DNA of 64,000 bases, taken from NCBI RefSeq assembly GCF_024346675.1, contig NZ_AP024851.1:62001-126000 (forward strand), given 5' to 3'. Source of the DNA: Photobacterium sanguinicancri (lineage in GTDB: Bacteria > Pseudomonadota > Gammaproteobacteria > Enterobacterales > Vibrionaceae). This document shows positions 1-64,000 of the stretch, piece by piece (position 1 is the stretch's first letter; every line of letters begins with the position of its first letter). The translations under genes were made by a program, and so were the position numbers. The notes under the pieces are model-generated. The model made no database searches. It saw nothing but the letters and a program-made list of their open reading frames with translations, and had not been told where the DNA came from.

Positions 1-669
1 TCCAACTGGAGCTTCTTCTAAGGAGTTCAGCAGAGATTCTATTTGCTCTTCCAATTCTGAAACCCTTTGGTTTGAGTCACGTTGTGATTGTTCAGCTTCA
101 AATTTACGCTCGTCCAGCTCGTACTGTTTTTGTTGGATAGAAACAGCTTCTAATTGCGTTGCATTAGACTCCCTAGTGAGTTCGTTGGCCTCTGACTGTT
201 CTAAGTAGCTAGCGATGGTGAACACAAGGGTTAATACCAAGAGTAGTGTTTCGATTACTTTCTTGAGGTCTTTCTTTGGCAGGGACTTGATGTAGCTTTT
301 AAACTTAGCAAACCTTGGGTCTACTTCACTCAAGGCATCTGCTAACTCGTTAGCGGTGATCTCATCATTAGCCGCTTCAGTTACATACTCTTGGAACTCT
401 CTCAGACGTACAACATTGTCGAAGTTGCGTATCTCGTTCACCACCTCCCGTAACTGAAAGTTACCTTGTGAGTCGATATCCCAATCCTGCTGAATCGCCC
501 AAGACCCACAGCGCTCACATCGAACTCGTGTTCCTCGGACAGTAATGTTACTGGAGTTCCCACCTACGAAGACAGGATTGCGGCTAAGGAAGGTGTGCTC
601 ACAGGTAGGGTTCGTACATTTGGTTACCAAGAGGTCAGCTGCTTGGTTTTGTTCTGCGTGTGCGCTCAT
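1..669 (-). CDS. Partial gene: Cys-pair, single-TM, coiled-coil protein of unknown function
   Basis: An open frame runs from an ATG at 669 leftwards off the window edge, giving 223 visible residues without a stop; the C-terminus is missing. The N-terminal part has two cysteine pairs (C18/C23 and C51/C54) that could bind one zinc. A hydrophobic segment at about residues 137-156 looks like one membrane span. After it comes a highly charged Q/E/R-rich stretch (about 157-220) typical of a coiled coil. A purine-rich GAGAG lies just upstream of the ATG. I do not recognise the family; the layout suggests a membrane-anchored protein with a soluble zinc-binding head. Confidence 0.75.
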   Translation of the reverse strand, partial: MSAHAEQNQAADLLVTKCTNPTCEHTFLSRNPVFVGGNSSNITVRGTRVRCERCGSWAIQQDWDIDSQGNFQLREVVNEIRNFDNVVRLREFQEYVTEAANDEITANELADALSEVDPRFAKFKSYIKSLPKKDLKKVIETLLLVLTLVFTIASYLEQSEANELTRESNATQLEAVSIQQKQYELDERKFEAEQSQRDSNQRVSELEEQIESLLNSLEEAPVG

Positions 670-1297
670 GACTTACTCTCGTTGACTCATATTGTTACAT
701 ACTGCCACTTTAGAGATCGCTGCTCAACTGCTTGCATAAAAGGTTTGTTGGGTATCACACTTGCTAATCGTGCTCCTTTAGACGCCCTAGAAGTGGTACA
801 AATCTCGTAGTTGCCATATTATTAAGCAATTGAAATCAAATAGCTTATGCTTGGTATTTTGCAATCGAGAGTTCGAATCTCTAGATACTCTTTCTGTACT
901 TGTTTCGTGAGCTGTTAACTCACCTTTGTCCAAGGACGTGTTGACGTCGCTCTCGACAAACTGAATTGTAATAAAGCTGATACGCAGATTGAGAAAAAGT
1001 ACAGCCATTTACTTATCTCTATACAATATTTTTGTATATACAGTGTGAAACAGCAGTAATGCTAAGCTGTAGAGTGCTCTTTTACTTTAATAAAGCAGCT
1101 TAGCCATTATTCGAGCTTTCTGAGGTGGGAACCGAATCGGAGGACGGTAGTACCCATATGTTTATATTGTACGTCTGCAGTGCTTGCTCGTGTCTTTCCT
1201 CAAAATCGGTTAGCTCACTTTGAGTTTTAGGTTAAATAGTCTGTAGTCGTAATGTCAGGCCGTTGAGGTACCTAGAGCTATTATTTCGTGAACATCA
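670..1297. other. 628-bp intergenic stretch with one tRNA T-arm-like motif
   Basis: No convincing gene is seen here. At 866-882 the plus strand reads like a tRNA T-arm (stem, loop TTCGAAT, stem) but no anticodon arm, acceptor stem or CCA can be assembled around it, so it is at most a tRNA fragment. The weak open frames have no ribosome binding site. Confidence 0.5.
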
Positions 1298-1681
1298 TTA
1301 ACTGCTTTTTTTGCGAAATGCCAATTCCGCTTTGAATATTTCAATCCTCCAGCGAGGCTGATTTTTTTGTGTCTGAATAATGGCTTCAATGTGATCGGTA
1401 TCAAGAGTTTTTAGAGGCTTGAATTCGACAGGTTGATTACCGTCTTTACCTCGTGTTCCCCAAAAGAAACCTTGCCTAACTTCATAATGAGGCGCATCAG
1501 AGTAGATGGATAGCTCCTCAAATGGCTCGGTATTAACGTTGCGTCGTAGCTCATCCGTACCCCCGTCTACCATATAGGTCTCTCCATTCTTATCAACGTA
1601 AGTGACATAATCGTGACGATGTTGGCTAATCAAGATTGTCTCGTCAGGGGTTTTAATTCGGTTTAGTACTATATGTTTCAT
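1298..1681 (-). CDS. Hypothetical protein (127 aa)
   Basis: The ATG at 1681 is preceded by GAGG at good spacing. The product is a soluble, charged protein with a YVDKNGETYMVDGG segment near residue 28 and an aromatic-rich middle (EVRQGFFWGTRG), ending in a basic tail. No signal peptide or membrane span is visible. It resembles the small uncharacterised proteins found in phage and accessory DNA, but I cannot assign a function. It is probably co-transcribed behind the 81-residue gene that ends 68 bp upstream. Confidence 0.65.
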   Translation of the reverse strand: MKHIVLNRIKTPDETILISQHRHDYVTYVDKNGETYMVDGGTDELRRNVNTEPFEELSIYSDAPHYEVRQGFFWGTRGKDGNQPVEFKPLKTLDTDHIEAIIQTQKNQPRWRIEIFKAELAFRKKSS

Positions 1682-1749
1682 GTGAGAGCCTCGCTTAATT
1701 TGCGGTCGTATTGGGTTCGATTATCTAGAGCTACCTTAGATTGGTGCTG

Positions 1750-1995
1750 TTAATCGCCTTCTCGAACACAGGTATCCTGGCTCATACCCTTCGGCCTCGA
1801 TTCTTCATCACCAAATGTAAGATAAAGATGGTTTGGTTTTGAAAAATTGCCGATGGTGCAGATGCCCCAAGACCAGCAGTCGCTATAGTCTTTATCTTGC
1901 TCTTGCATCATCTCGAGTTCGGCTTCTAACAGTTCGTGAATCGCCTCAATATATCTTGGTGTTAATTTGATTTGGTGGTTGTGATATCTAGCCAT
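1750..1995 (-). CDS. Hypothetical protein (81 aa)
   Basis: The ATG at 1995 has GGAG in a good position, so a real small gene is likely. The protein starts with a basic segment and an acidic helix (residues 15-40, rich in Glu), followed by a Trp/Cys-containing middle (DCWSWGIC). It shows no membrane span. It lies just upstream of, and in the same direction as, the 127-residue gene, suggesting a two-gene unit. Family unknown. Confidence 0.6.
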   Translation of the reverse strand: MARYHNHQIKLTPRYIEAIHELLEAELEMMQEQDKDYSDCWSWGICTIGNFSKPNHLYLTFGDEESRPKGMSQDTCVREGD

Positions 1996-2084
1996 TTGAC
2001 TCCAACCTCATAAATTAGCTCTATACTGTTTTTATATACAGTATTGCTCCGATTTGAAAAATAGCAAATTGATGGAGGGCTAGT

Positions 2085-2483
2085 ATGGATATACCCAATA
2101 TTTTAAATCTTGAGCATGAACTAAGAGTACCTACTGGTTTCGATTTAACGCTGGTGATGCATGAGTACGGGCTTTATGTCAGCCAAAGTCAGCTCATTAC
2201 ACATTGGTATAGCTTTCGTCTGTTGGCTCTATCCGTCGCCTTTTATCGAGATGAAGAGGTTAGAAGGGTTATGTATTCGCTCCCCAAGCAATCGGACTTG
2301 TTTAGCCTCCAATGTGCATTTCAATTGTGTGTACACCAAACCTGCAGTGATGGATTTAAACCGTCGAAGGTTCAGTTCTCGTATTCTTTCGTTAATGACG
2401 ATGATGCACGTGAAACTATTGATGAATTTTGGCTACAGCTGTTGAAGCAGGTGAAGTGCTTAGAAGGATTGCGACGAGCGTAG
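2085..2483 (+). CDS. Hypothetical protein (132 aa)
   Basis: The start at 2085 is supported by a strong GGAGG about 6 bases upstream. The product is a mixed alpha/beta soluble protein with an acidic C-terminal third (FVNDDDARETIDEFW). It is divergent from the two-gene unit at 1298-1995, with about 90 bp between the start codons, so the two probably share a promoter region. No family recognised. Confidence 0.6.
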   Translation: MDIPNILNLEHELRVPTGFDLTLVMHEYGLYVSQSQLITHWYSFRLLALSVAFYRDEEVRRVMYSLPKQSDLFSLQCAFQLCVHQTCSDGFKPSKVQFSYSFVNDDDARETIDEFWLQLLKQVKCLEGLRRA

Positions 2484-2537
2484 GGGAGAAGCGTTCACTG
2501 TTTTGTATGTTCGAGCTAAATGTGAAGTGAGGCAAAG

Positions 2538-2762
2538 ATGAAAATTAAAGAAGCGTTGATTGCATTTGGTATGACGAGCCTACTCGTTATGAGCATCAAT
2601 ATCGTTCTTAATTCAATCATTCTCGTTGTTGTATGGAATGGCCTGGTGTCCAGTATTCATCCCACCTTACCTGATTTGAGCTTCTTTAATGCTGTTGGAG
2701 TGATAGCTGTCACTTATATTGTGCGGGGTAAATTATCGATCAAGGTTAGCTTTTCTAGATAA
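2538..2762 (+). CDS. Small membrane protein (74 aa)
   Basis: The ATG at 2538 follows GAGG. The protein has one clear hydrophobic segment (residues about 10-34) and a second weaker one (about 50-63), so it is likely a small inner-membrane protein with two spans. It follows the 132-residue gene by 54 bp on the same strand. Function unknown. Confidence 0.55.
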   Translation: MKIKEALIAFGMTSLLVMSINIVLNSIILVVVWNGLVSSIHPTLPDLSFFNAVGVIAVTYIVRGKLSIKVSFSR

Positions 2763-2860
2763 CTTGCAACGGCCCTAAGTGAACTCTAGAACTACGACAT
2801 TTACCTTCAAAACCGTGATGCTATCAAGCAATCGTAAGTAAAAAGGGGCGAGTACTCGCT

Positions 2861-2909
2861 TTCGGTGTGAAAAGTGCGGTTTTCTGAAAATATTCGGTGT
2901 AAAAAGTGC
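2861..2909 (+). repeat. 17-bp direct repeat pair
   Basis: Two copies of TTCGGTGTRAAAAGTGC lie at 2861-2877 and 2893-2909, 32 bp apart start to start, with one mismatch. They lie between convergent genes and are followed at 2941-2983 by an imperfect inverted repeat (arms near 2941-2957 and 2968-2983). They could be a binding site pair or the remnant of a recombination site; nothing in the sequence decides this. Confidence 0.5.
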
Positions 2910-3031
2910 CATGAGTTAAAAATCAGACTGTAACGATTCTGGACAGAAACGTTTTAGGTGTGCTGCTCTAAACCGTTTCGTCCTGATTAGAAAAAGTATC
3001 TTGAAACTTTAGTCGTTTGTTATGCTCGTGC

Positions 3032-3382
3032 TCATAAAAATTGAAGAACTAAACAAGCTATAAACGCTGGCAGACCAGCGATGAAGAAAACCAAGCCTGT
3101 CTGGTAGTTCATTCGATAGTGCTCGCGTTCGTCTTTTTCGAAATCGTGTCCCTCTACCATTTTGTAGACTTTATCTGTTCTAGTGTCATCGAACCGAGTC
3201 GTCTTACTATGGATGCCACCTTCCCACATTAGCTTCGCTAAAACCCATATGACGATGACAACAAAGAAAAGAAAGTCGACCAATTGTGTCGTAGCAAAGA
3301 ATGGAACAAACTGGGCTAGAGCGACAACAACAAGAGCCGCTAATAGGTTAATTAGAACAACTTTTTTGAGTAAATCTAGCAA
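3032..3382 (-). CDS. Small multi-span membrane protein; TTG start
   Basis: The longest frame begins with GTG at 3388, but that codon overlaps the AGGAGG ribosome binding site at 3393-3388. A TTG at 3382-3380 lies 5 bases after AGGAGG and is the likelier start, giving 116 residues. The protein has hydrophobic segments at about residues 6-24, 33-50 and 96-114, separated by a charged loop. No family recognised. Confidence 0.65.
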   Translation of the reverse strand: MLDLLKKVVLINLLAALVVVALAQFVPFFATTQLVDFLFFVVIVIWVLAKLMWEGGIHSKTTRFDDTRTDKVYKMVEGHDFEKDEREHYRMNYQTGLVFFIAGLPAFIACLVLQFL

Positions 3383-3388
3383 AATCAC

Positions 3389-4039
3389 CTCCTAGATCAT
3401 TGCTTTATAGACGGACTTTTTCCGTCTATGTTGCTGCCATTTATTATAAAACTCAACGGGTATCAACCTGTTATGTGAATCGGCATATAATTGCGGGGTC
3501 GAATTACGGAAAAATTCCGTATAAGAGAACAAAGTACGGATTAGATTAACTTGGTCTATTGGTGTACTGCTCAGATGTTCCGTGTGCAGGTTCTGTGAAG
3601 GTTTGGGGCACTTCTGAGTTACGATGTGCCAATTGTGAAGTTTCTGGACAAAATCGTGCCAGTGATGAGGCTGGCACGAAACGGGATGAAACTGCGCCAA
3701 ATTTTAGCTGTTAGAGCCATAACCGTTTGTATGGAGTCTTTTTGTTAAAATTAAAAGCTTATTGCTTACTCACTTTCGCGTCTGCCTCCAGTGATAGAGT
3801 GAGTTGCGTTTAGGCTCGGAATCTTCTGTTTTTTGTTAATTTAGATTGGGCGAATGAGGTAGACAACTTTGTTGCTTGAGAGCATTGACTGCTAACGCGG
3901 TCTGAATAGACCTATAACGTTGTGATAATGGACTCTATTAGGCCCTAGAATAAACCACAGGGCGAATAACTTACGCAGTGTTTCGCCTATAGCGAGAAGG
4001 ATAAAGGAAATTAGGTGATTGAAGTATAATAAAGAGAGC
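3389..4039. other. 651-bp stretch without a convincing gene; holds a 52-bp repeat
   Basis: An open frame on the minus strand at 3392-3700 is present but overlaps a dispersed repeat and a perfect 8-bp stem hairpin (CGTGCCAG/CTGGCACG at about 3655-3678), has odd composition and lacks a clear ribosome binding site. I regard the region as non-coding repeat DNA. Confidence 0.5.
3602..3653 (-). repeat. 52-bp dispersed repeat, copy A
   Basis: Read on the minus strand, this segment matches 16750-16801 with about four mismatches. It contains an internal hairpin with arms GGCAC.../...GTGCC. The two copies are in opposite orientation and about 13.1 kb apart, on either side of the Tn7-like operon. Similarity stops abruptly outside the 52 bp, as expected for a small mobile or recombination-site repeat rather than a gene duplication. 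Confidence 0.7.
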
Positions 4040-4144
4040 TTAGGTTAGTGGGCCTACCGAGGCCAAAAAGCTTGCCCCCAGTGCCAACGCTACATCAGCG
4101 ACTGAAGCAACCACATATTTTGCGTACATTTTTGCTTTCCCCAT
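4040..4144 (-). CDS. Small hydrophobic peptide (34 aa)
   Basis: An ATG at 4144 is preceded by a near-ideal AAGGAGGG eight bases upstream, which argues for translation. The peptide is MGKAKMYAKYV followed by an Ala/Val/Leu-rich stretch, compatible with a short membrane-inserted or amphipathic peptide. A longer reading of the same frame from 4300 has no ribosome binding site and is less likely. No homologue recognised. Confidence 0.4.
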   Translation of the reverse strand: MGKAKMYAKYVVASVADVALALGASFLASVGPLT

Positions 4145-4784
4145 ATTGCTACCCTCCTTGCCCGGATTTTGGCCAGGCTCCAATGTTGTTAGTACACGAT
4201 TCTTCACATAAGAACAAACGATCAACAAAGTAACGGCAGCTGAGGACAAGACAAGATGGGCAGGATTTGAACCCACACCACTAACCACTAACCTAAGCAC
4301 TCGAAATCAAGATAAATATAACACGATAAACAAGATTTACAATGGGATAGCAATGATATCTATTGGTAATTAGTACAGATATGGCCACTACACCTACCTC
4401 TTATCGCTTCACCATACCACTACATAGAGCTATAAAAAGTAGCTCCCAGCTCAGAATTCACTGCGCTGCTTAGTACATCCTTCCGTTCACCTCTTTGACC
4501 AAAAATTCCCTCAACTCTGTGATTTAGTTCACGTCACACTGCACAGAATAATCCATGCTTATGAGTTAATAGGCATAGTGAAAATGATACTCACAATAAG
4601 TCGACTCAAGCTTGGGTAAAGTCAACGTTATGGCTATCACGTATGGTTCTGTCGTAAAACGAAATCACACTCTCTCTAATTGGTTAGCTCATTAAGTGGA
4701 CGTGATTGCTTGTCGTGAACAGCGATTTAACGCGGCTGCATTTGGTTCAAGAAACAAAACTTTTAGCTAATATAAGGGATTAAC
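4145..4784. other. 640-bp intergenic stretch with a tRNA T-arm-like motif
   Basis: At about 4259-4285 the minus strand reads like a tRNA T-arm (GTGGG, TTCAAAT, CCTGC) but the rest of a tRNA cannot be folded. Otherwise I see only AT-rich DNA and, at the end, AAGGG serving the gene at 4785. Confidence 0.45.
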
Positions 4785-6755
4785 ATGAAAAAATCTGTTC
4801 TGATATGTTCCAGTCTAATCGCTGCTTTATTCGTTATCTACATCAGTTTTGAAGGCGTCACGGCACTAGTTAACAAGCTAATGCCGCCTTTAGATACATA
4901 CTCGGTACGAAAGGCATCAGTAGACAATAACTTGCAAAAATTAAAGGACAATCGGTTTAGTCCAGAACTTTGGGTTTCCATTTCAAAAGATGACTTTGTG
5001 GCGATTGCTGATGAAAGCATTCAAAAATCAAGAGCTATGGATAAGATACAGCAACTTGATATTGAAGGGCTGTCAGATATCTTTATCAAAGACTATAAAC
5101 TGAAGCTCGTAGAGCAAGGTATTGAGATAAATATTGATGCTACTGTGACGATAGATGCTCTTGAACTTCCTGTTTATGCATATTTGAAAGGGCTTCTTAC
5201 GGTCGATCCTGGCATCAACAAAATCGCTCTGCGGCCTTCAATTCACAGCTTACAATTGGAAGCTGTGAACAAATTTAGCGACCGTATTATTAGATTTAAA
5301 GGCGTAGATGAACCGGTTATCTCCTCTATATCGTCTGTACTAGATTTATTCATTGATAACATTAATGGCATGTTTTTGTCTGACCCTATACCAGTCCGGC
5401 TTGACCTTGATTTCTTCGAGCCTATCAAATGGTCTGAATTAGAAAATGTACCACCGAATATAACGGTCAGCGGTGACAGTTTAGACTTAAACCCGCAACG
5501 GGTAGACATGGCATTTATCATGACTCCCAAAAACTTAAATGTCATCGCGTCTACTGTGAGTAAGGGATCCGAGAACGCTCCATTGGAAGCCCAATCCGGT
5601 ATAACTGTGGAAGATTTTTCTCAACGATATAATGAGTTAATTAGTCAGGCTGAGTTAACCCTCAAAGATAAATTTGGGCTCACAAAGCAACTGAGATCAA
5701 GTACTACTATTGCAGCTATCGAGAAAAGGGCTGTGTCAGGCTTGATTAACAGAAATCTCGCACATCTCGATTTGAAAATTGCAGCTAAACACATTCTCGA
5801 TGTTAAAGATGGCTTTGAGGAGAAAGTCAGAATTGCTGACCGCCTAGAACTTCCTAACTGCTCTGGACTGCGTAGACCTTTTGAAGGGGATAGTTGCGAC
5901 TATTCCTGCAGTTATTCTAGTATGTGCGATGGATACGATTGTGGATGGCGCCATCCTGACGAATGCATTGCAGAGGCTGCATGCAAAGCAGAAAGAGAAA
6001 CAAGAAGAATCAATTGTCAACGCCGTAAAGCCCAATGTAAAGTTGATAGGGAGTCGGAAAGAGTAATTAATGACACAGAAAATGAGATACGCGTTGCAAA
6101 ATGCAAGACAATCCGAGAAGCAATACGTATCGGAGATCAAGCACTAGAGGTTGTAGAAGTTAAAGGGCATTACAAGATAGAAAACAGTCAAATTGTGGCA
6201 AATCTTAGAAGCTTAGCTGTATCAGATGCATTAACAAAAGCAACTATACATGGTGCGATTCAAGTATCAGTCGATAGCAACCTTGACGTAGATGTAAATC
6301 CCGAGGGCCTAGGGCATATCGCTTGCGTGTTCAACTTCAACCAAGAACTAGATACTCATGCGGAATATAACAACCCGAGCCAACTTGTAGTTGGTGACAT
6401 GTCGTTTGTGAATAGCGCAAATAAGTTAAAGCTGGTGATTACGACTAGAGAGTTGGAGCTTCAGGACATAGAGTTGAGTCCTGCTCCTTATAAACAACTG
6501 GTAACTGACCCAAAATTTGCGCTTAACTGCAGCTTCCTAACTATGGCCATGCCTGTTTTAGCCGGCGCTGATCTGTTGAACAAGGAGTTAATCACAAAAG
6601 GCGACCCAAATAACGAGCTTCAAACTATGTTTGGGCGGGCAAATTACACAGTCGAAAGTGAGGAGTTATCAATATCTATTAAACCGATAGAGTTAGGTAT
6701 GGATCGCTCTCTTTCACCTAGTGTTGGCGAGAAAGCTATATACTTTACTCTATAG
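4785..6755 (+). CDS. Large exported protein with a Cys-rich insert, unknown function (656 aa)
   Basis: AAGGG six bases before the ATG sets the start. Residues 1-30 form a signal peptide or single N-terminal anchor. The bulk is predicted periplasmic: residues about 60-350 and 450-656 are beta-rich with repeated amphipathic segments. Between about 358 and 440 lies an insertion with at least ten cysteines, followed by a strongly charged helical run (ACKAERETRRINCQRRKAQCK). That arrangement suggests disulfide bonds and a coiled coil. I do not recognise a family. It appears monocistronic and ends just before a hairpin terminator. Confidence 0.8.
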   Translation: MKKSVLICSSLIAALFVIYISFEGVTALVNKLMPPLDTYSVRKASVDNNLQKLKDNRFSPELWVSISKDDFVAIADESIQKSRAMDKIQQLDIEGLSDIFIKDYKLKLVEQGIEINIDATVTIDALELPVYAYLKGLLTVDPGINKIALRPSIHSLQLEAVNKFSDRIIRFKGVDEPVISSISSVLDLFIDNINGMFLSDPIPVRLDLDFFEPIKWSELENVPPNITVSGDSLDLNPQRVDMAFIMTPKNLNVIASTVSKGSENAPLEAQSGITVEDFSQRYNELISQAELTLKDKFGLTKQLRSSTTIAAIEKRAVSGLINRNLAHLDLKIAAKHILDVKDGFEEKVRIADRLELPNCSGLRRPFEGDSCDYSCSYSSMCDGYDCGWRHPDECIAEAACKAERETRRINCQRRKAQCKVDRESERVINDTENEIRVAKCKTIREAIRIGDQALEVVEVKGHYKIENSQIVANLRSLAVSDALTKATIHGAIQVSVDSNLDVDVNPEGLGHIACVFNFNQELDTHAEYNNPSQLVVGDMSFVNSANKLKLVITTRELELQDIELSPAPYKQLVTDPKFALNCSFLTMAMPVLAGADLLNKELITKGDPNNELQTMFGRANYTVESEELSISIKPIELGMDRSLSPSVGEKAIYFTL

Positions 6756-6810
6756 TGAGCAAGGCTAGTACCAGTAGATAACTATTAAACCAAATATGTA
6801 CCTATCAAAA

Positions 6811-6830
6811 AGGGAGCCCAAAGGCTCCCT
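6811..6830 (-). terminator. Hairpin terminator between convergent units
   Basis: An 8-bp stem AGGGAGCC/GGCTCCCT with loop CAAA lies between the gene ending at 6755 and leftward DNA. The A-run on its left side becomes a U-run for minus-strand transcripts, so it terminates best leftwards and may also protect the 3' end of the rightward transcript. Confidence 0.7.
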
Positions 6831-6868
6831 TGATTACTAATAACTTATTTTGTTGATAGTAGGAAAAT

Positions 6869-7174
6869 TCAGGTATTGTGCTTCCCAATCACCCGATCCA
6901 ATTCATTCAGCATCGCTTTAGGCAAACGACCAGACTCATTCGAGAAATTCCGTCCCTTCACCCGTTTGCGGACATAAACGCCTTTGGTCTCAAAGTCGGC
7001 GATAGGGGTGTCCATAGCCTTGTCGCTATCCTTCTTCGCCGCGGCAATTTTCAGCTCGCATTTCACAGCGTTGATCAGGGCATCCTTTTGCTCATCATAG
7101 CTCTGTTCAGGCTGAACATTGACAGAGGCAACGCTGATTTTCTTGATGAAAGCCGTCAGGCCTTTGCTGTCTAT
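6869..7174 (-). pseudogene. C-terminal remnant of an unidentified gene
   Basis: A reading frame of about 101 codons is open from just after a TAG at 7177-7175 down to a TGA at 6871. It has protein-like composition throughout, with a Lys/Asp-rich helical region and a basic end (VYVRKRVKGRNF...), but there is no ATG or ribosome binding site at its upstream end. Codon use is more GC-rich than in neighbouring genes (GCC GCG GCG). It is best read as the truncated 3' end of a gene from another source. Product not recognised. Confidence 0.5.
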
Positions 7175-7395
7175 CTAACACTCATGTCCCGAGTCATTAG
7201 GTATAGTAAGTCAATACGCGATGAACAACATACGAGTCATACGAGTGAGTCTTTACTCTAACTAGAAAAGGGGCAAAGGTGTGTTACGCCCCCTCAGGAG
7301 TGCACAACCAGGACTGACTCAGTGATGGGAGTAAAAGACACAAAACATTATCTTTGGTATCTCAACCATATTGTGAAGTGCCTTATCAGCCTCAA

Positions 7396-8607
7396 CTAGA
7401 CGAGTACTTTTGCGCCGGGTATGTATCCGCCAGCTTTAGCTATCTGCTTCTTTAATTCGTAATGAGAATCTTGTGGCAGTCCACACCACTTTCTAACTTC
7501 CTCAATTTGCCGGAATAAATCCAACGGATTAATGTTAGTGATTACAGCTGCCCTGTCTTTTGAAGCGATATCAGAAAGCTGATTAATATCAAGACTTGCT
7601 TTATATTCATTATCAATATCCGGATCTATTAAGCGAATAATCATTGATGGTGCTAAGTGTATTAATAGGTGGTAGTTCATATTGTCACTTAAATACAACT
7701 CACAGCATACATTCCCCCAAAAATCAGGGAAATGGAAACTCTCACCTGAGATATAGTCAAGATCTTCATATTCATCAAACATGCGGCCGTTAAGATCGCT
7801 GTAATGTTCTTTTTTGCCGAAGAGCTCTTTCGACGCCTGATTTATAGGGCTATGTTCATCAAGTCTTGAATTTTGCATAAACAATAAACAACTGCCTATC
7901 AGGACAACTGGTGTGATATCCTTGAGTGGATTCAAATTGACCGGCTCACCGCTGGCAAAGCAATAATTATCTACTTGACTGCTCAAGATCCAAAGCAAAT
8001 ATAGCCCGTGAAAAACCCTGAACTCTTTAATATAAAGGCCGTTCATTTTAAAACATTCGCGCTCTTGCCAACCTTCCCCACACCTGTCGTTTTTCCAATC
8101 AAAATAACGTCCATTTTCTTGATGTAAATGGTCTTTATATTGAACGCACACGGCACAGAATTCTTCTGAACGGATTAGCTCGTTAATCCTAGCAATAGTG
8201 AGTGCTCTTTTAGCATCCGGTTCGCTACAGTCAAACGTCCCTGGCTCTAAGTAACTGTGCTTGCACACCTGATTGATATAGCTCTCTTTGTTAAAGGTTT
8301 CTATCAAATTCCGAAAGAATCGGTTTTCGGTGACAGGGCGAAACAACTCAAAAAAAGTATCTAAGCTATCGTAAACTTCGACTGTTTCAAAGCGACCAGA
8401 ATTACGACGCGGGGCACCACATAGATCAACAATCCTTTCCATTAATGACGGAGAGATAGTACCGGCACCGTTTTTCATCTCACTCAATCGACTTTCTTCC
8501 AAGCCTAGTTTAGTGGCTAAATCCTTTTGGTTTTTACCTAGGCTTTTAAAGTTAGCAATCGCATGATTTATCCAAAGTATAGTGTCGTGTTTAGTCAATT
8601 TCTGCAT
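7396..8607 (-). CDS. XRE-family DNA-binding protein with a large unknown C-terminal domain (403 aa)
   Basis: The ATG at 8607 follows GGAG. Residues about 25-65 form a Cro/C1-type helix-turn-helix (NQKDLATKLGLEESRLSEMKNG...). The remaining 330 residues are Cys- and aromatic-rich and unfamiliar, with a possible metal-binding set of cysteines and histidines around residues 115-200. The gene is isolated. The upstream DNA carries tandem TAATTA-centred palindromes, consistent with autoregulation. It could regulate neighbouring mobile genes or act as a ligand-sensing repressor; function is inferred only from the HTH. Confidence 0.75.
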   Translation of the reverse strand: MQKLTKHDTILWINHAIANFKSLGKNQKDLATKLGLEESRLSEMKNGAGTISPSLMERIVDLCGAPRRNSGRFETVEVYDSLDTFFELFRPVTENRFFRNLIETFNKESYINQVCKHSYLEPGTFDCSEPDAKRALTIARINELIRSEEFCAVCVQYKDHLHQENGRYFDWKNDRCGEGWQERECFKMNGLYIKEFRVFHGLYLLWILSSQVDNYCFASGEPVNLNPLKDITPVVLIGSCLLFMQNSRLDEHSPINQASKELFGKKEHYSDLNGRMFDEYEDLDYISGESFHFPDFWGNVCCELYLSDNMNYHLLIHLAPSMIIRLIDPDIDNEYKASLDINQLSDIASKDRAAVITNINPLDLFRQIEEVRKWCGLPQDSHYELKKQIAKAGGYIPGAKVLV

Positions 8608-8660
8608 AGTTCTTCTCCGTTAGTGAGTACGGAAATTACTCTAAACAATACGATCGCAGA

Positions 8661-8700
8661 TGTAATTACAAATATCATGTAATTATTCGTAATTAATTAC
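8661..8700. promoter_or_regulatory. Candidate operator cluster of the XRE regulator
   Basis: Three related sites lie 54-93 bp upstream of the XRE start: TGTAATTACA (8661-8670, perfect palindrome), TGTAATTATT (8679-8688) and GTAATTAATTAC (8689-8700, perfect palindrome). Clustering directly upstream of a helix-turn-helix gene suggests autorepression. Assignment is inferred from position and symmetry. Confidence 0.5.
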
Positions 8701-8976
8701 AGGCCTGATGATAATCGAAGTTAAATGAAGAAATGTCTATTAAATTCAAGTGGTTAAATTTAATTCATGTAAGGGTGAACACTAGTAATGCTGAATGTCA
8801 TAAGACTATTATTCTGTGAATAAAGTGGCGAAGGCGCTACGGGTACGATACTGAGATAGCGTCTCACGCACGTTTTTACTAAAAGCGAGTCTGAAACGGC
8901 ACTGCTACAAAACCACCAAATCCTGCGCTGCGATTAGGAGAATGAGCTAGGTCAGATTGATTGGATTGGCCTATTA

Positions 8977-9132
8977 TTACTCAGAGCTAACCCAATCTAC
9001 GGCTTCGTCGAAGTGTAAGTCATCGCTATCATGAAAGGCTTCAATTTATCACCACTCGACCAGCTGCTGAGCTGCTCTTACTTGGTGAAGCTTTACCGGC
9101 TTATGTGTTTCCATATTGCTCAGCTTAGACAT
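8977..9132 (-). pseudogene. Possible broken small gene
   Basis: An ATG at 9132 with AGGAAAGG upstream starts MSKLSNMETHKPVKLHQVRAA-type sequence for 27 codons, then meets adjacent TGA and TAA. The same frame continues with plausible protein sequence (IEAFHDSDDLHFDEAVDW) for 22 more codons to a TAA at 8977. Either a 27-residue peptide is made or a roughly 50-residue gene has been interrupted. The rest of the 870-bp gap between 8608 and 9477 shows no gene. Confidence 0.3.
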
Positions 9133-9477
9133 TTAGCCTTTCCTGAATTTCTTGCTAACTTCTTTTTCTTATTCTTTAGACTCAAAATTTGGGTAGGGTA
9201 TCGACGCTCGTCTGTGTAAAAATTGTACAGTGATTGCTTTATCCTGCTGAAAATGATCAATTTTTTCAAAATAATTAAAATTATTTAAGTGCCTGTTTTA
9301 ATGATATTTGTGTCAATATTAAAGCAATATCTCCTTGATTCACTTTAAAATATTTAGATAGAAAAAGCTTGAATTCTGTTTATGTCAGTACTATGATGAC
9401 GGTAAGTGCTGATAATGCGCTTGAAATAAGTTAACTCTGCGCCTATCTTCTCTGTGTTAATACAGAGAGGACTTTTC
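9133..9477. other. AT-rich leader of the Tn7-like operon; possible transposon end not resolved
   Basis: In Tn7 relatives the right end with its TnsB sites lies just upstream of tnsA. The stretch is very AT-rich and contains a TAAAGCAAT-type motif in both orientations (near 9234 and 9321), but I could not find a matching inverted copy on the other side that would define the ends. GAGAGGA at 9466-9472 is the tnsA ribosome binding site. Confidence 0.35.
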
Positions 9478-10095
9478 ATGTTTGAAAAAAATTATCTATC
9501 ACGCCGACTTTTTCGTCATAGCCCCGTAAAAACGGTGATTTCCTACCCCAGCCTTAAGCACGCATTACCTCAGTTCTGCGAAAGCACACTTGAAAAAGAG
9601 TGGTGTCTTCAGCGCGATTTCAACTCAAAAATCGAAACGTATCAGACTCAGCCGTTTACCTTATTGATTAATGGTATTCGCTATACACCCGATGCGATAA
9701 CGCGTGAAGTCGATGGCACAGATTACATTGAAGAAGTTAAACCCGTCGATGAACTCAAAAAGCCGAAAGTGATTGAACGCTTAAGAAAGATTGAATGTGG
9801 GTTACGCGAAAAAGGCTTTCGATTTCGAATTCTAACTGACGAGTCAACGCGTAATCGCACTTATATCGCAAACTTATGGCTCTTGAAGCGTCATCAGAGC
9901 CACCCACATACGCTCGATTGGCTGTCTGATGCCAAAAAAGACTTAGGTGCAACGTCTTCGATTGGGGAGGTGGCTACCTGGCTGACAGGTCAAGGCATCA
10001 GAGTTGGGGGGCTTTATCATGCGATTGGTTGTGAGCACATGCTATGTAACCTACGAGGCGCGATTAAATCGCAATCAGAGGTGGTATTCGCATGA
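9478..10095 (+). CDS. tnsA: TnsA-like transposon endonuclease
   Basis: TnsA cuts the 5' strands at the ends of Tn7-type transposons, working with TnsB. The protein is 205 residues, shorter than Tn7 TnsA (273). It carries the restriction-endonuclease-like active site: Glu in STLEKEW (about residue 38), Asp in RYTPDAI (about 71) and the E-x-K of YIEEVKP (about 85). The start at 9478 is chosen because GAGAGGA precedes it; an upstream codon at 9454 lacks a binding site. The stop overlaps the tnsB start (ATGATG), so the operon is translationally coupled. Confidence 0.9.
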   Translation: MFEKNYLSRRLFRHSPVKTVISYPSLKHALPQFCESTLEKEWCLQRDFNSKIETYQTQPFTLLINGIRYTPDAITREVDGTDYIEEVKPVDELKKPKVIERLRKIECGLREKGFRFRILTDESTRNRTYIANLWLLKRHQSHPHTLDWLSDAKKDLGATSSIGEVATWLTGQGIRVGGLYHAIGCEHMLCNLRGAIKSQSEVVFA

Positions 10096-12026
10096 TGCAG
10101 GCATCTTATTCTCAGTTTTTTAGAAAAGGGATGGAGATTACGCTCGACGGTAAAGACGCGACGATTATTCACCCAACCCACGATGTTCTTTTCATTCAAT
10201 TCAGTGAAACCGGTGAGTATTATCATCTAGATAAACATCTTGCCTCATCTAAATTTTCGAAAAATGAGCTGGAAATAAAAGCGTTAGAAATGCTGGTGCC
10301 AGTCAAGCAGATATTGACCTATGACGAGCAAGAAGAAACCAACCGCAAAATCGAATATATTAAGCACTTACTTACCTTCGATGAGCCTTTATCAGCAAAG
10401 GCGTTAAAAACTCTGCCAGCAGTGGCTGCGCGATTAGGTGATAGAAAACCCCCATCTAAATCTACCTTATCTGTCTGGAAAGAGAAGTACACTCAAGGTG
10501 GACAGCACTTCATGTCGTTGGCGCCAACCCAAAAGGGCCCCAAAAAAATACTGACAGCTGCGCACTTTGTTGATGATATTCAGCAATCGTTAGATGATCG
10601 GTACTTAACCAAAAATCCAGCCTCGTTAGCCACCATTTATACTGCTCTCGTCGAGACATGGAAAGCGAAGGGGTTCAAAGCGAAAGGGAAAGGTTCATAC
10701 CCTGCTGAGTCAACGTTTTATGACTTGAAAGATAGAATACTCTTTGATGTCGATATTACTGATGGTCATTTTGGAAAGTCCGCATCGAATAAAGCGAAGC
10801 GAGCAGCATTACGCAAATATATAACGCATCATATTCTTGAGCGAGTTGAAATTGACTCTATGTATATTTCTGCGGGGTTATTGGATGAAGAGCTTCGTTA
10901 CTTAGGGCCTGTAATGTTGACGGCTGCCATTGATACGCACAGTCGAGTTATCTTAGGGGTATCAATTGAAGTGGGCCGCAAGGGGGAAAGTACTGAACAT
11001 GTTGTTGACTGTATTCGCAATGCTGTTTTGCCTAAGAAAGGGAATCTTGCCATCCCTGAGCAATACCAGGATGAATGGCCCATGTATGGTCAGCCATCAC
11101 AAATTATTGCGGATGCAGGGGCTGGCTATACATCAATAAGCTTTACGTTATTGCTTGCTCTGATGAGTATCTCTCGCGATACCACGAGAGTGCGTCATCC
11201 TTGGAAAAAGCCGTTTATTGAGCGTTTCTTTGGGACTTTGCGTAAAAGCTTTTTGGAGCAGATGGATGGGTATATCTCATCAAGTCGTTATGCGAATGAC
11301 TTGGAGCCAGATTCAACGCTTGAAAAGTGTGCTTCACTGACCGTCAGTCAATTTAAAGATGAGCTTTATCATTTTATTTTAAAAGACTATCACCATAAGC
11401 CACACCGTGGTTTAAACGGTGATACCCCGTTCAATGTATGGGAAAAGGGGGCATATTTCACGGATGTTTCACCTCCACTTGAAGCGTATAAAATCCGCAT
11501 GGCGTACCCGCGTGTTAAAGTTGCCACACTCGACCCGACGAAAGGGGTTAGAAACATGCACTTTTTCTATCACAGTAAGGAGTTGCAACAACTACACCGT
11601 GAACTCAAAAAGCCAAGTCAGAAGAAAAATCCCCAAATCAATATTTATGTTTCCCATAGCGACATGTCGCATGTTGTGGTGCATGACACGATTAACGATG
11701 AGTACTTGCGTGTTCCCTGTACCAACCCACTTGTTACAGAGGGGATGTCGCTGGGTGAAACGAAGTACATCAATGGCACGCTTTCGATTGAATCAGACTA
11801 TCAATCAACGAATTATCAACAGCGGAGTAAGCAGCATATTGCTGAAAACCAATCACGTGTAAAAAATACAGGAAAGGGCCGCAAGAAACGTCCAGTGAAC
11901 CCGCCATTAGACGTGGATAACGCACAAGCTGAAATCGATAAATTGCTCATGATGAAGAAGGACAGTGTGAGTATCGATGCATTTGATGATGTGAATGAAA
12001 ACGATTGGGATGAGGGTGAAGGTTAA
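10092..12026 (+). CDS. tnsB: TnsB-like DDE transposase
   Basis: TnsB binds the transposon ends and performs 3' cleavage and strand transfer. At 644 residues it has N-terminal winged-helix-type DNA-binding segments, then an RNase H-fold core with the DDE residues visible in VEIDSMY (about 256), IIADAGAGY (about 341) and KPFIERFFGTLR (about 379, Glu). A basic C-terminal tail (GKGRKKRPVNPP) resembles the TnsC-contacting end of the family. It overlaps tnsA by 4 bp and its TAA shares one base with the tnsC start. No frameshift is visible, so the gene looks intact. Confidence 0.93.
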   Translation: MMQASYSQFFRKGMEITLDGKDATIIHPTHDVLFIQFSETGEYYHLDKHLASSKFSKNELEIKALEMLVPVKQILTYDEQEETNRKIEYIKHLLTFDEPLSAKALKTLPAVAARLGDRKPPSKSTLSVWKEKYTQGGQHFMSLAPTQKGPKKILTAAHFVDDIQQSLDDRYLTKNPASLATIYTALVETWKAKGFKAKGKGSYPAESTFYDLKDRILFDVDITDGHFGKSASNKAKRAALRKYITHHILERVEIDSMYISAGLLDEELRYLGPVMLTAAIDTHSRVILGVSIEVGRKGESTEHVVDCIRNAVLPKKGNLAIPEQYQDEWPMYGQPSQIIADAGAGYTSISFTLLLALMSISRDTTRVRHPWKKPFIERFFGTLRKSFLEQMDGYISSSRYANDLEPDSTLEKCASLTVSQFKDELYHFILKDYHHKPHRGLNGDTPFNVWEKGAYFTDVSPPLEAYKIRMAYPRVKVATLDPTKGVRNMHFFYHSKELQQLHRELKKPSQKKNPQINIYVSHSDMSHVVVHDTINDEYLRVPCTNPLVTEGMSLGETKYINGTLSIESDYQSTNYQQRSKQHIAENQSRVKNTGKGRKKRPVNPPLDVDNAQAEIDKLLMMKKDSVSIDAFDDVNENDWDEGEG

Positions 12027-12952
12027 TGAAAAGCAGTATTTTAGGTCAGTTTCAGAACCCGACGTTGATTGATTTTAAGTCATCCTATGTTTATCACCCG
12101 CATTTCAAAAGGGTACTCAAGGCCTTCGAGAAGGCCCTTTGCTTCTCGTGCAGCGATGAGTTTGAATCTGTTGCGGTTTCAGGGGCGACAGGTGTCGGTA
12201 AAAGTACGGTATGCCGAGCATTTGAGGAAAAACTGCAAGCCATGCTACCCGCTAACTCGGATGAAAAACCCGTCATTAACATCACAGCGAAGACGTTCAC
12301 AACGGCGAAAGGTTTCTACAGTTCGCTGTTGTTTGAGCTTGGGGCTGTTAACTCGACCTCCGGGACGACTGAGGACATGCGAAAAAGGTTGGTCAAGCTC
12401 TTTCACGAAAAAGGGGTGATTATGATTATTTTGGATGAATTTCAAGATCTCTTCGAGTGTAAGTCAACACAGAGCGCGCTCTTAACTGCCAACTTCTACA
12501 AGGGGTTTATGAAGGAGATGAAGATCCCCGTTGTCATTTCGGGGACAGAGGTTGTGGCTGAGTTGCTGAAAATTAATCGGCAGTTTCAACGTTTGTATAA
12601 TTTGTATGAACTACCTGGGTTTAATATGCGCAGTCACCAGGCTATCGAGTACTTCAGTAAGTTTGTGGCAGAGTTGATGAAAAACGCCCCTTTACCCTTG
12701 GCGTTTGAGTTTAAAGGGGTCGCTCTGAAACGGTTGTATTTAGCCACTGAGGGGAGCCTTGCATTAATCAAAAAGTTAGCAACGGAAGCGATTTATGTCG
12801 CACTAGAGAATGGCCAAGAAGAGTTAGATTTATACGCTTTTGCTCAGGCGTTTAAGCGGTACTTTATCCAGCGTCAGGAAGAGATCGGTTTAAACCCATT
12901 TGAAGAAGATCGGGTTAAGGTTAACCGCGTATTTCAAAAGGTGGCGGTATGA
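12026..12952 (+). CDS. tnsC: TnsC-like AAA+ transposition regulator
   Basis: TnsC is the ATPase that links the target selector (TniQ/TnsD) to the TnsA-TnsB transposase. The 308-residue protein has Walker A GATGVGKST (about residues 54-62), Walker B MIILDEFQDL (about 132-141) and a following sensor region (PVVISGTEVV). The length fits the short TnsC/TniB-type ATPases. It starts inside the tnsB stop codon and its own stop overlaps the next start (ATGA). Confidence 0.92.
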   Translation: MKSSILGQFQNPTLIDFKSSYVYHPHFKRVLKAFEKALCFSCSDEFESVAVSGATGVGKSTVCRAFEEKLQAMLPANSDEKPVINITAKTFTTAKGFYSSLLFELGAVNSTSGTTEDMRKRLVKLFHEKGVIMIILDEFQDLFECKSTQSALLTANFYKGFMKEMKIPVVISGTEVVAELLKINRQFQRLYNLYELPGFNMRSHQAIEYFSKFVAELMKNAPLPLAFEFKGVALKRLYLATEGSLALIKKLATEAIYVALENGQEELDLYAFAQAFKRYFIQRQEEIGLNPFEEDRVKVNRVFQKVAV

Positions 12953-14682
12953 TTTTTGGGCCTCGAAATGATCAATCGCTGTCTGTCCGTCGCAGCCCTA
13001 TGGTTGGTGAAAGTATTAAAAGTTTTGTCTGGCGATTAGCCGACGTTAATGCCTGCAGTTATGGTGATATTCTGGCTTTGCTTGGTTTTAATCGTCAGAG
13101 TAAGCCTTGGTTTCTACCGGGCTCTCGTTCTGAGCAAGACATGTATTCATCATTAGGCAAGGCTTTAAACGTTTCAGAGAGTGCGTTGCTTGATGTATTG
13201 CGTCCCCCTGAACTGAAGGCGCTTTGGGCACCCAGTGTCAAAGGGACGAGTGATATGAAAGTTCGAGCCATACGTATGTGCTCGAGCTGTGTAGAGGAGA
13301 CGCGATACCACCGGCAAGCATGGCAACATGCCTTGTACTGCGTCTGTCCTTTGCATCAAGAGAAGCTCATAGAAACTTGCCCTCATTGTGGTGAAGCGAT
13401 AGTGATTGAGACATGTGTCGGTGGACGTTGTTTTCATTGTGCATCCGCTGTGGAGGGGTGGTCACGCCATCAAATGGCAATGCCCGATTGGCAATCTCAA
13501 GTGAATCAAGGTGCCGCCTCTTTAACTACGCTCAAGCGCTTGTTAAACATGGCAATGATAGTGATCCGCTCTGACGATCTCTTTACAACGGATATGCGCA
13601 TTCGTGAAATGCGCATAACAGAAACCATGGCATTGATGGATAAAGCGTGGGGGTTACTTCACAGTGATACAGCAAGGCAACAATTGAGGGATAAGCTCTC
13701 TTGTCGGTGGCGCCAAGAAATCGCGATTATTGGGGAGGCGTTACCACTGACTCTTTACGACCAAGCCGATGCTCTCGCTTTATCGGCAAATCAAGTAACG
13801 CCCCCATTTGATATGGACAAAAAGGTCTTTTCTGATCGAGCCAGAGCGCTTGAGATCATTAAAAGCAGTAAACATGCAGCAATGCAGTGTGAGAACGTAG
13901 AGACGCACGAGCTCATCAAGGCTTCACCGCTAAGCAAAGGTTTAGGTATCAAGCCTGGCGATTTAGAACGATTAAAACTCTCGGGTTTCTTTACCCAAGT
14001 GAACCCCACAGCGGCCAAAAGAGATGCACTCTTCAATTTGAAAGATGTTGTCGCAAAATTCATGAACGTACCGGTCGTTAATCGCATTACTGATGGCTAT
14101 GAACGTTATGATGGCCTGGTTCCTAAAGCCTGCCTGTTTACTGCGGGCCTCTATGAAAGTGATGTTCTCTTGGCAATGAGTGAGGGTGTTTTGCCTGTGC
14201 AAATCGCGAGTGAGGTGAAGGGGACATTTATTGACAGACTTTTTGTGCATAAAGCGACATTTCAAACGCTATATACACAAGCGTATAAACAGCACAACAT
14301 TGGCCTAATGCCGATTGGATTACTGCCAACCTATTTAGGCACGAAGAGGCTGAATGTTACTGCTTTTTTAGCGAGTGATTTTTTTAAAGGCATTGCTGGC
14401 CATGATGCTCCAAAAATCAATGAACAGATACCGACTTGTGTTTTGAAGCGAGTGGAAGATCGTTATTTTATCCTGAATAAGTGGGCTTTTTTCAACGGCA
14501 GAAGTAAAACCAAATGTTTATGTGCGCTGAAGTTGGCGAAAATTGACCCTATTTTGAGGTTGAATGAAGAAGGGTGTGGGTTATTCGAGATTTACCCCAA
14601 GCACGCTGAAACCATTTTGTTAGAAAGGTTTGATGAGTTATCACCTAACTACAAGGGTAAAAAACGGCGGCGAACAAAATGA
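12949..14682 (+). CDS. tniQ: TniQ/TnsD-like target-site selector
   Basis: TniQ-family proteins choose the insertion site; the long TnsD form binds a specific chromosomal sequence. This one has 577 residues: an N-terminal TniQ domain (SFVWRLADVN...), a zinc-binding region (CSSC ... CPLH ... CPHC ... CFHC, about residues 105-165), then about 400 residues of helical DNA-binding domains. The length matches TnsD rather than the short TniQ of CRISPR-associated transposons, and no cas gene is present. It therefore probably targets a fixed attachment site by direct DNA binding. It ends before a terminator. No tnsE follows. Confidence 0.85.
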   Translation: MIFGPRNDQSLSVRRSPMVGESIKSFVWRLADVNACSYGDILALLGFNRQSKPWFLPGSRSEQDMYSSLGKALNVSESALLDVLRPPELKALWAPSVKGTSDMKVRAIRMCSSCVEETRYHRQAWQHALYCVCPLHQEKLIETCPHCGEAIVIETCVGGRCFHCASAVEGWSRHQMAMPDWQSQVNQGAASLTTLKRLLNMAMIVIRSDDLFTTDMRIREMRITETMALMDKAWGLLHSDTARQQLRDKLSCRWRQEIAIIGEALPLTLYDQADALALSANQVTPPFDMDKKVFSDRARALEIIKSSKHAAMQCENVETHELIKASPLSKGLGIKPGDLERLKLSGFFTQVNPTAAKRDALFNLKDVVAKFMNVPVVNRITDGYERYDGLVPKACLFTAGLYESDVLLAMSEGVLPVQIASEVKGTFIDRLFVHKATFQTLYTQAYKQHNIGLMPIGLLPTYLGTKRLNVTAFLASDFFKGIAGHDAPKINEQIPTCVLKRVEDRYFILNKWAFFNGRSKTKCLCALKLAKIDPILRLNEEGCGLFEIYPKHAETILLERFDELSPNYKGKKRRRTK

Positions 14683-14697
14683 CAATAAACCATCAAC

Positions 14698-14726
14698 AGC
14701 ACCTGGTCACTCAGGTGCTTTTTTTT
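14698..14726 (+). terminator. Rho-independent terminator of the tns operon
   Basis: A perfect 8-bp stem AGCACCTG/CAGGTGCT with loop GTCACT is followed by eight T residues, 15 bp after the tniQ stop. Confidence 0.9.
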
Positions 14727-14825
14727 GTCTGAAATTTGCGTCACAGGAAGACGCAATTAATAGTAATGTTGATATTAATATTACCAGGTTTTCAACTACA
14801 CTTATGACACCTCTACGGCAGTACC

Positions 14826-14850
14826 AAGAGAGCCCCCCTAGCTCTCTTTT
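14826..14850 (+). terminator. Second hairpin with T-run
   Basis: An 8-bp stem AAGAGAGC/GCTCTCTT followed by a short T-run lies about 145 bp after tniQ. No gene ends directly before it, so it may belong to lost DNA or act as a boundary element. Confidence 0.5.
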
Positions 14851-14863
14851 CGTCTGCTCTGCC

Positions 14864-14931
14864 CATAATTCGGCTTATTATCGGAATTTCGCTCGAAATC
14901 CAGCTTATTACCGGAAAAATTGGCTTTTTAA
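14864..14931 (+). repeat. 68-bp degenerate repeat, copy A
   Basis: This segment matches 59067-59135 at about 70% with conserved blocks ATAATTCGG, ATTATCGGAATT, ATCCAGCT and TTTTTAAA in the same order and spacing. It opens the inverted-repeat cluster that follows. Both copies lie in non-coding DNA beside accessory genes. The pattern suggests a recombination or transposon-end sequence. Confidence 0.55.
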
Positions 14932-15126
14932 ACTGGAAACCGTCTTGTAAGTTATTGATTTTTCGTTGGGCTAGTCCAGCCCAAGACTGGAAATGACATT
15001 TTGTGGTTTCCAGTCCTGTTCTGGATTCTTTCCGGCCAAACTGGACTGGCTTTTTCATCTTATCTATTTGTTTCTAAATGACTTATAAAAAAGCGATGAA
15101 TTTTCTGAAATTCCGGTTTCCAGTTT
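14930..15126. repeat. Nested inverted repeats sharing the core ACTGGAAA
   Basis: A perfect 13-bp inverted repeat (AAACTGGAAACCG at 14930-14942, its complement at 15114-15126) encloses a 9-bp pair (GACTGGAAA at 14985-14993, TTTCCAGTC at 15007-15015), a 7-bp hairpin (14966-14972/14978-14984) and two more CTGG-containing half sites. No protein is encoded. Repeated cores in both orientations are typical of sites bound by a recombinase or transposase; this may be part of a transposon end but I cannot prove which. Confidence 0.6.
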
Positions 15127-15495
15127 GAGTGGTTTTTAGGTGGTTTTCGTGAGGAAAGTGCAGTTAGCGCGGTTCAGCTCTAATGGCTAATTTGGAAATG
15201 CCCCATTATCATTTAGAGTTGAAACTCATTAGCAGACTGTTAATGCGAGCTTGTGATACATTTTCTAATCGCTTTACGAAGTATCAGACATCAAAAAAAA
15301 CTGCCAGTGAAAGACCTTCAGTTATGGGGCATCGAGCGAATACTATGCTCAATTTTATGGACGCTTTTGAAGCACTAAACGTAAGCTTTTGTCCCATTAG
15401 ACTTCATGCCCCATGACTTACCGCTATACTCAAAAATAAAGTACATTTTTTGAAGAAAGCTTGCTGTGTTATAAAAGATTTGTTACTTATAAAAT

Positions 15496-15561
15496 ATGAA
15501 ACGAATTTATGTAAACGCAATTAACACGACCACTACCACCACGATAAATTTCGGGGGGTAG
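15496..15561 (+). CDS. thrL: Threonine-operon leader peptide (21 aa)
   Basis: A 21-codon frame reads MKRIYVNAI-N then six consecutive Thr codons (ACG ACC ACT ACC ACC ACG), then INFGG and stop. Three Ile codons accompany the Thr run. This matches the design of thrL, where starvation for charged Thr or Ile tRNA stalls the ribosome and prevents attenuation. It is followed at the right distance by a strong intrinsic terminator. What is missing is thrA: the next gene encodes an unrelated ABM-like protein. A good ribosome binding site is not evident. It is either a displaced or duplicated thr leader or the edge of an insertion into the thr operon. Confidence 0.8.
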   Translation: MKRIYVNAINTTTTTTINFGG

Positions 15562-15575
15562 CTTTTTGCGTCTTT

Positions 15576-15614
15576 AAAAAAACCCTCTGAGCGAAATCGC
15601 CAGAGGGTTTTTTT
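15576..15614 (+). terminator. Thr attenuator terminator
   Basis: The stem AACCCTCTG/CAGAGGGTT with inner GCG/CGC pairing and a seven-base T-run lies 15 bp after the leader peptide stop. Upstream, CTACC near the Thr codons can pair with GGTAG at the leader stop, giving the alternative structure expected for attenuation. Confidence 0.85.
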
Positions 15615-15695
15615 ATACCTGAAATTTTAATTTAATTAGTGAAAATTTAAATTTTCTGAGTTGATTAAAATAGGCAAGCTTTACTTGGAGCAGAT

Positions 15696-16610
15696 ATGAA
15701 ATTAGCAAAAAATGAAAAGATAGATAACTCGGCTCCGCAGGTGCTTGGTGAAGCAAAGGCTCCTACTGGGGCGGCTGAAACAACGCCAGTCATCATTTAC
15801 GGCAAGCGTCGTATCAAGGATGACATGTTAGAAGAGTTTAAGATCCAGTATCAAGCGTTTTCCAAGTCTGTCTACGAGAGCAATCCAGACGTTAAGGCTA
15901 TCTTTGCATTTCCTGATAAAGAAGAACCATTGGTTTACTGGCATGTTATCTGGGTTAAGAGTGCAAATGCTTTCGCTAACGATTGGGGCCGACCAACTGA
16001 GAGTGAACCGTTATGGGCTACTTATAAAAGTACAGCAGAAGATCCTGATACACTGATTGTGTATGGTGGTTGGGACAAGGATACACTTGCTGAGACTCAG
16101 AATATTCCATGTGTGCGTTACGATTTTAAGAAAAGTATGGCTGGTTTTATTAAAGCAGATGGCGGAGGAGAAGAGGGCCCTGCATTATTTGGATTTACAA
16201 TGCGCTATGTTAAACCGGGCCAGATGAAAGAGTTGGGGACTTCTTTTCAGAGCGTATGTAATTTATGGTATGAAAAAATCCCAGGGATCTTGATGGCCGC
16301 TGCATTTCCTGATGAAAAGAACCCGAATTTAGTCCATGACTTAAGACTCTTTGCAAACCATAGCGCATTTTTGGCGCATGTAGATAAATCAGATAAAGAG
16401 TTAACGGAAGCGATGGGGAGGTGGTTTGAAAACTACGACACAAGCATCCCATTCTCAGGTCAGCTTTACGCTGCCAGCACGAAAGATGATGCTTTGCATA
16501 CAAGCTCGATCAAGTCTAGCTCAACGCCGCGAGCCCAGCTTGAGACGTTCCATTTTGGGAAGTCTGGCATGTTAGGCCAGATGCCAAATATGACGAGAAA
16601 CGACTCGTGA
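15696..16610 (+). CDS. Tandem dimeric alpha/beta-barrel (ABM-like) protein, 304 aa
   Basis: GGAG precedes the ATG. After a short flexible N-terminus the protein has two similar halves: residues about 30-125 ([24 protein letters not shown]... [10 protein letters not shown]) and about 160-265 ([23 protein letters not shown]... [10 protein letters not shown]). Each resembles the ferredoxin-like fold of antibiotic-biosynthesis-monooxygenase-type domains, as in a duplicated stress or monooxygenase-related protein. No catalytic residues can be assigned. It sits behind the thr attenuator, so its expression may respond to threonine or isoleucine limitation if no other promoter intervenes; that is inference. 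Confidence 0.65.
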
Positions 16611-17034
16611 ACAATCGACTCTAATAATTAGCAACATCAGGCCAATGTTACGGCGCTTCATGCCTCTGCATTGGCAGGTGCGCAATGCATTAACCATAGT
16701 ATTTCCTAATCTAAACTTGTCGCTCTAGAGTGATTAGTCTAAATTTTTTTTGTCCAGAACCTTCACAGTTGGCACTTCGTAACACAGAAGTGCCCCAAAG
16801 TGAGTTTAAATATCTAATGGAGCGCGTAACGGATCCTTCCTTTGATCTATATTTCCTAATGCAAGTAGATACCACACATATGTCCATCAAGTCGGTGGAT
16901 ATTCAATATGCAGTGACTATAGAGGTGTGTTGTGAAAAATGTAAGCGGACAAATAAAGAGTGATCATGTCCTTCATTAACTCATATCCAGCAGAGATAAT
17001 GATGACATCCTAACGGTTTAAGAGAGGCCAACAA
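16611..17034. other. 424-bp stretch with repeat copy B; weak open frame only
   Basis: An open frame at 16730-16963 (77 codons) exists but its N-terminal third is made by the dispersed repeat and it lacks a ribosome binding site. Its last part ends in a CCEKC motif, so a gene remnant cannot be excluded. Confidence 0.4.
16750..16801 (+). repeat. 52-bp dispersed repeat, copy B
   Basis: It matches the reverse complement of 3602-3653 with about four mismatches. The core is a perfect 8-bp hairpin GGCACTTC/GAAGTGCC (16771-16794). Confidence 0.7.
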
Positions 17035-17133
17035 ATGTCTGAATTAATATCCAGCCTGCTAACAGCATCTCCGCTCAATCTAGCATTGATTTGCCTACTA
17101 ATTTTGATAGTTCGTGACTTTAAAAAGGATTAA
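17035..17133 (+). CDS. Small membrane peptide (32 aa)
   Basis: GAGAGG precedes an ATG at 17035. The peptide is MSELISSLLTASP followed by a hydrophobic segment (LALICLLILIV) and the charged end RDFKKD, a classic single-span small membrane protein or toxin-like peptide. No antisense regulator could be identified. It is too short for routine gene finding, so confidence rests on the binding site and hydrophobic profile. Confidence 0.45.
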   Translation: MSELISSLLTASPLNLALICLLILIVRDFKKD

Positions 17134-17290
17134 TTGAGTAGAAATATTGGTTTCATAAGAATAAGCTAGCTGAAAGAGCATCTGGCTAATCGCAATACTT
17201 GCCCTGATTATAGTAAGTATTTGATTTAAAGCAGTAATAAAGTCGAAACTTCGAGACGTGTAAGATATTATCACCTGAGTAGAAGGTTCT

Positions 17291-17956
17291 ATGGATAAGA
17301 AAGAAAAGGAAGAGTTAATATCAATGCTCAAACAGTTAGTTAGCCCGACAAGTAATGATACTCAACCTAATTCTTGGAACCGAGTAGAAGAACTAAGAGA
17401 TGAGCTATCAACTGATACTGACAAATACCCATGGAGAGAATCTGTCGAAGACTTGTGGCAAGCCGTCTCTTATGCTCAATATGATGATGAATGTGGGGTA
17501 AGTCGTAGTGACAAGATTGATGGGACTCCGTTAGATTACCTTGGTTATTGTTTAGAGCGGCCAAGATTTCCTCCAATTGAAGTACTTTCTGCTATAAATG
17601 AGGCTTTTCATATTTACATGGCGGCAGGTGGTAAATTAGAACTTGAAGATGTTTTCTTTGGGCCACGAATAAGAGGTGTAGGTAACTATTCAGCAAGGTG
17701 TCATAAGAAGAATAATTATAAACATTTTGATTTTTATGTTCGTGTTGGCGGTGATCTGAGGTTGATGGAAGACGAAGAATCTTTTAGATCACACCAAAAG
17801 AAGAGTCTAGAAGATAAAGCTGAAGAGTACCTTGCGTATGGGATGAACCCTTACGTAGCTAAACGTATAGGCGTTCAAGCTAACAATGAAAGTGGTATCG
17901 ATCCAGAAAGCTACCTTCGAGGTTACAGAAGGTGGAAACGGGCAACTAAAGAGTAA
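17291..17956 (+). CDS. Hypothetical soluble protein (221 aa)
   Basis: The ATG at 17291 follows an AGAAGG-type site. The protein is acidic at the N-terminus, has a central region rich in aromatic residues and glycine (LEDVFFGPRIRGVGNYSARCHKK) and a Lys/Arg-rich C-terminal helix. No membrane span or signal peptide is seen. Its isolated position and local AT content fit an accessory gene. Family unknown. Confidence 0.65.
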   Translation: MDKKEKEELISMLKQLVSPTSNDTQPNSWNRVEELRDELSTDTDKYPWRESVEDLWQAVSYAQYDDECGVSRSDKIDGTPLDYLGYCLERPRFPPIEVLSAINEAFHIYMAAGGKLELEDVFFGPRIRGVGNYSARCHKKNNYKHFDFYVRVGGDLRLMEDEESFRSHQKKSLEDKAEEYLAYGMNPYVAKRIGVQANNESGIDPESYLRGYRRWKRATKE

Positions 17957-18289
17957 TTACGTCCTGAATAGCCACCGACTTGATAGATATGCCCTAGTTG
18001 GAATCATTCGCCCAAACTCAGTTTATCTGAAGTTGCCAGATTCAATATTCAATTCTAACGCGCTTTTGTCCACTTTTGAGTTAATCACTATGACTATCTC
18101 AAATCTGCCCCATTACGAGTTTCAATTTTTTTTGTGTTAACCAAAGCAAGCTTCGATCGCAAGATAAAGCAATAAAAAGCGTATATGCCTTAGTTTTTTT
18201 AAAAAACATGTTCTAACACATAGGGAAAAGATAGCTTTTGATGTATTACTCATCGCGAATTAACCATCTAATAATTATAAGGTTTATCC
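17957..18289. other. 333-bp AT-rich gap, nothing identified
   Basis: The 333 bp between the 221-residue gene and the lipoprotein gene are AT-rich. A TAAGG at about 18275-18279 serves the downstream start. No repeat, RNA or gene is evident. Confidence 0.4.
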
Positions 18290-19093
18290 GTGAAATTTAC
18301 ACACATGAAAAAAGCAGGCATTCTGGCACTGAGTACATTGTTACTTACCGCATGTGGCGGTGACAGTGACGATAAGGTAAAAGCAGAGTCTGTTGATGAT
18401 CAGAAACTGTTGAGCCTCGTACAAAAGACGAACTATTCAACGGGGTTCCCACCACTCTTTAGCGATCAGATGTGGGGAGCAACGTTTGAACAACAAGGGA
18501 CTGTACGCTTTGATATCTCAGATCAAATCCCTCTGTATTATGTATCAAAAGATGGCTCGAACCCTCCCGCCGTCATTGTGAATGGTATCAAGGCGATTGA
18601 AGACCGACTCGGCGATATTTTTACCGACTTCACTCTGATTACAGAAGATCTGAGTGTGTACCGCGACAATCAAAATACACAAGAAAATGTCGGTAATGGC
18701 ACTTTTTCCGCAGACACATTTAAAAATAGCCATGGAATCATCGGTGGCTTAGTCGTGGCTCAAGGCACGGGTTATTACAGTAAAGCGTTTAGCGACAACC
18801 CACAGTCAATGTGTGCCAATGCATCAACCGCTCCCTACGATGGCAGCATGGCGATACTTATCGATTCTACATCGACATACTCCAATGACACCCTTCTTTG
18901 GGTGAACATGGGTAATGGGCAGTGTAGCTGGGATAGTGACATTGTGACTCACGAAGCAGCGCATGCGCTGGGGATGTTTAATCACCTTGACGGCTACTTT
19001 GGTTCGTGGAGTGCAACAGCAATGGATGTTCTTTCCACGCTATACGGTAATCCAGCTGGTACCCCTTATTCATCGTTAGTGCCTAAACGATAA
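18290..19093 (+). CDS. Lipoprotein with a metzincin-like zinc-protease motif (267 aa)
   Basis: A GTG at 18290 has AAGG in good position; an internal ATG at 18305 lacks one. Residues 1-22 form a lipoprotein signal ending in LLTAC, with Cys22 as the lipidated residue, so the protein is probably anchored in an envelope membrane. Near residue 221 is HEAAHALGMFNH, close to the metzincin signature HExxHxxGxxH but with the last His one position later. Several cysteines could form disulfides. It is probably a secreted or surface metalloprotease, or an inactive relative. Substrate unknown. Monocistronic, followed by a terminator. Confidence 0.7.
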   Translation: MKFTHMKKAGILALSTLLLTACGGDSDDKVKAESVDDQKLLSLVQKTNYSTGFPPLFSDQMWGATFEQQGTVRFDISDQIPLYYVSKDGSNPPAVIVNGIKAIEDRLGDIFTDFTLITEDLSVYRDNQNTQENVGNGTFSADTFKNSHGIIGGLVVAQGTGYYSKAFSDNPQSMCANASTAPYDGSMAILIDSTSTYSNDTLLWVNMGNGQCSWDSDIVTHEAAHALGMFNHLDGYFGSWSATAMDVLSTLYGNPAGTPYSSLVPKR

Positions 19094-19150
19094 TTGAATC
19101 GTCTCTAACTCTTGAAGAGTGACACCCACATTACAGAGGGTGCACCGTAT

Positions 19151-19180
19151 AAGTGCATGATGTTTTAATCATGCACTTTT
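19151..19180 (+). terminator. Terminator of the lipoprotein gene
   Basis: A 10-bp perfect stem AAGTGCATGA/TCATGCACTT with loop TGTTTTAA and T-run. Confidence 0.85.
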
Positions 19181-19375
19181 GATGGGGAATATACATATCT
19201 CCTCGTTCCTTTGCTTATCAGGTGTGGCGATATAATGCCGGGCAGCAGGTCTAGCGCGAATTATGCGTAAGAGTTGCGTAGAAAATGGCTGTTAGTTGCT
19301 TTAAAGGTGGTCTTAGATCGCAAGTATTTGAAAGCTTAATGACCTACCTACATATAAAATCGGAATGCTTCTAAT

Positions 19376-19885
19376 TTGTTTATTTTACTGAGTGGTATTT
19401 TTTTAATTTTAAATATCATTATAGCTTTGTACTATTATGAGTGGATTGAAATGCCAAGTAGAATTGAAGCTAAGGTAACAATTGCAAAGTTATTAGAAGT
19501 TGCCTACTCAAAGAATAAAGGGATAACCACAGAGTTGATGCGGAGCAAAGATAATTTCAAAGTTACCGTAGATCAACATGGAAAGGTTTTAATGTCAGGA
19601 AGTGTTGGTGTTTTAACATTCAGTGCTGATGACGCTTTAAAAGAGTTGGGAGTTAAAGTTAAGTTTATTTCAGTTTCTTTTAGTAAAGTTGATGAAAAGA
19701 ATATAAAATACAAAGCCACATTTACTTTTATGAAAGTAGCTAGCTTATCTATTTCTGGAAATTTTGATATTGAAGATATGATTTTATCATGCTCAGGTAT
19801 TTTATGTAGAGCTGCCAGAGCTTTAAAAAATCGACCTGCAGTGATAGAGCATGAGCTCCAAAGGGCAATTGGAGGGATTATGTAA
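19376..19885 (+). CDS. Membrane-anchored hypothetical protein (169 aa), cassette-like
   Basis: The longest frame starts with TTG at 19376 and gives one N-terminal membrane span (FILLSGIFLILNIIIALYYY) followed by a mostly beta soluble domain and a C-terminal helix. The start is uncertain because no good ribosome binding site is visible. The gene is very AT-rich compared with the purine cluster. Its stop shares one base with the next ATG, so the two genes form a unit. No family recognised; composition and context fit an integron-cassette gene. Confidence 0.6.
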   Translation: MFILLSGIFLILNIIIALYYYEWIEMPSRIEAKVTIAKLLEVAYSKNKGITTELMRSKDNFKVTVDQHGKVLMSGSVGVLTFSADDALKELGVKVKFISVSFSKVDEKNIKYKATFTFMKVASLSISGNFDIEDMILSCSGILCRAARALKNRPAVIEHELQRAIGGIM

Positions 19886-20331
19886 TGCGTTTATTAATTA
19901 TTCTCTTGTTTTTTTTATCATCAATGCTTTTAAATGCGAAAGGTAATGTTGAACTTTATGATTCATATGCTTTATTTAAAGAAGCAGTAAAGATGGGTGA
20001 TTATGAGTTGCTCACTGATTATCTTACAGTAGAAAATACCAAGTTTTTAAAGAATAATGGAGGCGTTGGTAATTTTAATGAGGTTTATCCGTTTCTTTTA
20101 TCTCTCCCATTTTCCATCGAAAAAGAAATTAATAGCTATCAACTAATCAAAGGTTATAAAGGCTGTTTGACTATTAACGGTTTAGATGAATCTGCTGAGC
20201 CAACAGCAATAAATATCGAATATAAGAAAGAAAGTTCACTGTGGAAGCTTGATTATATACATGTGGAATATCTATCATCGAATGATGAATTCTCAAAAAA
20301 GGCTACTTGTCCTCAACGATATGATTCATAG
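19885..20331 (+). CDS. Secreted hypothetical protein (148 aa), cassette-like
   Basis: Residues 1-19 (MRLLIILLFFLSSMLLNAK) are a typical signal peptide, so a periplasmic location is likely. The mature part is a small alpha/beta domain with one Cys pair (about residues 94 and 143). It overlaps the preceding gene by one base. An attC-like sequence begins 14 bp after the stop. Function unknown. Confidence 0.6.
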   Translation: MRLLIILLFFLSSMLLNAKGNVELYDSYALFKEAVKMGDYELLTDYLTVENTKFLKNNGGVGNFNEVYPFLLSLPFSIEKEINSYQLIKGYKGCLTINGLDESAEPTAINIEYKKESSLWKLDYIHVEYLSSNDEFSKKATCPQRYDS

Positions 20332-20344
20332 ATGTTTTCCAAGG

Positions 20345-20400
20345 CAGCTAACAAGGCAATGCGTTACACTCGGCGGTTTTGGTTCGGAGTTCAGTGTTGC
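20345..20400 (+). repeat. Possible 5' half of an integron attC site
   Basis: Just after the cassette-like gene the DNA reads GCTAACAAGGCAATGCG, followed by a CTCGGCGGTTTT block, which resembles the 5' half of Vibrio attC sites (TAACAA... then an L box). The matching 3' half with GTTRRRY is not found within 150 bp. Instead 18-bp tandem repeats follow (20390-20407 and 20408-20425, then a partial unit). I read it as a truncated attC. Confidence 0.45.
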
Positions 20401-20472
20401 TTGCTGATTCAGTGTTGTTTGCTGGTTCAGTGGAGCACACTTTAATGCAGTCTTATGAACAAGGGGGTTTTA

Positions 20473-20868
20473 ATGGAAATGTCAGAGCTATTTGATCTTA
20501 GGGAAAAAGTTGAAAATAGAGTAAATCAATATTGGACATAATGGTCTGTGTCAATTTTTGCTGTATGTGGTTGGATGTTTACGGAATCCGCTGAAAAACT
20601 AGACGGAGTAATGTCTATTTTTATTGCCGCAGGGCTAATAGTTTTTTTCGTTGCTAATCTTAGCGTACTAAAAACAGCAACTGAATTTGCTATGTCTGTT
20701 AAAGAAGAAATAGCATCAAGGGTTAATGAGAGTAATTTTAATTCAGATAAGTTTAATGATGTGCTGCTGAAAAGTGATATTAAATATCGTCTTCAGCTTA
20801 CTGTTGCTCTTCATTTAGGCGTTGATTCAGTTTTGATAATAGCCTTAGTTATGGTGGGTTTTTCTTAA
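20473..20868 (+). pseudogene. Two-span membrane protein gene interrupted by an in-frame TAA
   Basis: An ATG at 20473, preceded by AGGGGG, opens a frame MEMSELFDLREKVENRVNQYWT that meets TAA at 20539-20541 and continues in the same frame for 109 more codons (WSVSIFAVCGWMF ... ALVMVGFS). The continuation has hydrophobic segments at both ends of a charged middle. The binding site belongs to the upstream ATG, so the whole 396-bp frame was probably one gene of 131 codons now broken by a single nonsense change. A restart at GTG 20548 or a sequencing error are alternatives. Confidence 0.6.
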
Positions 20869-20880
20869 GTCTTGTTGGCC

Positions 20881-20985
20881 ACGACATGCAATTGCGCGTG
20901 CTTTATCCGATACCGTCGTGTAATCCGTTTCAGGACCTCGATGGTCAATACCACCAATCTTAAAGCCCTCACGAACGGTCAGGCC
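20881..20985 (-). pseudogene. 105-bp duplicated fragment of yqeB
   Basis: This stretch matches 23041-23145, inside the 3' end of yqeB, with about six differences and no gaps, at an offset of exactly 2160 bp and in the same orientation. On the minus strand it still reads GLTVREGFKIG...DYTTVSDKARAIA. It is cut off on both sides and lies next to a decayed IS1-type transposase, so it probably marks an old rearrangement. Confidence 0.85.
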
Positions 20986-21028
20986 TTGCCCTTTGCTAGC
21001 CAAGGTTTCCTATACTTGAGATAATCTA

Positions 21029-21348
21029 TTGATCTCTAATTTAGCAAAGTCACTAAAACGTTTATGTCCAAACGTGGGTTACGATAGCTGTAAAAAAGGC
21101 GTGATCACCAATGCATTAAATAAGCGACAACGTCTGCTGTCGAAGTTTATCATTCCTTTTTATTGTACAGATGACTACCGCGTTTATTCAGCGAACTTAC
21201 CTAGAGAGATGCACATCATCGGTAAACGCAAAGGATTGAACGAACCAATCTCACCCTAAGAGCTCGCTTGAAACGACTGGTTCGGAAAACTGTCGGCTTC
21301 TCCAGATTAGAAGAAAGGCACGATAGGGTCATCGGCACCTTTATCTAA
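21029..21348 (+). pseudogene. IS1-family transposase remnant, frameshifted
   Basis: The first frame (to about 21240) encodes VITNALNKRQRLL...FYCTDDYRVYSANLPREMHIIGKRKG. After a frameshift near 21235 the next frame continues IERTNLTLRARLKRLVRKTVGFSRLEERHDRVIGTFI and stops at 21348. This is the C-terminal half of an IS1-type InsB transposase (catalytic DDE region, last acidic residue in the HDRVIG segment). The N-terminal half and clear terminal repeats are not recognisable, so the element is dead. Confidence 0.8.
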
Positions 21349-21475
21349 CAAGAGTTTTACTATTGATCTACAAGGTTGGAGCCATGACCCAATAAAGAGC
21401 TTAGGGCGCTTTTCGTGTAGCCTAATCACTATTTCATCGCACTCTTATTCTTTTTATTAAGCACAGTCACGGCGC

Positions 21476-22738
21476 TTAACTAAGATATTTTGCCACCTGA
21501 CTTTTAAAGCTCTCTAAATCCTGCTTATTAAAAATAGAAGGCGAAACTGCAATCCCTACACTTACTTTATGGCTATATGGAACCAAAGTGACTATCAGGC
21601 CATAATGCCCTTGCAATGGGAAATTGAAACCGCCCGCTCTAATTGTCGTCGAGCCCGAAAATTCAAGACGCTCATCCTGATTGCGGTTGTAATGGCCAAA
21701 ATTCGAGATATAGAGATTAGATTTAGAGCTGATCAACCTGAATCCATTCATCAGTTGCTCTGGGGTTGCATTGGCAAAGCTTGTTGCAAACCCTGCGTAA
21801 GATACCAATGCTCTTAGAGGGTTCATTTTAAAGTTGTTGATTTGCTGCTGAAATGCCGGCGCAATATGTTCTATTTCGTCTTGCTCAAGCTTGACCGGAA
21901 TCGCGCTTACAAAGTTCCCGAACAACTTGTCTTCATTTTGACGTACATTTGTGGTGATCGACATAGAGACACTGCCTTGCAATGTGTCCGCCTTCAATTC
22001 CATAACCGCCTTGGCAATAGCCGAAGAGATCAGCGTATTAAGAGTCATGCCTTCTGGTCTTTTAACTGTTGCGGTATCAATATCAAAGAAGTCAAAAATA
22101 ACGGCATTATTGGTATCTTCTCGATAAAAAAGATCAACCTGGTTAGCCTCAGACAAAAAGCACGCTGATAGTGAACGTTGCTGCTCTATCGCTTTATTAA
22201 AAGCGGCGTTATCACTAACCTGTTGCTGTATAAACTGCTCATCAGACAGGCTCAGCGTTGTATCAGATAAATCTACATCTGCGTTGTTGTATTCCGCTGC
22301 TAATTGCTCTCTAAATAGGTAACCGGATGGTGCATCACAAAATATATGGTTGATAAGAAGGCACAGAACGGACTCATCGCTGTCACGCTTGTCGAACTTT
22401 ATCGCAATAAAGGGGGCAAAGTTCGCCTGCGATACTAGCTGCTCAAAATTGTTGTTCAAAGCAACCTGAAGAGCGGTCACCGGGCACAGATCAGTCTCTT
22501 CCAGTAAAAAGTTGTTTTGATAGTCAAATGGTTGATACAAATATTGATTGTCTTGATAGACCAGTTTGGTTTGAAGTTTTGGGATGGCTTCATAAACTTT
22601 TTCAAAGGCACTTTTCAAACGTTGGTTGTCTAGGTGGCCATCTAACTGCCAAAACTGAACAAAATATTGTGGATTATTATATTTAGCGATTTCAAATTTA
22701 ACTTTATCGAGAAAGTTAACGGGTAAAACTGTCTTCAT
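21476..22738 (-). CDS. Condensation-domain/acyltransferase-superfamily protein (420 aa)
   Basis: The protein shows the chloramphenicol-acetyltransferase-like fold shared by NRPS condensation domains, PapA-type and alcohol acyltransferases. The catalytic His is in NHIFCDAPSG (H131xxxD135). A second conserved feature is the SNFGHY segment at about residue 335. It has no carrier-protein or adenylation domain, so it is a stand-alone enzyme that probably joins an acyl-CoA or acyl-carrier thioester to an alcohol or amine. It is encoded alone between the IS1 scar and yqeB. A link to the purine genes is not evident. Confidence 0.75.
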   Translation of the reverse strand: MKTVLPVNFLDKVKFEIAKYNNPQYFVQFWQLDGHLDNQRLKSAFEKVYEAIPKLQTKLVYQDNQYLYQPFDYQNNFLLEETDLCPVTALQVALNNNFEQLVSQANFAPFIAIKFDKRDSDESVLCLLINHIFCDAPSGYLFREQLAAEYNNADVDLSDTTLSLSDEQFIQQQVSDNAAFNKAIEQQRSLSACFLSEANQVDLFYREDTNNAVIFDFFDIDTATVKRPEGMTLNTLISSAIAKAVMELKADTLQGSVSMSITTNVRQNEDKLFGNFVSAIPVKLEQDEIEHIAPAFQQQINNFKMNPLRALVSYAGFATSFANATPEQLMNGFRLISSKSNLYISNFGHYNRNQDERLEFSGSTTIRAGGFNFPLQGHYGLIVTLVPYSHKVSVGIAVSPSIFNKQDLESFKSQVAKYLS

Positions 22739-22895
22739 ATCTTTAATTACAACATTATTAGTTATTTACCTACCTTAACTTTAACAATAAGGACTAACAA
22801 TATTAAACAGGTCTAACTTGTCGGTCCTTCTTCGTTTTCATTGTTCTAAACTCTGGCAAATCCTCCCATTTTAACTCGGGTCGACGTGACTTAGA

Positions 22896-22932
22896 ATACA
22901 GCCTGACTTGATGAATACAAGTCAGGCTGTAT
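22896..22932. repeat. Perfect 15-bp inverted repeat (hairpin)
   Basis: ATACAGCCTGACTTG at 22896-22910 and its exact complement at 22918-22932 enclose a 7-base loop, 63 bp downstream of the yqeB stop. There is no T-run on either strand, so it is not a classic terminator. It may stabilise the yqeB mRNA end or terminate with Rho. Confidence 0.65.
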
Positions 22933-22995
22933 GCGACTCTAGTTATTGTGAGAATGCCTAGCTAAAGGTCAAGGTAAAGAGAGCTAGGTGATTGA

Positions 22996-24594
22996 TTAGC
23001 TTACTCTCTTGTGCTCAAGGTGTAACATGGCTTCTAATACACTACCTGCAATTGCGCGTGCTTTATCCGATACCGTCGTGTAATCCGCTTCAGGACCTCG
23101 AGGGTCAATATCACCAATCTTAAAGCCCTCTCGAACGGTCAGGCCATCGTTTAATAACCCGCGTACCATTCCGCTTAGTGGCGCGATAACAGGGCTGTCA
23201 CCGATATGGGCAATGACATCACCTTCTTCAACCAGATCGCCGAGTTTAACGTGGTTATGCATGACACCTGCACATGGCGCTCGAAGTACGCGTTGGTGGG
23301 TATAGCCAGCAATATTGCCGGGAATGCCAGTATTTGGCTGGGTTGAACCGTGGTAAATCACTCGGCCTAAATGATGGCCTCGGTTGGTTTCAATAACGGC
23401 ATCACAATCTTTACCTGCGGTAAAACCCGGGCCTAAGGCTATGGTAATTGGCGCCATGTCTTTTTGAGTACCGAGATTGTGCTTAGCAAGGATAGCATCG
23501 ACTAAGAATGTGGGTTTCAGCGTCTCAGCCGAGCTGCAATCTTCATCAATCACGACCGGAATTTGGTTGCGGTCAATGATATCGAACACTTCGTCTTTGT
23601 TGTTGGCTTTGCAGGCTGTGATCCCTTCTACTTCTATTGGTTTGCCATATAAGCATTGCCCAAACGATACGCCGCAGCGAATCATGGTTGGTTTGGCTAT
23701 ATCTGTCATTACGACTTTATAACCTGCATTGAACAAGCGAACAGCTACACCGGTTGATATGTCTCCGGCGCCGCGTAGTAATACCAATTTATTGCGGTTA
23801 AGGCGGGTGTCGTCTTTCATTTGGCCGCCAACTGACTCATGTTTCACTTTAAGGATTTCCGCCATAATGCTGATGGCGATCTCCTCTGGTGTTTCTGCTC
23901 CGATATTGAAACCGATAGGGGAGTGGATATTTTTGATCCGATTTTCATCGACACCACTCTGACGCAGGTGAGTAAAAAGTGTCTGTACTTTTCGACGACT
24001 CGCCATAAGACCGGTATAGCGGGTTTCACAATCCACGACTTTGGATATGGCATCTTGATCTTGATGATTCGTCGCGATGACGACATAGCTGTCTTTGTTG
24101 ATATCGAGTTGTTCAATGGCCTGTTCCATTGTATCGCCCAGTAGACGTTTGGTGCCGATTGGGAAATGCGCTTCGAGCAGACTATCAGCATAGGCATCGG
24201 CGACCGAAATATCGAAGCCAAGCACGTGGGCTGCTTGGGCGACGGCACGGTTGACATGCCCTGCACCAATAAGAATCAAACTGGGGCGTAAGCCGTAAAC
24301 ATCGATAAACACTGTCATCGCACCACCGCAATCCATATCCATGGCATCTGGGCCATTGCGGGTCATACGGCCTTTAACAACGCGGGGCTTTCTTTCCTGT
24401 AGAGCTTCCAAGGCTTGATCGATCACATATCGCTCAATCATCCCACCGCCAACAGTGCCTGTGATGGTGCCATCAGCTTTGATGATCATCTGGCCTGAAT
24501 GGCGCGGTGCAGAGCCGCGAGTTTCTATTATATTGGCAAGTGCAAATGGAACGTTCTCTTGTTCTAACTGGGCTGCCTTGGCAAATATATTCAT
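22996..24594 (-). CDS. yqeB: YqeB, selenium-dependent molybdenum hydroxylase maturation protein
   Basis: YqeB belongs to the XdhC/CoxI-related EF2563 family, used as a genomic marker of selenium-dependent molybdenum hydroxylases. Residues about 1-110 carry the XdhC signature (RGSAPRHSGQM...TVGGGMIE). A Rossmann motif follows (LILIGAGHVNRAVAQAA, about 105-121), a second nucleotide-binding-like segment (LLRGAGDISTG, about 273), and a C-terminal hammerhead resembling a biotinyl/lipoyl domain (RAPCAGVMHNHVKLGDLVEEGD, about 440). The length of 532 is close to the E. coli protein (about 540). GAGGT precedes the ATG. yqeC lies just upstream on the same strand. It probably acts in the cytoplasm on the Mo cofactor of XdhD or the XdhA-like enzyme. 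Confidence 0.9.
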   Translation of the reverse strand: MNIFAKAAQLEQENVPFALANIIETRGSAPRHSGQMIIKADGTITGTVGGGMIERYVIDQALEALQERKPRVVKGRMTRNGPDAMDMDCGGAMTVFIDVYGLRPSLILIGAGHVNRAVAQAAHVLGFDISVADAYADSLLEAHFPIGTKRLLGDTMEQAIEQLDINKDSYVVIATNHQDQDAISKVVDCETRYTGLMASRRKVQTLFTHLRQSGVDENRIKNIHSPIGFNIGAETPEEIAISIMAEILKVKHESVGGQMKDDTRLNRNKLVLLRGAGDISTGVAVRLFNAGYKVVMTDIAKPTMIRCGVSFGQCLYGKPIEVEGITACKANNKDEVFDIIDRNQIPVVIDEDCSSAETLKPTFLVDAILAKHNLGTQKDMAPITIALGPGFTAGKDCDAVIETNRGHHLGRVIYHGSTQPNTGIPGNIAGYTHQRVLRAPCAGVMHNHVKLGDLVEEGDVIAHIGDSPVIAPLSGMVRGLLNDGLTVREGFKIGDIDPRGPEADYTTVSDKARAIAGSVLEAMLHLEHKRVS

Positions 24595-24638
24595 TATTTA
24601 TGACCTCTGTACTGGCGAAGTCAGGTAGCTGCTATGAT

Positions 24639-25553
24639 TCAGTGGCATGACTCAGTGGCATTAGCTACTTGTTCCTTCAAAATTACTTTTTTGATTGGTG
24701 TTTCCGCTTGCATTTCCGTTAGCCAAACTGCGTTGAGTTGTGGGCAGTTTGCCAACACTTCTTCTGCTATGTTGCTCACTGTTTGAGCATCATTGGCCAA
24801 GTCTATTTTGTTTATCAACCAGATCTTTTTTGCTGTTTTTGGGGTTGATTTAAAGAGCCCTTGCGGATGAGATATCAACGATTGCAATACTTGAACATCA
24901 ATCACATCACCTGGTTGGCACTTGGTCATCGCTGAAAAAGCTGGCCAACGGTGGATGTGACAGGGATCTGCCTTGCGGTTGATGGCTTCTGCGCCAGTGA
25001 CACCAATCACCATATTTGAATAACTAGGGATGCAAGGTTCATTCCCATTAGGCGCTTTTATTGGTAGTGCTCGCGAACCATCGCCTTCAATAATAAAAAC
25101 AGTGAAGGGACCATCGTTTTCGATCATTTTTATCTCTTTTTCAGATAACCCTAATACTTTAGCTTTGGGTGTTTTTAAATGATCCGTTATCAATGATTTG
25201 TAGATAAAAGTGATTGTAGGATCACAAATACAAAACGAGTTTTGTGCTGAAGAATTATGGCTGTTATTTATCCCATCGTCTTTTTTGCAATTTATAGCAT
25301 CAAGAGGAATAATATAATCAGCTTGATCTTGAGTAGGTAAATACATTTTGGTTGTCGTGGTTACACAGACCGAACAGCCCCATTGCTTGAACTTTTCCGC
25401 TAACCAAAATGCAGCCGATGTTTTTCCACCACCGCCGACTAGAGTAATAAATAAAGGGGTGTCTTTAGATGTTAAAGTGTATTTATATAACTCAGGCAAG
25501 ATGAATTCATCTGGATTGCTTTCAATTAATCGTGTCTTCATCTGATAAACCAT
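24639..25553 (-). CDS. yqeC: YqeC, selenium-dependent hydroxylase accessory protein
   Basis: YqeC is a P-loop protein that accompanies YqeB in genomes with selenium-dependent Mo hydroxylases. The Walker A-like loop is LVGGGGKTSAAFWLA at about residues 37-51, with CVTTTTKMY after it and VIIEGDGSRALPIKAP in the middle. At 304 residues it is longer than E. coli YqeC (about 256); a low-complexity insert around residues 90-110 (Asn/Ser-rich) accounts for part of this. The start may be 25553 or the Met at 25541; neither has a clear binding site. It is divergent from mocA with only 12 bp between outer start codons. Confidence 0.88.
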   Translation of the reverse strand: MVYQMKTRLIESNPDEFILPELYKYTLTSKDTPLFITLVGGGGKTSAAFWLAEKFKQWGCSVCVTTTTKMYLPTQDQADYIIPLDAINCKKDDGINNSHNSSAQNSFCICDPTITFIYKSLITDHLKTPKAKVLGLSEKEIKMIENDGPFTVFIIEGDGSRALPIKAPNGNEPCIPSYSNMVIGVTGAEAINRKADPCHIHRWPAFSAMTKCQPGDVIDVQVLQSLISHPQGLFKSTPKTAKKIWLINKIDLANDAQTVSNIAEEVLANCPQLNAVWLTEMQAETPIKKVILKEQVANATESCH

Positions 25554-25565
25554 AAATGTTATTTA

Positions 25566-26171
25566 ATGAGTGTCTTTATTATGGATAAATATTTAAGTCC
25601 CAAGCGTTTAGACTGTGTTATACCTGCGGCAGGTTTATCATCAAGAATGGGAAGTTGGAAACTCATGCTACCTTATCAGCAGCATACAATCCTTGATGCA
25701 AGTATCGAAAATACGCTCTCATTTTGTAGCAGAGTGATTTTGGTTGTGGGTCATAGGTGGTTAGAACTTGTTGAAAAGTATAAGGATAATGAAAGAGTGC
25801 TATTGGTGCGTAATGAGAGTTACAAAGATGGCATGTTTAGCTCTATCCAGCAGGGACTCAAGCATGTAGAGAGTGATTACTTTTTTATTACCCATGGTGA
25901 TATGCCTTGCATTCCCTCATATATATTCCACGATTTATGGTTTGCACGAGGTGGATGTACTGTGTTTCCTGGCAGTGCAATACGACCGGGCCATCCTGTG
26001 CTGATCCCTCATAGCTTGAAAAACACAGTGATTAATGCCGATATAAAGTCATCGATGAAAGAAATTCTTTTCCGTGATCAAGTTAAATATTTAGACATGT
26101 CTTGCGAAGAAATACATTTAGATGTTGATACTCCACAAGCTTATAAATATTTGTGTGAAATGTCACATTAG
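25566..26171 (+). CDS. mocA: MocA, molybdenum cofactor cytidylyltransferase
   Basis: MocA joins CTP to Mo-molybdopterin to make MCD, the cofactor used by bacterial xanthine-dehydrogenase-family enzymes. The signature PAAGLSSRMGSWKLMLPY (about residues 20-37) is the nucleotide-binding loop of this nucleotidyltransferase family, and HGDMPCIPS (about 110) carries the metal-binding Asp. RPGHPVLIP is also typical. The 201 residues fit the family. The start may instead be the Met at 25581. It stands at the head of the ygfK-side genes and supplies cofactor for the Mo enzymes of this window. Confidence 0.88.
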   Translation: MSVFIMDKYLSPKRLDCVIPAAGLSSRMGSWKLMLPYQQHTILDASIENTLSFCSRVILVVGHRWLELVEKYKDNERVLLVRNESYKDGMFSSIQQGLKHVESDYFFITHGDMPCIPSYIFHDLWFARGGCTVFPGSAIRPGHPVLIPHSLKNTVINADIKSSMKEILFRDQVKYLDMSCEEIHLDVDTPQAYKYLCEMSH

Positions 26172-26172
26172 C

Positions 26173-26317
26173 ACTATCAATTTGATAGTTTATTCTGGTG
26201 TTATTATTAATGTGATAGATATAGCATGTTTATATCACATTTTGTTTTTCTCATTATCTTATTTGTTTTTTCCTTGCGAGGTAATACCTATCAGTATGAT
26301 TAATATCAAACTGATAG
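26173..26317. promoter_or_regulatory. Activator-binding palindromes upstream of ygfK (TATCA-N3-TGATA)
   Basis: Three copies of one palindrome occur: 26173-26189 (ACTATCAATTTGATAGT, perfect), 26289-26301 (TATCA-GTA-TGATT) and 26304-26316 (TATCA-AAC-TGATA). They lie 190-330 bp before the sigma54 promoter, the usual distance for enhancer-binding activators. The same motif occurs upstream of ygfM and beside ygeV, so YgeV is the likely binder. Confidence 0.75.
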
Positions 26318-26505
26318 TTCTTTTATTAATATGATAGCCTTTTAATTTAATTAATAATCATCCTCATTTACGGGGTGTGTTTATTGATGGTTTCTTGTTG
26401 TAGATAAATTTGTTTCTTTTCCTTTAGTTATCAAAAACGCTGAATTTTCGACTTCGCTCACGAAATTAATTAATAAATTACTAGGTTTTAATAATGTTAA
26501 AAAGT

Positions 26506-26522
26506 TTGGCTTAGTAGTTGCT
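26506..26522 (+). promoter_or_regulatory. Sigma54 promoter of ygfK operon
   Basis: TTGGCTTAGTAGTTGCT has GG and GC separated by exactly 10 bases, matching the -24/-12 consensus. It lies about 95 bp before the ygfK start. Confidence 0.85.
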
Positions 26523-26615
26523 CTTTAGCTATTAACGTATTTATACGCTTTTGCCCTACACATTGTGTAAATAAACGTGCCTAGAAGAAAAAGAATAACA
26601 TCAAGGAGATCTATC

Positions 26616-29600
26616 ATGGGAGACATCATGCGTCCCGTTCCGTTCGGTGAGCTACTTAACCGAATGTTTAGTGAATATAAGCAAAGTAAATCTATCTTTG
26701 GTATTCCAGAAAAACAGTTCTACCGCAAAGCGAGCAACACTTCGTTGTCGGTATGGGGAGAGTACTGTGAAACCCCTGTTGGCCCAGCAGCTGGACCACA
26801 TACTCAACTTGCCCAGAATATCATTACATCATGGTTGGCGGGTGGCCGTTTCATGGAGCTGAAAACCGTCCAGAAGCTCGACCAACTTGAGCTAGCAAAG
26901 CCATGTATCGATGCGGAAGATGAGTGTTTCAATACCGAATGGTCGACCGAATTTACCCTTATTAAAGCGTATGATGAGTATCTGAAGGCATGGATTGCCT
27001 TGCACTTACTGCAAGAAGTCTTTGCGCCGCGAACAGACGGTGAGAATAAGTCATTTATCTTCAATATGAGTGTGGGTTATGACTTGTCTGGGATCCAGAC
27101 TCCACCAATGCAGAAATATATCCACGATATGCTCGATGCGAGTGAGCACCCCAATTTTGCCAGCTATACCAACGAGCTGAAAGCCTTCATCCAAGATCCC
27201 GAGTTTATTCGTGAGTATCAGCTAGAAGAAAAACGCGATCATTTGAATGCCATGATCGATGCGATTCCTGCCCAGTTAACCCGTGGTGTCACCCTTTCTA
27301 CTATGCACGGTTGTCCTCCTCATGAAATTGAAGCGATTTGTCGCTATATGATTGAAGAAAAGGGGATCAATACATTCGTTAAGCTGAATCCGACGTTATT
27401 GGGTTTTGAGCGTGTCCGTGGGATCCTCGACAATGCTGGCTTTGATTATGTCGCACTGAGCGAAGAGTCTTTCAGCCACGATCTACAAATCGAAGCGGCT
27501 AAAGAGATGCTGCACCGTTTGGTTGACCTAGGCAAAGAGAAAGGCATCGGCTTTGGTGTCAAGCTCACCAACACCCTAGGTACTCTAAATAAAAAAGGGC
27601 GCCTGCCTGATAAAGAAATGTACATGTCTGGCCGTGCCTTGTTCCCGCTGTCTATCAATGTGGCGTTAGAACTGTCCCGCGAATTCAACGGCACACTGCC
27701 AATCTCATACTCTGGTGGTGCCAGCAAATTCAATATCCGCGAGATCTTCGAAGCGGGGATCCGTCCTATCACTATGGCGACTGATTTGCTTAAACCTGGT
27801 GGTTACCTTCGTTTGGCCGATTGTGCCAAAGAGCTAGAAGGCAGCGACGAGTGGGGCATGGGCAAGGTCGACTTGGTTAAGCTAGAGGCATTAGCGGCAA
27901 AATCATTAGATGCTGATTATGTCCAAAAACAATGGCGTGGTCCTGAAGAAATCAGTGTCAAGAAAGCCGTGCCGCTGACTGACTGTTATGTCGCACCTTG
28001 TGTGACTGCGTGTCCTATCAGCCAAGATATTCCTGAATATATCCGTTTGATGGGCGAGCATAAGTACACCGAAGCGCTCGAAGTCATCTATGCCCGTAAT
28101 GCATTGCCTTCTATCACCGGCCATATCTGTGATCACCAGTGTCAGTACAACTGTACCCGTCGTGATTACGAAGGTGCGCTGAATATCCGTGAGATGAAGA
28201 AAATCGCCTTGTCCAAAGGCTGGGATGAGTACAAGTCTAAATGGCATGAGCCAAGCCTAGATACGGCCAAACACCCAGTAGCGGTGATCGGTGCCGGTCC
28301 TGCAGGACTTTCTGCTGCTTACTTCATGGCGCGTGCGGGTCACCCTGTCACCGTGTTTGAGAGAGAAAAAAATGCTGGTGGGGTGGTGAAAAATATTATC
28401 CCTCAGTTCCGTATTCCTGCTGAAGCGATAGAACACGATATCCAGTTCGTGAAAGATCACGGGGTGAATATTGAGTACGGCTGCAACCCAGAGCTGACAG
28501 TCGATGCACTTAAACAAAGTGGTTTCAAATATGTCTGCTTGGGTATAGGTGCTGATAAGGGCAACCCAATTGCATTGGCTGGTGGTAACACCAATATCTT
28601 CAAGTCGCTGGAATTCCTACGCAGCTTCAATGATGGCGAGCTGCAACAGTTAGGTAAACATGTGGCCGTTGTGGGTGCAGGTAACACCGCAATGGACAGT
28701 GCCCGTGCTGCATTGAAAGTACCGGGTGTTGAGAAGGTGACGATTCTTTATCGCCGTACTATCGCGGAAATGCCTGCCTACAAAGAAGAATATGAAGAAG
28801 CCGTGGAAGATGGCGTGCAGTTCATGTTCTTGACCAATCCAGAGCAGTTTGAGGCCAATGGTAAGTTGACCGCACGTGTAATGGAATTGGGTGAGCCGGA
28901 TGAAAAAGGACGTCGCCGCCCTGTTGCCACAGACATGACGATTGAGCTTCAGGTGGATGCCTTGATCACTGCGGTGGGTGAGCAGTCGAACTGCGAAGTG
29001 CTTTCTCGCATGGGGATCCCGATGGGAACAGACGGCTGGCCAGTTGTCGACAAAGAGAGTTGTGAAACAGAGGTTGAAAATGTGTTCTTGATGGGTGATG
29101 CCCATACAGGCCCATCGTCAATCGTGTCGGCAATCTCAGGTGGCCGTAAAGCGGCAACCGCTATTCTGGCCCGTGAAGCACAGGCCGATGAACAACTTGA
29201 AGCTAAATCTGATGTTCAGGTAGAAGCGGTATACGCGCGTAAAGGTGATATCCAGGTTAAGTTAATTGCAGCAAATCAGCTGGAAGAAGCGGACCGTGAG
29301 GAGTTCATCGATCAAGAAGCAAAACGCTGTTTGGAATGTTCGTACATTTGTAGCAAGTGTGTCGATGTCTGCCCGAACCGTGCCAATATTTCGCTGCCAA
29401 TTCCAGGCTTCCGTGACCAGTTCCAGACATTACACCTAGATGCGTACTGTAATGAATGTGGTAACTGTGCTCAGTTCTGCCCATGGGATAGCAAGCCGTA
29501 CAAAGACAAGTTCACGCTATTCAACTTGCGTGAAGACTTTGCCAACAGCACCAATGCCGGATTCTTCGTTGATGGTGAGGAAGTGTTGGTTCGCAGTCAC

Positions 29601-29732
29601 AGTGAGATTTATTCCTTCCGTATTAATGAGCAGGGCAACGTGGACATGCCAGAATCGCTAGCTGATGAAGCGACGATTATTAACTATGTCATGGCTAACC
29701 ACAGCTACCTGCTTGGCAAAGTAGACGTTTAG
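26616..29732 (+). CDS. ygfK: YgfK, flavin/Fe-S reductase of the purine cluster
   Basis: YgfK is a large GltD-like oxidoreductase, once called a selenate reductase subunit and now tied to anaerobic urate degradation. ATG 26616 is chosen because AAGGAG lies 7 bases upstream and the N-terminus (MGDIMRPVPF) matches E. coli YgfK; an upstream GTG lacks support. The 1038 residues comprise a dihydroorotate-dehydrogenase-like N-terminal part, a GltD-type Fe-S segment (Cys near 461-512), an FAD motif GAGPAGLSAA (about 558), an NAD(P)H motif GAGNTAMDS (about 684), and two C-terminal 4Fe-4S motifs (about 905-918 and 944-955). It probably moves electrons between NAD(P)H and the Mo enzymes. First gene of a five-gene operon. 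Confidence 0.93.
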   Translation: MGDIMRPVPFGELLNRMFSEYKQSKSIFGIPEKQFYRKASNTSLSVWGEYCETPVGPAAGPHTQLAQNIITSWLAGGRFMELKTVQKLDQLELAKPCIDAEDECFNTEWSTEFTLIKAYDEYLKAWIALHLLQEVFAPRTDGENKSFIFNMSVGYDLSGIQTPPMQKYIHDMLDASEHPNFASYTNELKAFIQDPEFIREYQLEEKRDHLNAMIDAIPAQLTRGVTLSTMHGCPPHEIEAICRYMIEEKGINTFVKLNPTLLGFERVRGILDNAGFDYVALSEESFSHDLQIEAAKEMLHRLVDLGKEKGIGFGVKLTNTLGTLNKKGRLPDKEMYMSGRALFPLSINVALELSREFNGTLPISYSGGASKFNIREIFEAGIRPITMATDLLKPGGYLRLADCAKELEGSDEWGMGKVDLVKLEALAAKSLDADYVQKQWRGPEEISVKKAVPLTDCYVAPCVTACPISQDIPEYIRLMGEHKYTEALEVIYARNALPSITGHICDHQCQYNCTRRDYEGALNIREMKKIALSKGWDEYKSKWHEPSLDTAKHPVAVIGAGPAGLSAAYFMARAGHPVTVFEREKNAGGVVKNIIPQFRIPAEAIEHDIQFVKDHGVNIEYGCNPELTVDALKQSGFKYVCLGIGADKGNPIALAGGNTNIFKSLEFLRSFNDGELQQLGKHVAVVGAGNTAMDSARAALKVPGVEKVTILYRRTIAEMPAYKEEYEEAVEDGVQFMFLTNPEQFEANGKLTARVMELGEPDEKGRRRPVATDMTIELQVDALITAVGEQSNCEVLSRMGIPMGTDGWPVVDKESCETEVENVFLMGDAHTGPSSIVSAISGGRKAATAILAREAQADEQLEAKSDVQVEAVYARKGDIQVKLIAANQLEEADREEFIDQEAKRCLECSYICSKCVDVCPNRANISLPIPGFRDQFQTLHLDAYCNECGNCAQFCPWDSKPYKDKFTLFNLREDFANSTNAGFFVDGEEVLVRSHSEIYSFRINEQGNVDMPESLADEATIINYVMANHSYLLGKVDV

Positions 29733-29746
29733 TGAGGAGTCAGGGA

Positions 29747-31075
29747 ATGTTAGTACTCAGAAACGCAACAGCGGTGCAGTTTGAGCCTGCACTGATCAAA
29801 GAAGGCGTCGATATTGTTATTGATGGCGATAAAATCAAGGAAGTTGGAGCCAATTTGGCTGCTAACTACCCTGATGCCGTCATCAAGGATATGGCCGGAA
29901 AACTGGTTATGCCGGGCATTGTCTGCTCTCACAATCACTTCTATTCGGGATTGGCGCGCGGGATCATGGCAGATATCAAGCCAAGCCCTGACTTCATTTC
30001 GATACTGAAGAACCTGTGGTGGCGAATGGACCGAGCGTTGGATGAAGAAGCGGTGTACTACAGCGGCTTGATTTGTTCACTCGAAGCCATCAAGTGCGGT
30101 TGTTCGTCGGTGATTGATCATCATGCATCGCCAAACTATATCGCAGGCTCTCTGAGCACCTTGCGTCAAGGGTTCATGAAGGCGGGCTTGCGGGGCATGA
30201 CTTGCTTTGAAACCACTGACCGTAACCACGGCATGAAAGAAATGGTGGCAGGCGTTGAAGAAAATATCGCGTTTGCCCAGTTGATTGACAGTGCGAAGGA
30301 GAAGGGTGAAGAACCTTACTTGGTCGAAGCCCATATCGGTGCACATGCGCCGTTTACTGTCACCAACGACGGCCTGTCTATGATGGCTGAAGCGGTACAG
30401 GCTACGGGTCGTGGGATCCATGTTCATGTGGCAGAAGATCGTTATGACGTGACCCATAGCCACCACCACTATAGCCAAGACATTGTTGAGCGTTTAGATA
30501 GCTTCGGCTTGATCAACGAGAAGACGTTACTGGCGCACGGTTTGTTCTTATCCGATAAGGATATTGCCATTCTGAACGGTAAAAACGCTTTCTTGGTCCA
30601 CAACGCCCGTTCGAATATGAACAACAGTGTGGGTTACAACGACAAACTGACGCGCTTCCAGCATGTCGCACTGGGTACTGATGGTATCGGGGCTGATATG
30701 TTTGAAGAGTTGAAGTTCGCCTTCTTCAAACATCGTGATGCGGGTGGTCCGTTATGGCCTGACAGTTTCTTGCGTCATCTATGGAACGGTAATGAAATTT
30801 TGGCCCGTAACTTCGGCGCGAAATTCGGTCGCCTAGATGCAGGCAATAAAGCGGACTTAACCATCCTTGATTACACCAGCCCGACGCCATTGGTTGCGGA
30901 TAACCTCGCGGGTCATGTTGCCTTTGGCTTCAATGCGGGCAATGTGAATAGCGTGGTGGTTGAAGGTCGCTTTGTTTATGAAGATCGAGCGTTCCCGTTC
31001 GATGTGGCGCCGATATACGCAGAGGCTCGCAAGGTCGCTAAGCGTTTATGGCAAACCATGGATCAGTTGGATTAA
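29747..31075 (+). CDS. ssnA: SsnA, amidohydrolase-family purine-cluster enzyme
   Basis: SsnA is a metal-dependent aminohydrolase of the guanine-deaminase/cytosine-deaminase superfamily. Metal ligands are visible in CSHNHFYSG (about 62-64), EAHIGAHAP (about 195), HVHVAED (about 226) and GTDGIGAD (about 312). The ATG at 29747 has GAGGAG 7 bases upstream; a GTG that overlaps the ygfK stop is less likely. At 442 residues it equals the E. coli protein and is highly similar along its whole length by inspection. It follows ygfK by 14 bp. It probably hydrolyses a ring or C-N bond in a reduced purine intermediate. Confidence 0.92.
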   Translation: MLVLRNATAVQFEPALIKEGVDIVIDGDKIKEVGANLAANYPDAVIKDMAGKLVMPGIVCSHNHFYSGLARGIMADIKPSPDFISILKNLWWRMDRALDEEAVYYSGLICSLEAIKCGCSSVIDHHASPNYIAGSLSTLRQGFMKAGLRGMTCFETTDRNHGMKEMVAGVEENIAFAQLIDSAKEKGEEPYLVEAHIGAHAPFTVTNDGLSMMAEAVQATGRGIHVHVAEDRYDVTHSHHHYSQDIVERLDSFGLINEKTLLAHGLFLSDKDIAILNGKNAFLVHNARSNMNNSVGYNDKLTRFQHVALGTDGIGADMFEELKFAFFKHRDAGGPLWPDSFLRHLWNGNEILARNFGAKFGRLDAGNKADLTILDYTSPTPLVADNLAGHVAFGFNAGNVNSVVVEGRFVYEDRAFPFDVAPIYAEARKVAKRLWQTMDQLD

Positions 31076-31089
31076 TGTGAGATCCCGTT

Positions 31090-33291
31090 ATGGATACGGT
31101 AAATACGCGCTTTAAGTGGGAGGAAGCCACAGGAGCTGCGAAATATATTGCCGATCGCCATTACGAGGGGCTATTAGAAGGGCGGTTTTATCGCTCTTCT
31201 TGCCCTCGTGGGCTGATTAAATCGGTAACACTTCCATCCTTGCCTGACGGCTACCATATTTTTGGTGCAGATGATGTTCCCGGACAGAATGTGCTGCCAA
31301 TTGTCGAAATCGACTGGCCAGCTTTTGCTGAGAAAGAAGTGCGGTTTGTCGGTCAGGTGATCTACTTAGTCGTCGGGCCTGATCCCGATGTCGTTGATTC
31401 ACTTCTCAATGAAATCCATGTCGATTATGAGGCGTTGACACCTGCCTATACCATAGAGCAATCCAAGGCACTGAAAGACGGTGCCATTCACGCTGATAAC
31501 AATGTTCTTGATAGCCATACGCTGACGAAAGGGGATATTCAATCTGGCTTCGCTAATGCGGTCACCATTATTGAAGAGACCTGCTCTACGAGTTATCAGG
31601 AGCATATCTACCTAGAAACGCAAGGGGCGGTTTGCTATCTAAAAGAGGGCAAAGTGGTACTCGAAGGCTCGATGCAGTGCCCTTGGTATGTGCACCATAC
31701 CATGGCGGTTGTACTGGGCCATGACAATGTTAGGGCGATCCAATGTCCAACCGGTGGCGGATTTGGCGGTAAGGAAGACTTTCCTGATGTGCTTGCAGCG
31801 CCATTAGCCGTTGCTGTCGAAAAGTTGCAACAACCAATCAGGCTTATCTTTGAACGCGGGGAAGATATTGCCACCACCTCTAAGCGTCATCCTGTCACTT
31901 TCCATTATAAAACCGGTGTTGATGCTAATGGCAAGATTGTTGCCATGGATATCAAGTTCGATGTTAATGCCGGCGCCTACCTGAGTTTATCGGGCATCGT
32001 ATTGCAACGAACCATCACAACGGCAACCAATGTGTACGACATTCCCAATGTCCGTGTTGAAGGCCATGCTTGGGCAACGAATACCGTGCCGACGGGTGCC
32101 TTCCGTGGGTTTGGTTCTCCACAAAACTGCTTCTGTATGGAAACCCACATTCACCACGTCGCCAAAAAAATTGATGCTGATCCTGTCACTTTCAAACAAC
32201 AGCATATGCTGACATCTCAATCCCAATCACTAACTGGCGCTGAAATATTCGGTGAGTTAGTACTTGATGAGATGCTGAAAAAAGTGCTCGATATGTCGGA
32301 TTATCAGCGCAAATCCGCCGAATTTAGCCAAATGGAAGAAACACACCCTGATCGCCTTAAAGGCAAAAGCAAAGGTATAGGGTTAGCGATATTCCAGCAC
32401 GGCTGTGGTTTTGCCGGTGATTTGGAGGACACGCTAGTCAGGGCCAAAGTCAAATTGGTTAAAGAGCCTGACGGCACGGTGCAAATCCTCGCGTCTAATA
32501 CAGATATTGGCCAAGGGTTAAGCCTGACTTTCCGTAAGATCGTGGCAGATACTCTCGATAAACATATAGATCTTGTTCAGGTTGCAGTGCCCGATACAGG
32601 AATAGTCCCCGATTCAGGCCCGACAGTTGCTTCACGTTCGATTTTGATCGTCGGCTATATCCTCGAAAAAGCAGCGAAAAAACTTAAAAAAACCTGGTTA
32701 GAAGGAGAGCGACAAGAGATAGAAGAGGTTTACTGTAAGCCTGACTATCACCAGTGGAATCAAGATACTTACCAAGGTAATGCCTACCAAGCAACCAGCT
32801 ACGGCGCCAACGTGGTCGAAGTTGAGGTCGATATGGCAACAGGTGAAGCTGAAATTACTGGCGCCTGGGCGGTATATGACATTGGTAAGGCCATCGACGG
32901 TACGATTTTTAGAGGCCAGATTGAAGGCGGTTTGGTGCAGGCACTGGGTTATGGGAGTTGTGAGAAACTAGAGCTCACCCAAGATGGCGTTTTTGCTCAA
33001 CGCTCAATGGCCGATTATGTTATCCCGACAGCGCTTGATGTTCCAGCTATTGGCAGTGCACTTGTTGATAACCCGTACCCATATGGGCCAAATGGTGCAA
33101 AAGGTGGTGGTGAGCTGACGCATAATGGCGGTGCTGCTGCATTTTCTGCTGCGGTTGAGAATGCCATTGGTGTACCACTCTCATCAATACCGGTTACGCC
33201 AGAAAAAGTGTGTGAGGCACTTGCTGATGGAAAGAGCACTCAAATTAAGACGATAAGTGCTGGCAATGGAGATCCTATCAATGAAGATTGA
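31090..33291 (+). CDS. xdhA: Xanthine-dehydrogenase-like molybdenum subunit
   Basis: This is the Mo-MCD-binding large subunit of a xanthine-dehydrogenase-family hydroxylase. Cofactor-binding loops are PTGGGFGGKED (about 219-229) and TGAFRGFGSPQ (about 334-344), and the catalytic Glu lies in GAKGGGELTHNGG (about 674). At 733 residues it is close to E. coli XdhA (752). It is followed by separate 2Fe-2S and FAD subunits, so the enzyme is an L-M-S heterotrimer. The likely reaction is hypoxanthine to xanthine and possibly xanthine to urate; substrate choice is inferred from the neighbours. It lies 14 bp after ssnA and overlaps the next gene. Confidence 0.85.
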   Translation: MDTVNTRFKWEEATGAAKYIADRHYEGLLEGRFYRSSCPRGLIKSVTLPSLPDGYHIFGADDVPGQNVLPIVEIDWPAFAEKEVRFVGQVIYLVVGPDPDVVDSLLNEIHVDYEALTPAYTIEQSKALKDGAIHADNNVLDSHTLTKGDIQSGFANAVTIIEETCSTSYQEHIYLETQGAVCYLKEGKVVLEGSMQCPWYVHHTMAVVLGHDNVRAIQCPTGGGFGGKEDFPDVLAAPLAVAVEKLQQPIRLIFERGEDIATTSKRHPVTFHYKTGVDANGKIVAMDIKFDVNAGAYLSLSGIVLQRTITTATNVYDIPNVRVEGHAWATNTVPTGAFRGFGSPQNCFCMETHIHHVAKKIDADPVTFKQQHMLTSQSQSLTGAEIFGELVLDEMLKKVLDMSDYQRKSAEFSQMEETHPDRLKGKSKGIGLAIFQHGCGFAGDLEDTLVRAKVKLVKEPDGTVQILASNTDIGQGLSLTFRKIVADTLDKHIDLVQVAVPDTGIVPDSGPTVASRSILIVGYILEKAAKKLKKTWLEGERQEIEEVYCKPDYHQWNQDTYQGNAYQATSYGANVVEVEVDMATGEAEITGAWAVYDIGKAIDGTIFRGQIEGGLVQALGYGSCEKLELTQDGVFAQRSMADYVIPTALDVPAIGSALVDNPYPYGPNGAKGGGELTHNGGAAAFSAAVENAIGVPLSSIPVTPEKVCEALADGKSTQIKTISAGNGDPINED

Positions 33292-33751
33292 ATTCTACCT
33301 TAATAGCGATCTTGTCGCTGTAGACGTTGAACCAATGCAGTCGCTGCTTCATACCTTACGCGGCACTATGGGGCAAACTGCAACCAAAGAAGGTTGTGGT
33401 GAGGGTGAGTGTGGCGCATGTTCTGTGCTGTTCAATGGACGATTGGTCAATGCTTGCATGATGCCTGTCAGTCAAGTTGAGGGCGGTGATGTCATGACGC
33501 TGGAGGGGTTACGGCAGACCGAAAAAGGCCTGTGCGTGATCAATGCCTTGCTCGAGGCAAAAGGGGTGCAGTGCGGGTTCTGTACCCCAGGGATGGTCTT
33601 AGCGCTTTATGCCTTGCTTGAGGTTGATCCTAATCCTTCTGAACATACTATTCGTACTGCTATTTCAGGCAATCTTTGTCGCTGTACGGGCTATGGGATG
33701 ATTGTTGAAGCCGCCAAGATTGCCGCGCAAAAAGGAGAGGGCTTATGGTAA
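33281..33751 (+). CDS. xdhC: Xanthine-dehydrogenase-like 2Fe-2S subunit
   Basis: The 156-residue protein holds two 2Fe-2S clusters: C-x4-C-x2-C with a later Cys in KEGCGEGECGACSV...NAC (about residues 36-60), and CGFC...CRC (about 98-134). It carries electrons from the Mo centre to FAD. ATG 33281 overlaps the end of the Mo-subunit gene and has GGAG upstream. The gene order Mo, Fe-S, FAD differs from E. coli xdhA-B-C. It overlaps the FAD gene by 7 bp. Confidence 0.9.
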   Translation: MKIEFYLNSDLVAVDVEPMQSLLHTLRGTMGQTATKEGCGEGECGACSVLFNGRLVNACMMPVSQVEGGDVMTLEGLRQTEKGLCVINALLEAKGVQCGFCTPGMVLALYALLEVDPNPSEHTIRTAISGNLCRCTGYGMIVEAAKIAAQKGEGLW

Positions 33752-34638
33752 ACGTCTATCGGCCTGAAACGCTGGCACAGGCATTGGATACCTTGTCGAC
33801 AGGCAAGATGACAGTGTTCTCTGGGGGCACTGATCTTATGGTTCAGCATGGCGTTAGGGCAGGGATGTCACCTCGATTTGAGGACGATATATTGTTTGTC
33901 GATAGCATCGATGAATTACAATACATTTTGACGACAGATCACGAAGATGAGAACAATCAAGAGCAAGCTTTATATATTGGCTCTGGTGTTGTTCTGGCCG
34001 ATATTGAGCGCAATCCCTTGGTGCCTTCGATTCTTCGTCAAAGCGTCGCAAAAATTGCGGCTCCCGCCTTACGTAACCGTGCCACATTAGCCGGGAATAT
34101 TTGCAATGCTTCGCCAGCTGCGGATTCATTGCCTGCTTTGTATGCGCTAGATGCTCACGTTGTTTTGTCATCCATTCATGGACAAAGGGAGATGCCACTG
34201 AAAGATTTCATCTCAGCGCCAAGGGTTACCGCGCTAAGGGAAGATGAAATGCTCACTCATATCATTATTCCACACCATGATTTGCCAGAAGTGTTTTACC
34301 ACAAAGTGGGGACAAGAGCGGCTAATGCGCTAAGCAAGTTATCAGTGGCTGGCTTGGCTCGTATCAAGCGTTTTCCAAAGAAAGCGCCGGTGATAGAGGA
34401 TTGGCGTGTTGCATTCGGTGCGGTTGGACCCACAGTGGTGCGTAGCCGCGAATTGGAGTCTTTGGTTATTGGTCGGTCATTGGAAACATTGGCTAAACCG
34501 AAATTTATTGGTCAGGTTGTTGATTGTTATCGCGAAATCATTCGCCCCATAGACGATCAACGATCGACAGCGACCTATCGCCAGCAGGCCTCGCTGAATC
34601 TACTCACCCGTTGGTTAGAAACACTGTCACGAAGTTAA
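33745..34638 (+). CDS. xdhB: Xanthine-dehydrogenase-like FAD subunit
   Basis: The 297-residue protein is the FAD-binding middle subunit of the CO-dehydrogenase/xanthine-dehydrogenase type. The FAD motifs are visible as FSGGTDLMVQ (about 27-36) and IAAPALRNRATLAGNICNASPAAD (about 103-126). The N-terminus YRPETLAQAL and the C-terminal CO_deh_flav_C-like domain (WRVAFGAVGPTVVRS) are typical. GGAG in the preceding gene supplies the binding site. It is the last gene of the ygfK operon and is followed by a terminator. Confidence 0.9.
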   Translation: MVNVYRPETLAQALDTLSTGKMTVFSGGTDLMVQHGVRAGMSPRFEDDILFVDSIDELQYILTTDHEDENNQEQALYIGSGVVLADIERNPLVPSILRQSVAKIAAPALRNRATLAGNICNASPAADSLPALYALDAHVVLSSIHGQREMPLKDFISAPRVTALREDEMLTHIIIPHHDLPEVFYHKVGTRAANALSKLSVAGLARIKRFPKKAPVIEDWRVAFGAVGPTVVRSRELESLVIGRSLETLAKPKFIGQVVDCYREIIRPIDDQRSTATYRQQASLNLLTRWLETLSRS

Positions 34639-34676
34639 TTTTACTCTATCTCGTGTTTTCCTTTGTTACTTTAGTT

Positions 34677-34699
34677 GGGGCCGTTGGCCCCTTTTTTTT
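34677..34699 (+). terminator. Terminator of the ygfK-xdhB operon
   Basis: Perfect stem GGGGCC/GGCCCC with loop GTT followed by eight T residues, about 40 bp after the stop. Confidence 0.92.
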
Positions 34700-34776
34700 G
34701 CTGTTTAGTTAACTCAGTTTTGCCCCATTCCTTGCTAGGGATGCCAATTCTCCGATTTCAACTTACTGAATAACTT

Positions 34777-35115
34777 TCAGTCCATTCGGGTAATAAAGGT
34801 TTGCTCGTCATCCACAAAAGCCACAAAGCCGCCGTGATAGATAAACACCCGACCACGCCCCTCAACTAGGCAGGCAAGCTGTGGGTTCAAATCTTCTTCG
34901 TTACCTTGGCTTTGAAAAGTGCCGGTATCGGTGATTACGCCGCTGAGTGTAGGCAAATATCCATAAGTGCGCTTTGCTTGATCAATCAGGTTCAATTCGC
35001 TGGCGGTAGAGAAGCAAGAGGGGATCGCTCTGGCTTCTTCAATAAATAGAGTTTTCAGTTCTTCAAAAGCGGTAATAACCAGCCAGTCGATGCCGTTAAC
35101 ATGATGGATAAACAT
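34777..35115 (-). CDS. Hypothetical protein (112 aa)
   Basis: The protein is small and soluble with alternating strands (VEGRGRVFIYHGGFVAFVDDEQTFITRMD at the C-terminus) and no membrane span. It is transcribed towards the terminator at 34677, opposite to the purine genes. AGG lies about 10 bases before the ATG. The family is not recognised, and nothing links it to purine metabolism. Confidence 0.6.
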   Translation of the reverse strand: MFIHHVNGIDWLVITAFEELKTLFIEEARAIPSCFSTASELNLIDQAKRTYGYLPTLSGVITDTGTFQSQGNEEDLNPQLACLVEGRGRVFIYHGGFVAFVDDEQTFITRMD

Positions 35116-35364
35116 TTTTATAAATACCTAGTTTCTCGGTAATTCTGAAACGGAGATTCTATCACTATCAGGGGGAGAACGTAGTAGAGATTTAGTTGTT
35201 AAAGGCGGTAATTCTGTGCCATTTCTAGACGTTTACTAGGTCAACTTGAAACACGTTTTTGTCCAAGGTAGCGTTATAGCCAAAGGGCGATACATAAAAT
35301 TTGTATCGCATTTTTGGTAGCGTAATTTATTGAATTTTTTAATCCGAGTAATCGGAATATCGAT

Positions 35365-36156
35365 TTATGAAGAATACTGCATCGACTTTAGGTGTAGCGT
35401 GTTCATAAATAATCTTGGGTCAGCAAGATTATTGAGCATTGATTGAGTGGGTAAGCAATCATCATCGACGTAGTCGACATAATCAGCCGCCGAATCAAAA
35501 ATCAAAATATCCAGCGCCAAACGATCTAATCCGTATAGACCGCGGTGGATCATATCTGCTGAAAACACCAATAAGTCGCCCGCCGCTAACGCAATCTGCT
35601 TACCGCCAGAGATGCTATCATTGCTCACTTTGCCATTCACTTCTTGACGAACATTGTACTCTTCTTCATTGTCCCATCGCTTGTGCGTTCCGGGGATGAG
35701 CTCCATACCTGGCTCATCAAATAAGGGTATGCGAAGGTGCAACACTTGCGTTTCTAGTATGACTTTCATTTGGTCTTCAATGTCATAGTCATATTGACAG
35801 TCTCGATGCCAGAAGTCTTTTTGCTGCGGACTCACGGGGTTGAAGAACAGTTGCGTATTCATGAACGCAGGGTTTTCCGGTATCACCGCATCGACCACTT
35901 CCATGATTTTTTGGGAGCTGATGAAGTCAAAAAGTATGGCTCTATCGTCACTGGGCAAGTATTCGCTTCCCGTAATTAAAGACGAGTTAAACGCTTCTTC
36001 TTGATAGAATTCTTCGTTGTCTGCTTTCCATAATTCATGGAATTTCAATACCACTTTTCTAAGCGATGCAATTTGAGTTTCATCGAAATAATTTCTGAGA
36101 ACAAAGTAACCATGCTCGTCGTAACTGTTACTTAATTGTTGGCTGTTTTCTAACAC
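35365..36156 (-). CDS. Phytanoyl-CoA-dioxygenase-like Fe(II)/2-oxoglutarate oxygenase
   Basis: This 263-residue protein fits the PhyH family, which hydroxylates C-H bonds using Fe(II), O2 and 2-oxoglutarate. The metal triad is visible as HRD (H117, D119) and MIHRG (H204), with R212 (LDRLALDI) as the 2-oxoglutarate ligand. The start is a GTG at 36156 with AAGG eight bases upstream. It is a lone gene between a small hypothetical gene and a 356-bp gap. An O2-dependent enzyme inside an anaerobic purine cluster is odd, so it was probably inserted independently. Substrate unknown. Confidence 0.8.
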   Translation of the reverse strand: MLENSQQLSNSYDEHGYFVLRNYFDETQIASLRKVVLKFHELWKADNEEFYQEEAFNSSLITGSEYLPSDDRAILFDFISSQKIMEVVDAVIPENPAFMNTQLFFNPVSPQQKDFWHRDCQYDYDIEDQMKVILETQVLHLRIPLFDEPGMELIPGTHKRWDNEEEYNVRQEVNGKVSNDSISGGKQIALAAGDLLVFSADMIHRGLYGLDRLALDILIFDSAADYVDYVDDDCLPTQSMLNNLADPRLFMNTLHLKSMQYSS

Positions 36157-36512
36157 TGACTACCTTCACACTCTTTGTGCCGTTGACTGAGTACCGTTGA
36201 CTGACCACGGCGTTCTTTCGCGCATGATGCCAGACTGGCGTCATTCAACCAAGTAACTAATTAGGGGACAACTAGCGATAGCCTCGTTAAGAAAGGCAAC
36301 CATTAATCCGTTTCATGGGCTTGTAGTTTCAGAGTCCAAATACCGATTGGGATAGCTAACTGGCTATGCTGAGAGTAGACCCTGTCGGTATTATTGATTT
36401 ACAAAATAGGACCAAAACAGCTAAAGAAAAGCACCGAGAAGCTATACAATACTCGTGTTGCGAGGTCGCAGCATGGGATACTCATTCATAGAAAACCTCA
36501 AAGTAGCCACAT
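36157..36512. other. 356-bp gap with a 14-bp tandem duplication
   Basis: Two tandem copies of CCGTTGACTGASYA lie at about 36180-36207. No gene or RNA structure is otherwise visible. The divergent neighbours must have their promoters here. Confidence 0.45.
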
Positions 36513-37007
36513 ATGTCTAAAGATTTTGATTTCACCATAGAATACACCCTCGACAAGTCCTTTTATACCGAGTGTTATGATCAAACTAGCCGTCCGGCTG
36601 AATTTCCAAAAGCCTATTTAAAGGGAATACTTTTTCTTATTTTTGGGGTGGTTTTAGTTAAATTTGAGTTACTACCCAGCGGCTACGTTGGTTGGTTCTT
36701 TATTGTTCTGAGTATTATTGAGGCGCTGAGTGTTTACTTTAAGAGAACCTGGTGGTTATGGCGACAAACATTCAGCATGAGCTTTGGCAGCAAAGTGGTC
36801 TTTCATGTTGACGCTAACGGTGTGAATTATAAAAGCGGTAAAAACACCCGTAACATCGCTTGGAGTGACATCGACCAACTTCAACAAAGCGATTTAGGTT
36901 TTATCCTTCATATGGGTAAACAGCGCCAATACGTCAGTAAATCTTGCTTAAATGATGAAGTGATCGCGTTCATGGTAGAGCAGCACGCAGTATCAAAAAA
37001 GAACTAA
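36513..37007 (+). CDS. YcxB-like membrane protein (164 aa)
   Basis: The protein has two adjacent hydrophobic segments (about residues 35-52 and 56-74) and a C-terminal soluble domain with the pattern VVFHVDANGVNYKSGKNTRNIAWSDIDQLQ, which resembles the YcxB-like PH-type domain found in many bacterial membrane proteins. Function of that family is unknown. The gene stands alone and converges with the CIA30 gene 28 bp downstream. Confidence 0.65.
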   Translation: MSKDFDFTIEYTLDKSFYTECYDQTSRPAEFPKAYLKGILFLIFGVVLVKFELLPSGYVGWFFIVLSIIEALSVYFKRTWWLWRQTFSMSFGSKVVFHVDANGVNYKSGKNTRNIAWSDIDQLQQSDLGFILHMGKQRQYVSKSCLNDEVIAFMVEQHAVSKKN

Positions 37008-37034
37008 CGTCATCACTGGCTATATAGCAATGCC

Positions 37035-37661
37035 TTAGGGGTGATTATATTCACTTGCTTCCTGCGAGTTTTTAAATTGAATCTGGATTAGATTCAGCGC
37101 AAAGGGGCCAGGCTGCTTATCGGCAATGAGTAACCCAACTTGTTTAGTATCTTGGGCTGTAAGCTCAGGTGCGTCGCTGAGAAGTCGCCCTCTAAATACC
37201 GCTTGAAACTTGTTTAGGTCAAAGACCTTCTCCTGCCGTTGTCCTTTGATGGTAGTAAACTCGTGCTTGTAAGTGATTCTATTACCGCTCTTCCATGTTG
37301 CGAGCCTCAGTTGATAGCGGCGGCCATCACCGATAAACCTCACTGCTACTCGATCAACCTCGAAGGGCAGGGGGCCAATCGCTCGATTGATCGAACTGAA
37401 GCCACCATTCTTGTCTAGTGATATCTCCCCCCAAAAACGACTCGATTGACCATCAAAAGTGAGTTGTCCTTGCGAAATGCCCCCCATCACGTTGTCGTTA
37501 GTTGCTTCCCACTGCTGGTGTTCGTTAGCTTGTGTTAAGTCGATCATAATGGTTCCTGATGAAATAACCGTGTTGGATAATGCGCTGGAGGCACTGAGCA
37601 AAAAACAGAGTGTCGTTATTAATTTAACAGTGGAGAGGAAGTGAGTGTTCACATTGCTCAT
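37035..37661 (-). CDS. CIA30-family protein, exported (208 aa)
   Basis: A hydrophobic N-terminus (about residues 10-30, ending SSALSN) is a probable signal peptide. The rest matches the CIA30/NDUFAF1-type beta-sandwich: WEATNDNVMGGISQGQL, FWGEISLDKNGGFSSI and the distal DLNKFQAVFRGR. In bacteria the family is uncharacterised and may bind carbohydrate-like ligands. The ATG overlaps the stop of the upstream 93-residue gene by 4 bp (ATGA), so the two are translationally coupled. Confidence 0.8.
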   Translation of the reverse strand: MSNVNTHFLSTVKLITTLCFLLSASSALSNTVISSGTIMIDLTQANEHQQWEATNDNVMGGISQGQLTFDGQSSRFWGEISLDKNGGFSSINRAIGPLPFEVDRVAVRFIGDGRRYQLRLATWKSGNRITYKHEFTTIKGQRQEKVFDLNKFQAVFRGRLLSDAPELTAQDTKQVGLLIADKQPGPFALNLIQIQFKNSQEASEYNHP

Positions 37662-37939
37662 GTCGATACCCGTTTACAGTCAGGCGCGTTGTCGGTAAGT
37701 GACAAACATTGTTCGATGAAGTCGGAGTAGTTTGACGCCTTGTCGTATTCGACTTTCAGTGAGCCATGGAACATTAAGGTCACAGTGACGTCTTTGTAGC
37801 GTAACCAACAGGTGTAACCGTCATAATCGTGCCACGCATCTATCTCACCCCATTGATATTTGTGCTCCAGTTTGTCGCCATTTGAGCGAATGCAATCGAA
37901 TACTCTGAGAAACTCTCTTATGGTGAGTCTGTTATCCAT
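37658..37939 (-). CDS. Hypothetical protein (93 aa)
   Basis: A small soluble protein with a helical N-terminus (TIREFLRVFDCIRSNGD) followed by beta strands containing several Trp and Tyr (WGEIDAWHDYDGYTCWLRYKDVTVTLMFHG). It is the first gene of a two-gene unit with the CIA30 gene and overlaps it by 4 bp. No family or function recognised. Confidence 0.65.
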   Translation of the reverse strand: MDNRLTIREFLRVFDCIRSNGDKLEHKYQWGEIDAWHDYDGYTCWLRYKDVTVTLMFHGSLKVEYDKASNYSDFIEQCLSLTDNAPDCKRVST

Positions 37940-38058
37940 GTGTCACTCCTGCTGCTAAGGGGCGAACGATACCCGTTTTTTCTGTGTTTGCAGTGGTTAA
38001 CTACGGGTTAGCGCCTCGCATGGATCACTGAGAGTGACAGCACTATCACCGCCATTCA

Positions 38059-38092
38059 TATCATATTGATAGTCCCTGATATTATTTTGATA
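38059..38092. promoter_or_regulatory. Activator-binding palindromes upstream of ygfM (TATCA-N3-TGATA)
   Basis: Two copies: 38059-38071 (TATCA-TAT-TGATA, perfect) and 38080-38092 (TATTA-TTT-TGATA, one mismatch), 21 bp apart and so on the same face of the helix. They lie 160-190 bp before the sigma54 promoter at 38251. Confidence 0.78.
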
Positions 38093-38250
38093 TCACTATG
38101 CTCCGTAGTGATAACCGTTATTATTTAGGTGTTTAGGTCGAGAACATTCAACAAATAAAAAGGAATATTTGTCCCGATGGTGATGCCAATTTGGGCTAAA
38201 TTTCTGACTCCGCTCACGAATATTTTCCTTAGAAGATCAGTTTTAGCAGC

Positions 38251-38267
38251 TTGGCGTGTTTGTTGCC
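38251..38267 (+). promoter_or_regulatory. Sigma54 promoter of ygfM-xdhD
   Basis: TTGGCGTGTTTGTTGCC has GG and GC 10 bases apart, matching -24/-12, about 95 bp before the ygfM start. A 15-bp box GACTCCGCTCACGAA at 38206-38220 also recurs upstream of ygfK (26450-26464, one mismatch). Confidence 0.85.
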
Positions 38268-38362
38268 TTTTAAGTATTTAAGACATTAATAACGTTCCGT
38301 AGAGCCATTAGGTTGAACGCATGGTGCAGGAATAACAATGATAATGCGAAAAGGCAATTAAT

Positions 38363-39157
38363 ATGATTGAACAATATCTAACGCCTGACACCCCTGCTCA
38401 GGCACTTGAATTTAAGCAATTGCATGGCAATGACGCCATTTGGTTTGCTGGGGGATCTAAAATCAATGCAGCACCCACTAAAACTGATAAAACGATAGCT
38501 ATCTCTTTGGGGAGACTGAATTTATCCCAGATCGAGCAGCAAGGCGATAGCTTACATATTGGTGCGATGTGCCATATCCAGCAGTTGATAGACCATGAAC
38601 TTGTCCCTGTGGCCTTAAAGCAATCTGCTGCGTTTATCTATTCCCGTCATATTCGTAATCAGGCCACCTTGGGTGGTGAGATTGCCGCACGACAGCCAGA
38701 GGCGTTATTGATACCCAGCCTACTGGCGCTGAAAGCAACACTGAAACTGGCTAACGGGCAGGAGATGGATGTTGAAGATTACATCAACAACGATGAGCGA
38801 GCGCTTATCGCGACTGTCATTATCCCAGATAGCAGCCTGACTTGTATTGGTTACAACATTGCCCGCTCTGCGGCGGGGCTAGCGATTGTGACTGCAGCAG
38901 TATCGATTGATAAACAAGGTAATAAGGTCATCGCGCTTGATGGCGTTTCGCCGTTGTATCAAGGTGCGGCTCGTCCCGTTCGTCTCCGTGATGTAGAAGC
39001 GCAAGATCTAAAAGGTGAGCTGCTAGAGCAAGCTGTTGCCGATGCTATTTACCCAGAAGCCGATATTCGCGGCGGTGTGGAATACAAGCGATATATCGCA
39101 GGTGTTGTGATCACGGATTTGATGGCTGAATGTCAGCACATGGTAGAGGAGGCATAA
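38363..39157 (+). CDS. ygfM: YgfM, FAD subunit partner of XdhD
   Basis: YgfM is a CO-dehydrogenase-type FAD-binding subunit. The motifs are IWFAGGSKINAAP (about 26-38, the first flavin loop) and SRHIRNQATLGGEIAARQPEA (about 93-113, the second). At 264 residues it is close to E. coli YgfM (259). It lacks the normal C-terminal FAD-subunit domain length of XdhB (297). It ends 2 bp before the xdhD start, whose binding site GAGGAGG is inside the ygfM end, so the two are tightly coupled. Confidence 0.9.
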   Translation: MIEQYLTPDTPAQALEFKQLHGNDAIWFAGGSKINAAPTKTDKTIAISLGRLNLSQIEQQGDSLHIGAMCHIQQLIDHELVPVALKQSAAFIYSRHIRNQATLGGEIAARQPEALLIPSLLALKATLKLANGQEMDVEDYINNDERALIATVIIPDSSLTCIGYNIARSAAGLAIVTAAVSIDKQGNKVIALDGVSPLYQGAARPVRLRDVEAQDLKGELLEQAVADAIYPEADIRGGVEYKRYIAGVVITDLMAECQHMVEEA

Positions 39158-39159
39158 TC

Positions 39160-42030
39160 ATGACGATTCAATTTACCTTAAATGGCCGTCCTCAATCTTT
39201 GGAATGCCGTATTGGCGAAAATGTACAGACATTGCTGCATTCTATGGGTTACCACTCGGTTCGAAATAGCGATGATGGTTGGGGTTATGCGGGGTCAGAT
39301 GTGATCCTGCTTAATGGCGAATTAATTAACGCCTCTTTGCTGATTGCAGCTCAACTTGAAGGTGCTGAAGTGAAAACAGCGGAAGCCCTTGGCGAGTGGA
39401 ATCAGTTAAGTTTAGTTCAGCGGACGATGATCGATGTGGGCGTGGTGCAATCGGGTTATAACGACCCTGCATTAGCGCTGATATTGACCGATCTGCTTGA
39501 ACGAATTCCGCAGCCAACGCGCGATGAAATTGATGATGCGCTATCTGGGTTGTTTAGCCGAGATGCAGGTTATCAGCAGTTTTATGAAGTGGTTGAATTG
39601 GCAGTGAAACGCCTTGACGATCCTGCTTACACTCAACATTTTGCACCAGAATTTCGTGATGACTTAGCAGTGGTTGGTAAGAACTGTCCGAAGATTGACT
39701 CGGCGAAGATGGTGCAGGCCAAACCTTGTTATGTTGAAGATCGCATTCCAGCTAACGCTTGTGTTATTAAGATGCTGAGAAGTCCGCACGCTCATGCTTG
39801 GATCAAGCACCTAGATGTGTCTAAAGCCGAAGCACTAACGGGTGTGGTATCTGTGATAACGCACAAAAATTGCCCAGATATTCCTTATACACCCGGTGGC
39901 CAGAGTGCACCTGAGCCGTCACCGCTCGATCGCCGTATGTTTGGCCAAAAACTGCGCCATGTGGGTGACCGTGTTGCTGCTGTTGTCGCTGAATCAGTGG
40001 AAATAGCAGAGCAGGCATTGACACTGATCGACGTCGAATATGATGTGCTTAAGCCTGTCATGAGTATTGATGAGGCGATGGCCGCTAATGCCCCTATCAT
40101 TCACAACGAGCCTATCGAATATGGCGTAGGTGCGCCTGATGATTTAGAAGAGCAGAACCGTAACGCCGATCCGCGTGAAGGTAAGTTAATCGTGAATTTC
40201 CCGATTGGTTGCTTCCCGCGCAAAAATATTGCCGCCAGTGTTCGCGGCCATATCGGTGATCTCAATAAAGGCTTTGCTGAAGCGGATATGATTATCGAAC
40301 GTACTTACGAGTCGAAGCAGGTTCAACAACTGCCAGTTGAAACCCATATTTGTTACAGCTATATGGATGGTGATCGTATTGTGATGCACGATTCGACTCA
40401 GGTTCCTTGGCACGTGCGCCGTCAGGTAGCAAAAATTCTTGATGTGAAGCAGAACAAAGTACACATCGTTAAAGAACGTGTCGGTGGTGGATACGGCTCG
40501 AAACAAGATATTTTGTTGGAAGATGTGTGTGCATGGGCAACTTGGACCACTGGTCGTCCGGTGTATTTCCACCACACCCGTGAAGAAGAATTTATCTGTA
40601 ACTCAACCCGCCACGTTGCCAAAGTGGTGGTGAAACTCGGTGCGAAGAAAGACGGAACACTCACGGCGATTGATATGGATTTCCGTGCCAACACTGGCCC
40701 TTATGGAAACCACGCGTTGACCGTGCCATCAAATGGTCCCGCCTTGTCTCTACCTTTGTACCCTTGTGACAATGTGGACTTCAGGGTAACAACGTATTAC
40801 TCCAATATTTGCCCGACAGGGGCTTATCAGGGTTACGGTGCGCCGAAAGGCAACTATGCACTGACGATGGCGATGGCCGAAATGGCGAAAGAGCTGGGTA
40901 TTGACCATCTTGATATGGTTGAGAAGAACCGTGTGGTTGAAGGCCAAGAGCTGAAAATCCTAGCAGCTATCGGTGAAGGTAAAATGCCTGCCAGTGCCCC
41001 TAAAGTTCACAGCTGCGCCCTTGGGCCTATTTTGCGCGAAGGTCGTAAGTTGATTGAGTGGGACAGCCCGAAACAGGATGACGGCGAATGGAAAGTGGGC
41101 CGTGGTGTGGCGATTATCCAGCAAAAATCCGGCATTCCAGATATCGATCAAGCTAACTGCCAAATCAAAATGGCATCGGATGGTACCTTCATTGTTCACT
41201 CTGGTGCCGCTGATATAGGGACGGGCCTTGATACAGTGATCAGCAAACTGACCGCTGAAGTGCTTTGCTGCCCGATGGATGAAATTACGATTCACTCTGG
41301 TGATACCGATCATGCTCCGTTTGATAAAGGGGCTTACGCCTCATCTGGAACATGTTTCTCAGGTAATGCGGCCAAGCGAGCTGCTGAAGCGATGCGTGAG
41401 AAAATCCTTAAGTGCGGCGCTGAAATGTTGGGTGAACCCGTTGAAGATGTCGCTATTGTGGCGCCAGGCTTGGTGAAAGGTAAGCAGGGAGAAGTGAACT
41501 ACTTCGATATTGCCCACAAAGCGGAAAGCGGAACAGGGTGGGGGCAATTACTGGCTTCAGGTTGTTTCACCACCCCAGAATTTGCCTTCCCTTATGGCGC
41601 AAACTTCGCTGAGGTGGCAGTCAATACGCGTACGGGTGAAATCCGTCTTGATAAGTTCCATGCCTTGCTCGACTGTGGTACGCCCGTTAACCCTGATTTA
41701 GCGTTGGGACAGATTTACGGTGCCAGTATGCGAGCCATTGGTCACAGCTTATATGAAGAGCTGATTTATGATGAGCATGGTGTACCTGTAACGCGAGATT
41801 TGAAGAGCTATGGCGCGCCGATGATTGGCGATATCCCTCGCGATTTCAAAGCGGTGTTAGTACCAAGTGACGATCCGGTTGGCCCTTACGGTGCGAAATC
41901 GATTTCTGAAATTGGTGTTAACGGTGCCGCTCCAGCGATTGCCAGTGCAATTCATGATGCATGTGGCGTCTGGATTCGAGATTGGCACTTTACACCTGAG
42001 AAGGTTCTACACGGTCTGAATAAGCTTTAA
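39160..42030 (+). CDS. xdhD: XdhD, molybdenum hydroxylase with a degenerate Fe-S domain
   Basis: XdhD fuses a ferredoxin-like N-terminus to the Mo-binding domains of xanthine dehydrogenase; 956 residues, the same as E. coli XdhD. AGGAGG at 39146-39151 selects ATG 39160. Cofactor loops are RVGGGYGSKQD (about 440) and TGAYQGYGAPKGN (about 552); the catalytic Glu is in GAKSISEIGVNGA (about 915). The N-terminal domain keeps the fold (VRNSDDGWGYAGSD, about 33-46; GVVQSGYNDPALAL, about 94-107) but every 2Fe-2S cysteine is replaced. Electrons must therefore come or go through another partner, plausibly YgfM and YgfK. It probably acts on xanthine or urate. Selenium is suggested by yqeB and yqeC. Confidence 0.94.
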   Translation: MTIQFTLNGRPQSLECRIGENVQTLLHSMGYHSVRNSDDGWGYAGSDVILLNGELINASLLIAAQLEGAEVKTAEALGEWNQLSLVQRTMIDVGVVQSGYNDPALALILTDLLERIPQPTRDEIDDALSGLFSRDAGYQQFYEVVELAVKRLDDPAYTQHFAPEFRDDLAVVGKNCPKIDSAKMVQAKPCYVEDRIPANACVIKMLRSPHAHAWIKHLDVSKAEALTGVVSVITHKNCPDIPYTPGGQSAPEPSPLDRRMFGQKLRHVGDRVAAVVAESVEIAEQALTLIDVEYDVLKPVMSIDEAMAANAPIIHNEPIEYGVGAPDDLEEQNRNADPREGKLIVNFPIGCFPRKNIAASVRGHIGDLNKGFAEADMIIERTYESKQVQQLPVETHICYSYMDGDRIVMHDSTQVPWHVRRQVAKILDVKQNKVHIVKERVGGGYGSKQDILLEDVCAWATWTTGRPVYFHHTREEEFICNSTRHVAKVVVKLGAKKDGTLTAIDMDFRANTGPYGNHALTVPSNGPALSLPLYPCDNVDFRVTTYYSNICPTGAYQGYGAPKGNYALTMAMAEMAKELGIDHLDMVEKNRVVEGQELKILAAIGEGKMPASAPKVHSCALGPILREGRKLIEWDSPKQDDGEWKVGRGVAIIQQKSGIPDIDQANCQIKMASDGTFIVHSGAADIGTGLDTVISKLTAEVLCCPMDEITIHSGDTDHAPFDKGAYASSGTCFSGNAAKRAAEAMREKILKCGAEMLGEPVEDVAIVAPGLVKGKQGEVNYFDIAHKAESGTGWGQLLASGCFTTPEFAFPYGANFAEVAVNTRTGEIRLDKFHALLDCGTPVNPDLALGQIYGASMRAIGHSLYEELIYDEHGVPVTRDLKSYGAPMIGDIPRDFKAVLVPSDDPVGPYGAKSISEIGVNGAAPAIASAIHDACGVWIRDWHFTPEKVLHGLNKL

Positions 42031-42042
42031 TCAATGCGAAGG

Positions 42043-42078
42043 CGGTCATTTCCAGTGGATGGGAATGGCCGTTTTTTT
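42043..42078 (+). terminator. Terminator after xdhD
   Basis: An 11-bp stem with wobble pairs (CGGTCATTTCC at 42043, GGGAATGGCCG at 42061) and seven T residues. Confidence 0.85.
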
Positions 42079-42166
42079 GTCAGGGTATCGACGGGTAAGC
42101 AGGGATAGGCTCTGGTTGATCACGTTGTAAAGGCCCTAGTGTTTCACTGGTACGGATGGAACTGAA

Positions 42167-43573
42167 ATGAAACTGCTTTATAACGTGGAAGATAGACCTC
42201 CAATGGGGGCGGCGATCCTTCTTGCCCTTCAGCATATGCTTGCTGCTATGGGGGCTATTATTGCCGTCCCTCTGGTGGTCGGTAGTGCGATTGGCTTACC
42301 GACAGATCAAATGGTGATTTTGGTCAATGCGGCTCTGATGGTATCGGGTGTGGTGACTATTATCCAGTGCAAGGGGGTTGGCCCTGTTGGGATCCGACTT
42401 CCGGTGGTGATGGGGACCAGCTTTACCTTTGTGGCTATATCAATTTCTATTGGACTGGACTCTGGTATTTCCGGAATATTCGGAGCATCACTGGTTGGTT
42501 CGTTAGTGATGATCATTGGTAGCCGTTTCATGCCGCAAATTAGGAAGCTCTTTCCGCCTGTGGTGTCTGGTACCGTGGTGGTCTTGATTGGTCTGACAAT
42601 TTTGCCTGTGTCTGTCGACTGGTTTGCGGGTGGTTTTGTCGGGCAGGAACATTACGGTCAAATCGATAACTTGATGTTGGGTTTACTGGTGTTGGTTGTG
42701 GTGATTGTACTGTCGCAACTTGGTAAAGGACTGGTCTCTGCTGCTGCAATCGTGATCGGAATGATGGTGGGTTACATTGTCGCGATTTTCATGGGAGTGG
42801 TGGACTTTACGCCAGTAAAAGAAGCCAAGTTCTTCTCTTTGCCGGAACTATTACCTTTCGGACTCAGTTTTACCGTCAGTGGCGTTATCGGGATGTCTAT
42901 TGCCTACCTAGTTACCATCATGGAATCGACAGGTGACTTTTTGGCCTTGAGCGATGCAACCCATACCAAGTTGACTGGGAAGAAACTATCAAAAGGGATC
43001 TTATGTGATGGTATCGGTAGCGCCCTTGCATCGGTATTTGGTGCAACTCCCTTTTCATCATTCAGCCAGAATGTCGGTATTGTTTCGATTACCGGTGTTG
43101 CTAGTCGCCATGTGGTTGCTGTTACTGGTGTGATCATGCTGATTGCAGGTATGTTCCCGAAACTGGGCGGTATTGTAGTCACAATTCCTTCTCCGGTGCT
43201 GGGTGGCGCAGGACTTGTGATGTTCGCCATGATCATCTCCGCGGGTATTGGCATCCTGTCACGAATTAACTTTACCAAACGCAATATGCTAATCATCGCT
43301 GTCGGGGTTGCCTCGGGCATGGCGGTAACGGTTCGCCCAGAAATCTTAACGTATATGCCAGATTCCGTCCGCGTCATCCTAGGTTCTGGTATTACGACGG
43401 GCTCTCTAGTGGCTCTTGGCCTTAATATCGCTCTAGGTATTAACCGTGCTGATGAATTCGAAAGCGCGAACGAAAAACGCGAAGCGTTGAAAGATCAGAT
43501 TAAAGAATGTGAAAAATGTGAAAAAGCATTGGCTGAGGAAGAAGCCGTGCAGTCACGTGAACAGCAAGTTTAA
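42167..43573 (+). CDS. NCS2-family xanthine/urate permease
   Basis: A 468-residue nucleobase permease of the NCS2/NAT type with 12-14 membrane segments. The family signature is FSQNVGIVSITGVASR at about residue 306, with the substrate-contact Glu in IMESTGDFLA (about 252). Position between xdhD and guaD matches E. coli xanQ, but the segments GIRLPVVMGTSF, FPPVVSG and SQNVG look more like the urate carrier UacT, so substrate (xanthine or urate) is left open and no symbol is given. The C-terminus has an unusual charged tail with CEKCEKA. No sigma54 site was found in front of it. Confidence 0.88.
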   Translation: MKLLYNVEDRPPMGAAILLALQHMLAAMGAIIAVPLVVGSAIGLPTDQMVILVNAALMVSGVVTIIQCKGVGPVGIRLPVVMGTSFTFVAISISIGLDSGISGIFGASLVGSLVMIIGSRFMPQIRKLFPPVVSGTVVVLIGLTILPVSVDWFAGGFVGQEHYGQIDNLMLGLLVLVVVIVLSQLGKGLVSAAAIVIGMMVGYIVAIFMGVVDFTPVKEAKFFSLPELLPFGLSFTVSGVIGMSIAYLVTIMESTGDFLALSDATHTKLTGKKLSKGILCDGIGSALASVFGATPFSSFSQNVGIVSITGVASRHVVAVTGVIMLIAGMFPKLGGIVVTIPSPVLGGAGLVMFAMIISAGIGILSRINFTKRNMLIIAVGVASGMAVTVRPEILTYMPDSVRVILGSGITTGSLVALGLNIALGINRADEFESANEKREALKDQIKECEKCEKALAEEEAVQSREQQV

Positions 43574-43660
43574 GTTTTAGACAGAACGAATTTAATAAAA
43601 ATGAGAGCTGGAAAAAACGGTGCCCTACCACTGACCAGCACAGAAAGATAAGAGGTAATT

Positions 43661-44977
43661 ATGGAATATACCCAATCTATTAAAGCAATTAGAGCGTCTA
43701 TCATGGATATCGCTAGAGTTGTCGACAAACCGGAAGACGTAGAGCAGAACGTCCGCTTTATTGAAGATGGTTTGATGTTAGTCGACAACGGGCGTATCGA
43801 GTGGGTTGGCGAATGGTCTGAAGGTAAAGATAAAATCCCATCGACTGTTCGTATTCGAAGCTACCCTGGCAAGATTGTCATGCCAGGTTTTGTCGATACC
43901 CATATCCACTATCCTCAAGCCGAAATGGTTGGCGCCTATGGCGAACAGCTATTGGAATGGCTGAATAACTACACCTTCCCGACGGAAGCTCGCTATAAAG
44001 ATAAAGACTACTCGCGAGAAATGTCGACCTTCTTTATCAAACAGCTATTACGAAACGGAACGACAACCGCCTTGGTGTTTGGCACGGTTCACCCTGAATC
44101 GGTTGATGCACTGTTTGAAGAGGCTGAAAAGATCAATATGCGGATGATCGCCGGAAAGGTGATGATGGACCGCAATGCGCCTGAATATTTGTTGGATACG
44201 CCAGAGATAGGTTACAACCAAACCAAAGAATTAATAGAGCGTTGGCATAAACGTGGCCGTTTGCTTTATGCCATTACACCACGTTTCGCTCCAACGTCAT
44301 CACCAGAGCAGTTAGCTATTGCTGGTCGACTCAAAGAGGAATATCCAGACACCTATGTACACACGCATTTGTGTGAGAATCAAAATGAGATTGCTTGGGT
44401 GAAGGAACTTTTTCCTGAGCAAGACGGTTATCTGGATGTTTATCACCATCATGGTCTTACTGGTTCAAAGAGTGTCTTTGCGCATTGTGTCCACCTCGAA
44501 GATGAAGAGTGGGATTGTTTGCACAAAACAGATTCAGCTGTTGCCTTCTGCCCAACATCGAACTTGTACCTTGGTAGCGGTTTGTTCAAGTTACAGGAAG
44601 CTTGGAAACGTAAGGTAAAAGTCGGAATGGGGACCGATATAGGTGCGGGGACAACTTTTAATATGCTGCAAACGCTGAACGAAGCTTACAAGATTATGCA
44701 GTTGCAACAGCATCGACTTTCGGCGTTCGAAGCATTTTATTTAGCCACTCTAGGGGGAGCCAAATCACTCTCTTTGGATCACTTAATTGGTAACTTCGAG
44801 GTGGGTAAAGAGGCTGATTTCGTCATTATCGATCCTTGTTCTACACCATTACAGCAGCTTCGCTACGACAGCTCGCGTAACTTGTCTGATAAATTGTTCA
44901 TGTTGATGACGTTAGGCGACGACCGAAGCATCTATCGAACCTATGTCGATGGTCGATTAGTGTACGAGAGAGGTTAA
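43661..44977 (+). CDS. guaD: Guanine deaminase
   Basis: GuaD converts guanine to xanthine and ammonia in the cytoplasm. Zinc ligands and catalytic residues are visible: VDTHIHYPQ (about 78-80), HTHLCENQNE (about 234-243), AHCVHLEDE (about 274) and GMGTDIGAGT (about 322-331). The 438 residues correspond to E. coli GuaD (439) over the full length. AGAGGT lies 6 bases before the ATG. It follows the NCS2 permease by 87 bp and feeds xanthine to the Mo enzymes. Confidence 0.95.
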   Translation: MEYTQSIKAIRASIMDIARVVDKPEDVEQNVRFIEDGLMLVDNGRIEWVGEWSEGKDKIPSTVRIRSYPGKIVMPGFVDTHIHYPQAEMVGAYGEQLLEWLNNYTFPTEARYKDKDYSREMSTFFIKQLLRNGTTTALVFGTVHPESVDALFEEAEKINMRMIAGKVMMDRNAPEYLLDTPEIGYNQTKELIERWHKRGRLLYAITPRFAPTSSPEQLAIAGRLKEEYPDTYVHTHLCENQNEIAWVKELFPEQDGYLDVYHHHGLTGSKSVFAHCVHLEDEEWDCLHKTDSAVAFCPTSNLYLGSGLFKLQEAWKRKVKVGMGTDIGAGTTFNMLQTLNEAYKIMQLQQHRLSAFEAFYLATLGGAKSLSLDHLIGNFEVGKEADFVIIDPCSTPLQQLRYDSSRNLSDKLFMLMTLGDDRSIYRTYVDGRLVYERG

Positions 44978-44982
44978 ATTTC

Positions 44983-44998
44983 ACGCAAACGGTTTCGG
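44983..44998. promoter_or_regulatory. PurR-type operator upstream of ghxQ
   Basis: ACGCAAACGGTTTCGG matches the PurR consensus ACGCAAACGTTTGCGT at 13 of 16 positions, including the entire left half site. It lies 14 bp before the -35 element of the ghxQ promoter. This suggests repression by PurR with hypoxanthine or guanine. Confidence 0.65.
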
Positions 44999-45012
44999 TG
45001 AAAAATGATTTT

Positions 45013-45043
45013 TTGACAATGCAGGGTGAGTGAAGCGTATAAT
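45013..45043 (+). promoter_or_regulatory. Sigma70 promoter of ghxQ
   Basis: TTGACA (45013-45018) and TATAAT (45038-45043) are both consensus hexamers but are 19 bp apart, longer than the optimal 17. The predicted transcript has a leader of about 230 nt. Confidence 0.65.
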
Positions 45044-45121
45044 CGCCGCCAATTTACCTTGCTCAGCCTCGGTTATTTGCTCTAGGGATATTCCTTATGG
45101 GGATTGATGGGTTCTGTTAAC

Positions 45122-45283
45122 TGGGGTTGTGTCGATAAAAGACAGCAACATTTATAGCGTTACGGACAAGTCACAGCCCCAAGAAAGCAATCGATTGCAA
45201 CGGGGCGGGTTGAGAGGAAGCTCAACGTTTATCGAGGTGTTCAGGCAGCGAGCCGGACACTCAATTTTACAAGGAATTACATC
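45122..45283 (+). promoter_or_regulatory. Structured leader of ghxQ, possible riboswitch or attenuator
   Basis: TGGGGTTGTG (45122-45131) pairs with CACAGCCCCA (45172-45181) to give a 10-bp stem with one G-U, enclosing a domain with an ATAAA/TTTAT helix and a 9-base purine-rich loop. Downstream are GCAATCGATTGC (a 12-bp palindrome, 45187-45198), a GTTGAG/CTCAAC hairpin (45209-45225) and a further GTGTTC/GGACAC pairing. I cannot match it to a known riboswitch from memory. Binding of a purine is inferred only from the gene it precedes. Confidence 0.45.
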
Positions 45284-46666
45284 ATGTCTGAGAATAGTTC
45301 GATTCATCATGAATCCACAGTTGTAGAAGAAGACACATCTCGTAAAGGCGGGTTGGATGGATATTTTAAAATTTCCCAACGCGGTAGTAGCGTAAAACAA
45401 GAAGTGGTCGCCGGTTTGACGACATTTCTGGCAATGGTGTATTCGGTCATTGTAGTGCCGAGTATGCTGGGTGCAGCTGGATTTAACCAAGGGGCGGTGT
45501 TTATTGCTACTTGTCTAGTTGCTGCGTTTGGTTCACTGCTAATGGGGCTTTGGGCAAACTTGCCGATGGCTATTGGTTGTGCGATCTCCCTTACCGCGTT
45601 CACCGCATTTAGTTTGGTGTTAGGGCAGGGGATCAGTATTCCGGTTGCGCTAGGTGCCGTATTCTTAATGGGGGTCGTGTTCACAGCTATTACCGTCACG
45701 GGTGTGCGCCAATGGATACTGACTAACTTGCCTTCAGGAATCGCGCACGGAACGGGTATCGGTATTGGTTTGTTTTTGCTACTGATTGCGGCTAATGGTG
45801 TCGGTTTGGTGGTGCAAAACCCTCATGCAGGCCTACCTGTTGCATTGGGTGAGTTCACTTCGTTACCTGTCTTGATGTCGATTATTGGATTAGCCGCAAT
45901 TTTCGGTCTTGAGAAGCGTCAAGTTCCCGGTGGTATTCTGCTGGTGATTGTTGCTATTTCTATCTTTGGCCTGATATTCGATCCTAATGTGACTTACCAA
46001 GGCCTGTTTGCGATGCCATCGTTTGGTGGGGAAGGTGAGTCGTTATTGGGTACCATGGATATTATGGGGGCATTGAATCCCGTTGTGATCCCAAGTGTGT
46101 TGGCATTGGTGATGACGGCTATTTTTGATGCAACTGGTACTATCCGTGCCGTTGCTGGTCAGGCGAAACTATTGGATAAAGACGGTCAAATCATTGATGG
46201 TGGTAAAGCACTAACTTCAGATTCCGTTAGTAGTATTTTTGCTGGCTTTGTTGGTGGAGCACCTGCGGCTGTGTATATCGAATCAGCAGCAGGTACTGCT
46301 GCTGGTGGTAAAACTGGCCTGACTGCAACGGTTGTTGGTGGCCTGTTTGTATTACTACTGTTCTTGTCGCCACTGAGTTATTTGGTACCAGCTTACGCTA
46401 CGGCGCCAGCTTTGATGTACGTTGGTCTGCTTATGATGAGCAACGTAAGCAAGTTGGATATGGCTGACTCAGTCGATGCGCTATCTGGCCTTATGTGCGC
46501 AGTATTTATTGTACTAACAGGTAATATCGTTACTGGTATTATGCTTGGCTTTGGTTCTTTGGTGATTGGTCGAGTAGTTTCTGGTGAGGCGAAACGCTTG
46601 AATGTCGGAACCGTCATCATTGCCATTGTGTTGGTCGCCTTCTACGCAGGAGGTTGGGCAATTTAG
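45284..46666 (+). CDS. ghxQ: GhxQ/AzgA-type guanine-hypoxanthine permease
   Basis: A 460-residue NCS2-related AzgA-family transporter with about 12 spans. Family features are [16 protein letters not shown] in span 1 (about 45-60), [12 protein letters not shown] (about 96), [19 protein letters not shown] (about 155), [17 protein letters not shown] (about 282) and [16 protein letters not shown] (about 327). AAGGA lies before the ATG. Position after guaD matches E. coli ghxQ (ygfQ). It imports guanine and hypoxanthine. Its own PurR-like box and leader separate its control from the sigma54 genes. Confidence 0.9.
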
Positions 46667-46676
46667 TTTTGACTAT

Positions 46677-46762
46677 GCTCCCTTTAGTTGCTGCCATAGT
46701 AAAAGTAGGCAGCAACTGAAGGAGCTTATAAAAGCTGATGAGATCTACCCCCAGCTTTTATA
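46677..46762. terminator. Double hairpin between convergent ghxQ and ygeV
   Basis: First hairpin: GCTCC...TTAGTTGCTGCC at 46677-46695 pairs with 46709-46726. Second: TATAAAAGCTG (46728-46738) pairs with CAGCTTTTATA (46752-46762). There is no long T-run, so termination would be weak or Rho-assisted. Confidence 0.6.
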
Positions 46763-46840
46763 TCGTGATCTAATCCAAGGCCCCCCCTTGGTGAACAGTA
46801 ATCTTACCTGATACCTTACTCATTGTTGGTATTCATAGTG

Positions 46841-46892
46841 AGTGGCTATGGTAAGTAACTATGCTAAGTGACTATGCTAAGTGACTTATGGT
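46841..46892. repeat. 13-bp tandem repeat, four copies
   Basis: AGTGGCTATGGTA, AGTAACTATGCTA, AGTGACTATGCTA and AGTGACTTATGGT lie head to tail, ending 31 bp before the ygeV stop. No function is apparent. Confidence 0.75.
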
Positions 46893-46923
46893 GACTGGCT
46901 ATGGTGTGTCACCAGCCATTGAA

Positions 46924-48681
46924 TCAAGAGGTTCTATGGTTATTGAGCTCGTATTTTTTGATTTTACGATACAAGGTTGCAATACCTATCCCTAGCTCTT
47001 CGGCTACCATTTTGCGGTTACCAAGACGATATATCGCTTCCTCAATACGGTTCCTTTCCATATCTTCTAAGCTCATCGAGTAATCATCGTTATAGGCTTC
47101 CTCTGGGCATGCAGCTTCTGGTGCTTGCTCAAAATGTGGAGGAAGCAAGTCAATGTCGATTTGGTCCCCTTCAGGTACGATGTTGACAAGATATTCAATT
47201 AAATTGCTGAGCTCGCGTACATTCCCCGGCCAATGATAGGCATTAAGACGGCGCATGGCTTCAGCACTTATCCCTGGGTAGACCACACCGATTTTTTGGG
47301 TGTGATACTCAAGAAAGTAGTTAGTCAGCAATGCTATATCCCCTTCTCGTTCCCTTAGAGGTGGCAGTTGAAAAGGGATCACGTTAAGGCGGTAATACAA
47401 ATCTTCTCTGAATTTATTGGTCGCAATCATTTCTTGGAAATTATGATTGGTCGCTGAAATAATCCTGATATCCACCGGGACAGCATCATTGGAACCAATC
47501 GGCATAACTTTACGTTCTTCCAGTACACGTAGCAGTTTCGCTTGCAGCGTCATTGGCATGTCGCCAATTTCATCAAGAAAGAGGGTTCCTTTGTTAGCGG
47601 CTTGGATCAAGCCGTTTTTGCCCTTATTAGAGGCGCCAGTAAACGCTCCTTTGACATAACCAAACAACTCACTTTCCAACAAGGGTTCGGGAATAGCGGC
47701 ACAGTTGATGGCAATAAATGGTGATTGGCTTCGATCACTGAGGTTATGTACTGCGTTTGCAATAACCTCTTTACCAGTGCCGCTTTCACCATTAATCAGT
47801 ACGCTTGAAGGGCTGCTAGCAACACGGGTGATCATCTTTTTGAGTTGGCGCATCTTGGTCGATTCACCAATGACAGTACTGAGAAGCGAGCTATGATCTT
47901 GAATCATCAAGTCGCTATTGGTTTGATGATAAGCCATCAAAAATAATTGCTGACCTTGTGTATTATAAAATTGACCAACTATTAATTTCTGCCATTCTCC
48001 TTGTGAAATAATATGTTGTTGGTGGCTTTTTATTTCATTATTGTGAAGTGACAATGATTGAATTTTAATTTCAAGGTTATATAACTCATCTTGGGTTATA
48101 TTCAAATTCTTAAGTGCTGGCTGGTTGCCGTATTTTACTCGGTTGTTTTCATCAAGCACTAATACGCCTTGGTCCATGTTTTCAATAAGATGAGTAAACA
48201 CCTCATCAAGACCTTTATTTTTACTATTCTTTTCGACAACTTTGGATACAACTATTTGCGCTATGTGTTTAACGTAGTCTGAGAAAAGTTGGACATTGTC
48301 CTTGATTCTTTCTCGTGAATCTTCAGTGAATGCGACGAGGCTGATCACCCCTAAACATCGATCTTCGATCATGATTGGCACACCAAGGAAGGCCATTTCA
48401 CGACAAGAGCTTTTGTTTTTACACCCCTCACATAACGGGTCTGTTCTAGATTTGACTACAACTTTTTCTTCATTTGTCTCAATGATATACCTGAAAATTC
48501 TTGAGCTTGTGTTTAGTTTTTTGCCAAAAAATTTACTATAGGGACCAGTACCTGCAATTCGAACCAAATCGGCATCGACAACTTCGGCGTCAATTTTTAA
48601 CACCGCCGACAACATTTGGGTGAACCGAAGGATTGTTGGTTGCAACTGCATTAATTCTGAAGGAGAGGTAGTGTTCTGCAT
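46924..48681 (-). CDS. ygeV: YgeV, sigma54-dependent transcriptional activator
   Basis: YgeV is the enhancer-binding regulator of the purine cluster. The 585 residues comprise an N-terminal GAF-like sensor with a Cys cluster C84-x2-C87-x5-C93, a PAS-like segment (about 160-240), the AAA+ core with Walker A GESGTGKE (about 298-305), the sigma54-contacting GAFTGA (about 345-350) and Walker B LFLDEIGD (about 368), and a Fis-type helix-turn-helix at 550-580 (MVAEELGIGIATLYRKIKKY). It is divergent from ygeW, with a TATCA-N3-TGATA site between them. It probably activates the sigma54 promoters at 26506, 38251 and 48996 in response to a purine or redox signal. Confidence 0.93.
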   Translation of the reverse strand: MQNTTSPSELMQLQPTILRFTQMLSAVLKIDAEVVDADLVRIAGTGPYSKFFGKKLNTSSRIFRYIIETNEEKVVVKSRTDPLCEGCKNKSSCREMAFLGVPIMIEDRCLGVISLVAFTEDSRERIKDNVQLFSDYVKHIAQIVVSKVVEKNSKNKGLDEVFTHLIENMDQGVLVLDENNRVKYGNQPALKNLNITQDELYNLEIKIQSLSLHNNEIKSHQQHIISQGEWQKLIVGQFYNTQGQQLFLMAYHQTNSDLMIQDHSSLLSTVIGESTKMRQLKKMITRVASSPSSVLINGESGTGKEVIANAVHNLSDRSQSPFIAINCAAIPEPLLESELFGYVKGAFTGASNKGKNGLIQAANKGTLFLDEIGDMPMTLQAKLLRVLEERKVMPIGSNDAVPVDIRIISATNHNFQEMIATNKFREDLYYRLNVIPFQLPPLREREGDIALLTNYFLEYHTQKIGVVYPGISAEAMRRLNAYHWPGNVRELSNLIEYLVNIVPEGDQIDIDLLPPHFEQAPEAACPEEAYNDDYSMSLEDMERNRIEEAIYRLGNRKMVAEELGIGIATLYRKIKKYELNNHRTS

Positions 48682-48813
48682 ATTGTTTTAACTATTCCTT
48701 TAATGACAAAATTAGCATAAATGAAAACAAAACAGACTGTTTGGATATTTGTCCGATTTTTCTAATTGAAAAGGCCAAAATGGAATGCTTTTGTTACCAA
48801 GATCATCTTTAAA

Positions 48814-48826
48814 TATCAAAATGATA
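48814..48826. promoter_or_regulatory. Activator-binding palindrome between ygeV and ygeW
   Basis: TATCA-AAA-TGATA is a perfect copy of the motif found upstream of ygfK and ygfM. Half sites follow at 48845-48849 (TATCA) and 48877-48882 (TGATAG). It lies 170 bp before the sigma54-like promoter of ygeW and 133 bp from the ygeV start, so it could also autoregulate ygeV. Confidence 0.75.
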
Positions 48827-48995
48827 TTCCATCACTCTTATCACTATCATTTTGGCGTAAAGGGCTGATACATCTTTGATAGTTTTTATGCAATTTAACT
48901 TTCCTTTTTTATATCAGAGCACTTAATACCTCTTACGGCCCAGTATCTATGGGGAGGGGAAGGTTATTTATAAATAATCTTAGTGGACGTTAATA

Positions 48996-49012
48996 TTGGC
49001 ACAATTGTTGAT
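48996..49012 (+). promoter_or_regulatory. Sigma54-like promoter of ygeW
   Basis: TTGGCACAATTGTTGAT has a perfect -24 element (TTGGCAC) and spacing, but the -12 element ends GA instead of GC. It lies about 145 bp before the ygeW start. Confidence 0.6.
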
Positions 49013-49157
49013 TGTTACTTAGTCAAGTTCTGAATTATCTACATTTAATAACCGTATTTTATTATTGAATATTCTAGGGTCACTATCTATTAAGCGACAG
49101 CCCTGTGATGAGAAGTATTGTCAGGGACGCATAACAATTAAAACCGGGAAGGAAAAT

Positions 49158-50345
49158 ATGAAGAGCATCAATGAACTAATCAAGGAAATTAATGAGCTAA
49201 AATCTGAATTACACGACAAAGACTTTTTATTGACGTGGGAGCAAACACCGGAAGAGCTTGAGCGTGTTCTGAAAACAGCCCAAGCACTAAAAGCTATGCG
49301 TCAGGAAAATATTTCAACTAACGTGTTTAACAATGGTCTTGGCATCTCTCTCTTCCGCGATAACTCAACACGTACCCGTTTCTCATATGCATCAGCGATC
49401 AACATGCTAGGGCTTGCTCAACAGGATTTGGATGAAGGTAAATCTCAAATCGCCCATGGTGAAACTGTTCGTGAAACTGCCAATATGATTTCTTTCTGTG
49501 CTGATGCTATCGGCATTCGTGATGATATGTACTTAGGGGCTGGGAATGCCTACATGCGTGAGGTTGGTGCTGCATTAGATGATGGCGTCAAAGAAGGTGT
49601 GTTACCTCATCGTCCTGCACTCGTTAACCTACAGTGTGATATCGACCACCCAACCCAGTCTATGGCTGATTTGGCATGGTTGGAAGAACACTTCGGTAGC
49701 TTAGAAGAGTTGAGAGGCAAGAAAATAGCGATGACATGGGCTTATTCACCTAGCTACGGTAAACCATTATCTGTACCTCAGGGAATTATCGGTCTGATGA
49801 CCCGCTTTGGGATGGACGTGACGCTAGCGCACCCTGAAGGTTATGACCTTATTCCTGAAGTGGTTGAAGAAGCACGCAAGAATGCAGAAGCATCTGGCGG
49901 TAGTTTCACTCAAGTTGCCAGCATGGAAGAAGCATTCAAAGATGCTGACATCGTGTATCCAAAATCTTGGGCGCCTTACCAAGTGATGGGGCGTCGTACT
50001 GAGTTGTTACGCGCTAACGATCATGATGGCTTGAAAGCACTGGAACAAGAATGTTTGGCGCAGAATGCCAACCATAAAGATTGGCACTGTACTGAAGAAA
50101 TGATGAAGCTAACCAAAGCGGGTGAAGCATTGTACATGCACTGTTTACCTGCAGATATTACAGGCGTGTCTTGTGAAGCAGGCGAAGTGGCGGAGTCGGT
50201 ATTTGAGAAGTACCGTATTGAAACTTATAAAGAAGCCAGCTGGAAGCCATATGTGATTGCGGCAATGATCATGAACCGTAAATACCAAGAGCCTGGACTC
50301 ATCCTACAAGAACTACTGGATGATGCGAAGAAGCGTGTTAAATAA
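49158..50345 (+). CDS. ygeW: YgeW, carbamoyltransferase-family protein
   Basis: YgeW belongs to the aspartate/ornithine carbamoyltransferase superfamily with unknown exact substrate; in urate-degrading bacteria it is proposed to release carbamoyl phosphate from a ureido intermediate. ATG 49158 is preceded by AAGGA and matches the E. coli start. Motifs are FRDNSTRTRFSYAS (about 70-83, carbamoyl-phosphate binding), HPTQSMADL (about 174) and MHCLPADI (about 328). The 395 residues equal E. coli YgeW (396). Next gene ygeX is 208 bp downstream. Confidence 0.94.
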   Translation: MKSINELIKEINELKSELHDKDFLLTWEQTPEELERVLKTAQALKAMRQENISTNVFNNGLGISLFRDNSTRTRFSYASAINMLGLAQQDLDEGKSQIAHGETVRETANMISFCADAIGIRDDMYLGAGNAYMREVGAALDDGVKEGVLPHRPALVNLQCDIDHPTQSMADLAWLEEHFGSLEELRGKKIAMTWAYSPSYGKPLSVPQGIIGLMTRFGMDVTLAHPEGYDLIPEVVEEARKNAEASGGSFTQVASMEEAFKDADIVYPKSWAPYQVMGRRTELLRANDHDGLKALEQECLAQNANHKDWHCTEEMMKLTKAGEALYMHCLPADITGVSCEAGEVAESVFEKYRIETYKEASWKPYVIAAMIMNRKYQEPGLILQELLDDAKKRVK

Positions 50346-50464
50346 CGCAGTCGCATAACGAACCTTTACCTGTCTAACGATACTTTTCAGGTGTTCGCTG
50401 GGCAGGGAAACACCTAATCAAACTATTTGTTTTATGTAAGTCTACTCGCGGGGGGAACCCCATA

Positions 50465-50520
50465 GGTTATTGAATATAGCTTATTGAATCTAGGTTCTTG
50501 AATCTAGGCTATTGAATAAC
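50465..50520. repeat. 14-bp tandem repeat, four copies
   Basis: GGTTATTGAATATA, GCTTATTGAATCTA, GGTTCTTGAATCTA and GGCTATTGAATAAC are head to tail between ygeW and ygeX. Confidence 0.8.
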
Positions 50521-50559
50521 CCCCGCCTTTTCTTTCTCTTATTTTTATGAGGTATGGTC

Positions 50560-51762
50560 GTGTCTACGTTCACTCTAAAAATGGAGATCGCCGATAACCG
50601 CCACTATAACGGTCAGCTTTCTCCACTATTCACCGCCATCGAGGCGGAAAAAGCCCGTGCATTCCACCAAGCGGTGGAAGGATATCAACCCACACCATTA
50701 CATTCCCTTGACTGCCTAGCTAATGTAATTGGTGTAGAAAAAATCTTAGTCAAAGATGAAGCCTACCGCTTCGATTTGAGTGCATTCAAAATGCTAGGAG
50801 GGGCTTATGCTATTGCCCGTCTGCTGTGTGATGAGTTCAAGCTCGATATCAATGCTTTTGATTTCGCTAAACTAAAAAACGATATTACAGAAAAAATGAC
50901 TTTCGCAACGGCAACCGATGGTAACCATGGTCGTGGTGTTGCGTGGGCAGCCAATAAGCTCGGTCAGAATGCCGTCGTGTACATGCCAAAAGGCGCGGCA
51001 GATGAGCGAGTGAATAATATCAGAGCCTTGGGCGCGGAATGTATTGTCACCGACATGAATTATGACGATACCGTTCGCCTTGCCATTAAAACAGCGAATG
51101 AAAACGGCTGGAAAGTGGTGCAAGACACAGCATGGGAAGGGTATACCGAAATTCCTACTTGGATCATGCAAGGTTACACCACCATGGCGGCAGAAGCTGT
51201 TGATCAAATGACAGCCATGGCTGTTGAACGTCCGACGCATGTTTTCCTTCAAGCCGGTGTTGGTGCGATGGCTGGTGGTGTGCTTGGCTACCTTTGTGAG
51301 CAGTATGGTCCTGATAACTTGCACTCTGTAGTTATCGAGCCAGATAACGCTGATTGTATCTACCGTTCAGGTATCAGTGAGAAGGGTGAAATGGTCAATG
51401 TTAATGGTGATCTTGAAACCATCATGGTTGGCTTGGCCTGCGGTGAGCCGAATCCTATTGGTTGGCCAGTACTTCGTGATTGTTCTACCCAGTTTGTTTC
51501 TTGCCAAGACAGTGTTGCGGCACTCGGTATGCGAGTTCTCGGCAACCCACAAGGTAGCGACCCAAGGATTGTTTCTGGTGAGTCTGGTGCCGTAGGGGCT
51601 GGTTTGCTTGCCGCTGTGCATTTTCACCCAGAAAAAGAACAATTGATGGCAAAGCTAGGCCTCAATAAAGATTCTGTGGTGCTCCTAATTAATACCGAAG
51701 GCGATACCGACCCTGTCCATTATCGTGAAGTTGTATGGGGCGGTAAGCATCAAACGATTTGA
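50560..51762 (+). CDS. ygeX: YgeX, 2,3-diaminopropionate ammonia-lyase
   Basis: This PLP enzyme converts 2,3-diaminopropionate to pyruvate and two ammonia. GTG 50560 is preferred: GAGG lies 7 bases upstream and the resulting N-terminus (MSTFTLKMEIADN) aligns with E. coli YgeX; the ATG at 50554 touches the binding site. The PLP lysine is in LSAFKMLGGAY (about 77), with DGNHGRGVAW (about 122) contacting the phosphate and a glycine loop GVGAMAGGVLG (about 229). It has 400 residues, as in the family (398). In this pathway it would make pyruvate from the last carbon skeleton. Confidence 0.94.
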   Translation: MSTFTLKMEIADNRHYNGQLSPLFTAIEAEKARAFHQAVEGYQPTPLHSLDCLANVIGVEKILVKDEAYRFDLSAFKMLGGAYAIARLLCDEFKLDINAFDFAKLKNDITEKMTFATATDGNHGRGVAWAANKLGQNAVVYMPKGAADERVNNIRALGAECIVTDMNYDDTVRLAIKTANENGWKVVQDTAWEGYTEIPTWIMQGYTTMAAEAVDQMTAMAVERPTHVFLQAGVGAMAGGVLGYLCEQYGPDNLHSVVIEPDNADCIYRSGISEKGEMVNVNGDLETIMVGLACGEPNPIGWPVLRDCSTQFVSCQDSVAALGMRVLGNPQGSDPRIVSGESGAVGAGLLAAVHFHPEKEQLMAKLGLNKDSVVLLINTEGDTDPVHYREVVWGGKHQTI

Positions 51763-51984
51763 GTTTTGCAAGTTAGTTAATAGCTGTATGAAAGCGTTTA
51801 TTGATGTTTATACCCTCGCGCTTTCTCTCTGCTCTGACACTAACTAGCGTCACTGAATGATTAAAAAATTAATACACCCAAATTTCAAATTTAGCGTCGT
51901 GTCAGCGTCATCAAAAAGGCAGGATGCCGTGAAAATCGATCATACCGAGTGTGATGACCACCGCTCGGTTCAAGGAGAATTATA

Positions 51985-53196
51985 ATGAATATTCCATTCA
52001 CTCAAGTACTGGACAAAGCCCAAGAATATAAAGCGGATATGACTCGCTTCCTTCGTGACATGATTGCGATTCCAAGTGAAAGTTGTAACGAAGAAAAAGT
52101 CGTTTTACGCATTAAAGAAGAGATGGAAAAAGTCGGCTTTGACAAGGTTGAAATCGACCCAATGGGTAACGTACTCGGTTGGATTGGTCATGGTCCTCAT
52201 CTCATTGCTATGGATGCACATATCGATACCGTGGGTATCGGTAACATGAATAACTGGAACTTCGACCCATACGAAGGTATGGAAGATGACGAAGTGATCG
52301 GTGGCCGTGGTGCATCGGATCAAGAAGGTGGTATGGCGTCGATGGTTTACGCCGGTAAGATAATCAAAGATCTTGGCTTGGAAGACGAATATACCTTGCT
52401 TGTGACTGGTACGGTTCAAGAAGAAGATTGTGACGGTCTTTGCTGGCAGTACATCATTCAAGAAAGCAATATCCGCCCTGAATTTGTGGTATCAACAGAA
52501 CCAACAGATTGTCAGATTTATCGTGGTCAGCGTGGCCGTATGGAAATCCGAGTTGATGTTGCAGGTGTGAGCTGTCACGGTTCTGCACCGGAGCGTGGTG
52601 ACAACGCCATCTTTAAGATGGGCCATATGCTCAACGACATCGAGAAACTCTCTTCAAATCTTGGCGATGACCCATTCTTAGGGAAAGGTACATTGACCGT
52701 ATCTGAAGTGTTCTACACCTCACCAAGCCGCTGTGCGGTTGCAGATAGTTGTGCAATTTCTATTGACCGTCGTTTGACTTGGGGCGAAACATGGGAAGGT
52801 GCTATCAAAGAAATCGAAGAGCTGGACTCCGTTAAAAAGTTTGGTGGTAAAGTCTCTATGTACGACTATGACCGCCCAGCCTACACTGGTTTAGTTTATC
52901 CGACAGAATGTTATTTCCCAGCTTGGGTTATTGATGAAGAGCATGTTGCGACTAAGACACTAGAAGCTTCTTACGAGTTACTGTTCGACAAAAAACCAAC
53001 CGTTGATAAGTGGACCTTCTCTACTAATGGCGTTTCTATCATGGGTCGTTATGGTATTCCTGTTATCGGTTTTGGCCCTGGTAAAGAGCCTGAAGCTCAC
53101 GCGCCAAACGAGAAAACTTGGAAAGATCACTTAGTCACTTGTGCAGCGATGTACGCTGTTATCCCTCAGATGTACTTGAGTGAACTCAAAAAATAG
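51985..53196 (+). CDS. ygeY: YgeY, M20-family peptidase/deacylase
   Basis: YgeY is a dinuclear-metal hydrolase of the M20 amidohydrolase-peptidase family. Metal ligands and the general base can be seen in MDAHIDTVG (about 76-84), GASDQEGG (about 111), VQEEDCDG (about 148), TEPTDC (about 172) and the final His in [10 protein letters not shown] (about 372). Length is 403, identical to E. coli. AAGGAG lies before the ATG. In the purine pathway it is proposed to hydrolyse a ureido or amide intermediate. It lies 222 bp after ygeX. Confidence 0.94.
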
Positions 53197-53406
53197 TTTT
53201 TGTAACGACAGAAGGAGGATATCAAGCTCTGCTTATTCCTCCTTTCCATCCTAGGGGCGTTGGTAACATCTCACCTAGGGTGGATTTCTTGTTTGTAACG
53301 CTGATGCTTTCTGTTTCTTTTGTCCATTAATGTGAGTCAATGTTTTAACGGGCAAAAGAAAGAGTAATGTGAACCAATCCTTAATTGAGTTTGCTGTAAG
53401 GCCAAT

Positions 53407-53454
53407 TTTAGTTGACCTCTATTTTAATTGACCACTACTTTAATTGACCACGAC
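53407..53454. repeat. 16-bp tandem repeat, three copies
   Basis: TTTAGTTGACCTCTAT, TTTAATTGACCACTAC and TTTAATTGACCACGAC lie head to tail, 25 bp before the hyuA start. A longer reading of hyuA from a TTG at 53444 would begin inside the last copy. Confidence 0.8.
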
Positions 53455-53479
53455 AAAGAGTAGATCGAAGGAAGATACT

Positions 53480-54937
53480 ATGTTTTCAGCGGCTTCGGAA
53501 AAAACATCACAACGCCAATCGGACAGTTTTCGTCAGTGCCAACCAAGGACAATGCTGCTTCGTCAAGGGATAGTGGTTGATCATATACAAGAGCAAAAAG
53601 CCGATATTCTTATCATTGACGGTAAAATCGCTGAAATAGCCCCAGAAATTCATACTATTCCTAAGTCGTGTGAAATTATTGAAGCTACGGGTTTATATGT
53701 GATGCCTGGCGGTATTGATGTCCATACCCACTTCAATATTGATGTCGGTATCGCTCGTAGTTGTGATGACTTTCTTTCTGGCACTCGTTCAGCCGCTTGT
53801 GGCGGTACCACTATGGTCATTGATCATATGGGATTTGGCCCCAAAGGATGCAGTCTCCATCATCAGCTCAATGTCTACCAAGCGTATGCCAAGGATACGG
53901 CAGCAATTGACTACAGCTTTCATGGCGTTATTCAGCACGTTAACGACGACATTCTCGGTGAAATGGCATCTATGGTTGAAGAGGAGGGGATATCCAGCTT
54001 TAAGCTATATCTTACCTATGGCTATAAGCTCGATGATGCCGAGGTTTTAAAGGCTCTCATGCAGCTTAAACAAGTAGGTGCGTTGGCAACCGTCCATCCA
54101 GAGAACGATGCTGCGATTGCCTTGCGGCGAGCACAGTTGCTTGAGCAAGGTAAAACTCAACCTAAATACCATGCGATAAGCCGCCCGCTTGAATGTGAAG
54201 CAGAAGCTATCGCGCGAATGATCAATCTAGCCAAGTTAGCGGGTGATGCTCCGTTGTATATTGTTCACCTTTCTAATGGATTGGGCTTGGATTATGCGCG
54301 TCTTGCGCGCAACAACCACCAACCAGTATGGGTTGAAACCTGCCCGCAATATCTGATCCTTGATGATAGCTGCTATGAAAAAGAAGATGCTCTGAAATAC
54401 ATTCTGAGTCCGCCATTACGGCCTGCCACTGAGCGAGAAAAATTGTGGGCAGGGCTAGTGGATGGGAGTATTGATACCATAGCGACCGATCATTGTTCAT
54501 TCACCTACCATGAGCAAAAACAACGCGGCAAAGACAACTTTAGTGCATGTCCAAATGGCATGCCTGGTGTTGAAACCCGAATGCCACTGATGTTTTCGGA
54601 AGGTGTGATGAAAGGGCGCTTTAGTCCGAGCCGCTTTGTTGAATTAACCAGTTACCTTCCAGCCAAACTGTTTGGCCTTTATCCTCAAAAAGGGGCATTA
54701 CAGGTGGGATCGGATGCTGATTTTGTGCTGTTTGACCCAGAAAAGAATGTCACGATCACTCACGATTTATTGCACGACAACGGCGATTACACCCCGTTTG
54801 AGAATATCCCAACCCAAGGTTGGCCCGTAATGACAATCAGCCGTGGAGAGGTTGTTGCACGTAATCGAGAATTTACGGGACAAGCAGGGAATGGCCGATT
54901 TATACCTCGAAAGGCGTTTGATGCGAATGTTCTCTAA
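53480..54937 (+). CDS. hyuA: HyuA, D-hydantoinase/dihydropyrimidinase-family enzyme
   Basis: HyuA opens cyclic amides with a dinuclear zinc centre. Motifs: GGIDVHTHF (about 79-87, two His), the carbamylated Lys in FKLYLTYGYK (about 174), TVHPEND (about 204), YIVHLSNG (about 260) and TDHCSF (about 334, Asp). ATG 53480 has AAGGA 7 bases upstream. The 485 residues exceed E. coli HyuA (461) because of a roughly 25-residue polar N-terminal extension (FSAASEKTSQRQSDSFRQ). It is the last gene of the cluster and is followed by a terminator. Confidence 0.93.
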   Translation: MFSAASEKTSQRQSDSFRQCQPRTMLLRQGIVVDHIQEQKADILIIDGKIAEIAPEIHTIPKSCEIIEATGLYVMPGGIDVHTHFNIDVGIARSCDDFLSGTRSAACGGTTMVIDHMGFGPKGCSLHHQLNVYQAYAKDTAAIDYSFHGVIQHVNDDILGEMASMVEEEGISSFKLYLTYGYKLDDAEVLKALMQLKQVGALATVHPENDAAIALRRAQLLEQGKTQPKYHAISRPLECEAEAIARMINLAKLAGDAPLYIVHLSNGLGLDYARLARNNHQPVWVETCPQYLILDDSCYEKEDALKYILSPPLRPATEREKLWAGLVDGSIDTIATDHCSFTYHEQKQRGKDNFSACPNGMPGVETRMPLMFSEGVMKGRFSPSRFVELTSYLPAKLFGLYPQKGALQVGSDADFVLFDPEKNVTITHDLLHDNGDYTPFENIPTQGWPVMTISRGEVVARNREFTGQAGNGRFIPRKAFDANVL

Positions 54938-55034
54938 CGAGCACGGCAATAACACGTGATGATATGGATCTACACAGGCAACTCCTCCACATGAAGGAAG
55001 TGAAGTGGCATAGTTAATTTAGCCACTTCAATAT

Positions 55035-55058
55035 AACCTCGCTACTGCGAGGTTTTTT
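55035..55058 (+). terminator. Terminator after hyuA
   Basis: Perfect 8-bp stem AACCTCGC/GCGAGGTT with loop TACT and T-run; it directly precedes the convergent MATE gene. Confidence 0.9.
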
Positions 55059-55063
55059 ATTAT

Positions 55064-56434
55064 CTATATAGCGCAGTTGCTACTTTCTCTGCTTGGGCTT
55101 TTAGCCAGTTCTTTCACCCAGGCGCCGCTTTTAATTCGGTATAGGATAGGAATAAGTTTCAAACCTTCTTCCAGTAATACCGCACAAATAACAATCTCGA
55201 CAGGCCAGCGAAACCAGAAAGCAAAGAGCAGTGAAAGGGGAACGGCTCCTAACCATTGTGCACAGAAATCGAGCTTCATGGTAAATTGCGTATCGCCCCC
55301 GCTTTTTAAAATACCAGACATGGCTGTCATCGTAATAGAGCGTAAAAAAATACTGGCTAAGATAAAAGGGAACAAGGTATACAGCATAGCTTGTACATCG
55401 GCTTCTATCGCGTTAAATAACCCCAACACATAATGTCGACTCAACCAAAGTAATCCCACTAAAATTAGCCCGACAGAAATGGCAGAAATAAATCCAGCGG
55501 TGACGTAATGGTTCAGTTCTTTTTGCTGAGCCGATCCTATTTTTTCACCAATTAAAATACCGACTGCCGCTGCACAGCCCCAACTTAATGCGGAAGCCAT
55601 CACCTCTATAGGTGATAAAATAGAGATAGCCGCCAGTGCTGTCGTGCTAATGTTGCCGTAAATTGCATGGTATAAAAATACGCCGCCACTCCAAATAAAC
55701 TCCCCAGCAATAATGGGTAAACTGATTTTTAAAAACGTTGCATGTTTAGGCCAATGCAGGGACTGCTTGCATACTTTGACTGAGAGCATCAAATAAGGCT
55801 GCTGGTTATAGATATAGAAGAAAAACAACAGGGTCGAAAGCAAACGAGCAGCCAGCGTTCCCCAAGCCGCTCCTATTAAACCAAGCGCAGGCAGCCCCCA
55901 TAAACCAAAGATCAGTAGGTAGTTAAAAGTGACATTTAATACCAACTCAACCACAAACAGATACAACACCATTTTAGGCTTTTGCAACGCCCGCATGCCT
56001 GCACTCCAAATCACAGAAAATGCACTCACCAATACGGTCAGGGCCGTGATCTTTAAGTATCCAGTGGCCAATTCAATAATCGCCGCGTCGTTAGTCATTA
56101 AACCGGCAATGAGGGGAGCAAATAAGTAGAGCACAGGGACTAAAACCGCCGCCGTTAAGATGCTATAAAAAAGCCCGATATGGATCGTTTTGTTAAGTTC
56201 AGTCAGGTCTTTTGCACCCCAATATTGGGCACAAAAAATGGCCGTACCGCCACCGACACCAACAATTAGGTTGAGCACAAACCACAAGGTTTTCGCCCCG
56301 ATGCCTGCCGCTGCAACTGTGTCGCCACCTAATTGGGCCAACATATAGGTATCAATAAAACCTAAACAAGAAAACAGCATGCTATGCAATGCGATGGGAA
56401 CCGCGAGAGTAAATATTTTTTTATAAATAACCAT
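55064..56434 (-). CDS. MATE-family multidrug efflux transporter
   Basis: This protein has 12 predicted spans in two similar halves, as in Na+- or H+-driven MATE exporters. Family features are IALHSMLFSCLGFIDTYMLAQLGGDTVAAAGIG near the N-terminus and the second-half partner ISLPIIAGEFIWSGGVFLYHAIYG. ATG 56434 (MVIYKKIFTLAVP) is preferred over a start at 56515 because it follows AGG and removes an untypical 27-residue extension. About 456 residues. Substrate unknown. Confidence 0.88.
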   Translation of the reverse strand: MVIYKKIFTLAVPIALHSMLFSCLGFIDTYMLAQLGGDTVAAAGIGAKTLWFVLNLIVGVGGGTAIFCAQYWGAKDLTELNKTIHIGLFYSILTAAVLVPVLYLFAPLIAGLMTNDAAIIELATGYLKITALTVLVSAFSVIWSAGMRALQKPKMVLYLFVVELVLNVTFNYLLIFGLWGLPALGLIGAAWGTLAARLLSTLLFFFYIYNQQPYLMLSVKVCKQSLHWPKHATFLKISLPIIAGEFIWSGGVFLYHAIYGNISTTALAAISILSPIEVMASALSWGCAAAVGILIGEKIGSAQQKELNHYVTAGFISAISVGLILVGLLWLSRHYVLGLFNAIEADVQAMLYTLFPFILASIFLRSITMTAMSGILKSGGDTQFTMKLDFCAQWLGAVPLSLLFAFWFRWPVEIVICAVLLEEGLKLIPILYRIKSGAWVKELAKSPSRESSNCAI

Positions 56435-56551
56435 AAACCTAACTGCATTATTTAATGTATAGAAGCTCTCGTTCACTGAACGGCGAGCACACTGATCCCT
56501 TTGCTTATTTAGCAAAAGAAGATAATTTTGTAATTAAATGAGGATCGTCAG

Positions 56552-57454
56552 CTAACGCTTGACGGGATCGGCGCTAAACCACTGCTGCATAAAATCAATA
56601 AAAGCCGATAAGCTGGCGCTGCGACGGAGTACCTGCGGATAGATAAGGAACATGTCGTTTTTGCAAATAAAATAGTTTTCCAATACTTGCACCAATTCTC
56701 CCGATTTTAGCGCGGGCTGAACCAAATAATCTGGCGCCTTGATGATGCCTTGCCCCTGCATGGCGGCATGCAACAATAAAAATTGGTTATTCGCGGAAAA
56801 CGGGCCTTGTATATCCACGTCTACCCGAGTTTGACCATCATAAAAGGGCCAAGTTCTGATCTGAGGGGTGGATAAACAATGGTGATCCATGAGGTCGAGT
56901 GGTTGCTCAGGATGCGTAAACTTTTCTAAGTATTCAGGTGAAGCACAGCAAATATGCTGATAACTCGTCAGTTTTTTAGCCACCATATTTTCGGGTGGTG
57001 TTTCTGTTGATCGAATCGCTAGATCAAAAGGGCTTTGAGTAAGGTCATGTAGGTTATGGCTAACATCAATTTCAAACTCGATATTCTGATGTTTTTGTTT
57101 GAAGCGATGGCAGATCTCAGTCAAGTGGGATTGGCTAAACATTTCTGGCGCCGTGATCCTAAGTAATCCGCTTATCTCGCTTTTACTCTGATCTAACTCG
57201 CGCTCCATGCTGATTATAGCGCCGTTAATCTCCTGCATCTTCTCCAGTACTTTAAAGCCTGCCGGTGTGAGGCGTACTTGCCGCGTTGAGCGGATCAGCA
57301 AACTGGTCCCTAATTCTTTTTCTAGTTGCTTGATTTGGCTTGAAAGAAAGCTGCGAGAAATCGCTAAACTGTCTGCTGCTTTGGCGAAGCTTAATAATTT
57401 GGCCACTTCGCTAAAAAGAACGTAGCGCTCCACGCGTTTATGTAGTTTTTGCAT
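56552..57454 (-). CDS. LysR-family transcriptional regulator
   Basis: AGGAG before the ATG. Residues about 8-66 are the LysR winged helix (LLSFAKAADSLAISRSFLSSQIKQLEKELG), followed by a coiled linker and a periplasmic-binding-like effector domain (about 92-295). The 300 residues are normal. It lies upstream of the MATE gene on the same strand, 118 bp apart from its revised start, and might control it. The effector is unknown. Confidence 0.88.
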   Translation of the reverse strand: MQKLHKRVERYVLFSEVAKLLSFAKAADSLAISRSFLSSQIKQLEKELGTSLLIRSTRQVRLTPAGFKVLEKMQEINGAIISMERELDQSKSEISGLLRITAPEMFSQSHLTEICHRFKQKHQNIEFEIDVSHNLHDLTQSPFDLAIRSTETPPENMVAKKLTSYQHICCASPEYLEKFTHPEQPLDLMDHHCLSTPQIRTWPFYDGQTRVDVDIQGPFSANNQFLLLHAAMQGQGIIKAPDYLVQPALKSGELVQVLENYFICKNDMFLIYPQVLRRSASLSAFIDFMQQWFSADPVKR

Positions 57455-57591
57455 AACGGCTCCTATCCATGTCCTTGCCTACGGCTGTATCCTTCGCCCC
57501 TTAGTGAGTGAAATATACCACACTAAAGTGTCGCTATTATGCGTTATAGAGCATTATGTATTTTTGTGGCTTTATTCCTTTTGAATGCCAG

Positions 57592-58467
57592 TTAAGTGAA
57601 TTGCAATTCCTCAAGTAAGCGTTCCAACACCGGGCCCGATGAATGACAGCGTGAGACTAAGCAACCCGTTGTGGTTAGCCAGCCATCTTTTTCATGCGCA
57701 ACGGGTAGTGCTACTAACTTCCCTTGTGCGATTAACGGCAGTGCTATTTCATCTGGAATAAGTGCCCAGCCTATTCCTTGGCATGCTAACTTAGCCAACA
57801 TATTATGGTCATTGGCGTACCAAAATTTAGCGCTGATGCCATAGCTAAACCACAATTCTTTTTGTGTCGCATTGCGATGTACTATTTGGCGGTGCATTTT
57901 TAAATCTGAATCTTGGACAACGGCTAGGTTGGCCAGAGGGTGAGTCAGTGCTGTGACATTTAAAAAACGCGTCTGACCAAGAGTGAAAAAATCCATATCT
58001 TCTCTTAACTCACCATCTGCAAAAATGATCCCAACATGTGCTTTATTGGTACGAACCAGCTCTTCAGCATCATAGGTAGAGGCAGTAATTACCTCAAAAT
58101 GGGTGATAGGAAATTGCTCTGCCATCAGAGAGAGTACATCCAATACATTTGGCGTCACTAGGCACTCGTCAATTGCGATGACTAATTCATTTTCAATGGC
58201 GTTATCGAGTGATTCGATCTTTTGGTCGAAATGTTGCTGTTGGCTTAAAATAGACTTTGCGATAGGCAATAAAGCCTGACCATTGCTCGTTAAACGGGGG
58301 ACATTTTTATCTCGCGTAAACAATTTTTGGTTAATCGCTACCTCTAAATTTGCTACTGATTGACTTACGCCAGATTGAGCTCGCTTGAGTTTACGCGCAG
58401 CTGCAGAAAATGACCCAGATTCACACACAGTGACAAAAATTTTTAGTTGCTCGAAACTGTACATCAT
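57592..58467 (-). CDS. LysR-family regulator, divergent from a PACE efflux gene
   Basis: The start is placed at 58467 (MMYSFEQLKIF), which has GGA five bases upstream; an upstream ATG at 58482 has no binding site. Helix-turn-helix at about 18-36 (FSAAARKLKRAQSGVSQSVANLE), effector domain behind it. The divergent neighbour encodes a PACE transporter. This layout equals that of aceR-aceI, where the LysR protein AceR activates the efflux gene, so a similar role is likely. Confidence 0.87.
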   Translation of the reverse strand: MMYSFEQLKIFVTVCESGSFSAAARKLKRAQSGVSQSVANLEVAINQKLFTRDKNVPRLTSNGQALLPIAKSILSQQQHFDQKIESLDNAIENELVIAIDECLVTPNVLDVLSLMAEQFPITHFEVITASTYDAEELVRTNKAHVGIIFADGELREDMDFFTLGQTRFLNVTALTHPLANLAVVQDSDLKMHRQIVHRNATQKELWFSYGISAKFWYANDHNMLAKLACQGIGWALIPDEIALPLIAQGKLVALPVAHEKDGWLTTTGCLVSRCHSSGPVLERLLEELQFT

Positions 58468-58593
58468 TGACGTCCATTGCATAGAAATTAACGCAAGGTA
58501 TCACGAAGTGTGATAGCTGTTAACTTTCTTTATTTTTGCTAATCCGCATAATCGCGGCCTCTGAAGTCGAGACACTATTTAACTGGGGGAGTT

Positions 58594-59022
58594 ATGGGGC
58601 GATTAGAGCGTCTATTTCACGCGATTACATTTGAGGTAATCGCGGTATCACTGTCCATCATAGGTTTGGCCATTTTTACCGATCACAACATTAGTCACTT
58701 ATCAGGAACCATGATAGTAATTGCAACTATTGCGATGATATGGAACGTCATTTTTAACTGGATATTTGATAAATTCGTGCAGGGGCAAAAAGAGAAACGG
58801 TCACTGAAAATACGCATTGTGCACGTATTATTATTTGAGGCGGGTTTGTTGTTTGCCACGGTTCCTGTCATGGCTTACATACTTAATGTCAGTATTTTAG
58901 AAGCATTAGCAATGGATATTGGCGTCACTATCTTTATCACCGTCTACGCATTTGTCTTCAACCTTGCTTACGATCATATTCGTGCTTATATCGTTGCCAG
59001 ACGCTCGCTTGCAATGGCTTAG
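58594..59022 (+). CDS. PACE-family biocide efflux transporter
   Basis: The protein of 142 residues has four membrane spans arranged as two bacterial-transmembrane-pair (BTP) repeats, the design of AceI-type proton-coupled exporters of chlorhexidine and related cations. Each repeat has the RxxHxxxFE pattern: RLFHAITFE near residue 6 (Glu15 is the key acidic residue) and RIVHVLLFE near residue 74. GGGGGAG precedes the ATG. It is divergent from a LysR gene, its probable activator. Confidence 0.9.
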   Translation: MGRLERLFHAITFEVIAVSLSIIGLAIFTDHNISHLSGTMIVIATIAMIWNVIFNWIFDKFVQGQKEKRSLKIRIVHVLLFEAGLLFATVPVMAYILNVSILEALAMDIGVTIFITVYAFVFNLAYDHIRAYIVARRSLAMA

Positions 59023-59066
59023 TAAATATTGCTGATACATTTCGGTTTTTTGCCATCTGTTGTGCC

Positions 59067-59135
59067 AATAATTCGGGTAATTATCGGAATTACTTTCAAC
59101 ATCCAGCTAATGGTTGGCAAATCCGGTTTTTTAAA
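59067..59135 (+). repeat. 68-bp degenerate repeat, copy B
   Basis: Related to 14864-14931 with four conserved blocks in the same order. It lies between the PACE gene and a small zinc-finger-like gene and is followed by a GAAAGCACA/TGTGCTTTC hairpin (59139-59160). Confidence 0.5.
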
Positions 59136-59187
59136 AGGGAAAGCACATTCTTGTGCTTTCCACCTATCGGTTCGCTTGGAGCCATAA

Positions 59188-59574
59188 TTACTCTATGGTC
59201 TCAAAGTAGAACTTGTATTCACGTACACCGTCTATCTGAACACCTTTTTCTCTCAACTCAAGGTACTGTTTAATTTTAATTGTTCTGAAATCCATAGCCT
59301 TCAGCGCAAGGATTATCCGTAGTTCATCCATTGAACGCGACTTAGCTTCAGAGCTACAGGTACCACAGACAACATGAGCCTTTTCCTTAAAGCCAATCTG
59401 ATTAAGCCAGCTCAGCTCTTTCGGCTCTTTACGCTTGCCACAAAAGTAGCAGCGATTCTCTTGCTTTAATGCGGCCTGTTCTCTTAAAGCTTTAGGGCTT
59501 GGTGATTTGATTGGTGGGGTAGTGTTAGTCTTCTTATTACCACTGAACATAGGGAACTGAACGACATTAGTCAT
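59188..59574 (-). CDS. Small Cys-knuckle protein (128 aa), possibly mobile
   Basis: The protein carries C-x2-C (CYFCGKRKEPKEL, about residue 42) and C-x2-C (VVCGTCSSEAK, about 69), a likely four-Cys zinc site like that of HNH-type or recruiting zinc ribbons, but no nuclease His-Asn-His is evident. The N-terminus is basic and Pro/Thr-rich, and the C-terminus is helical. It lies next to degenerate repeat copy B, hinting that it came with mobile DNA. Function unknown. Confidence 0.65.
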   Translation of the reverse strand: MTNVVQFPMFSGNKKTNTTPPIKSPSPKALREQAALKQENRCYFCGKRKEPKELSWLNQIGFKEKAHVVCGTCSSEAKSRSMDELRIILALKAMDFRTIKIKQYLELREKGVQIDGVREYKFYFETIE

Positions 59575-60138
59575 TGGGATTGCTCTTAATCATTAAGGTA
59601 TACAGCACGTAACTGAACATTATTGGCATGTGTCTTTATATCCTATTTCTTGCGCATTCAATTAGTCAAATTACTATTTTATTTACGATGCGGGCTAAGG
59701 GCTTAGCCAATGTGTTCGATTAAATAATACAAGACACTTTTCACGGCGAGCTCTTTTATTATAAGGCGTAATTAAAACGAACTTTAGGATGATGTGTCGT
59801 TAAAAAATAAGTTAATGATGCTGCTATCTGTATAGCTTAACCGTTGTTTTTCTTTTGAAAAGCAATTACTAATCAATGGTTTAAGTTACATCTTAGCTAA
59901 CAAAGCTGCATTTATCTGCCATGAAACCCAAATATAAGATTATAAGTCTACTCCTGCGTTTATTTTTGGTGTTTTATTTTTAATATTGATGGAAAGGTGA
60001 AATAACAGACCTATATCACTTGGCAAGAGCGGAAAAATAATGAATCCTAAATGTAGCGCGAATGTTAATTGACTGAGGTGTTAGCTGTATTAGAAAACAC
60101 TGAAAGAATAAGCATTGTATGAACGTTAGGAGCTAATA
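59575..60138. other. 564-bp AT-rich gap, no gene seen
   Basis: Promoters for the divergent neighbours must lie here. I see no repeat, tRNA or stable hairpin. AGGAG at 60129-60133 serves the dioxygenase gene. Confidence 0.5.
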
Positions 60139-60783
60139 ATGAACGCGACATTGGAACGTACACTTCAACTGACTCAACTCAGTGGTAAAGCCGTAAATGA
60201 TCTTTCATCGTCATTTCACGATTTGCCGAAGACCAAGCATGCCGATGGGCAATACCGTCTTCGTCGCTACTCTATAGTGAAAGTGCGTGATACAGGCATT
60301 GTTCACCTAGCTGCACGTGAGTTTGTTCAGTCTGATGACATTAATACGTTTCAAGGTAATGTCAGCCGATCGTTTGAAGTGATAGAAGATGATGTCATCA
60401 ACAGCCAAGGCATGTTTGAAATGTGTCGTGTCTTCCGAGATGCCAATCATCTTAGCGCAGAACATGAAATTGAAATTCACCAAATGCGCATCGCGACGAG
60501 TGAAGATGAAACACAGGTTGCTCCTGAAGGGGTTCATCAAGATGGCTTTCAGCATATCGCGGTGATTGGCATCGATCGCCATAATATCGAAGGCGGTGAT
60601 TTCTTGGTGTACCGTGAAAAAAACGCTCAACCGTTTTTGAGTATGGCATTACAGCAGGGTGAGGTGGCTATCTTGGCTGATAACCAACTATGGCATAACG
60701 CGCGCCCAATTAAAGCGGTGAAGAAAGATCACCAAGGTTATATGGATGTGTTTGTGCTTACTGCAAAAGGGGCTGTGGTATGA
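60139..60783 (+). CDS. 2-oxoglutarate/Fe(II) dioxygenase, amino-acid hydroxylase type
   Basis: The 214-residue protein fits the 2OG-Fe dioxygenase family (PF10014 type) that includes the free L-isoleucine 4-hydroxylase IDO. Iron ligands are visible in GVHQDGFQH (His133, Asp135) and LWHNARPI (about His185), with the 2OG-binding Arg in the latter. AGGAG precedes the ATG. Its stop overlaps the start of the PLP enzyme gene (ATGA), so hydroxylation of an amino acid followed by PLP-dependent processing is likely. The substrate is not known. Confidence 0.82.
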   Translation: MNATLERTLQLTQLSGKAVNDLSSSFHDLPKTKHADGQYRLRRYSIVKVRDTGIVHLAAREFVQSDDINTFQGNVSRSFEVIEDDVINSQGMFEMCRVFRDANHLSAEHEIEIHQMRIATSEDETQVAPEGVHQDGFQHIAVIGIDRHNIEGGDFLVYREKNAQPFLSMALQQGEVAILADNQLWHNARPIKAVKKDHQGYMDVFVLTAKGAVV

Positions 60784-62024
60784 GTTTTTCTCCAGAAGCG
60801 GTACGACGATTGTTTCCAGCGCTTACGCAAAAAGTGAATGGGAAGCCTGTATATTTCTTTGATGGTCCTGGCGGTTCGCAGGTGCCTCAATCTGTGCTGG
60901 ATACGATGACAGCCTACTTAGGGCGTTATAATTCTAATTTAGGTGGTGCTTTCTTTTCTAGTGTGGTGACAACGTCACTTATGGGCGATGCGCGTTTATC
61001 GGCACAAGCGCTACTTGGGGCTGAGTCTGCCGACAATATTGTATTTGGTGCCAATATGACATCACTGACATTTCAATTAAGTCGGGCAATCAGCCGAGAT
61101 TGGAAAGCAGGTGATGAGATCATCGTAACAGCACTTGATCACTATTCTAACGTGTCGAGTTGGCAGCAAGCTGCAGAAGATAAAGGCGTGATTGTGCATC
61201 AGGTACGGGTAAACCCTGAGGACTGTACGCTCGATTACGATCACTTAGCGTCGTTAATCAATGATAAAACCCAGTTAGTTGCGGTAACGTACGCATCAAA
61301 TACGACGGGGTCTTTGGTCGATGTTAAGCGTGTAACAGACGCTGCCCATAGTGTGGGAGCGAAAGTGTATGTGGATGCTGTGCATTATGTGCCGCACAAC
61401 TTGGTGGATGTACAAGCGCTAGGGTGCGACTTTTTAGCGTGTTCAGCTTATAAGTTCTTTGGCCCACATTTGGGTGTTGCTTATATTGCGCCTAAGTGGC
61501 TTCAAACCATTACACCGTATAAAGTTGAGCCTGCAACGAATGAAGGCCCTGGTCGTTTTGAAACGGGAACGCAAAGCTTTGAAGCATTGGCGGGTTTTAT
61601 CGCAGCAGTGCATTATTTAGCGCAATGGGGTAATGACGAGACGTCACTGCGAGCGCAGTTAATATCGAGCTTCGCGCAATATCAAAGCCACGAGCAAGCA
61701 CTAAGCCGTTACTTTATTAATAAGTCGGCAGCGTTCAGTAATCTTGTGTTATATGGCATCAAAGATGTTGAACGCGTACAAGAACGCACACCCACTTTTG
61801 CGATATGTATCGAGGGTGTAGCCCCTGCGGATGTTGCTGGGCATTTAGCAAAGGATAATATGTGCGTGTGGAACGGACACTTTTATGCCCTTGGTTTAAT
61901 TGAGCAGCTAGGTTTACTTCAACAGGGTGGCGTGATCCGTATTGGCATGATGCATTACAATACGAAACAAGAAATAGATATATTATTTGAAAATCTTACA
62001 CCATTTTTGCAAAACAATAATTAG
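60780..62024 (+). CDS. Cysteine-desulfurase-like PLP enzyme, VC1184 subfamily
   Basis: A class-V aminotransferase-fold enzyme of 414 residues. PLP Lys is in CSAYKFFGPH (about 226), with DAVHYVPHN carrying the cofactor Asp (about 201). The segment where true cysteine desulfurases have the catalytic Cys (RxGxxCAxP) reads VWNGHFYALGL here, so persulfide chemistry is unlikely. This is usual for the VC1184 subfamily, whose role is unknown. Four-base overlap with the dioxygenase gene implies a joint pathway. Confidence 0.85.
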   Translation: MSFSPEAVRRLFPALTQKVNGKPVYFFDGPGGSQVPQSVLDTMTAYLGRYNSNLGGAFFSSVVTTSLMGDARLSAQALLGAESADNIVFGANMTSLTFQLSRAISRDWKAGDEIIVTALDHYSNVSSWQQAAEDKGVIVHQVRVNPEDCTLDYDHLASLINDKTQLVAVTYASNTTGSLVDVKRVTDAAHSVGAKVYVDAVHYVPHNLVDVQALGCDFLACSAYKFFGPHLGVAYIAPKWLQTITPYKVEPATNEGPGRFETGTQSFEALAGFIAAVHYLAQWGNDETSLRAQLISSFAQYQSHEQALSRYFINKSAAFSNLVLYGIKDVERVQERTPTFAICIEGVAPADVAGHLAKDNMCVWNGHFYALGLIEQLGLLQQGGVIRIGMMHYNTKQEIDILFENLTPFLQNNN

Positions 62025-62297
62025 CACGACCTATAATAATAACACCTGAGTTTCCCCCAAAACTGTCACAGGCTCACCTTAGTTATCTTTTATAAAGTGA
62101 ACTAACAACGGGCTAACTAATAACGAAATGGGCACTACAATCTTGTGGGCTCATTCGTTTTTTCCTTTCAATTATCTCTCTACTTCTTCGTATTATATTC
62201 TGGTGTACTTCACTGCACGCAAACATGCTGTAATTTACTTTTGTTACGCGATTAGCTATGTATAATTAATGGTATAGATAACGAAAGAGATAGCATT

Positions 62298-62510
62298 ATG
62301 CTTAAATATATTGTCATTGCCCTTGTGGGTTTAGGTGTTTACCTTGGCGTTACATACAAAGATGAAATCGAAGATGTGACCAACTCTCGCCAAATGGAAG
62401 AAGTTCAAGACATGTATGAAGATGCCAAAGATCAAGCGGCTGATAAAGCGAGTGAATTATCAGATAAAGCCGATGAGCTATCTTCACAGCTGAAAGACCT
62501 GACTAAGTAA
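62298..62510 (+). CDS. Small membrane-anchored coiled-coil protein (70 aa)
   Basis: One N-terminal span (residues 3-20) is followed by an acidic amphipathic helix with heptad-like repeats (AKDQAADKASELSDKADELSSQLKDL). The layout resembles small envelope-stress or phage-shock-type proteins, but I cannot assign it. It has a purine-rich binding site and a strong terminator behind it, so it is probably a real monocistronic gene. Confidence 0.65.
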   Translation: MLKYIVIALVGLGVYLGVTYKDEIEDVTNSRQMEEVQDMYEDAKDQAADKASELSDKADELSSQLKDLTK

Positions 62511-62569
62511 GTAGCGTTTTACAGCATGATTAATCCGAGTATTACGGGTTGATAATAGACATTAAAAAA

Positions 62570-62600
62570 GCGGCAACCTTATCGGTTGCCGCTTTTTTTT
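62570..62600. terminator. Bidirectional terminator between small gene and sstT
   Basis: 9-bp stem GCGGCAACC/GGTTGCCGC flanked by A-run and T-run, so it works on both strands for the convergent genes. Confidence 0.95.
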
Positions 62601-62648
62601 TCTGTCTGTCAGCACGTGAGTGCGTACTTGCGGATAGACGTTGAAGTA

Positions 62649-63887
62649 TTATGAAACGGTCTGTGCCGAAGCTTCTTTTGCTTCTGCTGCACGGCATGCC
62701 GCGGCAGTGAAGATAACGTCTGTTGAGCTGTTTAGTGCTGTTTCCGCTGAATCTTGAATAACACCAATGATGAAACCAACCGCTACAACCTGCATCGCAA
62801 TTTCATTTGGAATACCAAATAGGCTAGAGGCCAGTGGGATCAATAGTAGTGAACCACCTGCAACACCAGAGGCACCACAAGCAGACACTGCGGCAACAAG
62901 GCTAAGTAATAGCGCTGTTGCAATATCCACCTCTACGCCCAGAGTATGAACTGCGGCAAGGGTAAGTACGGTGATAGTAATTGCAGCACCACCCATATTG
63001 ATGGTTGCACCTAGCGGAATAGACACTGAGTACGTATCTTCATGCAAGTCTAAGTCTTTACACAATTGCATGTTCACAGGAATATTCGCAGCAGAACTAC
63101 GGGTAAAGAAGGCCGTAATACCACTTTCACGTACACAGCGAAGTACAAGCGGGTAAGGGTTTTGCTTGGTTTTTACAAACACAATAACTGGGTTCACAAC
63201 AAACGCAATGATTGCCATTGAACCAAGTAGCACGCCAAGAAGATGCGCGTAGCTCGCCAATGCTGAAAAACCTGTTGCTGCGAACGTGTTAGCGACTAGA
63301 CCAAAAATACCAATAGGGGCTAGACGGATAACGAAACGTACGATCAAGGTTACGCCGTCAGACATGTCTTGGAAGACTTGCTTCGTTGCATCACTTGCTT
63401 TGTGAAGTGCAAAGCCCAATGCAATAGCCCAAGCCAGAATACCAATGAAGTTACCTGTCATTAGTGCATTGATTGGATTATCAACGACCTTAAAAAGTAA
63501 GGTGTTAATAACTTCTGCAATGCCTTCTGGCGGTGTTGCATTAGTACTATCGGCGACAAGCGTCAAAGTGGTTGGGAAAAGGAAGCTCATTGCGACAGCG
63601 GTTACAGCAGCCATAAAGGTGCCCAATAAATACAGCACGATAATCGGCTTCATATTGGTGTGTGCACCTTTTTTCTGATTGGCAATTGATGATGCAACCA
63701 GAATAAAGACAAGAATGGGCGCGACAGCTTTCAAAGCGCTAACAAAAAGATTACCTAAGAAACTGGCTTTAGCGGCTGAATCTGGGCTGATAGTTGCGAG
63801 TAGAATACCGGCAACAATACCAATGATGATCTGAATAACTAGACTACCGTTGGCGACTCGGGCGAGAAAAGGTTGTGTTTGGTTCAT
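62649..63887 (-). CDS. sstT: SstT, Na+-coupled serine/threonine transporter
   Basis: A 412-residue dicarboxylate/amino-acid:cation symporter of the SstT type. Conserved regions are [19 protein letters not shown] (the serine-rich hairpin, about 260-278), [17 protein letters not shown] (about 289-305) and the C-terminal [17 protein letters not shown]. Eight spans and two re-entrant hairpins are expected. AGGA precedes the ATG. It imports Ser and Thr with Na+. The gene is monocistronic. The 113 bp upstream to the window end hold its promoter but show no clear motif. Confidence 0.95.
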
Positions 63888-64000
63888 AATACATCCTGCA
63901 TTTTTATATTTGACGAAGCGTTTTATCTTGCTTCCGAAACAATTTTTAACAGGATCTAAGACTGATTACTAGTCATCTTTTTAGAAACCACTATTTAACA

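Follow-up and report, generated by a model that had tools for sequence, protein, structure and literature searches.

A tandem palindrome upstream of sigma54 promoters as a predicted YgeV operator in a purine degradation gene cluster

The window, the whole 64,000-nt stretch of DNA from a marine Photobacterium analysed here, contains a gene cluster with which bacteria degrade purines such as urate in the absence of oxygen, a process under study in connection with gout. The gene ygfK (26616..29732, + strand) encodes a putative oxidoreductase; its ATG at 26616 is preceded by AAGGAG, and the TIGR03315 profile scores 1711 bits against a cut-off of 835 in a scan begun at the GTG at 26577. The ygfM-xdhD operon (38363..42030, + strand) encodes FAD and Mo/Fe-S subunits matching TIGR03312 and TIGR03313 above cut-off. 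A putative carbamoyltransferase with Pfam OTCace_N and OTCace domains is encoded by ygeW (49158..50345, + strand); its product starts MKSINEL and is 84% identical to E. coli YgeW. All three are predicted targets with a candidate sigma54 promoter upstream on the + strand: TTGGCTTAGTAGTTGCT (26506..26522) for ygfK and TTGGCGTGTTTGTTGCC (38251..38267) for ygfM-xdhD, both full GG-N10-GC elements in TTGGC..TTGC context, and TTGGCACAATTGTTGAT (48996..49012) for ygeW, a GG-N10-GA element.

The gene ygeV (46924..48681, - strand) encodes a 585-residue protein to which profiles, motifs and a structure model assign GAF-like, PAS-like, AAA+ and Fis-type helix-turn-helix (HTH) domains. The AAA+ domain matches PF00158 (Sigma54-interaction) at 247 bits (cut-off 20.2) and carries Walker A GESGTGK at residue 298 and GAFTGA at residue 345, the latter invariant in all 45 aligned relatives, which were chosen from at least 120. 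These domains and motifs predict that YgeV activates sigma54-RNA polymerase in an ATP-dependent manner. At the C terminus, PF02954 (Fis-type HTH) scores 41.9 bits against 22 over residues 537-577. The HTH is placed at residues 538-576 (46954..47070, - strand), with a recognition region, LGIGIATLYRKIKKY, that is nearly invariant among 34 proteobacterial YgeV orthologues. In the N-terminal part, the window protein has no Pfam GAF match, but the strand and helix order of its modelled N-terminal domain is GAF-like (mean pLDDT 76.5, pTM 0.45; a structure comparison with the full model hit little beyond the AAA+ domain), and the PAS-like domain has a weak match to WalK PAS (E 0.0023). YgeV was rejected as an equivalog of PrdR, NorR, NifA, NtrC, PrpR or FhlA on account of its scores, which among the best 25 of 32 NCBIfam families fall below the curated cut-offs: PrdR (NF041552) 398.1 against 795, NorR 324.2 against 476, NifA 330 against 528.85, NtrC 314.4 against 558.6, PrpR 312.8 against 499.2 and FhlA 274.2 against 830. 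A reading of the DNA from sequence only had named ygeV as the sole activator gene of this kind in the window, and a tblastn search with its AAA+ domain agrees, returning only itself and one match at E 0.32.

The window holds four exact copies of the palindrome TATCA-N3-TGATA; 100 dinucleotide shuffles averaged 0.06 copies and never gave more than one. Upstream of ygfK, exact predicted operators lie at 26175..26187 (TATCAATTTGATA) and 26304..26316 (TATCAAACTGATA), their centres 327 and 198 bp from the GG of the -24 element. One-mismatch copies accompany them at 26205..26217 (TATTAATGTGATA, in tandem with 26175 at a centre spacing of 30 bp), 26289..26301 (TATCAGTATGATT, centre 213 bp from the GG) and 26324..26336 (TATTAATATGATA, in tandem with 26304). 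Upstream of ygfM-xdhD, an exact copy at 38059..38071 (TATCATATTGATA, centre 188 bp from the GG) stands in tandem with a one-mismatch copy at 38080..38092 (TATTATTTTGATA, 167 bp), and the ygeV-ygeW intergenic region holds a single exact copy at 48814..48826 (TATCAAAATGATA, 178 bp). In a 16-sequence alignment, a TGATA or TGAGA half-site recurs about 20 bp past the main site. The sequence-only reading had counted three, two and one palindromes in these regions; all three do carry the motif, while the counts are 2/1/1 for exact copies and 5/2/1 at up to one mismatch. It had also placed the copies 100-330 bp ahead of the -24/-12 elements, in keeping with the measured 167-327 bp (178-327 bp for ygfK). 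The distances between operator and promoter are suggestive of helical phasing, the best period being 9.7-9.8 bp (P 0.0014 for periods between 9.8 and 11.2, distances collapsed by hand); at 10.5 bp, R reaches only 0.41 on the same hand-collapsed distances, and phasing was kept out of the evidence.

At genome scale, the exact palindrome occurs 21 times in 5.55 Mb, and four of these copies fall within the 1,344 bp of the three intergenic stretches (binomial P 2e-11). The motif is therefore far commoner here than genome-wide, the opposite of the outcome named beforehand as counting against it. None of the other 17 exact sites lies within 500 bp of a strict -24/-12 element, and no tandem pair occurs in this genome outside the window; new regulon members beyond the cluster were rejected on these grounds. 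Single exact copies number 5-52 per Photobacterium genome whether YgeV is present or absent. A single-copy count was accordingly discarded as a regulon detector, as genomes of the genus with and without YgeV do not clearly differ, and detection needs either a tandem pair or a -24/-12 element linked to the site.

The palindrome is conserved across relatives. The search of E. coli and other clusters proposed alongside the original observation covered 83 orthologous upstream regions, spanning Photobacterium to E. coli; 82 hold the palindrome at up to one mismatch, 75 of these exactly. Within 57 upstream regions, including one that was taken in the opposite orientation and so scored as empty and one that duplicates the window, there are 66 exact matches, compared with at most two for any of 29 permuted half-sites and at most ten at any other spacing from 0 to 9. 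The site also occurs in all 16 ygfK regions that were unused in motif discovery (15 exact, one with two one-mismatch copies), where other half-site permutations give no exact match; one of these regions is from G135, which nearly duplicates a genome already in use. In six of these genomes, a search of 0.2-10 kb on each side of ygeV recovered no other queried cluster gene at over 150 bits. Close kinship among the genomes inflates all of these counts; in the ygeW set, for example, the window and locus L043 are identical, and loci L205 and L159 come from near-identical genomes. The palindrome is conserved between genera despite diverged intervening DNA.

Of 197 family genomes, 26 have YgeV at E up to 1e-180, and also xdhD at E up to 1e-200, and 171 lack YgeV; tandem palindromes were found in 24 of the former and none of the latter. 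A reversed-motif control gave zero matches. The two remaining YgeV genomes, G011 and G169, lack a tandem pair of the searched form; both carry single copies, and an imperfect pair is present in G169. A class-wide search of 369 genomes recovered YgeV at E up to 1e-170 in this genome only. A wider contig scan with YgeV returned 79 loci, mostly other activators matching in the AAA+ domain alone, and tblastn of 11 cluster proteins around them found nothing but xanQ-like permeases, at three loci.

Published E. coli K-12 data cover this gene cluster. The sigma54 ChIP-seq sites OS29-OS32, as given in the relevant part of PMC4591121, correspond to xdhA, ygeW, ygfK and ygfT, with OS32 (ygfT) a weak sigma54 match (PSSM 4.5). 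A candidate operator with up to one mismatch lies upstream of each: 127 bp for xdhA, 209 and 307 bp for ygeW, 177 bp for ygfK and 174 bp for ygfT. The E. coli copies are mostly imperfect, with an exact one at a single promoter of the four. In an independent study, RpoN SELEX located a site between ygeV and ygeW (PMC8743547). The sigma54 matrix was built with the sequence-read xdhA and ygeW sites, which coincide with the ChIP-seq sites of these genes, and the E. coli ygfK site was picked by the matrix; a promoter chosen by eye at L016:18963 was rejected, as the matrix and the ChIP-seq table both point to 18972. The YgeV iModulon, in the PRECISE 2.0 list as it appears in the section of PMC12132413 concerned, comprises xdhABC, ygeWXY, hyuA, ygfK, ssnA, ygfM, xdhD, ygfT, uacT, ybiY and rcsB. 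Its unlinked member ybiY was rejected as a target, there being no operator in its upstream region. One exact E. coli palindrome lies inside ygeX.

Taken together, these observations make it very probable that TATCA-N3-TGATA is the upstream activating sequence, or enhancer, of YgeV. YgeV dimers would bind one or more palindromes, often arranged as tandem pairs with a centre spacing of about 20 or 30 bp, and located mostly 120-330 bp ahead of a -24/-12 promoter. Once bound, the protein would oligomerise and loop onto sigma54-RNA polymerase, and ATP hydrolysis by its AAA+ domain would open the ygfK, ygfM-xdhD and ygeW promoters, as well as xdhA and ygfT in E. coli. The operator model put forward in the sequence-only reading is supported, with YgeV as the probable binder: motif, spacing and sigma54 element are conserved across the order, tandem copies occur only with YgeV, the recognition helix is nearly unchanged and predicted operators precede the four E. 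coli ChIP sites. The palindrome by itself does not define the YgeV regulon, given the single copies scattered through genomes of the genus with or without YgeV.

The main competing explanation, which we consider unlikely, is that another factor occupies the palindrome (a purine or molybdenum repressor, a second activator, or a sigma54 activator encoded elsewhere), while YgeV works from some other element that has gone unnoticed. As YgeV and the cluster co-occur, their joint presence cannot single out YgeV among the cluster-linked proteins. Candidates exist too: two LysR regulators are encoded at 56552-58482, and this genome holds other activator-like genes, with 31 candidates from an initial search with YgeV. 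Yet the 37-kb cluster stretch of E. coli has YgeV as its sole annotated regulator besides an IS2 repressor, ygfK keeps the operator where ygeV lies apart, and both tandem repetition and a position upstream of the -24 element fit an enhancer; the lack of tandem copies in family genomes without YgeV likewise speaks against another factor.

Two further readings appear much less plausible. A conserved promoter-proximal block, TTTC(T/G)GA-N6-TCACGAA, could be the activator site with the palindrome as an accessory; it recurs in many ygfK and ygfM upstream regions, approximately 42, 53, 73 or 84 bp from the -24 element. This is improbable because the block instead fits the CRP consensus: TGTGA-N6-TCACA ranks first of 30 permuted half-sites, with 31 matches at up to two mismatches in 83 segments compared with 15 for the next. 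Moreover, the window ygeW promoter has no close match (best, four mismatches), and CRP was selected on E. coli ygfK, ygeV-ygeW and ygfT-ygfU DNA (PMC3105977). The least credible reading, which we can nearly dismiss, is that no dedicated protein reads the palindromes, which would simply reflect AT-richness, chance or DNA structure in these intergenic regions. The motif is indeed AT-rich, and exact copies are dispersed through every genus genome, but half-sites permuted without change of composition hardly ever occur in these upstream regions, the spacing is strict, and conservation between genera persists where the intervening DNA has diverged.

Within the literature searched, and judged from the portions of those sources on these genes, the regulon (the YgeV iModulon) and the sigma54 sites are already published and only the operator is new; the search found no published YgeV operator. 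The iModulon of E. coli K-12 shares its regulator and most of its targets with the model proposed here. It is, however, a co-expression group whose operator is not given in the passages of PMC12132413 on it, whereas an explicit operator is proposed here. The ChIP-seq study supplies E. coli promoters rather than an activator or enhancer, and the word ygeV is absent from the text of PMC4591121. In Clostridiales, DioR is described in the pertinent part of PMC6615313 as a predicted sigma54 activator of ygeW-ygfK-ssnA-ygeY, yqeB, pbuX and dpaL-pyrC-argE; it was found by similar logic, combining an enhancer motif with a sigma54 site, in a phylum different from that of the YgeV studied here. IsrR of enterohaemorrhagic E. 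coli is the same gene as ygeV, studied as an indole-responsive virulence regulator, and the terms 'binding site', 'palindrom' and 'EMSA' are absent from the main text of that report (PMC9426417). YgeV acting at the palindrome would let a single regulator switch on the anaerobic purine pathway. With an explicit operator, the co-expression group also becomes a direct regulon open to testing, with a 13-bp target for binding assays and a tie to measured E. coli sigma54 sites, and the rule of a tandem operator with a -24/-12 element is applicable to other genomes with YgeV.

The operator may be integrated with other signals. CRP-like boxes sit between the candidate enhancer and the promoter: TTCGACTTCGCTCACG (26447..26462) lies in the conserved block upstream of ygfK, with three mismatches to TGTGA-N6-TCACA and its centre 53 bp from the -24 GG, and TCTGACTCCGCTCACG (38203..38218) lies upstream of ygfM, with two mismatches and its centre 42 bp away. 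The E. coli ygfK region has a perfect TGTGA-N6-TCACA. Four cysteines of the YgeV GAF-like domain, C84, C87, C93 and C109 (CX2CX5CX15C; 48355..48432, - strand), are invariant in all 45 aligned relatives. Together, the boxes and cysteines suggest glucose and redox inputs. It is possible, though we hold this only tentatively, that YgeV is gated by redox state or oxygen through a metal or Fe-S site on these cysteines, that the palindrome is used only under anaerobic conditions, and that CRP, helically spaced 42-84 bp upstream of the -24 element, bends DNA in the usual place of IHF. If so, purine degradation would require that oxygen is absent, glucose is low and a purine signal is present, all three being read at a sigma54 promoter, and this design would be shared by species from Photobacterium to E. 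coli. A possible parallel is VnfA, which controls vanadium nitrogenase and has a GAF domain with conserved cysteines, reported as a possible Fe-S site, ahead of AAA+ and DNA-binding domains (PMC9542535); YgeV has an additional PAS-like domain. At one locus of the wider scan, L064, three of the four YgeV cysteines are kept and the HTH is different.

The palindrome TATCA-N3-TGATA, proposed as the operator of the sigma54 activator YgeV (encoded at 46924..48681 on the reverse strand), is concentrated upstream of the predicted target genes. A pattern search located exact copies at 26175 and 26304 upstream of ygfK, at 38059 upstream of ygfM-xdhD and at 48814 upstream of ygeW; copies with one mismatch lie upstream of ygfK (26205, 26289, 26324) and ygfM-xdhD (38080). 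The sequence-only reading correctly placed the palindrome upstream of all three, but its counts of three, two and one equal neither the exact counts (2/1/1) nor those within one mismatch (5/2/1). As it also proposed, a -24/-12 element is found downstream of each motif set: at 26506 for ygfK, 38251 for ygfM-xdhD and 48996 for ygeW. The distances from operator centre to -24 GG are 178-327, 167-188 and 178 bp, respectively. The four exact motifs in the 64-kb window compare with a mean of 0.06 and a maximum of one in shuffles. Genome-wide (5.55 Mb in two contigs), there are 21 exact places versus three for the reversed pattern. Four of the 21 fall in 1,344 bp of intergenic DNA (P 2e-11), and the motif is thus commoner here than elsewhere in the genome.

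This enrichment extends to relatives. The 57 upstream regions of ygfK, ygfM and ygeW compared (600 bp at most, E. coli K-12 among them) contain 66 exact motifs and 112 within one mismatch, compared to 2 and 10 for the best of 29 other arrangements of the half-site letters. Likewise, the N3 spacing yields the 66 exact copies, and no alternative spacing between 0 and 9 exceeds 10. A second set, not used in motif discovery, comprised 17 queried genomes, 16 with ygfK; the site is present in all 16 ygfK upstreams and exact in 15, with zero exact matches there for any other half-site arrangement. One of these genomes (G135) is a near-duplicate of one in the first set, and six from a single genus have a ygeV separated from the rest of the cluster genes queried. 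In all regions combined, the site occurs within one mismatch in 82/83 and exactly in 75/83, these counts not being independent owing to relatedness among the sequences and one duplicate. The sole region of the 83 with no site within one mismatch is that of E. coli ygfM, about 50 bp after ssnA. In the six genomes with a separate ygeV (L198-L203, genus g315), no other queried cluster gene (>150 bits) was found in the 0.2-10 kb flanking ygeV, and ygfK, located elsewhere, retains the operator.

The tandem form of the motif, defined as an exact copy followed after 4-20 bp by another whose fourth position may be C or T, tracks the presence of YgeV. It occurs in 24 of 197 family genomes, all among the 26 that encode YgeV (E up to 1e-180), and in none of the remaining 171 (hypergeometric P 7e-29, ignoring shared descent); the same 26 have xdhD (E up to 1e-200). 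The reversed tandem pattern has zero matches across the 197. Two YgeV genomes, G011 and G169, lack the tandem form and have single copies. G011 carries two YgeV genes (L167, L168) some 0.36 Mb from each other; both share 61% identity with that of the window. Single copies do not discriminate, numbering 5-52 per genome in the genus regardless of YgeV. From 51 distinct tandem places listed, 29 were fetched, and 28 adjoin ygfK or ygfM. The other (L224, G099:C1:2456) adjoins decayed mocA and yqeC remnants and may be what is left of a second or relocated cluster.

In E. coli K-12, the putative operators lie upstream of published sigma54 sites. The -24/-12 elements of xdhA (CTGGCGTAAATCTTGCC) and ygeW (CTGGCACACTTATTGTT) were read from the sequence, and a 15-word sigma54 matrix that included both selected GTGGTGCGATTGTTGCT as the ygfK element. 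According to Table 1 of PMC4591121, these three are the sites of ChIP-seq peaks OS29, OS30 and OS31, and OS32, a weaker sigma54 match, lies upstream of ygfT. Operators sit upstream of all four: 127 and 106 bp upstream at xdhA (one and two mismatches), 307, 209 and 180 bp at ygeW (one, one and two), 177 bp at ygfK (exact) and 174 bp at ygfT (one). Within the 37-kb E. coli stretch, every intergenic copy with at most one mismatch (five in total) is in these four regions; a sixth, exact copy is within ygeX. The four genes belong to the YgeV iModulon, a co-expression group (gene table of PMC12132413); no operator was found for ybiY, an unlinked member. An RpoN SELEX site is listed between ygeV and ygeW (PMC8743547).

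YgeV combines an AAA+ domain of the sigma54-activator type with a Fis-type HTH (Pfam), and, in line with the sequence-only reading, ygeV is the only such activator gene found in the 64-kb window. It scores under the cut-off of every NCBIfam model among 25 of 32 matching, the nearest of these being PrdR (398 versus 795 bits). The closest named YgeV proteins among the matches listed belong to P. sanguinicancri, P. swingsii and P. jeanii, which points to Photobacterium as the most likely genus. The recognition region LGIGIATLYRKIKKY is nearly invariant across 34 proteobacterial orthologues; the other three relatives included in the comparison (L064, L067, L084) differ there. For the cluster, YgfK, SsnA, YgfM and XdhD score above curated NCBIfam cut-offs; Pfam domains support YgeW, YgeX, YgeY, YqeB, YqeC, MocA and a hydantoinase-type amidohydrolase; the first six, which were also compared with genes of E. 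coli or fetched relatives, show similarity to them. The purine cluster is interrupted at 35365-37661, where PhyH-, YcxB- and CIA30-domain genes separate the xdh genes from the ygfM promoter.

Tandem palindromes, a -24/-12 element and an activator that carries both GAFTGA and a Fis-type HTH match the enhancer model. YgeV would bind the tandem palindromes upstream of the -24/-12 element, oligomerise, presumably loop onto the promoter and remodel sigma54-RNA polymerase. The regulon as a co-expression group, its sigma54 sites and CRP selection are already published for E. coli, and no YgeV operator was found in the openly accessible papers searched on ygeV, its iModulon, the cluster genes, or urate and sigma54; the palindrome is therefore a new and well-supported operator prediction for a known kind of regulator. 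A similar gene set has a predicted activator in Clostridia, DioR (PMC6615313), which is also named in PMC11448449.

Many ygfK and ygfM regions, as well as E. coli ygeW, also contain a CRP-like box in the interval that separates operator from promoter, with distances to the -24 GG of about 42, 53, 73 or 84 bp. Conserved examples in the window, at 26447-26462 and 38203-38218, separate operators from sigma54 elements. Of 30 arrangements scored across 83 segments at up to two mismatches, TGTGA ranked first with 31 matches, the next having 15; ygeW regions of this genus have no box closer than three mismatches. CRP was selected in vitro on ygfK, ygeV-ygeW and ygfT-ygfU DNA (PMC3105977); glucose repression and a native Crp site in the ygeV-ygeW interval are mentioned in PMC12507026. 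Another conserved stretch of ygfK upstreams, roughly TNATNCTCATT, lies between operators and CRP-like box (26340-26380; L016:18865-18890 in E. coli) and is possibly a degenerate half-site.

The N-terminal part of YgeV contains four cysteines (CX2CX5CX15C, residues 84-109, at 48355-48432 on the reverse strand), unchanged in 45/45 relatives picked from 120 listed. A PAS-like part weakly matches the WalK PAS, and modelling suggests the domain order GAF, then PAS. The cysteines of the GAF-like domain are a candidate metal or Fe-S sensor, with precedent in the sigma54 activator VnfA, whose Cys-bearing GAF domain is proposed in PMC9542535 to hold an Fe-S cluster.
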